DNA from: Halichondria panicea
Taxonomy: Eukaryota > Porifera > Demospongiae > Suberitida > Halichondriidae
Length of the DNA: 64,000 nt
NCBI RefSeq assembly: GCF_963675165.1
Contig: NC_087388.1
Span: 1,838,800-1,902,799, forward strand
Direction of reading: 5' to 3'
Shown: piece by piece, positions 1-64,000 of the stretch
Position numbering within the stretch: position 1 is the stretch's first letter
How the letters are laid out: each line of letters starts with the position of its first letter
The notes under the pieces: generated by a model
Seen by the model: the letters and a program-made list of their open reading frames with translations, nothing else
Told to the model about the DNA's origin: nothing
Databases searched by the model: none
Translations under genes and position numbers: made by a program

Positions 1-736
1 AACTATAACATATACTGTATAATTATACTGTAATCAGTATAATAATGATTCAGTCTTCAGAGGATGTAGTCTGTAGACTAGTTCATCAAACATTCTGATG
101 TGTGCTTGTAGAAGGAGCTGCTTTAGAGACACGTACTCTGGGAGAGGGCTATAGCTCAGGCTGAGCCTTGCTCACTAGCACTGCACGCACTGTTTAGCTT
201 CTGTGTTCAAAGAAAAAGAAACCATAATATAAGAGTGCTATTCTAAGCTTACCTTTGCTCTGGCATAGCCGGGTCTATAGACACAGTCAGAATAAGTATA
301 TTTTTATTGGAATTACGTTGTTGTTATTAAAATTTTGTTAGTTTTTGATCATGTATAATTATGTATGGTGGCATGTTTACAGAACAGCGCTTTTAAGAAA
401 CAGGGGTTGCTACTTATCTACACATGTCAAGCACTTACACTGAATATGCTTTATACCATGAATAAGGGTAGTGTGCCATGGTATACAATTATACTCACGC
501 TTGCACAATGTATAAGTACCCAGCATGACTAATATAAGGATGTATACTTGAACAAAATGCAATTAGTGAGAACATTCATAAAATGCAATAGCACAACTCA
601 ACAACTCAACTATTACTACTTTGAAAAAGCAAAAAACACTGGATAGTGTAATGTCACAAAACACAGAACACTGCATGATAATGTGTTGAAGGCTATAATT
701 TTATAATAATTGTTCCTCACTGAAAAATGTTATCCT
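1..736. repeat. 3' flank of Notch-ligand-like gene A, part of a segmental duplication
   Basis: No gene is visible here. The stretch aligns by eye with about 20370-21125, the 3' flank of gene D. Shared blocks include the ~60 bp around the motif 'gatgtagtctgtagactag', the block at 'gaacagcgcttttaagaaac', and the block just before the tail stop codon. Small indels separate the copies. It may hold the 3' UTR of gene A, but no polyadenylation signal was assigned. Confidence 0.6.
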
Positions 737-3218
737 TTAGAGTGAGAACTCCTTGAGATCAATATCTTCATCATCGGGATTGTTGACTTCTGCCAACTGT
801 ACACTGTCGTAAAGGGTGTTCTCAAACTCAGCAATGTCTGATCTCATCGTACCTGTGTTGGTTAGGTTTGTGGATGTAGTTTGTTCCAAGGAGTTGTCGG
901 GGATCGCGTACACTTGGTTGTCTCCATGCATCTCACTATTTGGAAAGTATGTAGTATTGATGGCTGTATGGCAACAGAGGGGCATATAGAACAAATAAAC
1001 GTTGACGCACGTGTGTACACATGCATCATTTATCGATAGTTTCAATACAAGCAATTCTCCTAAATACCTATAATGATAATCCACACAGGCTCTAATGTTT
1101 GGAATTCTCCCAATGCCTATAAATGGTTGTCACAATTATAGGTCCTAATAAACAGTAACTTGATGTAGCATTGATGACTGTATGGCAACAGAGAGATGTA
1201 TGGAACAAATAAACGTTAATACTTACGTGTATGTACACATTTATCTATGTTTTCTACAGTATAACTGTCAATACAAGCAATTCTCTTAAATGCCGAATCA
1301 TATAGGGCCCTAATAAACATTGATGTTTATAGACTCTCCAAAGCAACCAATGCCTAATGGTATTTGTCATTATTATAGGAAACAATAACTCTAGTATACA
1401 CGTCTATAACATTGTAAGGGAATATTTGATAACACACACATGCATGCACTCACAATTCTTTTTCTTTACAAGGTAGGCTATCGCCACTAGCAACAAGATG
1501 ATGATCAACACCAGCAGAAGCAGTGCAGCCGTTACTCCACCCAGCAGTGCCTCTATGACAACTCCATCCCACACTCCTGTAGGAAAAATGTATGTTACGC
1601 TTAGCTAACCTTCCTCTGTCTCTATTGTATATTATGTCAGGAATTGCTCACAAATACGTACACAATGTAATGTAATGTATGTATACCATTTGATTGCATA
1701 TCCATACTACACAGTTCTCCAGTGAATCCAGGATTGCAATTACAAGTGAAGTTAGTTTGTTCGTTAACACAGCAACCGTTTCTGTTACAATTCACACCAT
1801 AGCAATAATCAATCCTATTACATAGCGACCCAGTGAATGGAGGGTCACAGTTACACGAGAATGAGTTTATACTATCGATACACGTACCTAGTTCATTGCA
1901 ATCTTGATTCATGCAATCGTCAATGTTAGTTTCACAGGTCATACCTGTGAATCCGGTATTGCAGACACAGATATAGGAATTGATTCCATCCATACATTCA
2001 CCACTTCCGCTGCAATTCTGAAACTCACAATCGTCAATGTTCGTGCTGCAATTATCACCAGTATACCCAGCAAAACATACACAAGCATACGAGTTGATTT
2101 CATCCATACATTCACCATTTCCGGTACAATTTTGAAACTCACAATCATTAATGTTTGTGCTGCAATTATCACCAGTGTACCCAGCAGAACATACACAAGT
2201 GTATGAGTTGATTCCATCCATACACAGTCCTTCACCACTGCAGTTTTGACCATCACATTCGTCAATATTTGTCTCACAGTTTGTCTCAGAAAAACCTGGT
2301 GCACACTCGCAATGATAAGAGTTGATTTCATCAATACAGCGGCCATTACCACTGCAATTCTCATTTTCACAATCATTAATGTTTATCTCACAATCAATCC
2401 CAGTATAGCCAGGATAGCAATTGCAAATGAATGATAATTCTTCGTTGGTGCATTGTCCATTTCCATTGCAAGACTGATTAAACCGTTCACACGCATAAAA
2501 AACTGACATTGTCCTCCATTGTGAAATGGTGCACAGTACGCTTTAGCAGTTAGACTGATTATTACATGAGTGTGACTTCCTCGTATGCTGAACATTAAAC
2601 CAGCAGCACTGTTGATCTGAAGGAAACCGCCAAGTGGGATCGTGATTGTATCAACCAGATCATCCTGGGTACCATTATCTTTATCAACCACTATCACAAA
2701 CAGCTGGATATTATTCTGAAATTGAAAGCAAAATCGTGATACAAGTAATCAGTTTACACGAATTTTTACCTGCCAAGAGCCGTTAATAGTCCATGTTAGT
2801 GGATTGGGTACTCCAAAATCCGTTGAAGTGAAATTCAGAGAATCGCTATTAGGGATGATGTTTGTAGTGATTGTTGGTGTAAAACAGTCTGTGTTTGATC
2901 GTAGACAGAACGAGAAGAAATTATCACAGAGCTCATCTTCAGCACATATTCCATCATTCAAAAGATCGCTGTTTTCAGCTGGATCACAACATTCTCTATC
3001 GTTACCAACTGCTCTGCTCTCTGGGTTGTTGTAGGACCTCAGATTTACTTCAACTACATAGTCACACAGAGCTCAGTGGTCACTTAGCTGTACAGATTTT
3101 GTAAGATTGACAGGTATATTCTTAGACTAGTATAGTTACCTATAATATAAGGGCCTACTATATAGGCTAAAGAGTTTCTCACCATATAAATTGCAAGAAG
3201 AGCAAAATTGCACCTCAT
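737..3218 (-). pseudogene. Notch-ligand-like gene A (MNNL + EGF repeats + TM), broken
   Basis: Exons by homology to intact copies D and E: signal peptide 3218-3183 (MRCNFALLAIYM), MNNL 3087-2770, C2-like/EGF 2715-1687, transmembrane 1576-1454 (ALLLLVLIIILLLVAIAYLV followed by KKKN), cytoplasmic tail 963-737. Splice sites are GT-AG and phases match D. Two lesions are visible. The arginine codon after Ser-Asp-His in the MNNL exon is TGA (3075-3073); it is AGA in B-E. One base is missing from a T run near 2505, so the frame shifts between the 'GGQCQF' segment and the EGF array. One EGF repeat is also missing at that junction. The remaining EGFs are open. The tail ends DLKEFSL. It is either a recent pseudogene or an assembly with two errors; the two independent lesions favour a pseudogene. 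Confidence 0.75.
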
Positions 3219-3394
3219 CTTTGTATTTCACTTAAATTACATGTAGTAGTTTTACATAAGACTGCAGTCTTAACAGAGGCGTGGCCCTGGACTCGTACTG
3301 TTGCAATGTTGATTGCATTCCTTGCCTGCATCCTACAAATAATATCTACCCTTATAGGAGAATGTATTGGTGAGTTAAGAGTTATAACTCAAAT

Positions 3395-3480
3395 ACAGTG
3401 AGTCATCCATTCCGTGAATATCCTCTTTCACCCAAACTTTAGCAGGCAACGTCAGATTAGTCTCACACGTCCATCTGTCA
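3395..3480 (+). pseudogene. Relic of KDSR intron 2 / exon 3
   Basis: The stretch containing 'gagtcatccattccgtgaat' and 'tttagcaggcaacgtcag' resembles the KDSR intron 2 start and exon 3 (31242-31340), heavily diverged. It lies upstream of gene A exactly where the D block carries a better-preserved KDSR copy, so it is read as the remnant of the same duplicated unit. Confidence 0.45.
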
Positions 3481-3482
3481 CT

Positions 3483-3605
3483 TATTGGAAACAACATTAA
3501 ACACGTGTCTCAGTTTAACGGTAATGCTGTAATTGAACGGGATCTGTTATTTTTTACTAACAGAGCTCGCAAGTGTGCAGCTGAAAACAGTTCTCTCGTC
3601 AATGG
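3483..3605 (+). repeat. ~120-bp coding-like relic, copy 1
   Basis: Nearly identical to 26649-26768. One frame is open in both copies and reads ...KHVSQFNGNAVIERDLLFF, then TNRARKCAAENSSLVNG; the other copy differs mostly by substitutions that keep the frame open. The family was not recognised. Both copies lie just beyond the upstream end of a duplicated Notch-ligand-like/KDSR block, so the segment travelled with that block. Confidence 0.5.
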
Positions 3606-3835
3606 CCGTTTCTGTTACAATTCACACTATAGCAATAATCAATCCTCTCACATAGCGACCCAGTGAACGGAGGGTCACAGTTACAGGAGAATGAGTTTAC
3701 GCCATCGATACACGTACTGAGTCCATTGCAATCTTGATTCACGCATCATCAATGTTAGTTTTACAGTTCATACATTCACCACTTCCACTGCAATTCTAAA
3801 ACTCACAATCGTCGACGTTTGAGATCCATAAAATA
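3600..3835 (-). pseudogene. Orphan EGF-repeat fragment
   Basis: On the minus strand this matches the last EGF repeats of the neighbouring ligand-like genes (IDYCYGVNCNRNGH, NCDPPFTGSLCERIDYC). One base is lost in the Asn-Gln-Asp-Cys segment, and an internal deletion joins non-adjacent repeats. No MNNL, membrane or tail exon is attached. It fuses directly to the coding-like relic at 3605, which looks like a deletion breakpoint. Confidence 0.7.
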
Positions 3836-4017
3836 CACGCATAAATTAACCAGTATATACACAGAGAATACAGTTTTTTTATTATTATAATGATTCATTA
3901 TCCTTGAGACAGAACTGCAAAATAGTCATTAGATTCTAGGTATAGGGTTGTTTTTTAGCTGCGGCTTTTTTCTGAAATGCGGCCATTTTGCTATTCCGAC
4001 CAAGCTGCGCTGTCCCA

Positions 4018-4371
4018 AGCAGTGGCGGATCCAGGAAATATGAAAGGGGGGTTCCAAGTGAAAATCGCGCGTAACGCGAAATTTTTTGGGGTTACGCCCA
4101 CTTCCGGTCACACGTGACTAGGTAAAATCCCAGGGGAAGTCCCATAATAAACTTGCGTAGAGCTAGCTAGCTCTGCCACGAACAGTCAACTAGCTAACCT
4201 GAACACTCCTTTGGCAGTTGATGCATCAGAACAACAGGTACAATCATTGAATCAAGCTACAATACTGATAAATAGCTAGCTGGTAGCTGTAGTAAAGCCA
4301 CAATAGCTTAGTCTGAAAGGGCGATCCATGGCACCCTGGGATCCCCCCCTGGATCCGCCACTGCCAAGGGT
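4018..4371. mobile_element. Non-autonomous inverted-repeat element, hAT-like ends
   Basis: Ends are CAGTGGCGGATCCAGG and the matching CCTGGATCCGCCACTG, about 350 bp apart, with no coding potential. CAGTGGCGGATCC-type ends are typical of hAT-derived elements. Flanks share CCAAG, but a clean 8-bp target duplication is not visible, so the superfamily call is tentative. Confidence 0.65.
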
Positions 4372-4777
4372 GGCCGAATTATAACGAGAGTCTACTAAGC
4401 TATTATCACACATGTTACTAGCCCTCTACATCCCCTATACTCAGATTAAAATACACACATACCATGCAGTGACCCGATATAAACTTATAATGCGGTTGAT
4501 TGTTATTTGCAAAACAGTGCCACTTAAGAAACAGGTGTTGCTGAAGATTTTAATGGAAAATGCCAAGATTACATTGAAATTCCACACAGTTTTTAGTTGC
4601 CTACTACCAGTATATCATAGGCGAGCACAATCATACATCTATTCTGTTGTAACAGCACAAAGTATAAATGTATACGTTCAGCATGTCTAAATTAAAGGCA
4701 CTAATAATCGTGCAAAATTATAGTGGTATAAACGTACGTATGGTTCCTCACTGAGACTTGAAATGCTCTTATAATAG

Positions 4778-6969
4778 TCATTGAGAAATTCTTGTGAGAT
4801 CAATCTCTTCATAATCAGTATTGTTGACCTCTGTCGACTGTAAATTGGTGTTCTCAAACTCTGATCTCATCGTGTTGGTTAGCTTTGTGGATGTGGTTCG
4901 TTCCAAAGAGTTGTTGGGGATACTGTACGCTTCGTTGTCTTCATGTATCCAGCCATTAGAGAAGTGAGTAGCTATGATAACAGAGAGCCATATATGGACA
5001 ACCATAATACTGTCCATATAATGGTAACATTTATGTTTCTTCAATCTCCCAATTACATGCAGGTCCGTAATAAACTATATAGTCTGTAGCTCTGCTGCAC
5101 AGACCTTTAATAACACATGTAGTGCACTCACATTTCTTACAAGGCAGGCCACTGGCAACAAGATGATGGTCAACACTAACAGAAGAAGTGCAGCTGTTAA
5201 TCCACCCACTAGTGCCTCTATGATAACTCCATCTCCCAATCCTGTAGAAAAAATGCCTTAGCTAAACTTCCGAATACTTCCTCCGTCTCTATGGTATATT
5301 TTGTCAGGAACTGCTCACAAATACGTACACAATGTATGTACTGTATGTACCATTTGATTGCATATCCATACTACACAGTTCTCCAGTGAATCCAGGATTG
5401 CATTTACAAGTGAAGTTAGTTTGTCCGTTAACACAGCGACCGTTTATGTTATAATTCACACCATAGCAATAATCAATCCTCTCACATAGCGACCCAGGAA
5501 TGGAGGGTCACAGTTACAGGAGAATGAGTTTACGCCATCGATACACGTACCGAGTCCATTGCAATCTTGATTCATGCAATCGTCAATGTTAGTTTCACAG
5601 TTCATACCTGTAAATCCGGTATTGCAGATACAGGTATATGAATTGAGCTCATCCATACATTCACTATTTCCACTGCAATTCTGAAACTCACAATCGTCAA
5701 TGTTTGTGCTGCAATTAACACCAGTATACCCAGCATTGCATACACAAGTGTACGAGTTGATTCCATCCATACACAGTCCTTCACCACTGCAGTTCTGACC
5801 ATCACATTCGTCAATATTTGTCTCACAGTTTGACCCAGAAAAACCTGGTGCACACTCGCAACGATAAGAGTTGACTTCATCAATACAGCGGCCATTACCA
5901 CTACAATTCTCATCTTCACAATCATCTATGTTTATCCCACAATCGATCCCAGTATAGCCAAGATTGCAATTGCAAATGAATGATGATTCTTCGTTGATGC
6001 ATATTCCATTTCCATTACAAGACTGTTCAAAGCAATAGTCTATCAACTCACAATTTCTCCTGTGAAGCCACCATTACAGACACAGGTATAGCTGTTCCTC
6101 ATCTTAATACACATGCCACTTCCACTGCACATGATGCTATCACGTTCACACACATCAACGAACTGACATTGTTCTCCACGGTAAAATTGTGCACAGTGCA
6201 CTCTAACAGTTAGACTCATCTTTCCATAATTGTGAATTCCTGATACGTTAGTCAGCGTTAAGCCAGCACTGTTGAGAACGTCGCTTCGTAGTTGGACTGT
6301 AATTATATCAACAAGATCATCGGAATCATTTTCCTGAGAATCCCTATCTACCACCACTACTAGCCTCGATCCCAGGCCGAGTTTTCGCTTTTATAACGGT
6401 TAGGCGAACAACTACCGGCCTGGGATCGAGGCTACCACCACTACATACAGCTGGGTACCATTCTGAAATGGAAGTTTAGTAATATTTATACTTTTGTTAG
6501 TAAAATTATCTTACCCAAAGTCGGTCAACAACAGTCAGTGTTATTATATTAAGTCCAGTTGAGGTGAATTCAAGAGAATTATCATTCAAGACAATGTTTG
6601 TAGTACCCATCGGCTGTGTGATGCATCCACTTGTTTCTGTAGGTTGAGTACTGAATGGGCGCAAACAGAATGTGAAGAAGTTATCACAGAGCTCATCTTC
6701 AGTGCATATTCCATCATTCAAAAGATCACTGTTTTCTGCTGGATCACAACATTCTCCATTGTTACCAGCTGCCCTACTCTCTGGGTTGTTGTAGGACCTG
6801 AGATTTACTTCAACCACATAGTCACACAGAGCTCTGTGGTCATACAGATTTTGTAACATATAATTATTGAGCAGAATATTCTAGTCTATAGTGAGATCTA
6901 GAGATCTGTGATTTTCTCACCATAATTATAAATCACAAAGAAATAGAGAAGAGTAAAATTGCACCTCAT
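4778..6969 (-). pseudogene. Notch-ligand-like gene B (MNNL + EGF repeats + TM), broken
   Basis: Exons by homology: signal peptide 6969-6921 (MRCNFTLLYFFVIYNY), MNNL ending at 6515, C2-like/EGF 6462 to ~5352, TM 5241-5132, tail 4971-4778. Lesions: an ~8-bp deletion removes the acceptor before the MNNL exon near 6838; a 74-bp hairpin element is inserted in the EGF exon (6361-6434); one base is lost near 6050 (GAT to AT in the first EGF) and another near 5497 ('cccaggaatgg' against 'cccagtgaatgg'); and 7 bp are missing at the end of the TM exon, throwing the tail exon out of frame. Five lesions together make it very unlikely to encode the full protein. The closest relative is C. Confidence 0.85.
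6361..6434. mobile_element. 74-bp hairpin element inserted in an exon of gene B
   Basis: Perfect 19-bp inverted ends (TAGCCTCGATCCCAGGCCG at 6361-6379 and its complement at 6416-6434) flanked by a perfect 10-bp direct repeat CCACCACTAC (6351-6360 and 6435-6444). Copies C, D and E have a single version of that site, so this is an insertion with target duplication. Relatives are at 16954, 55345 and 62775. Confidence 0.9.
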
Positions 6970-7202
6970 CTTTGTATTTAACTTTAGTCCACTAGTAGAG
7001 GTACTGTAGTCTAGATCTCTGTCTATAAAAGTATTGTTATTCATTAATTGTATGCGCATGTGCAAGTGCCTGTAACAATGGTATCTGGTCAGAGGTATCT
7101 GGTACTTATGTACATCCTAGTTGGCGTGGCCCCACCCTGGACGCAACATAGGCAGCTTTTTTGCTATTATAATGAAGCCATAATTGACCACATAACTTCC
7201 TG

Positions 7203-7830
7203 GGTTGAACCAAGGGCGTATACAGAGAAGAGGGCATGCAACTCACTATGTATCCTACGTACTCATCCTACTTCGTATCAGAGACCGGATATGCTAAAAA
7301 TAGAATCCAGTATACGGACGTGAACAAGTGGGCGGTGTTGTTTACGGAGTTATAATTATGGGCGTGTACATCAGAGCTGCCTAGCTAGCTAGCTAGCTAA
7401 CAGTGCAGTATTATTTTAGAGAAGTGTCATGACCAGTCCTAGTCCAGCCAGGTCCAAGACAACCCCTTCGAGCATGAAGTTGAGTGCTGGGCGCATTGTT
7501 AAGAAGTACCAGAGACTCAGGAAGACAGATTATTGTACCTAGGTTTCATCTTCTTGGAGTTGCAACTGTTGGATGGTTTGCCTTTGCCTTTGACACTGCT
7601 AGTACAAGCCATACTGCTGCTGAGAACTAGTTTTACTATGCTGCAATCGAGCTAGCTAGCTGGCACAGATATAAAAAATACTTTGATTTACCTTGTGCGG
7701 TCAAAGGTTACGCGTGGGCGTTTTGTGGGCAGTTCTAAAAATAGCTCAATACGAACGTACGAAGTCGGATGATTCTGAGAATGGGGCGAGTTGCATGCCC
7801 TCTTCTCTGTATACGCCCTTGGTTGAACCA
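7203..7830. mobile_element. ~610-bp inverted-repeat element upstream of the ankyrin-ROCO gene
   Basis: Terminal inverted repeats of about 33 bp begin AGGGCGTATACAGAGAAG at 7213 and end with the complement at 7819. The flanks carry the direct repeat GGTTGAACCA (7203-7212 and 7821-7830), consistent with a 9-10 bp target duplication. The interior has no long reading frame and includes a GCTA tetranucleotide run near 7380. Confidence 0.85.
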
Positions 7831-7927
7831 TAGATTGAAGAGTTAGACTCAACGTAAAATACACACACTGACAATTGATTGTGCTATAGGCTAGTGACCA
7901 ATTTAATATACGTTAACGTACATCAAC

Positions 7928-10900
7928 ATGAGTATCCACATGCTCGGTCTGACTGACAGGACTGCTCAAGGTAGCCCTCGTTGGAAGCTGGTGAGAGCAT
8001 GCAGGGAAGGTGATCTGGACATGGTGAAACAACTGTGTGAAGACGACTACCCATTTGAAGAAGAATCAGAGCCTAATGTTCCTCTGCATGAAGCGTGTTG
8101 GTATGTTTTTAGCAATCACATGCAGGCCTATATTAAATATGTGTATGTATACCTATCAATGTCAGTCCCCACTATACCCAGGGCCCTCCCTGCAGAGCAT
8201 AGTGAGGTTTTGTTGGGGTTTTGATTCAGCAAGTAACCTGGGTTATTGGTTATTAAGTGGAGGGGAAGTAGGGATTTAATTTCAACCAGGCCCCTAGGGA
8301 TAGGGCAGTTGATATTGATACAAATCAAATCCCACTAAACTCCGACATAGCCCGTATGGGGGATAGTGGGGACTTGAAATTGATAGGTGCATAACGAGGA
8401 CTTTATCGTTTTATGCCTAGCTAGGCGCCTATAGATAACTAAGCTCAGAGCTGTTGCCTTGTATACATGTAGGTGTCATTATGCCTCACAGGGTTTTCTG
8501 TGGTTGTATATGGGGAATTTTTCTTGCATAATTATTATAATTATCTGTGGAATTCCTTAAGCTTTATTAGGTTGTCATACACCAATGTTCTGCTTGCTAT
8601 TATACAGGAGTGGGCATTTGAATATTGTTAAGTACCTGATTGAAAGGAAGCAGTGTAATATTTACAACGAGTCTTCTATCGGATGGACAGTTGTTCACTC
8701 AGCTTGTGCGTAAGTTAACCATATTAATAATAATTATAGTGCATAGTTGACACAACGGCAAGCAGGCCCGTATTTCAGAGGAGGTTGAAGAATGACATTA
8801 ATTTTTAGTTGTGACCTGCATGGCTATAGATAGTGAGTGGACCACAGTGTCAGTGCAAACCCAAGTGAAATTGTTGATAATGGCTTTAATAATGAATGAG
8901 CTATTATTATGTCTCATCACTATAATATATAGTAAATAATTATACTCTCAGAGGCATAAATAACACATCTTGATTGTCCTGACAAGTTGTCTTAGCATAG
9001 TACATTTTGTTCTGCCATCAGGTGATATTATTTATTGGTCGGACACTAAATTACCCATGCAATGTACTAAGTAATCTACTAAGTAATCTATAAAAAAAGG
9101 GAGGCTTTAGGGAAGATAAGGTAATGCTTAGCACATAAAATAGAAGCTTACCAGTCGTCTTGTCACTATGCTACATAGATATAATAATATGCATATCTAG
9201 GCCTTCTTCTGTGCAATAAAGACACATGCATGGCTGTTATGAGATCATTATTTTAGTGCACATCGCATCATAACTATGACCTTTGGCTAGGACACTATGA
9301 CCGAGCAAGTAGCTAAATGGCCGGTCAAATAGGCTAATTGCTCGGAAATTGACCAATGACCGACTGTTATTTATACCTCTGTACTCTGGGCAATAATTAT
9401 AATTATATAGATGTATAGAAATGACACAGGGTTGCATGCAGGAGTACGTACCATTCTGTTTGCTTATTATAGGGTGTAGGTTGTGTCTATCCTTCTAAAT
9501 GCATCATAATTATTATGTATGTAATATCTATCCTTCTAAATGCAGGTATGATCAATTGCATATTGTGAGGTATTTTATTGAAGAACGAAGTTGTAGTGTG
9601 AACATGACCAATTATTGTGGGTGGACCCTACTACACACCAGCTCCTGGTATGTTACTGTGCTTTAGAATGGTATCCAATTGATTTACGGGGTTGATCAAT
9701 GAGTTACATTTCCTTGTGTACAAATGTGGCTCTTTCATACTGCAAGACCGTTCAAGCTTAGCTACATTATCCCGTTGCTACGTTGTTGCTAAGTGCAATA
9801 TGGATAAAACTAACCAAAAAGTCATCACTAACCACTAACACCCCTCTGGCATTAGACTGACGTAAGAAACTAGAGCACTAAAGTGCAAACCCTCGGCTGG
9901 TGACATGATTATGAAGAAACCAGAAGAGTGATATAATGCAGTGCATGTAGTGATGTATGACTGAGCTATCTAGCACAGCAACTCAGGAGCAATCAGTAAA
10001 ACTAAACCAGACTGGAGGCATGCTGAAAGAGTTTTAGTGGCACATAGGCATGCACAGTGGACTAGGGCCTGAGTCTAGGATCACAGCAAAGAAGCCTGGA
10101 GTCTCAGAGAAGTATGGCTCCTGGAGTAGGATCCCGGAGGTCGAGTCAGCACAGAGTTAGAGCAACAAACAAGTCACAATTCTAGCTTTCTATTATAGTG
10201 ACCCTTTTCCACTGTTTTTGGTACAGGATCACTTCAGCTGTAAAAGCGGAGGGTACCTCGAATAAAGGTCGCGTGTAATTAGCTAGCTAGCTGCCAATGT
10301 GCAAGTTCAAGCTTCTTAGTTTTTGCTCGCTTTTATTCGACAACAAAGCTCTAACATCGAAATCTACCATTGATAACTTACATGTATTGTGTGAAGGCTA
10401 TCCATGCTATAAACGCAGTGCTATGGCTGCCAGGTGAGCAGACCCAGAAATTACAACAGACAAACAACGCGCGCCTCGAGTAATAACATAATGAGAAATA
10501 CAAGTATCAAAGTTAAGTCCAGCCATGCAGGGTAATGTTAATGTTCAGCACTGCTGCATGGAGTTTCTTCTTCTTTGCACATGCACTGAGAAGGTTCATT
10601 TTGTGGAAGATTATGTGTTTCTAGTCCCTCGTGATGCATGGCTTAGTTAAGTCCTTCAATTCTGCTTCACCGTAATATAAGCATCTAGAAGCACTCAGGA
10701 TACATGGCATATATTGCACTCAGCCCTCAGGGCTTATATTATACGCCCTCGTTCCTCAGTGCAGTATATGCCATACATCTCTCTTGCCCATAATTAGTAT
10801 ATTATAATCATAGATATAAGAAGGGAGAGGGATGGGGAACGCTACGTAAATAGCATTGACGATCCGCATTTCGGTCAATGTTTTCTTCTTTATTTCCTCC

Positions 10901-13900
10901 AGCCCATGCTTTTAGCTAGTACTAGGCTATAAACTAGCTACTGAGCTCCATGTATTAGCAATGGCTAGTGAAACAGTCACAACAAGGTAGCAGCAATAGT
11001 TAGTGAGACCCCTCCAAGCAGTAAAAAGCAGCTTGGACAGGCAAATTCTTGAGAGGAGCTCTGTCTGTACCGTTGAGTATTCCAGTACAGTCACAGTCAT
11101 GATAGAGAATTATGGAAATGTAGCGAAGTTCTGTCGTAAATTACTGTCGATACGATGAACTAACTATTAATGAGACATTTACCTACATTCAATCATTGAT
11201 ATAACTTTCTAAATGGGTACACAAAAAGTCTGCTTGTCAAAACCAACTTACTAAGACAAAAATGAACATCTTACCAACCTAAAGCCAAGTGGCTTTGATT
11301 TTACTTGCATACAATGCCCAGCTATACTTAAGAAAGAGGGAATCATTAATATGTTGGGCTGCAGTCACAGCCTCTCCTTGTAGAAGGTACACAAAGCCAC
11401 TAGATAGAGCCGAAATGATAATACAACACTCAAAAAACTGCCTTTAAAAGCTTTCAAGCTTTTGGTAAGATACACAACGCTTCTATATGATGCACAGTAG
11501 GCTCAGCACAGCACTAAGAGTCCCAGTGGGGCATTTTGTGGTTAGTGCACTATGCTGCATATGCCGGATATAACGTTGTTATCCTGTGTTAGCTGGTATC
11601 CGGCTAACAGTTAGTGCATGCGCAACCACCAGGCCCATCTCTGAGAGGAAGTGAGTGTGGGGTCGAAGTTAGTCACATATAATTATACAAAACGAAAAAA
11701 ATTAACATTACCAAACTTATGAGATTATTTTACTTACATTCTTTATCCTATGCACAGGGGTGGAAGTGTGAATGTGGTGAAATACCTCATGGAAGATAAA
11801 AATTGCATTGTTGAGTGTACTGACGATAACGGATATACCCCACTACATTGGGTGTGTCGGTAAGTTATAGTTATAGCACGGGCACGAGGGATGTATGGTG
11901 TATATAAATTGCACTAAAGCATGAGGGCGTAAGCCCCGAGGGTTGAGTGCAATAGACCAGTTGCGCATAAGCCATGAGGAATTTACTAATTAATTTACTT
12001 ACCGTGACGTGACGATTGGACTGCTCCGGAAAATTCACTTTACTGGCAAATCAATGTAAAAATTGCACTGCATGCGCTTTGACCTAGCCTCCTTCGCAGC
12101 CTCTCCTTTTTCTGTTCTTTGTCACAGAAGAGAAAATTGGAGGAACAAAGAAAGAAAGAAGGAAGCAACTAAGAAAAAGGAGAGCCTGCCTTGCTAAGTC
12201 GCGTGATCCCCTACTGACGTCGACAAATTTTAACGAGCGTGGGCGAGAGAAAACCTCAATAACTGTCTTCCCACACAGTACTTGGAGCGCATTTACCAGG
12301 AACATAATCTGTTATGAACAGTACAGTACAGTGCAGCAGAGTCAGCCTTCGTGAGACCTTTAGTCAGTAGAGGAAGTATGAAAGACTAGAGTAGAGTAGA
12401 CTATACTGCTGTAATAATTATATCTACTAATCAAGTGGGTCTGTTCTGAACTCAGGAAAAAAAACTGAGCTAAATTTAGATATTTAGTCTCTTTAGTCTT
12501 TACTAGGTAAGCCCTTGTCTACGATGTCTCCACGCTTGATTCTAGCTTACTATCTACGATGCTAACAGCTTTTATTTAGAGTTTGCAATGCGTAGGCATG
12601 CTGTAGCTTTTTGCTCTGTCAGGCTCCGCCCAGCTAGTGATTGCCCACGTTCATTTTCACTCGTCTACCGTCACGCGACTTAGCAAGGCAGGCTCTCCTT
12701 TTTCTTAGTCTCTTCCTTCTTTTTTTCTTTGTTCCTCCAATTCGTCCCGTATTTTATCTTATTGAACTACAGTGACAAACAACAGAAAAAGGAGAGGCTG
12801 CGAAGGAGGCTAGCTTTGACCAGAGTTCATTGCATCATAAAGATCTGTTTATCTATTTAAACAACGTACAGCTAGCTAGAGAGTAATAATTTCTACTGCA
12901 TGTGGAGTTTGAAGTAGCTTTAGAGAGCAGCGGAATGAGCTAAATTCTGGAGTAAACTGTAAAGAGATGTCTGGCAAGATCTGCTGCCTCTGTTTAGAAG
13001 ATGGGCCCCCATATTTCTTTGTACTGCTTCCCAGAGCAGAGTAGATAGTAGTTGGAAGTTTTAGAACGTCCAAGATTCGACTGGGTAGGTTTTTTGCATC
13101 ACCAGAAGAAAGTGTCTTTAAAGACTCTCATAGATGGTTTTACTTCATGTTCTTGGACTTCTAACACTTCCAACCACTCTCTACTCTTCTCTGGAAGCAG
13201 TACAAAGAGATCTGGGGACCCATCTCATAAACAAAGGCAGCAGGTCTTGCCAGACATCTCTTTACTCCAGATTTTAGCTCATTACCACTTATATGTCCAG
13301 TTTAACTTGCTTTCTAGAGCTACTTCAAACTCCACATGCAGTAGAAATTATTACTCTCTAGCTGTATGTTGTTTAAATAGATAAACAGATCTTTACGATG
13401 CAATGAACACTAGCTGGTCAAAGCACATGCAGTGCAATTTTTACATTGATTTGCCAGTAAAGTGAATTTTCCGGAGCAGTCCAATCGTGACGTCACGGTA
13501 AGTTAATTACTAATTAAATTCCTCATGGCTTATGCGCAACTGGTCTATTACGTATATGCCATGCATCCCAAGTGCACGTGTTATAACTAGTTTATATCCC
13601 GAGGGCATAGCAACATAACACTATCTTAGTAACACAATTAAACTGAACAATAATAAAAAGAAGAGTCAACCCTAGACACAGCTCCATCTCCAATTCTCTC
13701 TTCTAGACGATATAATTATGTGCCAGTATCTGCAGCGTATAATATTGTCATGGACCAAGGAATGGCTTAAATTGACACAAAATTGTTGGAGTTCCAATGC
13801 TGAAATCTGAAATCACTCCTGCTTTCCCACCCCACTTCTGCTGCTACAAAACAGCCCTACTCCACTGCTGCTCGGTCTCACAATCAAGCCAAAGAAGCTC

Positions 13901-16900
13901 GACTCTATACACTGCTGCAACACAGCTCAAGCTATAAATAGCCCCCATGCAGCAAAAAGATCCGCTTCTAGACGCTTGTGCTATGTGGTGAAGCAGAATT
14001 GACATGCATCACGAGGACTAAGTCTAGAACACATGCAGAATCTTCCACAAAATGAACATTTGAAAAACCTGCATGGTTGCAAACAAGAAACTCCAGCAGT
14101 GCTGAACATTCCTGCATGGCTTTGTTATTTCTTATGATGTTAATAATAATTTTATGTCTGTCTAATGCCAGAGGGGCATAGTGCATTATGACTTTGTGGT
14201 TAGTGCATTATGCTGCATATTGCACTTGGCAACACGTAGCAACGGGATATAAGTCTTATAATTACCTCTTCCACTCTAATACTTGAGCAAAAGTAAAACA
14301 TGGCGAGAGGCATTAGCACAGCGCAGCTTGTTATACTACAATAGCCTGCTCGAAATGGTAACATAGGCGTCCATAATATATCGAGTATTGTTGTAAAAAC
14401 TAGTGGAGCCTCTGAACGAGAAGGCTTAATTAAGAGCAGACACTTAGACTGAGGGCCTATTTAAGAGCCTAGTAAAAGCGTATCTATATACAAATGAGAA
14501 GAATGTATACTATTACCTGCGACCATCTTCGATAGGAGGATCCACCATATGGCAGCCATACTAAGAGTAAATGTTGTGTTGTTTTAGTCAATCATTTATG
14601 TATATGTACTCTGCAAAATATATCGGGCGTCTATACAATGTCTATATAACTTATGTATATGCATTCAGTACACTCATTACAATTCTGCAGTTCAATGGGA
14701 GTAACCGATACAGATCGAAGACTTGAAGTAATGAAATGTCTTTTAAGGTCACCTGAATGTGACCCGACAAAAAGAGATTGCTTTGGAATGTCTGCTCTTC
14801 AACTCTTATCAAGGGGTGGCATTGGCATTGGTGCAAACCGAAACCTGGCAATACAGTTGCTACTTAATCACAATGCCCCACCACCAGATGAATCCTGGGC
14901 AAAGTTAGTGGATCAACAACCTCCTGAAGCATACACCAAATTGTTTCTAATGGGGTTTCCAGGAACAGGGAAAAGTACGCTTGCTAAATCGATCAAAACG
15001 GATGTTGAAGACGATGTGAAAAGCCTCGCTCATCGATTCAAGAAAGTTTGTGATGTTAGTAAAAATACGAGTGGCATTGTTCCAAGCGACATTGAGAGCA
15101 AGAGGTTTGGTTTGATGACAATCTATGATCTCGCAGGTCATAGTGAGTTCTATGCCAGTCACAATTTCGCCTTGAGAAGCATTTTAGCTGGGTCTCCTTC
15201 TTCCATCATACTTCTAGTCGCTGATATAAGCACTGAGCAGGATTCTCTTCGTAAAGCTATCTTACATTGGTGTAATTTTGCTTCTAATCTTTTTGACTGT
15301 CAATCGAATGACAAACCGTTTCTATTTATCATTGGGAGTTATGCTGATAAAGTGTCTGTGAAAGATATTGAGTCGTGTAAAGTTATAATTGAGAGTCTCA
15401 CATCCAGAAGATTATTCTCAACGTTTCAGTTGCATTCTTTTCTTGCCCTCGATTGTCGATACCCTGTGTCAGCAGATATGACCCAGCTGCGCTCTCATAT
15501 ATCAGACTGTTGCCAGAGCATAAAACAACAGCAAGAAATTAATATTCAGCAGCATTGCTTTCTTGTTGGAATTATAAGTGAATTTGGTCATAGAGATGCC
15601 TTCACCATTGCTGAATTGATCACCCATGCTGAACAATCATCTATCACTTCATATTTCAGCAAATTTATCTGTGAAGTAGAGCGTACCACCATTGTGAGAA
15701 TGTGTATCAAGCTCAACATGCGAGGAAACATTCTCTTTCTTCAAAACCAGTGCAGTTCAATCGATAGTTGGATAGTGCTCAAAAAAGATGTTTTATTAAA
15801 ACGAATTTGTGGATCAATTTTTGCTCCTGATTCATTTGAGGACCATAAACCTTTGGCTTCTGACACTGGCATCGTTCCTGCTTTCAAACTTGCTGAGGAG
15901 TTTCCTGATGTTGATACCAAGTTGATTATCTCTATCATGTCTCATTTTCAGTTTTGCCATGAAGTTACTGACCCTGAGATCCTTGATCAGCTCTCGGTTG
16001 TATCCTTTGCTAGTACCAAATACCTTTTCTTTCCAAGCTTAGTCACTGTCACAACACCTCAAGGAATTTGGGACCCTCAAAGCCAATTTTCATATGAATC
16101 TGTGTGGATTATGAAATGTCGAAATGATGAGCAATTTTTCATATCGAATTTTATGCACGTGACAATCCATTGTCTTGCATTCTCATTTGCGATGGCCCCA
16201 AGTTCTTCCTTGTCTGCAAAATTATCAATTCAGAGAAGATGTAAAGTATGGAAAAATGGTATTTTTTGGCGATCCTTGTGTGGTATTGACATCATTGTTG
16301 AAGTTGACAGCAAAAGCATAGCTTTGTATATTCGAGCAAGAAAAGATTGTGAGCTAGATGCTGTTAAATTGCGATCTCAGTTGATTTCAAGAATTCTGAC
16401 CACAAAATCTGAATATTGCAAGGAGGTGGAAGTCAATGAGTTTTTCGTGAAACCTGATTGCATTACTTTCCCCTTGGGTAATGATGATAAACTTGTCAAT
16501 TTGTTAGAAATTGCACGTTCAATCTCTACGTGTAAACCTTTCGCATTTGATGTAGCTGATATGCTTGTTGAAATTCAAGCCCTTCTTCACTTCGAGCCTT
16601 TCTTTGACCTAGGAGAGAGTGTTCTCTGTGAGTTGTTTAACCAAGATGCCGCTGTGACTATAACCAACAAATTCCTTTTAAAACTTGCTGAAAAGTCCCA
16701 CCGCAAAATGAATGTTTTTGTCAAGGTCTTAGACATATCAGATTATGCACTGGCAATAGCTCTCGAAGGTGCTCGACCCTCTAATAATGTGGACAAATTT
16801 TATCGTGTACTCGAGTATTGGCAAAGTCGATATCCTACTTACAGTGAATTGCGCACCACATTTGCTGAGTATAGTATATTTGTTGGACGCAACCCATTAG

Positions 16901-16920
16901 ACTGTCATAAGTTGGACTGA
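7928..16920 (+). CDS. Ankyrin-repeat ROCO-type GTPase
   Basis: Five exons: 7928-8100, 8608-8709, 9546-9647, 11758-11859, 14691-16920, all GT-AG, coding 902 residues. Exons 2-4 are each exactly 102 nt in the same phase and each encodes one 34-residue ankyrin-like repeat (for example SGHLNIVKYLIERKQCNIYN). The last exon holds one more repeat, then a Roc-type GTPase: P-loop GFPGTGKST (residues ~248-256), switch motif DLAGH (~306-310) and a G4-like segment IIGSYADK. The region after ~460 fits a COR-type dimerisation domain by position, but I cannot see signature residues. No kinase domain follows. ROCO GTPases act in cytoskeletal, stress and death signalling; the substrate here is unknown. The first ATG is chosen because it opens the frame joined to the ankyrin exons. 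Introns 3 and 4 (2.1 and 2.8 kb) are full of inverted repeats. Confidence 0.85.
8150..8391. mobile_element. ~240-bp inverted-repeat element in ROCO intron 1
   Basis: Begins with a sequence close to CCTATCAATGTCAGTCCCC and ends with the near-complement GGGGACTTGAAATTGATAGG. A related, inverted and longer copy lies at 26885-27243 with shared internal blocks (the AGTAACC...GGGGTTTTGATTCAGC region). No coding potential. Confidence 0.75.
8710..9545 (+). other. ROCO intron 2, no gene seen
   Basis: AT-rich intronic sequence. I see no reading frame, RNA or clear repeat of note apart from a local direct repeat (TATCCTTCTAAATGCA at about 9488 and 9528) just before the exon 3 acceptor. Confidence 0.6.
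9750..11605. repeat. Repeat cluster with inverted ends in ROCO intron 3
   Basis: The left part (ATCCCGTTGCTACG, then CCCCTCTGGCATTAGAC near 9860) and the right part (GGCATTTTGTGGTTAGTGCA, then CGTTGTTATCC near 11600) are inverted relatives. A third related copy lies inverted in intron 4 at 14150-14245. A middle block (10260-10480, GCTTTTATTCGACAAC region) recurs at 59805-59960 in another gene. This suggests one or more non-autonomous elements with long inverted ends. Exact boundaries were not resolved. Confidence 0.6.
11950..13551. mobile_element. Nested fold-back element in ROCO intron 4
   Basis: Three sets of inverted arms. The outer arms (11950-12082 and 13418-13551, ~130 bp) share AAATCAATGTAAAAATTGCA. 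Inside, 12083-12205 and 12669-12816 are inverted copies sharing CTCCTTCGCAGCCTCTCC. A further inverted pair, 12878-13085 and 13135-13372 (~210 bp arms), shares CTACTGCATGTGGAGTTTG. No transposase frame is seen. The most economical reading is fold-back elements inserted into one another, forming a very large potential hairpin within an intron. Confidence 0.8.
13560..14690 (+). other. Remainder of ROCO intron 4
   Basis: Non-coding. The block 13970-14130 is an inverted relative of 10520-10670 in intron 3 (shared features: GATGCATGGC..., TTCATTTTGTGGAAGATT). 14150-14245 belongs to the repeat described for intron 3. The remainder up to the exon 5 acceptor at 14690 shows nothing recognisable. Confidence 0.55.
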
Positions 16921-16953
16921 ACATAATAATTTTTTGTGTATAATTATACTATA

Positions 16954-17027
16954 TAGCCTCGTCCCCATGCCGATTTTTCTCTAATGGACCGTTTTATTAA
17001 TGAAAAATCGGTATGGGGACGAGGCTA
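16954..17027. mobile_element. 74-bp hairpin element downstream of the ROCO gene
   Basis: TAGCCTCGTCCCCATGCCGA and the near-perfect complement ending CGAGGCTA form ~25-bp arms around a ~24-bp loop. Same size and same terminal TAGCCTCG as the exon insertion at 6361. It lies 33 bp after the ROCO stop codon, so it may be within the 3' UTR. Confidence 0.8.
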
Positions 17028-17520
17028 GATCTAGTACAGTAAATGCATTGCTTTTTTGCTCTTGAACTAATTTTATACACATTGTAATTTTGTATGTCAT
17101 TGTCTCTGAAAGAACAACATTTTTTAAATTGTCAAACCTATACAAACAATTTCATGTTCAACAGTATACATGTAATTATCGAAATATACCATGCAGTGAC
17201 CGATATCAAGTTATAAAAAATGCGCTTGATTGTTATTTGCAAAACAGTGCCACTTTAGAAACAGGGGTTACTGAAGATTTTAAAGGAAAATTCCAAGATT
17301 ACGTTGAAATTCCACACACTTTTTAGTTGTCTACTACCAGTAGTTATAGGCGAGCACAATTAATCATTATCTATTCTGTTATAACAGCCAAAGTATAAAT
17401 GTATACGTTCAGCATGTCTAAATTAAAGACACTGATAATCGTGCAAAATTATTAGTGGTATAAACGTGCATATAGTTCCTCACTGAGACTTGAAATGCTC
17501 TTATAATTGTCATTGAGAAA

Positions 17521-19865
17521 TTCTTGTGAGATCAATCTCTTCATAATCAGTATCGTTGACCTCTGTCGACTGTAAATTGGTGTTCTCAAACTCTGATCTC
17601 ATCGTGTTGGTTAGCTTTGTGCATGGATGTGGTTCATTCCAAAGAGTTGTTGGGGATATATACCGTAATAATATGCTTCGTTGTCTTCATGTATCCAGCC
17701 ATTAGAGAAGTGGGTAGCTATGATAACAGAGAGCCATATGGGTAACCATAATACTGTCCATACAAACGATAGTTAAATGCTTATAATGATAAATAACATT
17801 TATGTTTCTTCAATATCTCCCAATTACATGCAGGTCCGTAATAAACTATATAGTCTGTAGCTCTGCTGCACAGACCTTTGATAACAAATGTAGTGCACTC
17901 ACATTTCTTACAAGGCAGGCCACTGGCAACAAGATGATGATCAACACTAAGAGAATAAGTGCAGCTGTTACTCTACCCACTAGTGCCTCAATGACAACTC
18001 CATGCATTCCCCACTCCTGTAGAAAAAATATATGTTACGCTTAGTACTACACTTCCTCTGTCTCAGGATCTCACAATGTAATGTATGTGCCATTTAATTG
18101 CATATCCATACTACACAGCTCTCCAGTGAATCCAGGATTGCATTTACAAGTGAAATTAATAATTATGTTCGTTAACACAGCGACCGTTTCTGTTACAATT
18201 TACACCATAGCAATAATCAATCCTCTCACATAGCGACCCAGTGAACGGAGGGTCACAGTTACAGGAGAATGAGTTTACGCCATCGATACACGTACCGAGT
18301 CCATTGCAATCTTGATTCACGCAATCGTCAATGTTAGTTTCACAGTTCATACCTGTAAATCTGGTATTGCAGACACAGGTATATGAATTGAGCCCATCCA
18401 TACATTCACCATTTCCACTGCAATTCTCAAGCTCACAATTATCGACGTTTCTGCTACAATTAACACCAGTATACCCAGCAAAACATACACAAGCGTACGA
18501 ATTGATTCCATCCATACATTCACCATTTCCAGTACAATTTTGAAACTCACAATTGTCAACGTTTGTGCTGCAATTAACACCAGTATACCCAGCAAGACAT
18601 ACACAAGCATACGAGTTGATTCCATCCATACATTCACCATTTCCGGTACAATTTTGAAACTCACAATCATCAATGTTTGTGCTGCAACTAACACCAGTAT
18701 ACCCAGCATTGCATACACAAGCATACGAGTTGATTCCATCCATACACAATCCTTCACCACTACAGTTCTGACCATCACATTTGTCAATATTTGTCTCACA
18801 GTTTGTCCCAGAAAAACCTGGTGCATACTCGCAATGATAAGAGTTGACTTCATCAATACAGCGGCCATTATCACTGCAATTCTCATCTTCACAATCATCT
18901 ATGTTTATCTCACAATCAATCCCAGTATAGCCAGTATTGCAATTGCAAACGAATGATGATTCTTCGTTGGTGCATATTCCATTTCCATTACAAGACTGTT
19001 CAAAGCAATAGTCTATCAACTCACAATCTTCTCCTATGAATCCACCATCACAGACACAGGTATAGCTGTTCCTCATCTTAACACACATGCCACTTCCACT
19101 GAACATGATGCCATCATGTTCACACACATCAATGAACTGACATTGTTCTCCATGGTAAAATTGTGCACAGTGCACTCTAACAGTTAGACTCATCTTTCCG
19201 TAATTGTGAACTCCCGATACGTTAGTCAGCGTTAAGCCAGCACTGTTGAGAACGTCGCTGCGTAGTTGGACTGTAATTATATCAACAAGATCATCGGAAT
19301 CATTTTCCTGAGAATCGCTATCTACCACTCCTACATACAGCTGGATACCATTCTGAAATGTAAGTTTAGTAACATTCATACTTTTGGTTAGCAAAACTAT
19401 CTTACCCAAAGTCGGTCAACAACTGTCAGTGTTATTATATTAAGTCCAGTTGAGGTGAACTCAAGAGAATCATCATTCAAGACAATGTTTGTAGTACCCA
19501 TCGGCTGTGTGATGCATCCACTTGTTTCTGTAGGTGGAGTACTGAATGGACGCAAACAGAATGTGAAGAAGTTATCACAGAGCTCATTTTCAGTACATAT
19601 TCCATCATTCGAAAGATCACTGTTTTCAGCTGCTGGATCACAACATTCTCCATTGTTACCAGCTGCTCTACTCTCTGGGTTGTTGTAAGACCTGAGATTT
19701 ACTTCAACCACGTAGTCACACAGAGCTCTGTGGTCACTTAGCTGTACAGATTTTGTAACATAATTATTGAGCAGAATATTTTAGTCTATAGTGAGATCTA
19801 GAGATCTGTGATTTTCTCACCATATAAATCACAAAGAAACAGAAGAGAATAAAATTGTACCTCAT
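17521..19865 (-). pseudogene. Notch-ligand-like gene C, ectodomain open, membrane part disabled
   Basis: Exons: signal peptide 19865-19821 (MRYNFILFCFFVIYM), MNNL 19741-19406, C2-like/EGF from 19352, TM 18016-17903, tail 17717 to ~17521. Signal, MNNL and nearly the whole EGF array are open (nine EGF-like units). A 4-bp insertion near 18162-18170 ends the frame inside the last EGF (RCVNEHNY, then stop). The TM exon lacks the same 7 bp as B. The tail has ~10 bp of insertions, and a TGA replaces the CGA found in E after NNSLE. It cannot make a membrane-anchored ligand as written, but could make a secreted MNNL-EGF protein of about 530 residues. Decay of a B-like duplicate is the simpler explanation. 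Confidence 0.75.
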
Positions 19866-20124
19866 CTTTGTATTTAACTTTAGTCCACTAGTAGAGGTGG
19901 TCTAGATCTCTGTCTATTGTTGTTAATTTTATGCGCATGTGCAAGTGCAAAAACAGAGGTGTGGCTGCATGGGTGCTTTTTCGCCATTCAATCTCTCTAA
20001 CCCAGAATGAGTTTATCTCAATTGAATTGTACACCCTCTTACTAGATTTAGCAGTGGTGTATTGATGCTATGAATAGGAGATGCAGCTGTGTACTGATTA
20101 AAGTAGTCATCCATGCCGTTAGGG

Positions 20125-20262
20125 GTTCCGATACTCCTGATGCCGTGAACTTATCATATCCTTGGCTTTCATTCAAACTTTAGTAGGCAATGCAGGCAAA
20201 GTCATGCAGATAGAGAGTTTTATCTCCACCAGCTCTATAATACGTACATCACGTACTCTGTT
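20125..20262 (+). pseudogene. Relic of KDSR intron 2 / exon 3 upstream of gene C
   Basis: The block with 'AGATAGAGAGTTTTATCTCC' and 'ACCAGCTCTAAT' matches KDSR exon 3 (31330-31366), but its upstream part is degraded and the donor GTACAT is altered. As at genes A and D, a KDSR fragment lies upstream of the ligand-like gene, marking the original head-to-head pair. Confidence 0.7.
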
Positions 20263-20369
20263 TGTAAACACGTTCTCAATTAATTTTACCACTTTAAGTA
20301 CAAGATATCTTGTTAGTAGAACAAGATATAATAATATTGGATCTTTATACCAGTATAGATAATTAGGTA

Positions 20370-21129
20370 GTTGTATGCTATTATACCAGCTATACTGTAT
20401 AATCAGTATAATGATTCAGAGGATGTAGTCTATAGACTAGTTCATCAAACATTCTGATGTGTGCTTGTAGTAGAAGGAGCTGCTTTTTAGCTAGGCTCAG
20501 GCTGAGCCTTGCTCACTAGCACTGCACGCACTGCACTAGGCCTGTTCAGCTTCTGTATTCAAAGAAAAAGAAGCCATGGCCAGTTTAATAATAATATCGG
20601 AATGCTATTTTAAGCTTACCTTTGCTCTGGCATAGCCAGGTCTATATAGACACCCCAGAATAAGTATAAATTGTTAAATTTTTATTGGAATTGCGTTTAG
20701 TTGTCATTTGTTAGTTTTCGATCATGTATATGTATTGGTAATTAATGGATGGCATGTTTACAGAACAGCGCTTTTTAGAAACAGGGGTTGCTACTTATCT
20801 ATACATGTCAAGCACTTATATATAATAATGCTCTATACCATGAACAAGGGTAGTGTGCCATGGCATACAATTATGTCAAAGTGTTTGTAATATACTCACG
20901 CTCGCACAATGTATAAGTACCCAGCATGACTAATATAAGGATGTATACTTGAACAAAATGCAATTAGTGAGAACATTCATAAAATGCAATAGCACAACTC
21001 AACTATTACTACTTTGAAAAAGCAAAAAACACTGGATAATGTAATGTCACAAAACACAGAACACTGCATGATAATGTGTTGAAGGCTATAATTTTATAAT
21101 TATTGTTCCTCACTGAGAAATGATATCCT
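20370..21129. repeat. 3' flank of gene D, duplicated at the left edge of the window
   Basis: Collinear with 1-736 over its whole length with small indels. No gene seen. It may contain the D 3' UTR. Confidence 0.6.
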
Positions 21130-23849
21130 TTAGAGTGAGAAATCCTTGAGATCAATATCTTCATCATTGGGATTGTTGACTTCTGCCAACTGTACACTGT
21201 CGTAAAGGGTGTTCTCAAACTCAGCAATGTCTGATCTCATCGTACCCGTGTTGGTTAGGTTTGTGGATGTAGTTTGTTCCAAGGAGTTGTTGGGGATCGC
21301 GTACACTTGGTTGTCTCCACGCATCTCACCATTAGGGAAGTATGTAGTATTGATGGCTGTATGGCAACAGAGGGGCATATATAAACATGATGCATGTGTA
21401 CACATTCATCCATAGTTTCAATACTGTCAATACAATACAAGCAATTCTCCTAAATGCCTATAATGATAATCCACACAGGCTCTAATGTTTATGGAATTCT
21501 CCCAATGCCTATAAATGGTTGTCACAATTATAGGTCTTAATAAACAAAGAAAGTAAACGTAATGTAGCATTGATGGCTGTATGGCAATAAACGTTGATAC
21601 TATATACGTGCATGTACACTTCTCAGTATAATTGTCAATACATGCAAGCAACTCTCATAAATGCCGAATCATATAGGGCCCTAATAAACATTGATGTTTA
21701 TGGACTCTCCAAAGCAACCAATGCCTAATGGTGTTTGTCAATAGTATAGGAAACAATAACTCTAGTATATACATGTAGTAAGTCTATAGCATTGTGGGAA
21801 TATTTGATAACATAAGTCATGCATGCATGCACTCACAATTTTTTTTCTTTACAAGGTAGGCTATCGCCACTAGCAACAAGATGATGACCAACACTTGCAG
21901 AAGTAGTGCAGCCGTTACTCCACCCAGTAGTGCCTCTATGACAACTCCATCCCCCACTCCTGTAGAAAAAAATGTATGTTACGCTTAGCTAAACTTCCAA
22001 ATGCTTCCTCCGTCTCTATTGTATATTATGTCAGGAATTGCTCACAAATACGTACACAATGTATGTACTGTATGTACCATTTGATTGTATATCCATACTA
22101 CACAGTTCTCCAGTGAATCCAGGATTGCATTTACAAGTGAAGTTAGTTTGTTTGTTAACACAGCGACCGTTTCTGTTACAATTCACACCATAGCAATAAT
22201 CAATCCTCTCACATAGCGACCCAGTGAACGGAGGGTCACAGTTACACGAGAATGAGTTTACGCCATCGATACACGTACCTAGTCCATTGCAATCTTGATT
22301 CACACAATCGTCAATGTTAGTTTCACAGTTCATACCTGTGAATCCGGTATTGCAGACACAGATATAGGAATTGATTCCATCCATACATTCACCACTTCTG
22401 CTGCAATTCTGAAACTCACAATCGTCAATGTTCGTGCTGCAATTATCACCAGTATACCCAGCAAAACATACACAAGCATACGAGTTGATTTCATCCATAC
22501 ATTCACCATTTCCGGTACAATTTTGAAACTCACAGTCGTCAATGTTCGTGCTGCAATTATCACCAGTATACCCAGCAAAACATACACAAGCATATGAGTT
22601 GATTTTATCCATACATTCACCATTTCCGGTACAATTTTGAAACTCACAGTCATCAATGTTCGTGCTGCAATTATCACCAGTATACCCAGCAAAACACACA
22701 CAAGTATACGAGTAGATTCCATCCATACATTCACCATTTCCGGTACAATTCTGAAACTCACAATCGTCAACGTTTGTGCTGCAATTAACACCAGTATACC
22801 CAGCAAAACATGCACAAGCATACGAGTTGATTCCATCCATACACAGTCCTTTACCACTGCAGTTCTGACCATCACATTCGTCAATATTTGTCTCACAAAT
22901 TGTCCCAGTATAGCCAGGATTACAGTCGCAAATGTATGAAGATTCTTCATTACTACATGTTCCATTTCTATTGCAAGGGTTGTCAAAACAATAGTTTATC
23001 AACTCACAGTCTCCCATGAAATCACCATTGCATACGCAGGGATAGTTGTTCATCATCTTAACACACACGCCACTTCCACTGCACGTGATACTATCACGTT
23101 CACACACATCAATGAATTGACATTGTTCACAGTACACTTCAGCAGTTAGATTGATCATTCCATGTTTTTGATTTCCTTCTATGTTAGTGAACATTACTCT
23201 GTTGAGACCAAGTTCGATAGTGAATGTATCAACCTGATCCTGGGTACCATTATTATCGTTATCTACCACCACCACATACAGTTGGATACCATTCTGAAAC
23301 AGAAAGTATAGTAATGATACAAGTAATCAGTTTCCAATTTTTACCTGCCAAGAGCCGTTAACAGTCCATGTTAGTGGATTTATAGGTACTCCAAAATCAG
23401 TTGAGGTGAAATCCAGAGAATCGTCATTAACGGGAATGTTTGTAGTAACTATTGGTGGAGTGATGCATCCACTTGTTTCTGTAAGTGAAGTATTGAATGG
23501 ACGCAAACAGGATATGAAGAAGTTATCACAGAGCTCATCTTCAGTGCATATTCCATCATTTGAAAAATTGCTGTTTTCTGCTGGATCACAACATTCTCCA
23601 TCGTTACCAGCTCTGCTCTCTGGGTTGTTGTAGGACCTGAGATTTACTTCAACCACATAGTCACACAGAGCTCTGTGGTCACTTAGCTGTATTAGATAAC
23701 AGTACGTAAAATCAGTCGACAGGAATTTTAGTATATTAGAGTCTACCATACGGATCTAGAGACTAGATCTACTTACACCTAGACTGCACAGTTTTTCTCA
23801 CCATAACTGCCAAGAAGCAGACAAGAGCAAAATTGCACCTCATCGACAT
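21130..23849 (-). CDS. Notch-ligand-like type I membrane protein D (MNNL, 9 EGF, TM)
   Basis: Five exons: 23849-23802, 23686-23345, 23293-22078, 21959-21837, 21356-21130; phases agree, giving ~651 residues (a second ATG at 23843 is possible). Order: short signal peptide (RCNFALVCFLAVM), MNNL module with the Jagged/Delta-type pattern ECCDPAEN...CTEDELCDNFFISCLRP, a C2-like remainder, a shortened DSL-like start (EVYCEQCQF), nine EGF repeats mostly of calcium-binding type (NIDDCEFQNC...GYTG), TM segment (residues ~540-575), then a ~75-residue tail ending DLKDFSL. The canonical DSL cysteine pattern is absent, so Notch binding is inferred from MNNL architecture only. A function as a cell-surface ligand is likely. 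An alternative is a lineage-specific adhesion protein with a borrowed MNNL. Confidence 0.82.
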
Positions 23850-24069
23850 CTTCAATTTGGTTCCACTTACACTGTGTACATGCATAGATTAAGGAGGGAG
23901 AACTAACTAACTGTTAACTACTCAATCTATGGTACATGTAGAAGAGTGCCTCCTTCACAAGGCCTCAACAAGGAGTGCGGCCTGGAATCGAGACTAGACG
24001 GATCTATGCGCACGTGCAGTATGGACAGCTAGATCTAGAAAGAGGCGTGGCTGGCCGGCTAGCTTGTTT

Positions 24070-24419
24070 TTTCTGTTGCTGAGCTTTCCTGGCCGGTCTA
24101 TAGCATCAATGGCAAGAATGTACTGGTGAGTAGGTCTTGTCCATATTCGACCTTAGGCTTATAATAGTGAATTGAACTCTTATTTACACTTCATTTTACT
24201 CAGATTACTGGTGGTAGCAGTGGTATAGGGAAGTGCTTGGCTATCGATGCTATCAAGAGAGGAGCAGCGTCTGTTACTATTGTGGCAAGGAATAAAGTAA
24301 GTCATGGATGCCGTGAGTTCATTATAATTCATTTTATTCGTTCCTCTCTCGTCCTTCCAGAAGAAACTTAAGCAGGCTAAGTCAGAGATAGAGTTTTATC
24401 TCCACCAGCTCTAATCAGG
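24070..24419 (+). pseudogene. Truncated KDSR copy (exons 1-3)
   Basis: Exon 2 (24204-24296) is intact and encodes ITGGSSGIGKCLAIDAIKRG. Exon 1 (about 24075-24122) has lost the start codon and part of the membrane anchor by deletions. Exon 3 (24361-24418) lacks 2 bp against the functional gene and is out of frame. Exons 4-7 are absent; the sequence passes into the MBTPS1 3' region. It lies head to head with gene D exactly as KDSR lies with gene E. Confidence 0.88.
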
Positions 24420-25061
24420 TACATCTACAGTGTATCTTCCCATCTATTATGAACTCTTGGTACATGTTGTATACGGTATTTACCTTACTTAATTCACGCA
24501 TTATATACATGCATGCAAGCTAGTCTTTCGTTTGTATTATTATAATCAATCACAATACCAAAATAATTTATTGATGAACAAACAATGAAATTTGTACATG
24601 GGGTAATTATGAAAATCACACTGCTCTTATTTAATTGGACCACTAGCTGGATCTGCTATATATAACAAAAGTTTGAGAAATGCATGTACAACATTGCATG
24701 CATGCAGCATGCGCACAGTAGCGATTTCACAAGAAAATTGAATTGGTAAGTATAGAGTAAAGTGAGAATTGCTGGTTACAGCTGAAGGAAAAGGATTTCT
24801 CAATGTACGTGCTCGCCACAAGAGTTCAAAGTTGTCAATACTTTTATAGTGAGTTTAATCATAATAATTATGAGCATCATAAATAATGGTTAATTAAGTA
24901 CGTATAATACATGCACATGATTGTATAATAATTACTAGCTTGTATTCATAGTATATTATAGTTAGTTGGTCAGCACTTACAGAAGTAGAGCCTCAATGTC
25001 CCATAGCATCTTTACATCAGACGGTCGGTAGAAAAATTCAATCCTCATGCAGAAAATTCAC

Positions 25062-26221
25062 ATTTTGATTGCAAATAATGATCTTCGACTTCGGGGTCTT
25101 TTTCGATGTCGTCTACACATGTACCACAACACAACGAGGGACACACCCACAATTCCCAGACTAGGAGATCGATCTTGGTACTCATCAAATGGAATCACAT
25201 GTCCCATAGACTTTAAGTTTCGGTTTGGACTGATTGAGCCTTTTTCAGTGGCCGATAATGGATTTTTAGGACGGAATATTTTCCCAAGATTAGACGAATT
25301 TAATGGTTTCGGAATGGCCTATTTAAATTGTGGACAAGAGGGCAAAGGTCGAGTGTGGGTGGGGTCATTTAGATCGAGTACTCTTGAGTAGTGGTGAAGA
25401 CGATTACCTGTATAGTGGGGGAGACAGAAATAATTTACCATTACTTGACAATAGTTCTGTTAATTTTTACTACAAACACGCTTCTAAGCAATCATCTACT
25501 GGAAAATTGTAATCTTATATTATAATTATTGATCCTCCTGTAAAGCGCTACTTCAATTGGGTACGATATATTTAAGGTGGAGAGTACGTGGCTTATAAAC
25601 TTAGTATTATACAGTATTTTACTGAGAAGAGTATACAGGTACATGTAGGATGGCTTAATTTTGTTCACCTTCCATCCTCTTTGGCAGCCCAAGGGGAGGC
25701 AATCTGATCTTCTGACTGGGAGTGAAGGGTGGCTGTGCATTGGGAGTGGCTGCGTACTTGAGTAGAGAGTTGAGGAGCCAAAAACAGTCCCTTTTAAGGT
25801 GGGCACTATCCAGACAGTTAGAGTCCCCGTACACAACGATACGACCACCACCCTCTGAGGGTGTCTGATAGAACCCCAGTACTGGTACGTTGTGAAGGAG
25901 AGTGCTACCACCGGTCACCACCTCTGAGCCTGCATGGGTACATTGTATCAGATGAAACATACTATTAGTATATGCACCTGTATACTGCACATTATCATCT
26001 ACACTTCAACTACTCTTTCCAAGTATATAAAAACAATTTTTTTAAGCTACATGTATAGTACCAGGCAATGAATAAAGGATGCTGCGTACATGTACAGTAC
26101 ACACCCACCTTGATCGTTGAGGTCTCTAGCAACGAGACCACTACCACTCTCGGGCCAGTGGGCTATGCTATAGTGCCTAAGGCATAGTTGACGTTGTGGT
26201 CTGCCAGGCTGAACTCACCCT
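25062..26221 (-). pseudogene. Truncated MBTPS1 copy (last three exons)
   Basis: Corresponds to exons 16-18 of the full gene at 34185-43366. Exon 17-like 25911-25669 is open (VPVLGFYQTPSEGGGRIVVY). Exon 18-like (25433 to ~25062) has TAG (25321-25319) in place of the Trp codon that follows PQLK in the functional gene. Exon 16-like (26220 to ~26107) carries a 2-bp insertion and is out of frame. Homology continues through the next intron to about 26550 and stops before exon 15. No catalytic domain is present. It is the far end of the D-block duplication. Confidence 0.88.
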
Positions 26222-26648
26222 CAAGCACCTGTACCAAATGTATACATGTACATGTGTAGGTCATGTATATAGTATACAGATTCTAACACAGCAAAGGTAT
26301 GTGGTACATGTATAATGTGTCTAAAGGATAAAACACATGGTAGTGGTAGTGGCAGGAATTTTAAGCGGAGTTCGATACGTACACTAAAAACCTGTTTATT
26401 GTGGCCACACTTGACACGGCCCTTGAGCAAACCAACAATGGTTGAACACTATAAGAGGTGGGCATGTTAACACATGTCCAAACACATGAGCTGGAAGCTT
26501 TGCATGGTGCTTACTGGTTGTATCATAGACAGTGACCTTCTTATAGGGTGAAATATCTGGGTCGCTATGTGCGTTAATTTTTTCATGCATGCATGCATGC
26601 ATATGGTGGTTAACCATCAGTGGGCGGTATAGTGCTCCATATCACTTC

Positions 26649-26768
26649 TTGGAAACAACACTAAACACGTGCCTCAGTTATACGGCAATGCTGTAATTGA
26701 ACGGGATCTGTTATTTTTTACTAACAGAGCTCGCAAGTGTGCAGCTGAAAACAGTTCTCTCGTCAATG
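26649..26768 (+). repeat. ~120-bp coding-like relic, copy 2
   Basis: Partner of 3483-3605. The frame reads ...KHVPQLYGNAVIERDLLFF and continues to a TAA just after NGRS (about 26776). The family is not recognised. Upstream sequence gives no further convincing exon. Confidence 0.5.
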
Positions 26769-26884
26769 GCAGATCTTAAGAAGAGTTTGTCTTCCATGTA
26801 CATTGCCTTTATGTGTTACTTAGTTTGCACAATAGAGGATGCCTCATGTTTGATTCAGGGTGGTTTTTATATAAACAGTGACTG

Positions 26885-27243
26885 CAACTTATCAATTTCA
26901 ATCCCCACTATCTACCCCCCATGCGGGGTATGTCGGGGTTTAGTGGGGATTTAATTTGCATCAATATCAACAGCCCCCACCCCTGGGGGGCGGTTGAAAT
27001 CAATTCCCACTTCCCCTCCCATACCTCCACTTAGTAACCCCAGGATTTGACTTGCACGTGTGCATGTGCTACACTCTTCCGGATATGACTGTTGTAAGTT
27101 TGTATACTGAGGAAGTCAAATTCCCCACCCTATCCCGCACCTCGGGGTTACTTGCTGAATCAAAACCCCAACAAAACCCCACTATGTCCCCACTATGCCC
27201 CGCAAGGGGGGTATAGTATAGGGACTGACATTGATAGGTGCAT
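26885..27243. mobile_element. ~360-bp inverted-repeat element
   Basis: Ends ACTTATCAATTTCAATCCCC and GGGACTGACATTGATAGGTG are imperfect inverted repeats. Internal GC-rich blocks (CCCCCACCCC...GGGGGG) and the AGTAACC/GGTTACT blocks match the element in ROCO intron 1 in the opposite orientation. A CACGTG-rich stretch near 27055 is not in the other copy. Non-coding. Confidence 0.7.
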
Positions 27244-27564
27244 TACGCTTAATACCCCATATGCATGAACTATTGAACAAGGGCAGCAGTGTATATATAA
27301 AAGGTTATAAATATTATAATCAAAGTACCTATATTATAATTATTATATAACTCACTTGTTAATTAAGGCTTATAGCACAATAATTATAAGCCCAGCATGA
27401 CTTAGATTGATGTAATGCAATTAGTAGAAAAAAACAGCATGCACGGCTCAACTACATTACTAGTTTTAAAAAGCAAATTACTGTATAGTGAGTGTAATGA
27501 TCACAAAACACTGATAATTATGTTGAAGGGTATACGTTTGTTCTTCACTGCATGAACCTGAAAT

Positions 27565-27667
27565 GTTATTAGAGTGAGAAATCCTTGACATCAATATCTC
27601 CATATCAGGATTGTTGACTTCTGCCGACTGTACACTGGCACTGGCGTAAAGGGTATTCTCAAACAAT
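27565..27667 (-). pseudogene. Orphan cytoplasmic-tail exon of a Notch-ligand-like gene
   Basis: The minus-strand frame FENTLYASASVQSAEVNNPD is close to the A/D-type tail (FENTLYDSVQLAEVNNP). After NNPD the frame slips by one base. Its upstream half is cut off by the ~550-bp element at 27674-28226, and no other exon of this copy is present. It records a sixth ligand-like copy. Confidence 0.75.
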
Positions 27668-27673
27668 TGAACA

Positions 27674-28226
27674 ATGAAAGCACCGAAGGTGCTGATGCCT
27701 CGGTGGAGATGCCAAAGCTACATAACATAAAGCTACTAATAGCTTTTATACATGATTAGTTTGCATGCAAAAACTCTGAGAGTGGGTAATGATCGATCAT
27801 GATTGTTGTTAAAAACGATCGATGCCAAAAGTTCAAGTCTAAAATTAATGGCTGCATTTAGCAGAGCCTTGCAGCTCTCTTCTCACTCTTGCAGCTACCA
27901 ATAGCTAGCGTTCTAGTGCAGAGATAACTACTAAGTAGAGTAGCAGCACTCGGTAAACAAGTTTGGCTACGTGCTCTTCTGAAAAGGCTGCAATGGCATT
28001 CCAAGTAAGCAAAACTAGGCATAACTCGAGAACGAAGCATTATTTTGCAAATCCACGAATTAAAATCCAAGTAAACATGACTAGAAGCCTATAGAAACTC
28101 TTACTTGCACTTGATTCATCCTTGAGCAGGTGTATCAGTCTACACAGACACACAGATACACAGACACACACACAGACACACAAACACACTACCATATACC
28201 TCGCTTGCGCATGCGCACCGAGGCAT
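27674..28226 (-). mobile_element. ~550-bp inverted-end element, copy 1 (reverse orientation)
   Basis: Ends are ATGAAAGCACC...GGTGCTGATGCCTCGGTGG and TTGCGCATGCGCACCGAGGC. Copies 2 (34654-35169) and 3 (62836-63363) are in the opposite orientation and collinear throughout (shared TTTACTTGGATTTTAATTCG, then GTGGATTTGC). No coding capacity is visible. It contains a CA-rich microsatellite next to one end. Confidence 0.85.
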
Positions 28227-28584
28227 AATTATGTGATGAAGTCTAGGACCTTAGCTGTACAAGATTACTGCTCTAACCGATTACCCACTATAACAATTTG
28301 CTGTTGTTCTATTAATCACCACAAACCCACCACCTTATGTTTCCATGGAAACATTTTTGGGTATGTTGTAGCTTGGTCATTCATCTACACATGGTATCAG
28401 CATAATTTCTTAGAAATGTTTCAATCGAAAGATATTTACATTTAAGTACAACTACTCACAAATTTGTGGTAATCTACTCTCTAAGCTGGATGCACTGTAA
28501 ATTAAAGGCACTAATAATCGTGCAAAATTATAGTGGTATAAACGTACATGTAGTTCCTCACTGAGACTTGAAAAATTCTAATTA

Positions 28585-30841
28585 TCATTGAGAAATTCTT
28601 GTGAGTTCAATCTCTTCATAATCAGTATTGTTGACCCCTGTCGACTGTAAATTGGTGTTCTCAAACTCTGATCTCATCGTGTTGGTTAGCTTTGTGGATG
28701 TGGTTCGTTCCAAAGAGTTGTTGGGGATACCGTATGCTTCGTTGTCTTCATGTATCCAGCCATTAGGGAAGTGGGTAGCTATGATAACAGAGAACCATAT
28801 GGACAACCATAATACTGTCCATACAAACGATAGTTAAATGCCTATAATGATAAATAACATTTATGTTTCTTCAATATCTAATGGTTTCTCCCAATTACAT
28901 GCAGGTCCGTAATAAACTATATAGTCTGTAGCTCTGCTGCACAGACCTTTGATATCACATGTAGTCACTCACATTTCTTTTTCCTTACAAGACAGGCCAC
29001 TGGCAACAAGATGATGATCAACACTAACAGAAGAAGTGCAGCTGTTAATCCACCCACTAGTGCCTCAATGACAACTCCATCCACTCCTGTAAAATAATAT
29101 ATGTTACGCTTAGTACTACGCTTCCAAATGCTTCCTCTGTCTCTATTCTTTGTCAGGATCTCACAAATTTACAATATAATGTATGTACCATTTGATTGCA
29201 TATCCATACTACACAGTTCTCCAGTGAATCCAGGATTGCATTTACAAGTGAAATTAATATGTTCGTTAATGCAGCGACCGTTTTTGTTACAATTCACACC
29301 ATAACAATAATCAATCCTCTCACATAGCGACCCAGTGAACGGAGAGTCACAGTTACAGGAGATCGAGTTTACGCCATCGATACACGTACCGAGTCCATTG
29401 CAATCTTGATTCACGCAATCATCAATGTTAGTTTTACAGTTCATACCTGTAAATCCGGTATTGCAGACACAGGTATATGAATTGAGATTATCAATGCATT
29501 CACCACTTCCGCTGCAATTTTGAAACTCACAATCGTCAATGTTTGTGCTGCAATTAACACCAGTATACCCAGCGTCGCATACACAAGTATACGAGTTGAT
29601 TTCATACATACATTCACCATTTCCACTGCAATTTTGAAACTCACAATCGTCAATGTTTGCGCTGCAATTAACACCAGTATACCCAGCATTGCATACACAA
29701 GTATACGAGTTTATTTCATCCATACATTCACCATTTCCACTGCAATTTTGAAACTCACAATTGTCAATGTTCGTGCTGCAATTATTACCAGTATACCCAG
29801 CATTGCATACACAAGCATACGAGTTGATTCCATCCATACACAGTCCATTACCACTGCAGTTCTGACCATCACATTCGTCAATATTTGTCTCACAGTTTGA
29901 CCCAGTATATCCAGGATTACAGTCGCAAATGTATGAAGATTCTTCATTACTACATGTTCCATTTCTATTGCAAGGGTTGTCAAAGCAATAGTTTATCAAC
30001 TCACAGTCTCCCATGAAATCACCATTACAGACACAGGGATAGTTATTCATCATCTTAACACACACGCCACTTCCACTGCACGTGATACTATCACATTCAC
30101 ACACATCAATGAATTGACATTGTTCACAGTACACTTCAGCAGTTAGACTGATCATTCCATGTTCTTGATTTCCTTTTATGTTAGTGAACATTACTCTGTT
30201 GAGACCAAGTTCGATAGTGAATGTATCAACGTGATCCTGGGTATCATCATTATCTTTATCAACCACTACAACATACAGTTGGATACCATTCTGAAACAGA
30301 AAGTATAGTAATAATACAAGTAATCAGTTTCCAATTTTTACCTGCCAAGAGCCGTTAACAGTCCATGTTAGTGGATTTATAGGCACTCCAAAATCAGTTG
30401 AGGTGAAATCCAGAGAATCGTCATTAACGGGAATGTTTGTAATAAATATTGGTGGAGTGATGCATCCACTTGTTTCTGTAGGTGGAGTATTGAATGGACG
30501 CAAACAGGATATGAAGAAGTTATCACAGAGCTCATCTTCAGTGCATATTCCATCATTCGAAAGATCGCTGTTTTCTGCTGGATCACAACATTCTCCATTG
30601 TTACCAGCTCTGCTCTCTGGGTTGTTGTAGGACCTGAGATTTACTTCAACCACATAGTCACACAGAGCTCTGTGGTCACTTAGCTGTATTAGATAACAGT
30701 ACGTAAAACTAGTTAATTAAACAGGAATTCCAGCTAGATCTAATATCTAGATCTATAGATCTACTACTACTCACGCCTAGACTGCACAGTGATTCTCACC
30801 ATAACTGCCAAGAAGCAGAAAAGAGTAAAATTGCACCCCAT
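28585..30841 (-). CDS. Notch-ligand-like type I membrane protein E (MNNL, 8 EGF, TM)
   Basis: Five exons: 30841-30800, 30683-30342, 30290-29189, 29086-28973, 28778-28585, all GT-AG and in phase, ~597 residues. Order: signal peptide (MGCNFTLFCFLAVM), MNNL (ECCDPAENSDLSNDG, then CDNFFISCLRP), C2-like part, shortened DSL-like start (EVYCEQCQF), eight EGF units, TM segment with LLLLVLIIILLPVACLV followed by RKKK, and a 64-residue tail ending ELTRISQ. The ectodomain is closest to D, but the TM and tail exons are closest to B and C. It has one EGF repeat fewer than D. The start codon lies 134 bp from that of KDSR on the other strand. No stop or frameshift is seen, so it is probably functional. Confidence 0.83.
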
Positions 30842-30975
30842 TTTCGTATTTCACTTTGATAGAAGATCAAGAAGACTTTGTTTTACTGTTGTAGAGCAGT
30901 GCGCATGTGCAATTTTATTTTTATTTGGACAAAGGAGGCGTGGCTGGTTAAGCATAAGGCATATAATCTACCATC
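30842..30975. promoter_or_regulatory. Shared 134-bp head-to-head interval between gene E and KDSR
   Basis: Only 134 bp separate the two divergent start codons, so both 5' UTRs and core promoters must overlap here. No TATA box at a convincing distance is visible. The equivalent interval between gene D and its KDSR pseudogene (23850-24070) is conserved in position. That promoters are shared is inference from spacing. Confidence 0.55.
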
Positions 30976-33363
30976 ATGTTCTTTCTTTTGCTGTTGTTTG
31001 TTACTTTAATAGCTTTCCTGGCCTTCCTATACCTCCTTTCTTTAAGAAAGGTCTATAGTATCAAGGGCAAGAATGTACTGGTGAGTAGATATATTTTAAT
31101 ATTTGATATAGTGAATTGAACTCTCATGTTACACTCTTTAATATTCAGATTACTGGTGGTAGCAGTGGTATAGGGAAGTGCTTGGGTATCGATGCTATCA
31201 AGAGAGGAGCAGCGTCTGTTACTATTTTGGCAAGGAATAAAGTAAGTCATGGATGCCGTGAGTAGTTTATTAACTTTTATTTTTATTCGTTCCTCTTTCG
31301 CCCTTCTAGGAGAAACTTAAGCAGGCTAAGTCAGAGATAGAGAGTTTTATCTCCACCAGCTCTAATCAGGTACATCTACAGCGTATCTTCCCATGTGTTT
31401 ACTCTGATTAACAGCCAGTAAACACAACAGCCTCAGGGCTCAAAATACGTGAATGTGCCAATTCGAGTTTACCCTGTCTAAGTTAAACCTTTAATACTTT
31501 AATACTTATTTATGACCATCCTTAAAAGTCGGCTGTGTAGAAATCTCGTTCTTTTACTTTCTACCGCCCCCTTTTCAAACAGAAAGTGCACACGATAGCT
31601 GGGGACGTCAGTAACCAGAATATTGCTAGCAGAATACTGGAGAGTGTGTCTGACAATGGCCACATCAACGTGTTGATCAACTGTGCAGGCATCACCCACA
31701 CTGCTCCCCTAGTGGACACTCCAGCAGACAAATATGAGGTGTGACAATAATAAAGGGCGTATTAGGGGCTGCTTCTTAGCTTTTATAACCTCTATGGAGA
31801 CTGTCTCTCTGTCTATGGGGGGACTCCCCTGAATCTGATATACTGTACAGTACGTACAAACCAGCTTTGCTTCACTAGTAGCTGATGTACAAGATTATGA
31901 TGATGCCCCTTACATGCAGGAGGTACTGAGAGTAAATGTGCTGGGGTATGTGTACCCGACTAAGGCTCTTCTGCCGGCCATGATTCAGAGGAGAGAAGGG
32001 AGAGTGGTCTTTGTGTCTTCTCAAGCTGGACAGGTAGGGAGTTGGGTTGTGTTTGCCAATATTAAAAGTAAGCCTTTAGTGTAAGCAAGAAAGCCTGTAG
32101 GTTAGATACCAATTCTGGTTGTTGAGTTAAGGGCTGGAGTAGTTATCAATTACATGTGTTCCTTGTTTATCTCATCAAATTTCCCTTGCTGCTGACGATA
32201 CAGTACCCACTAGCTACATTTGTTACAAAAGGCGTGAACTGCTATGTACACTAATATATAATACCTCTCCAGCTTGGTCTCCACGGCTACACTGCTTACT
32301 CTGCCTCAAAGTACGCCCTGAGGGGTCTTGCCGAGACCCTCAATATGGAAGTGGCTGCTCACAACGTCAAAGTGTGTATCTCATTCCCCCCTGATACTAA
32401 CACACCACAGCTTCAAGCCGAACTGGGGGAGAGGGACGAAATTCAAAAAGAGTTGGCGTCTTTCGGTACAGTTTTTGAACCAGAGTCAATCTCACAGGAT
32501 ATATGGTATGGCGTTGAGAGGAAGAAATTTCAGATCACTCATGGATTCGATGGATTCTTCGTAGGGGTCATGACCTCTGGAATGAGCCCCGTACATTGCT
32601 GCTGGGACGCAGTTGTGCAGGTGATCTGATTTATGCTAATTAGTATTGAGATTATGTACTTTCTATATTAAAGGGCTTACATTGTCATCATGATTAGTGA
32701 AGCAGGCATGATTTTTTGTCAGTGGTTGATTAAGTAATGGGATACACATAATTTTATTGATTAGTTTCTGTATGGAAGTGGAACCTCCATAAAATGGACA
32801 CCATTGGGGAACAGCATTTTGGCCGTTATAGAGAGGTGCATGGTCTTCGTTGAGAGGTCGATTGCCAGCTATGTATATGAGTCGCAAATTATCTTGTAAC
32901 CTTGCTAACTGCTTCTCTAGCTCATACAAGCTTTGAAAAGGCTGTAGAGACGAGCTACAGCTAGGTGTTCACGAGTGTGCAACTATTTCAGCAACTAATT
33001 CTGGGTGTGCCTGCATGTCCATTCTGATGTTATTCTAAAGCTGGTTGGTGACTAGAAAGCTGCTCGTTATACGGAGTAGAGAGGTGGTTGCTCCTGAGAG
33101 GTTGCTTTACATTGAAGTCATTGTAGTTTCAATCCGGACCTGAGCAAATCTTATAGCGTGTGGTTGCTCTTTGGAGGTGGTCGCATTAATGGAGGTTCCA
33201 CTGTAACTGTGCGCTGTGTGCTGCATGTGTAAATTTATCATTACTCTTTTATTTACCCATTCAGGTGTTGTTAATGAGTGTGTTCAGAGCAGCCTCCTTT
33301 GTCTACCTGTTCTTGTTTTATAGAGCAGTGAAGAAGTTTTCAATGAGCAAGAAAACCAACTAA
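30976..33363 (+). CDS. KDSR: 3-ketodihydrosphingosine reductase
   Basis: Seven exons: 30976-31080, 31149-31241, 31310-31369, 31583-31738, 31920-32033, 32273-32620, 33265-33363; 324 residues, near the vertebrate length. It is a short-chain dehydrogenase that reduces 3-ketodihydrosphingosine with NADPH in sphingolipid synthesis at the ER. The N-terminus is a hydrophobic anchor (FFLLLLFVTLIAFLAFLYLL). The cofactor loop is TGGSSGIGK (~38-46). Asn-Cys-Ala-Gly (LINCAGITH) follows, and the catalytic triad region is SSQAGQ...YSASKYALRG with Tyr and Lys spaced YxxxK. A C-terminal hydrophobic stretch ends in KKTN, a dilysine (KKxx) ER-retrieval signal. All introns are GT-AG. The truncated copy at 24070 supports the exon structure. 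Confidence 0.95.
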
Positions 33364-33404
33364 TGTTAAACTTGTACCATGTACAGCATGTATATACTGT
33401 ATAA

Positions 33405-33660
33405 TTTTTACAATACCGTATAGCAGGTATAGCAGGTATAATTTTCGTTGGTGCAAATGTATGCATTTGGATTTTAAATATTCGTATATATACAGCTTAA
33501 TTTTTATATTTGTACAGCTCAGGATATAATTATATAGTGACGTTGAATAAATTATTGCGACAGTGTAGTTATAATTTTCGCATGCAATACTCTTCAACAA
33601 TATATATATATACGAAAATTCCCACTATACGAAAATAACCCGCCATACTATAATTTTTTT
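33405..33660. repeat. AT-rich repeat related to 58365-58520
   Basis: The run CCGTATAGCAGGTATAGC..., followed by TGTACAGCTC and GTGACGTTGAA, is similar to 58365-58460. Partial CCGTATAG ends suggest a degraded member of the TACCGTA-ended elements seen at 38599. It overlaps the KDSR 3' UTR. Confidence 0.45.
33546..33551 (+). terminator. Polyadenylation signal AATAAA of KDSR
   Basis: AATAAA in GTTGAATAAATTATTG, ~180 nt after the KDSR stop codon and before any other + strand gene. A normal position for a poly(A) signal; the cleavage site was not determined. Confidence 0.5.
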
Positions 33661-34184
33661 TTTTATTATGGTATATATATATTTGTACCATACTTAATTC
33701 ACAAATTATACGAGTGTTTCGTGTGTATATACCGGGGGTACATGAAGGGCATAAAAATCACACTGCATGCTCTTAATTAGGACCGCTGAAAAAATTTTAA
33801 AAATGTATAACATTGCACGCATGCATGCACACAGCAGCGATTTCGCGAGAAAATTTAAGCCGGCTAGAGTAATTAAAGTAAAAATTGTTTGTGTTACAGC
33901 TGACGGAAAATGGTTTCTCAATGTGCTCCCCAAGAATTCAAAGTTGTCAATACTTTTATAGTGATAATACGAGCATCATAAATAATGGTTGTACAGATAA
34001 TTATAGGTACGTATAATACATGCACATGATTGTATAATTACTAACTTATAATTATTCCCATATGACATAGTTATATATTATAATAAAGTTGGTCAGCACT
34101 TATAGAAGTAGAGCCTCAATGTCCCATAGCATGCATCTTTACATCAGCCGGTCGGTAGAACAAATCAATCCTCATGCAGAAAAT

Positions 34185-43366
<9,182 letters not shown>

Positions 43367-43664
43367 CTCCACTCGACAACTCGTACTTAGAACACCAACT
43401 GCAAGATTCAATAAAAAGTTAGCATTATTTTATTAATATTAACAAGGAGAAAAAATAAGCGTTAAGGCTATTCTTTTATCACGACTAAAAACTCACCATT
43501 TTATATACAACTGTGCACACTGCCTGAAAATTCAACTTACACTGCCCACAGGAAAATTAATGAGTTTTCAATCTTACTTTTCTAAGATAGCGACGGCACT
43601 GAACTTCGACCCCCCAATAGAAATAAAGAGGGCGTTCTGTCAAGTCCAGAAGCTAGAGCTAGAG
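43367..43664. promoter_or_regulatory. Divergent interval between MBTPS1 and the SOD gene
   Basis: About 300 bp between the two start codons on opposite strands. No clear TATA box. The two 5' ends probably share this interval; regulation is not visible from sequence. Confidence 0.45.
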
Positions 43665-45263
43665 ATGATGAGTGTGTTTGTTGCTCTCTTGCTTTCTTTG
43701 CTCTGCATCTGCAGTACCCATGGCCAGGAGAGGGTGTATGAAGGGATTCTGAGGAATACTTTGCCATATCCTTTGCCAGAACTTCACTTCACCTATGAAG
43801 CATTGGAGCCCGAAATAGACAGTGCGACTGTGCGTGTGCATCACACTGGTCACCACAAGGCATACACTGACAACATGAACAGGGTCCTGACTGAATGGAG
43901 GACAGAGGTGAGCTAGTCCTTTGATCGATGAAGATAAGGTAATTAGAGCCAATAGAGGATTAATATTATTAACCCTCAACTACCGTATTACTAGAATGTT
44001 TTGCGAGCATCAAACATTTGCGAACTTTGCGAGGGTTGATCAATTCCCAACAATAAAATCCGCATTATTACTAGTAAATGCCCACGATCCTTGCCAAAAC
44101 GCAATAGTTAGATCGCAAAGGGTGAACTTTTCTGCTGATTTGGCTCATTCGCAAAGGTTTTTCACCAGCAAAATATTCTAGTAATACGGTATTTAATAAC
44201 TTAATAGTTGATGCATGAGATGGTCTGCTTGTGGCATTACTCATTTGAGTATATATTTGCTTCCAGTTTTGTCTTAACTTTGGCTGCAGCTACTAATTTA
44301 ACCTTGACCACTGCCTCACCTCTAGATCTTTTGGTGAACTGTATGAATACCTCTAGATGGGGTGGAACTGATACCCCTAGGACATACTATAACATTATTA
44401 ATGTACTGCTCCATCAATCCACACATAGGACCCAGAGTCGGAGCTGGCCCACTCCTCTATAGTAGACATCCTGGAGCACCTGACCGAGGTGCCTAGCAAT
44501 TATCAGACTCAGATTCGTAATCACGGCGGTGGCTACGTCAACCACATTTTCTATTGGGCCACCCTCTGCCCAAGCTACTACAGCGATGTAAATCCTGAGG
44601 GAGAGTTGCGAGAGGATATTGAAGAGTTCTTTGGAAATATGACTATTTTCTTTAGCGAGTTTTTCCCGGCTGCGACACAACTGTTTGGTTCTGGATACGC
44701 TTGGTTGGTGGAGGACAAAGAGGGACGTTTGAGCGTGGAGACTACTGTCAACCAGGTGTGTGCATGGTTCTTCTTAGGATTGGCAATGAGTCTTAATTGT
44801 TGTGCAGTGTGTAATGTCTGTGAAGCTTGCAAGTACATATAATTAATATATATATAAACCTTTAAATTTTCAGAAACCCACGTACTGTATATGGTCTGTG
44901 ATCACAATGTCATGCACATAATGTGAAACGGGCACTAACAGTTGTATAATTATATTGACGCATCACCCACCCCTTGTACTAGTACCCACATAACACCCTT
45001 GTCATACCCCCACCCACCACACACACACACACCTACACCCACCCACACACCCCCACTAGGACTCTCCTCTTTCCAATGGTCGCTACCCTCTCTTGGTCAT
45101 AGATGTCTGGGAACATGCCTACTACCTCAAGCATCAGAACATGAGGAGTAGCTATGTTGCAAACTGGCTCAATCTTATCTGCTGGGGGGAAGTGCAGCAG
45201 TTGCGACACTTCTGGAGGGAGGCAGGAAAGATTCCAAAAAAGAACCGCAAAACTGAACTATAA
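43665..45263 (+). CDS. Secreted Mn/Fe-type superoxide dismutase
   Basis: Three exons: 43665-43907, 44429-44755, 45060-45263; ~257 residues. It converts superoxide to peroxide and oxygen. Metal ligands are in the family pattern: His in VHHTGHHKAY, His in NHGGGYVNHIFYW, Asp and His in DVWEHAYYLKH. The N-terminus MMSVFVALLLSLLCICSTHG looks like a secretory signal peptide, not a mitochondrial transit peptide. An in-frame upstream ATG at 43560 would add 35 residues but hide the signal, so the ATG pair at 43665/43668 is preferred. The C-terminus is basic (KIPKKNRKTEL). Intron 1 holds a TACCGTA-ended element. Mn versus Fe use is not decided by sequence; Mn is likelier in an animal. Confidence 0.9.
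43981..44191. mobile_element. 211-bp element with 17-bp inverted ends in SOD intron 1
   Basis: Perfect inverted ends TACCGTATTACTAGAAT. The interior contains several GCGAA/TTCGC words. Non-coding. Confidence 0.85.
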
Positions 45264-46862
45264 AGCTGAGCAGTCATTAATTTTTAATGTGTTTTATAAT
45301 TGTGTACAATCCACCGGAGGTCGATGCTTTTGCTTTTGTTGCCAGCCAATGTCAGACACTGTTGTTGAATATAACAGTACACAGCTAGAAAACTAGAGCA
45401 CTGTTATTTAAGCATGTCACAGCTAGCTAACTAAATGTGAGTAGCATACGTTTTTTAGATTTATGTGATGGCATATGATCATGAGTGATGGCTTCTATAA
45501 ACTGCAATGCAATGTAGCTCACAGGTTTTGTAGAGTTTTCTTATGGATATGGTGTCACCAAGAGCCCTAGCCCGCTGTATAATGAAGTATGAGCAAAATT
45601 AATAATGATCAACCAAATAAGCATGTATGCGAGTTTCGCGTATAATTAGGAGGTGTTCAGGGCTAGCTAGCTAGTAGGAACCCTCACTGCATTCAGGATA
45701 CTACAACCAGCACTTTGGGCTTCTAAATCATGTAGAAACTTCCTAAACAGTGTCTAACTACAATGAGAGTTGGGTACACAGGGTTGTTGACCCCCTGTCT
45801 TGCAGTAATCTTGTATGGTCAAGCAAAAAATTGAAAATTTATTCTGTTAACTTTTAGTGTACGTTCAAAGTGGTTTGGGTATTACGTAGCCTCGAACCCA
45901 GGCAAGGTATTATGAGGCAGGGAGGTATTACGAGACTCCATTGCAAATAATTTCTAATTGGCTACTCTAGCTTAAGCATAATTTATTATATCAAACATGC
46001 AGTTACTGCTGCATGTTAACAGATCGATAATTACACCTATATTATATTTTACTACAAACCATTATTATTTTTTTACCCACTGTCTTATAATTATAAATTT
46101 GAATGAAATGTACAACATGCAGCTATTTAGTTATAACGTTGTATGCTTGCATTGACAAACTATTATGCATCTCTGTCAATTAATTTGTACAAGCATAATT
46201 ATAATTATATACAGCTCGAAGGATTAATTAGCTGAAGTAATCCTGACCTGTTTTAAATAGCTGTCTCATAATTATTGGTTTCGCCTAGCTCACAATATCC
46301 TCGTCTACCTATTGCTCAGTGTTCCTCCTTCTGATTATCATCACACCCAAAATATACCTCGATCTCACCAATTCCTTTTTGGGGGGTGGATCGATCAGCA
46401 GTGGTACAGAATCATTGATCGGTTGCATAGTGGTCAGTTTGCTTCTCTTAATTGTTTTTACAGTGCAATTAGGGGGGGGGGGGTTGCCATCAAATTAAAG
46501 ATACACTATACGTAGCTAGAGCAGATTGGAACATTTATAAGAAATGCTAGCGCTGCTGATCCTATTGTGTAGGTAAATAAAAAAATGACCTAAAACATAT
46601 ACCCCACCCAAACTACTTGCATGGCAACCAAGGGTACGTAGTGGTTTATATAACAGCAACATTTTCTATAGTGAAAAAAAACCAATTGTTGTTTGCTAAG
46701 GTCTGGAACTCTGGCACAACATTCCTGAATATAGTTTACCTAACAGATAGAATAATATAAACTGAGTGCACCTCAGCTATAATAAATAGTACATCAAACC
46801 AACAAAAAATTGAGAGCACACACACACCGACACACGGAGCTAGAAAAGAGTGGAGTGTCCGT
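45264..46862. other. Intergenic region between two converging genes
   Basis: AT-rich, with the two flanking genes both ending into it, so it should hold two 3' UTRs. Visible features are a G run at 46471-46481 and short palindromic words (GCTAGCTAGCTAG at 45665, ATAATTATAATTAT near 46200). No gene or conserved RNA recognised. Confidence 0.6.
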
Positions 46863-55214
<8,352 letters not shown>

Positions 55215-55344
55215 CTTTGAGTCTTTTGTCCTGGGGCCCGGGCACGTTGTATAACGTACCTAACCAAGAGCAAGAAACTACGCCCACATCCATTGGATAG
55301 GGAGTCGAATTTGACCTTTGAACTTCACAATGTATACCCGCTGG

Positions 55345-55391
55345 TAGCCTCGATTCAAGGCCGATTTTAAATCGGCCTGGAATCGAGGCTA
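55345..55391. mobile_element. 47-bp hairpin element upstream of the RUN/RH gene
   Basis: TAGCCTCGATTCAAGGCCGA and its near-perfect complement with almost no loop. Same terminal sequence as the insertion at 6361. It sits ~130 bp upstream of the RUN/RH start codon. Confidence 0.8.
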
Positions 55392-55929
55392 ACCCGCTGG
55401 CCGCGGAACGGCCTCGGGTAATAACATCACCATAATTATTCATGAGTTTTTTTGGTTAGCTCTGTGCAGGACAAAAGAAGTCTACTATACTGTATATATT
55501 TGTATGAAGATTAATTCTATTGCTATTGTTTTGACTTATTGCTCACACAAAATGCCGACTAAAATAGTGTTATACTAGCAGTTTTGATTTTATCTTGTCT
55601 CTTTCATGCAGCTTCATAATCATTTCCAAAAGTTGTATGAGCAATAAGTACTTGCAGCTCTCATTATTTGCATTCAAGACTTGTAGATGTAAATAAATAC
55701 CTTCCAGAGGGCGACACGAAGAGATATAGCTTGTAAAACTTCGTACGGAAGAGCTAAAGCTAAAACTAGACGGTGTGTGGATGCTGACCTCATCCGCCAT
55801 CTCGCTAAAGCTAAACAGACAAGAGGCCCCTCTGGCCTCAATGCTCATGCATGGAGAAAGCTCTGCTGTTCCTAATTGGATCAACGGCCGCCCGGCCCGC
55901 TCTTGACATTCACGTTATTTATCCCCTCC

Positions 55930-56262
55930 AGTCTCTTACATTGTCAGAAGCCGCAAGGACCCAGGGCCACGCTCTCCCAGTGGGCGTCCAACGTAAGCTG
56001 GCTTCCAATCTCCCCAGCTGCCGCTCTGTGGGCTTGAATTGCATCCTTTTAGTGGCCGAAACCCTTGGAGGCTTAGCAGAGGACTTCGTCTCAACCATCC
56101 AGGATATCGGCCGATCAATTTATCGACGTTCAGGCGCCGACCGAGACATAGTCACCACTAAACACCTCTTTGGGAGAGTCAGTATAGCTCTTTGGCGAGG
56201 TAACGCTACCATGCTCATACACATGTCTCCCACTCTATCACCTGTGCTGGATGGACATACCT
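55930..56262 (+). mobile_element. Degenerate C-terminal fragment of a non-LTR retrotransposon
   Basis: The frame contains LVAETLGGLAEDFVSTIQDI, then RRSGADRDIVTTKHLFGRVS and IALWRGNATM. This is the pattern I recall for the end of reverse-transcriptase ORFs of animal non-LTR elements (VVESLGGW..., then HLFQRLSISLWRGNA). The reverse transcriptase core is absent, so it is a 5'-truncated relic. The call rests on memory of that tail motif. Confidence 0.6.
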
Positions 56263-56820
56263 AGATTTTCTAACTCTTCTACTCGTTTGTACCAACTTTA
56301 CCCATATTAATTTTATTAAGTTACTTAGATTTACTAACTCGTTTTCATGTATAACTCTCTACTCGTTTGTACTTACTTTAACCACTCGTTTGGCCATAAA
56401 GGCAAGCTGTTACTAGCCAAAAAAATTGCAAACTCAATATCACTTCTACAGACTGCAAACAATAAATCTAAAAATAAATGGACATGCATCATGTTCACCC
56501 TGTATATACTTAATACAGGCCGAGTTGTCTCTAAAATAACGCTAGGTCACTAATTTTTCCGATCCTAAATTAGCCTAGGAACGAGGCTATACGTAGGTCT
56601 GCATAAGCACGTTCTACAAATGTGTTAACTACGCCCCTTCCATTAGGTATATAGGCGTGGAATATTCTGACCATTGAACTGAACTTTGAAATTCTCGTTT
56701 CACTGAGCGGAAGCCACAGCTCTGTACTAACATTTAAACCAGTGAGGATATTAACCAAATTCTTCTAAACAACAACATAAGTTAAAATCCCTATTCGAAG
56801 TAACGACTGCATGCATGTAG

Positions 56821-59800
56821 TCAGTCCTGTTCATGAATGACGTGGCCCGAGTCATGTACATCTGTGAGGGCACTTCCATCGTCAGGGGAGATGACTGGGG
56901 AGGGAGAAATAAAAATATACGATTGCCTCCAGAATACATGATCAATACACCTGCACTTGCTGAACTGACTCACCATTGTTGTGAGAAGTTGGACTATAGA
57001 ATTTCGGCTCTGAATTTTCATGTGCATGCACTTCCACTTCTGGATCATTCGCTGACGACATCACTGACTCTATACTATTATCACCACCCCCTAAACTTGA
57101 AAACAGTCGTGCTAGCTTCTTACTCCATGTTAACGTTAGTCCTGCAATTGAATATGAACGCAACCATGCATGCATAAGAGGCAATGTACCAGGAAGGGAA
57201 AAGACCCAACAAGTAACATACTGTGCCTAATACTTTCAAAACTGTACATCATAACACATATAAATATTGGCATACTGACATACCAGCACTTCTAGTCCAT
57301 CCATCTGACTCAGACTTCAACTTAGCACATTGCCTTTCTAGTTCTATAAAAAAATATTAATGTGAATACAATCATTATGTAGTAGCGTACACACACCAAG
57401 ACAGGACACACACAATGGCAATAATGTTCAGTATAGTGTAAATTAAAATAATGGGCCTTCATTGTGTATAGCTGCATGTACCTATACATCATCATGTAAT
57501 TTTTGGCATATAATAATTATTATACGGATACACATACCAGTTATACGGTTGCTCCTCAACTCAAGTCGTGAGTCTAACGATAAATCTGCAGCAAAATGTA
57601 TACATTAGTCCAATAATATAGTAAAACCATGCACACTTCACTGTCCTCAGGGTCTTGAATCAAGGCTATAGTAATTGGATGGTGCATGAGACATGTAGTT
57701 GGCTTACAGAGTGTGTCCCAACTGCAAATTAATGTATCGTACCGGCCCACACAAAAACATGCACGGTTTCCTCATGCAGTTTACAAGATTGTTAACACTG
57801 CATGCAAGAGTGAGAAAATTAAAAACTGCAAAGCTACACTGTTTCGTGAAGCTGAGCAGTAGCCATTATTATATGGACTTCCCACGCACCGGTATTTTAC
57901 ATGCAAACTTGCTGGAGGATGTGGTCTCCTGGCTCTCGAGCCAAAGAACAAACATTTGCACTTGCGAAAAATTCCCGGTAATATACGGTAGCTTCATAAT
58001 CATAGTTTTGATACATCCACCAAGGCATCATGCAACTATATAATCTCATGAATCAACCGCACCTCTCAGAGAGGAACGTCTGAGCATTCTCTGTATGAAG
58101 TGATGGCACAATGTAATGTATTACGACACTGTACAAGCTAATAAAACCATAAAATGTGTAAATTTTTAACCACATCCGCTAACTCTTCTTATAGGAAGGG
58201 TGGCTGATTTATAATTATAGGCATCAGCACCCGCGGTGCAAATCATCTCCGTGAAGCTAGCTAGTTTTTTTTTTAAATCTGAAAATTAGTTTCAAACTAG
58301 GTTTTCAGCTTCATGATCAGGAATAAAACATTAACATAATTATACTAACACACTTACATGTAGGTACCATATAAATAGCGGGTAATTTTTTAATTGATGC
58401 AAATTTTCGATATTTCGTAATTGTACAGCTCGGGATAGTGACGTTGAACCCATTGTGGTAGAATACTTTCATAGTTTTAATACAAAAATTAAAGTACGGT
58501 AGCTAACGAGCTAAAGTTTAATGCTGGTGCACTCTAGCTATAGCTATAGTAATATTGCGTCTCACTGTTATGTGACCTCACAGCATATAATTGGTTACAA
58601 GCTTGTGCGGTCTGCCAGATAACTTTGGAATCACCACTGTGCATATACACCGGCATGCTTGGAGAAACAGCTGTAACTGTTGCTAACCTGCATGGTTGCT
58701 AACTCTTCCTACGACAGTGTGCCCCCCACCTCTTACCCAACAGAGTGTAGACTACATACCTGATCTACTCCATGGCAACATGCCGGCTAGTAATAGTGGA
58801 GATGGGACTTGTAATAATTAACCTTAAGTGTATTCGTTAAACAACCTTCAGTTGGAACCATCACAGTGCTTGTAACAACCTTGTGGCAACCATACAATTG
58901 AATGTCAAATATTTTACAACCACATGTAAAACAACCTAAGTAACCTTGTAATTTCTGTATATCTGCAGGGGTTCTTGCTGGCAATTCTTGTATGTCCTCT
59001 TCTCCATTTTGTTTAGGATTGCATAGAGGCTCGGCTATAGGGGCAGGCAAGGAGTCATCAGATCCACTGGTGTTCTCTGGCACTGATCCATTCTCCTTGC
59101 TCTCTGTGGACAACTTCCTCTCCTTGCCTGCACAGACACACAGCTAGTGACTACATGCATTGCATGAGTATGTACGTATATACTATGTGCTAGAAATGCA
59201 ATTATTTATCTATACATATTGAGCTCTATACATGTATCATTACACACTAATTTAACCCCCTCCCCTCCACACATTAGTACTGGTTTTGAACACTGACCTT
59301 TGTTGGCTTGCTTTGGCTCGTCCACCACCTTCAATTTGAGTGGTACACTATTCACTGCCTTGGACTCTAGACTGGCCGTGTCCACAGCCCTATAACATAA
59401 TTATATCAATAGTATAGCTACTGACCTTTTGTAAACACAGATTATCAACTAGAGCACTGAAGTGCAGAACCCTCGGCGTTAGCCAGGTTCACCGATGTAT
59501 AAAGTTCCATAATTTCACATCTGAATAAACAGCAGCTCAGTTAGCCTACGGATTACAAGCTAGGCCGGCCTCTTAGAGGAAGTAGGCGAGGACGAGGCTA
59601 ACAACAGCTCAGAGCTCACTTTGCAGTCCACATAGAAGGGAGGGGCTGTTCTGCAGTCACGTGGTCAACGTGGTAAATATGGTGGGGTTGCTGGGCTCAC
59701 CTGCATGGTATTATAGAGTGCGCATGCGTAGGACTAAATAGTTTGAATCAAAGCCGCCTATAGCTACATGTCCAACAAGCTACTTCATATAGCTACTTCA

Positions 59801-60953
59801 TACTTCTTAGCTTTTACTCGCATTTATTCGACAACGAAGTTTTGTTGAGAAAATCTGCCAAATTTAAAACTAATATAACTTGTTATGTAGAGGCTGTCCA
59901 TGGTACAAACGCAGTGATATGCCAGCGCCATGCAGGTGAGCAGACTCAGAATACACAGACAGAATGACAGACATGCAGAGACTGACCGATTACTATAACC
60001 AGTAATGCCGCTCAATTACTTTTCAAAGCACTTCACATGCACCACAAAGTGTCATGAGAGTATAAAGCAATAAAACGATGACATGGGAAATAAGATATAT
60101 ATAGCATATGTATATAGTTATGACGAGAAAAACGCTCACAGTTTGAAGGTCAACTCTGTTAGTCCCACGAGCAGCTGTGTGAGAGCTGACACCATCTCAT
60201 GACTCCTCACAAAGGAGTGTGTTTCATAATAGTAGGAGAGGAGCCAAGAGTCCTGGCAGATAACATTGATGTAGCTCTCCAGGGAACACTCGTTGACAGC
60301 CAATCGAATCCAAGCCCTACATCGGCCGTTGTCAGTCTGGGCATACTGCAGCCTGGGTGGGTAAAAGACAAGAGGAGAGTGCATACTGACTGCTACACAG
60401 TTTTACTACAGTGTATAAGTAGTCAATCTTTATGGTTCACTCTATTTTCAGGCCCTTACCCCTTGATGTACTGCATGGCTTGTTCCCGAGATGCTTTGAG
60501 CACTACAGGCCAGAAGGTGGTCTCCCCTCCAAACCATCCCGGCTTGAGCCCGTGTCTGAGTATGTCCTCAAACTGGGCACACAGTCTGTGGGCGGGACGA
60601 CAGTCTCCGATGTACGCCTGGTCAGGGTGCTCGGCAGACTGGTTGGCAAACATAAATTGGACCTATAGGGGGGGGGAGCAAATGGGGGAGCAAATGTTAT
60701 ACTAGAATATTGACCACAAAAGGTGATTTTCAAAATATTTTTTTTATAGTACCTGCTTGGAAACTACCTATCATTACATAATCCTATATATATACATGTA
60801 TAAGTAATAGGAACGGACGGAGTTGCTAGACGTACACTTACTAACAGTATAGAGGGTTCAATCTCATGCATCTGACCTCTTCGATACTCCTGGACAGACT
60901 CTTGAGCAGCCCCAGCCTCTGCTTTTCCTTAGCTGCCAACACCTCTTCAGAGT
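56821..60953 (-). CDS. Partial paralogue of the RUN/RH gene (RUN domain only), possibly a pseudogene
   Basis: Exons: 60953-60877, 60662-60460, 60352-60140, 59389-59298, 59127 to ~58851, 58786-58760, 57585-57538, 57343-57284, 57141-56974, possibly 56894-56821. The first three have the same lengths (77, 203, 213 nt) as exons 2-4 of the gene at 55214 and encode the same RUN domain, all open. Later exons join in phase 1 and give GMLPWSRS, SLDSRLELRSNRIT, LERQCAKLKSESDGWT and EPKFYSPTSHNN. C1 and Rubicon-homology exons are missing. No exon 1 was found, and the acceptor AG before 60953 is CG, so the usual start cannot be spliced in; translation might begin at Met-Phe-Ala-Asn-Gln in 60662-60460. Open frames argue for some coding function or recent loss. 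Confidence 0.6.
58219..58242. repeat. Solo end of the ~520-bp element family
   Basis: GGCATCAGCACCCGCGGTGC matches one terminus of the elements at 27674, 34654 and 62836. No second end is seen nearby; it is a deletion relic. Confidence 0.5.
59450..59990. repeat. Repeat shared with ROCO intron 3
   Basis: ACTAGAGCACTGAAGTGCAG near 59451 matches the variant near 9868, and the block 59805-59960 (CATTTATTCGACAAC, AAACGCAGTG, GGTGAGCAGAC) matches 10320-10450 in the same order. An inserted element within intron 3 of the RUN paralogue. A GAGGACGAGGCTA end at 59589 belongs to the TAGCCTCG family. Confidence 0.6.
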
Positions 60954-61133
60954 CGGTGCATGTAATGCACATTTCAGTGAACATATCCATGGTTTATACT
61001 GGGAGCATAAATATTTCTGGTGGTGCTATGATATCTAGCTATCTATATTGCTATATGCAATGACTCAGCAGTCAGCATGCGATATACACCTCTAATGGAA
61101 GGTGACTCGTGAGTGACTCATAGTGGTGTCCTG

Positions 61134-61180
61134 TCCATTATGGTTTCCTACATGACTCATGTATAGGAAACCATAATGGA
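61134..61180. repeat. Perfect 17-bp-stem hairpin
   Basis: TCCATTATGGTTTCCTA and its exact complement flank a 13-bp loop. No element-style target duplication noted. Function unknown; a loop-less transposon remnant is possible. Confidence 0.75.
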
Positions 61181-61369
61181 TTGACATTATATGTTTTCTC
61201 GTGCATGGTGTCTAGTGTACAGACGGTACTGCATGTATTCTAATCTATAGATCATGCAGGCAGCTTGAAAGGACACACCGAGACAACTATAACGACCATA
61301 GGCGAAAAAATGCTTTCACAAAAAAATATAACAGACTGCGGCATGCATGGTCTCTATATACTGAGTCCT

Positions 61370-61470
61370 GTTCATGCATGGGCGTCATGCTGTGTTCAGT
61401 CATGTACTCCACCAGTTGTGAGGGTACACCTCCGCCAGCACAGTAGCTGCTAGTGTCTGGGGAGACGACT
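61370..61470 (-). pseudogene. Copy of the copine last exon
   Basis: The minus-strand sequence SSPQTLAATVLAEV matches the copine exon at 63600-63496, with an AG acceptor retained at 61468. A 2-bp insertion (GTACACCTC against GTACCTC) breaks the frame after LAEV. No other copine exon is adjacent. Confidence 0.75.
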
Positions 61471-61567
61471 GCATGTGTATGCCGGTATAATGGTGTCTGA
61501 AAAAAATTATTCCTGAAATAGACTGCATGCATGCATAATACATCCATAAAGCTATCGAACTAATAAT

Positions 61568-62029
61568 GTTGCTAGGATTGCCAGGAAAAGCAAAAAAAGC
61601 GAAATTTGGCGAGTGCATAACTCCAATCCGTTACAACGTCATTCATAATTATGTACATATACATGAACACTAATTTTTCGAAAATTTTTTGAGTTTTTTT
61701 GCTATTGGTTTTTTTACACTATTATTTTGATAAATGCATGCCATTTTTGAGGGATATTTGTGTGACCAGTGACCTAATACGACCATGCTGATAATGTTCC
61801 CTAATACAGTGTTGAGCACAGGCATACCAGTCCATATCCATGTGTGGTGACATTGAAGTGTTGATGCATGACTGGTGGATGGAAGCTTGGAACACATGCA
61901 GTCTCCTACTTCAAATCCTTAGCTAATGTAATTAACACTAACTGTACATGTTCATGGCGTTGGAGTTATGCAATCGCCAAATTTCTTGTTTCCACACTTT
62001 TTCGTGCTTTTCCTGGCAATCCTAGCAAC
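61568..62029. mobile_element. ~460-bp inverted-repeat element
   Basis: Left end GTTGCTAGGATTGCCAGGAA and the complementary right end, with inverted similarity continuing ~60 bp to AGTGCATAACTCCAA. The interior has no coding potential. Confidence 0.8.
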
Positions 62030-62710
62030 GTTTCCGGCACATTGCAAATGTTTTTTAGCTCAATTCCCTTTCTTTTTTCAGTAGATGTATTATGAAATGC
62101 CTATAAGAGGAACGTCAAAAAGCAAGCTCAAGAAGGGAAAACAGGGCTGACATTTATACATAGTCATGACTGTGATAAAATTACAGCCATGATAATGTAT
62201 AATACTGTAGTGTAGATGTACTTTAAAGTGCAAGAGCATGTAGCGTAGGTATAAAAGAAAAGTGGAGCCTGAGAGGTCATCTGCCTCTTGAAAGCAAACG
62301 CAATTCTAAGAAAAACGCCCATGGTCCGGGTTACTAGAGGCTCCATGTATCCTGAACATGTTTGTACAATCAAGGAGGAAATACTTTCCAAAAATGTTAC
62401 TTACTTACTTACATGCACAGTGTCATACCAGGAATAGGAAGGGCAGCTGATCATGAGACTACCATTCTCCTTGAAATTGCATGCATGCACATGCAGGAGA
62501 GGACCAGAGTGACTCAGTGCAGTACATTGACAATGAGCATGCACATGCATTTATAAATGTGTGCAAAAAATTTACAGGGTTTCCTTGAGCTAAATCAAGT
62601 ACCTTTTATCTTGCAATTGCAGAGAAGACATGGAAGATCTGTGCCCTGATTTCTGAATTCACTGCACATGTTGTATCAACCCCCCAGAGCCCGCGGCCTA
62701 TGTAACCAAA

Positions 62711-62766
62711 GTAGTATCGCGGGCCATACTTTTAATTAGACGTCAAAGTATGCCCCGCGAAACTAC
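62711..62766. repeat. Hairpin with ~22-bp stem
   Basis: GTAGTATCGCGGGCCATACTTT and the imperfect complement AAAGTATGCCCCGCGAAACTAC flank a short AT loop. Probably a small inverted-repeat element. Confidence 0.65.
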
Positions 62767-62774
62767 CCTGGGTA

Positions 62775-62813
62775 TAGCCTTGATTCCAGGCCGCAAGGAA
62801 GGGATCGAGGCTA
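62775..62813. mobile_element. 39-bp hairpin of the TAGCCTCG family
   Basis: TAGCCTTGATTCCAGGCCG, short spacer, then GGGATCGAGGCTA. An imperfect, shortened relative of the element at 6361. Confidence 0.65.
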
Positions 62814-62835
62814 GTCTAAACACCGGGACATAATT

Positions 62836-63363
62836 ATGCCTCGGTGCGCATGCGCAAGCGAGGTATACGGTAGTGTGTGTCTGTGTGTGTATAGACCGCT
62901 ACAGCCTGCTCAAGGATGAATCAAGTGCAAGTAAGAGTTTCTATAGGCTTCTAGTCATGTTTACTTGGATTTTAATTCGTGGATTTGCAAAATAATGCTT
63001 CTTTCTCCAGTTATGCCTAGTTTTGCTTACTTGGAATGCAATTGCAGCCTTTTCAGAAGAGTCCGTAGCAAAACTTGTTCACAGAGTGTTACTACTCTAC
63101 TTAGTAGTTAGCTCTGCACTAGAACGCTAGCTATTGGTAGCTGCAAGAGTTAGCAGAGAGCTGCAAGGCTCTGCTGCGCTGACTTGCAGCCATTAATTTT
63201 AGACTTGAACTTTTGGCATCGATCGTTTTTAACAACAATCATGGTTGATCATTACCCACTATTCGCATGCAGAAAATGTGTGTATAAAAGCTAGCTATTA
63301 GTAGTTTTATGTTATGTAGCTTTGGCACCTCCACCGAGGCATCAGCACCCGCGGTGCTTTCAT
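62836..63363 (+). mobile_element. ~525-bp inverted-end element, copy 3
   Basis: Collinear with 34654-35169 from GCCTCGGTGCGCATGCGCAA to GCGGTGCTTTCAT, with scattered substitutions and a GTGT-rich microsatellite near the left end. Non-coding. Confidence 0.85.
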
Positions 63364-63495
63364 TACAACTGCTTTGACACAAAAATTAAAACAGGCTGCT
63401 ATGTACTGAAGAAATAAAATCAATGGACACACACACAATACAACTATACAACAATATAGACACACTAGACATGCAGTTAGTGTAATTCAATGAGT

Positions 63496-64000
63496 CTACT
63501 GAGTCCTGTTCATGGGTGTCAAGCGATGTTCAGTCATGTACTCCACCAGTTGTGAGGGTACCTCCGCCAGCACGGCAGCTGCTAGTGCCTGGGGGGACGA
63601 CTGTGTGTGTGTGTGTGTGTAAGGGAAGTAATATTATTGAAAAACGTTGAAATAGCCTCCAGAATGCATAATATCCCACCACACCTCACACACGTTGCTA
63701 AAGTCTATTTGCGTTGAGTTCGACCCCGGAAGTTATGTGGTCACTTTTAACTGGTTGGAGCTTACCAGCTCTACAGCATATAGATAGGAGCGCTTTTTAA
63801 CAAGGAATCCAATGGTATATGAAACTTTGAATTTCAGTGAAGTATAACAAAGTTATGACAACTTTATGAAGGTCAAACTCTACAAATAGACTTTAGATGC
63901 TGATGCTATACGCTAAAGCCGTGCAGAACTAGTGGTAAATTTACTGTCTACTCACATGCTTGAAGTCACGGAAGGGCACAAACTGGACAATGTCTCTGGA
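63496..64000 (-). CDS. Copine, last two exons (partial, runs off the window)
   Basis: The penultimate exon (64000-63956, continuing beyond the window) encodes SRDIVQFVPFRDFKH; the last exon (63600-63496) encodes SSPQALAAAVLAEVPSQLVE, YMTEHRLTPMNRTQ and a stop. This is the conserved end of the copine A domain (VQFVPFR, VLAEVP). Copines are cytosolic proteins with two C2 domains that bind membranes with calcium; those domains would lie to the right of the window. Phase 0 junction, GT-AG. The copine paralogue number cannot be told. Confidence 0.85.

Follow-up and report, generated by a model that had tools for sequence, protein, structure and literature searches.

The window analysed here, a 64-kb stretch of the Halichondria panicea genome, carries five gene copies (A to E), all on the minus strand, together with an orphan EGF-repeat fragment (Table 1), as a sequence-only reading of this DNA had claimed. 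Exon mapping and splice sites bear out the five-exon plan proposed for the full copies, namely a signal exon, an exon for the N-terminal half of the MNNL domain, a single exon joining the C-terminal half of MNNL to the EGF array, a transmembrane (TM) exon and a tail exon. Spliced models and lesions likewise agree with two intact copies (D and E) and three broken in different ways (A, B and C), and the introns of the intact copies are GT-AG, in phases 0,0,1,1. The tail exon at 740-963, previously listed as an orphan, most likely belongs to copy A, since it lies 491 bp from the TM exon of A, to be compared with 481 bp between the tail and TM exons of D. The five copies placed in the window stand, but the extent given for the array does not, as the cluster runs past the window edge: the whole array comprises nine copies over about 55 kb, four of them (U1 to U4) lying just upstream together with tail fragments. 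U1 is the sole intact copy among these four, so that three of the nine (D, E and U1) are full-length with every splice site present and six are disabled. Pieces of the copies, from hundreds to thousands of bases long, match at 68-97% identity, which rules out chance.

Table 1. Features of the array in the window (positions counted from the first base of the window; negative positions lie upstream of it).
Feature	Position	Strand	Details
Copy A, pseudogene	740..3218	-	exon 1 3183-3218, exon 2 2770-3087, exon 3 1687-2715, TM exon 1454-1576, tail exon 740-963
Orphan EGF-repeat fragment	3602..3745	-	from translation
Copy B, pseudogene	4781..6969	-	exon 1 6921-6969, exon 2 6515-6842, exon 3 about 5351-6462, TM exon 5132-5241, tail 4781-4971
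Segment of the ~21-kb tandem segmental duplication	7817..20330	not applicable	partner -12310 to -1382, upstream of the window
Copy C, disabled	17524..19865	-	exon 1 from 19865, exon 2 19406-19741, exon 3 from 19352
Copy C 3' exons, out of frame	TM exon 17903-18016; tail from 17717, low end approximate	-	
Copy D, intact, 649 aa	21130..23843	-	exons 23802-23843, 23345-23686, 22078-23293, 21837-21959, 21130-21356
Copy E, intact, 597 aa	28585..30841	-	exons 30800-30841, 30342-30683, 29189-30290, 28973-29086, 28585-28778

Exon 2 of copy A contains a nonsense codon, and its exon 3 is frameshifted. In copy B the exon-2 acceptor is gone, exon 3 contains frameshifts, 7 nt are lost at the donor of exon 4 (the TM exon) and exon 1, of 49 nt, is out of frame; copy C has the same 7-nt loss and a stop in exon 3, its exons 1-3 forming a 525-aa frame that lacks the TM. 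The exon-3 lesions recur upstream, the frameshift of A in U2, those of B in U3 and, identically, the stop of C in U4, and a unit of about 21 kb is about 97% identical to its upstream partner in the two longest pieces. This tandem duplication copied genes that were already broken, and the shared lesions and the duplicated segment both support and extend the earlier view of a birth-and-death tandem locus. Part of the copy number could instead be an assembly artefact, with unmerged haplotypes laid out in tandem; in keeping with this, besides the identity of the unit to its neighbour, a 30.8-kb-spaced repeat elsewhere is identical across the 5.2 kb compared and two C6 pairs have a common offset of 33,311. 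We consider this rather unlikely, however, as A and U2 differ by 8.6% against about 3% in the two longest duplicated pieces, and copies A-E are 68-90% alike among the matches listed, a divergence above allelic expectation. Exchange between copies is also suggested: D and E have MNNL and EGF parts in common and different tail types (segment dS 0.05, 0.24 and 0.33), and exon 2 of U3 is nearest to C (dS 0.013), the remainder of U3 pairing with B, so that these segments read as mosaic patterns.

The Pfam MNNL profile (PF07657; cut-off 22.5 bits) matches spliced D at 43.0 bits (E 4.4e-11), U1 at 44.2 and a third DSL-less gene at 26.4, and exon by exon it matches four of the five window copies at E 7e-7 to 3e-4, A not being among the matches listed; the agreement of the MNNL exons with the Notch-ligand N-terminal profile, which had been suggested as a check, is thus found. 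A profile built from nine DSL-less rows, used in place of a mixed DSL and DSL-less profile because it avoids circularity, matches the structures of Drosophila Delta (3.4e-13) and Jagged-1 (1.4e-9), with an alignment that runs through the first DSL loop. Such profile searches were needed because a single-sequence PDB search with U1 gave matches in EGF-repeat regions only. The Pfam and DSL-less profile matches together support homology of the N-terminus to Notch ligands, and on these matches we take the N-terminal domain to be a genuine Notch-ligand MNNL/C2 domain.

The DSL domain defines the Notch-ligand family and binds Notch. No DSL domain (PF01414) was detected at E<=10 in D, U1 or the third DSL-less gene, and two control genes of the same genome with a full DSL gave 1e-10 and 4e-12. 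Among eight further DSL-less exons, seven had no DSL match and one a sub-threshold match at 11.1 bits (cut-off 24.2), and the array holds none of the genome's 26 DSL hits, which fall at 22 distinct loci. The remnant is the first short loop only (C-x8-C, and C-x2-C in D and E), in the same exon as EGF repeat 1. The label "Notch-ligand-like" given to the array is therefore right as to MNNL homology but passes over the main point, the lack of any DSL match there, and "candidate Notch ligands" could not be upheld, since the copies read keep no more of DSL than its first loop and genes with a DSL lie elsewhere in the same genome. The description of the source as an early-branching animal agrees with the set of domains. 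These genes very probably encode DSL-lacking homologues of Notch ligands and not canonical Notch ligands. A predicted structure of D, modelled with exons 2-3 read through the 51-bp intron, the intron stop given as W and eight window rows only, was discarded as too poor (pLDDT 36, pTM 0.21).

Across the genome we found 71 MNNL-exon loci, of which 51 are followed by a DSL-less exon, 12 by a DSL and 8 by neither, a locus being counted as DSL-less when the closest exon hit downstream of it comes from a DSL-less query; five of the 51 DSL-less hits (U2, A and three in C6) stop before EGF1 and the others extend into it. Tandem clusters of the family occur on several contigs, with clusters of 15, 15 and 9 MNNL-exon loci. 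Two C14 copies compared without gaps gave 572 differences in 2,500, probably from indels, and this figure was set aside. In a first tree of 43 rows, from which six of 49 exon pairs had been removed as fragments or low-scoring (one a DSL gene), the DSL or DSL-less label needs three changes and the classes are not cleanly split, as two rows with very long branches cross the division, the DSL gene C15_1341358 lying among the DSL-less rows and the DSL-less C15_53320 apart from these. In a second tree of 39 rows, without these two and without C14_5643203 and C17_4361342, a branch (97/96) parts 32 DSL-less from 7 DSL rows.

Hydrophobic exon 1 and the TM exon, read by eye in the spliced models, give a predicted signal peptide and a single predicted TM, and the EGF repeats, counted by pattern, number nine in D, eight in E and seven in U1. 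N-x-x-Y is present in all 15 DSL-less tails examined and NPxY, two or three times, in eight (U1 included), most tails from outside C12 having been pre-selected by a pattern that contains a tyrosine motif; in this tally a shuffle figure beside a zero count carries no meaning. This evidence from the tails is weak because of the motif-based selection, because strict NPxY is absent from seven of the 15 (D and E among them), because one of three DSL-gene tails has NPxY and because Deltas 2-5 of Amphimedon have predicted PTB sites, in the available text of PMC3482393.

The dN/dS ratios, taken without a significance test, are 0.21-0.28 for EGF (a figure open to distortion by misaligned repeats), 0.76-0.87 for MNNL and 0.36-0.50 for the whole gene; exon-2 pairs involving copy A were ignored as invalid, because an in-frame stop broke the codon alignment. 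The EGF and whole-gene values indicate constraint, and the high MNNL value may reflect relaxed constraint. They bear on the idea of a mostly decaying relic, in which duplication keeps copies with little function and C would be at most a secreted ectodomain, as its open frame without TM, the six disabled copies and the joint duplication of broken genes would allow. Given this constraint, three full-length genes with all splice sites kept and long open frames at many sites in other clusters, we find such a relic distinctly improbable.

Our best reading is a lineage-expanded type I receptor family on a Notch-ligand scaffold, in which the tips evolve fast, the EGF arrays are conserved and the tails carry tyrosine motifs; taken as a whole, the view that these genes code for type I membrane receptors and descend from a Delta-like Notch ligand has, we judge, somewhat better than an even chance. 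The family has spread into tandem clusters, with turnover by duplication, exchange and decay. Without DSL its members would not activate Notch canonically; the C2 tip might touch membranes or surface ligands, be it of other cells or of microbes, with the EGF array as a spacer, and the tail could serve uptake, adhesion or signalling by recruiting PTB/SH2 adaptors. With the Notch-gripping DSL cut away, the target is probably something other than Notch, and adhesion, uptake or recognition appears more likely than canonical Notch activation, a role in uptake or recognition in particular being a tentative proposal that falls a little short of even.

For DLK1 and similar DSL-less proteins an inhibition of Notch has been suggested, and the genes could likewise be DSL-less modulators of the Notch pathway, with MNNL and the EGF array binding Notch weakly or in cis and inhibiting it. 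Weak Notch binding might occur, because one of the Notch contact sites lies on MNNL in ligand-receptor complexes of solved structure (PMC5538765, available text), and Notch-type LNR modules occur at two loci in the genome; however, 51 DSL-less loci stand against these two, fast MNNL evolution is unexpected for a domain tied to one conserved receptor and O-fucose-type sites in the EGF repeats are few (two of nine in D, two of eight in E, one of seven in U1), so that modulation of Notch seems fairly improbable. Clusters of this size, the mosaic patterns and the MNNL dN/dS would also suit hypervariable recognition receptors, for allorecognition or microbe sensing, that draw their diversity from many clustered copies and exchanged modules, but gene conversion by itself can yield mosaics and other near-identical tandem duplicates exist in the genome, and we think this unlikely. 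A wider proposal, that DSL loss turned a Notch-ligand scaffold in an early-branching animal into variable receptors for the recognition or uptake of self/non-self or microbes, forming a large and clustered family with rapid turnover, would have only a slightly better, still modest chance; if true, a self/non-self or microbe receptor family was built from a developmental signalling ligand.

DSL-less exon loci number 51 against 22 distinct DSL loci, DSL lying downstream at 12 MNNL-exon loci. The family separates the role of the C2 domain from that of DSL, and would be a natural test of a Notch-independent C2-domain role in adhesion or membrane recognition. In the available text, one survey took sponge ligands from DSL queries (PMC3482393) and one demanded MNNL plus DSL as strong evidence (PMC6040629); having kept MNNL and dropped DSL, the family would escape the former and be demoted by the latter. 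A literature search, mostly of papers open without subscription and in the text available there, found no description of a DSL-less MNNL gene family.

Compared with Delta and Jagged, the array family has the signal, an MNNL/C2 whose cysteine pattern agrees with theirs, EGF repeats, one TM and a recognisable first DSL loop (C-x3-YYG-x2-C type), but its DSL ends after that loop, its EGF array shares an exon with the C-terminal half of MNNL and its genes form large clusters. Non-canonical ligands of the DLK1/DNER type resemble it in having EGF repeats and a TM and no DSL; they are not known to carry the MNNL domain, which is strong in the array family. Among sponges, the five Amphimedon Deltas all carry DSL and Deltas 2-5 were found with DSL queries, according to the available text of PMC3482393, so that such queries would have passed over DSL-less genes in that sponge. 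The engulfment receptors CED-1/Draper/MEGF10 are also type I receptors with an EGF-rich ectodomain and a tyrosine-motif tail (PMC8092387, available text), but the N-terminus of the array family is MNNL, full-length D shows no EMI domain among the ten families listed at E<=10, and D and E lack strict NPxY. Unusual cnidarian DSL genes, either DSL-only or with one MNNL and three DSL in the available text of PMC2770060, offer a further case of Notch-ligand modules recombined in an early-branching animal, with the difference that DSL was multiplied there and lost in the array family.

On the minus strand of the window (G000:C12:1838800-1902799), which belongs to an assembly of 131 Mb in 39 contigs, five gene copies (A-E) share a five-exon plan: signal, N-terminal half of MNNL (the Notch-ligand N-terminal C2 domain), C-terminal half of MNNL with all EGF repeats, transmembrane segment (TM) and tail. 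The sequence-only reading of five same-strand copies with the EGF array in a single exon, two intact and three disabled, was thus borne out. The intact copies are D (649 aa) and E (597 aa), which have signal exons of 14-15 codons and GT-AG introns of phases 0,0,1,1, whereas A, B and C carry stops, frameshifts or splice-site losses. In copy A, exon 2 is interrupted by an in-frame stop and the reading frame shifts close to the EGF1 start; copy B has lost its exon-2 acceptor, with exon 1 out of frame and frameshifts in exon 3; copy C has a stop inside its last EGF repeat; and B and C have both lost 7 nt next to the exon-4 donor. A tail exon previously taken for an orphan has the spacing of copy A's own.

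The array had been placed within the window; five copies do lie there, but four more (U1-U4) are found upstream, of which U1 is intact (594 aa) and U2-U4 are disabled. U2 and A, U3 and B, and U4 and C are counterparts in a tandem duplication roughly 21 kb long, in pieces 91-97% identical. As the EGF1 frameshift is common to A and U2, the exon-3 frameshifts to B and U3, and an exon-3 stop with the 7-nt loss to C and U4, these genes were broken before the unit was duplicated, and the lesions found in both members of a pair are not random sequencing errors. The unit itself could still be an assembly duplicate; the copies A-E, only 68-90% alike in the listed pieces, look too divergent to be alleles of each other. 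Private lesions are the exon-2 stop of A and, in B, the acceptor loss and the 7-nt loss, the latter absent in U3. Conversion or exchange is suggested by exon 2 of U3, whose closest match is C (dS 0.013) and not B (0.137). The duplicated unit also contains a plus-strand open frame of 756 aa that has a P-loop and matches Roc GTPase below threshold (20.7 bits against a cut-off of 27); the neighbourhood of this frame therefore has a copy of about 97% identity upstream.

Nei-Gojobori dN/dS values, given without significance test for D-E, D-U1 and E-U1 in that order, were 0.36, 0.50 and 0.42 for the whole gene, 0.21, 0.26 and 0.28 for EGF, 0.76, 0.87 and 0.76 for MNNL, and 0.55, 1.0 and 0.45 for TM plus tail. 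Since dS between D and E is unequal (MNNL 0.05, EGF 0.24, TM plus tail 0.33) and their tails differ (A-type in D, B/C-type in E), the pair reads as a mosaic, as expected from unequal crossing over or conversion.

The proposed relation to the Notch-ligand N-terminus held: Pfam MNNL matched the spliced proteins of D (43.0 bits), U1 (44.2) and a third such gene (26.4) above the cut-off of 22.5. No DSL, the Notch-binding domain of canonical ligands, was found in these three at E<=10. Two genes elsewhere in the genome that do carry a DSL served as controls and gave 1e-10 and 4e-12; of eight more "DSL-less" exons, seven had none and one a sub-threshold match of 11.1 bits. What remains is the first DSL loop, C-x8-C (e.g. 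CAPFYSGSSC), shortened to CEQC in D and E, and where the G-H-Y/F-x-C core is expected a six-cysteine EGF repeat begins in the same exon. A profile built from nine DSL-less rows alone matches Drosophila Delta (3.4e-13) and Jagged-1 (1.4e-9), in alignments extending through the first loop, as well as Jagged-2, Serrate and Delta-like protein; the homology is thus real and the loss of DSL precise. A predicted structure model (pLDDT 36) was too poor for use. We have high confidence in the architecture, that of a surface receptor, of which some copies are intact and the EGF arrays are under constraint.

Genome-wide searches placed MNNL at 29 places and DSL at 26 (22 distinct loci). Four protein queries with clustering gathered at least 71 distinct MNNL-exon loci, followed in at least 51 by a DSL-less exon, in at least 12 by DSL and in at least 8 by neither; these are lower bounds, and the 51 take in pseudogenes and possible assembly duplicates. 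In a 39-row tree, one branch (97/96) divides 32 DSL-less from 7 DSL rows; a 43-row tree that retains four rows with long branches or fragmentary sequence requires three changes, so a single loss seems likely but falls short of proof.

Features in the window and selected loci on contigs (C) of the same assembly; parts of the clusters outside C12 are known as search coordinates only
Feature	Position	Strand	Loci
Tail exon assigned to copy A	window 740-963		
Orphan EGF fragment	window 3602-3745		
P-loop open frame	window 14650-16917	plus	
Main DSL-less cluster	C14:5.64-5.73M		15
Main DSL-less cluster	C6:3.97-4.03M		15
Main DSL-less cluster	C12:1.81-1.87M		9
L003/L004 and L010/L011	C16:4.72M, 4.75M		
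L028, L029	C2:2.05-2.09M		
Triple-DSL frame	G000:C4:5457205-5457588		
Triple-DSL frame	G000:C4:5594023-5594406		
L032	C15:46.5-56.5k		
L030	C9:6.579M		

Several other loci deserve mention. L003/L004 and L010/L011, 30.8 kb apart, are identical across the 5.2 kb compared (two overlapping stretches), either a very recent duplication or an assembly duplicate. L028 and L029 mark a tandem cluster of genes having both MNNL and DSL, whose frames continue into a Ser/Thr-rich stretch and a TM, with no EGF repeats seen in them. A 275-aa frame with three DSL matches is present at two places on C4, 136.8 kb apart, and resembles multi-DSL genes reported in cnidarians. No EGF exon was seen near the MNNL gene L032; YDLPP recurs in its proline-rich frame, where NPxY appears three times. 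In the DSL-less gene L030, intron 2 is apparently 51 bp, in frame and stop-free, so that a retained-intron protein would read through.

In earlier surveys, Amphimedon has five Deltas, all with DSL, Deltas 2-5 having been identified with DSL queries (PMC3482393); a choanozoan survey counts the evidence for Delta as strong only where MNNL and DSL occur together and lists four choanoflagellate species with only one of the two (PMC6040629); and cnidarians have DSL-only genes and one MNNL-3xDSL gene (PMC2770060). Listings and abstract openings, mostly of papers outside subscription, showed no account of an MNNL-EGF family without DSL.

As to role, PMC5538765 reports that N-terminal fragments of four human Notch ligands bind liposomes while Delta-like3 did not, that substitutions in the Jagged1 C2 calcium loop abolish binding, and that the C2 domains of Delta-like ligands, which have no calcium site, nevertheless bind. 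A D-x-D pair aligning with the Jagged1 calcium loop is invariant in all nine DSL-less rows of our alignment. Of 15 DSL-less tails, all contain N-x-x-Y and 8 contain two or three NPxY motifs, against NPxY in one of three DSL-gene tails; these counts come from an unfair sample, most non-C12 tails having been chosen by a pattern including such tyrosine motifs; the D and E tails, found without it, have the N-x-x-Y form only. Ligand C2-liposome binding and these tail motifs, together with a likeness to the engulfment receptors CED-1/Draper/MEGF10, in which EGF ectodomains with NPxY tails are in use (PMC8092387), lead us to favour, with low-to-moderate confidence, adhesion, uptake or recognition as the putative role of the DSL-less receptors over canonical Notch activation.
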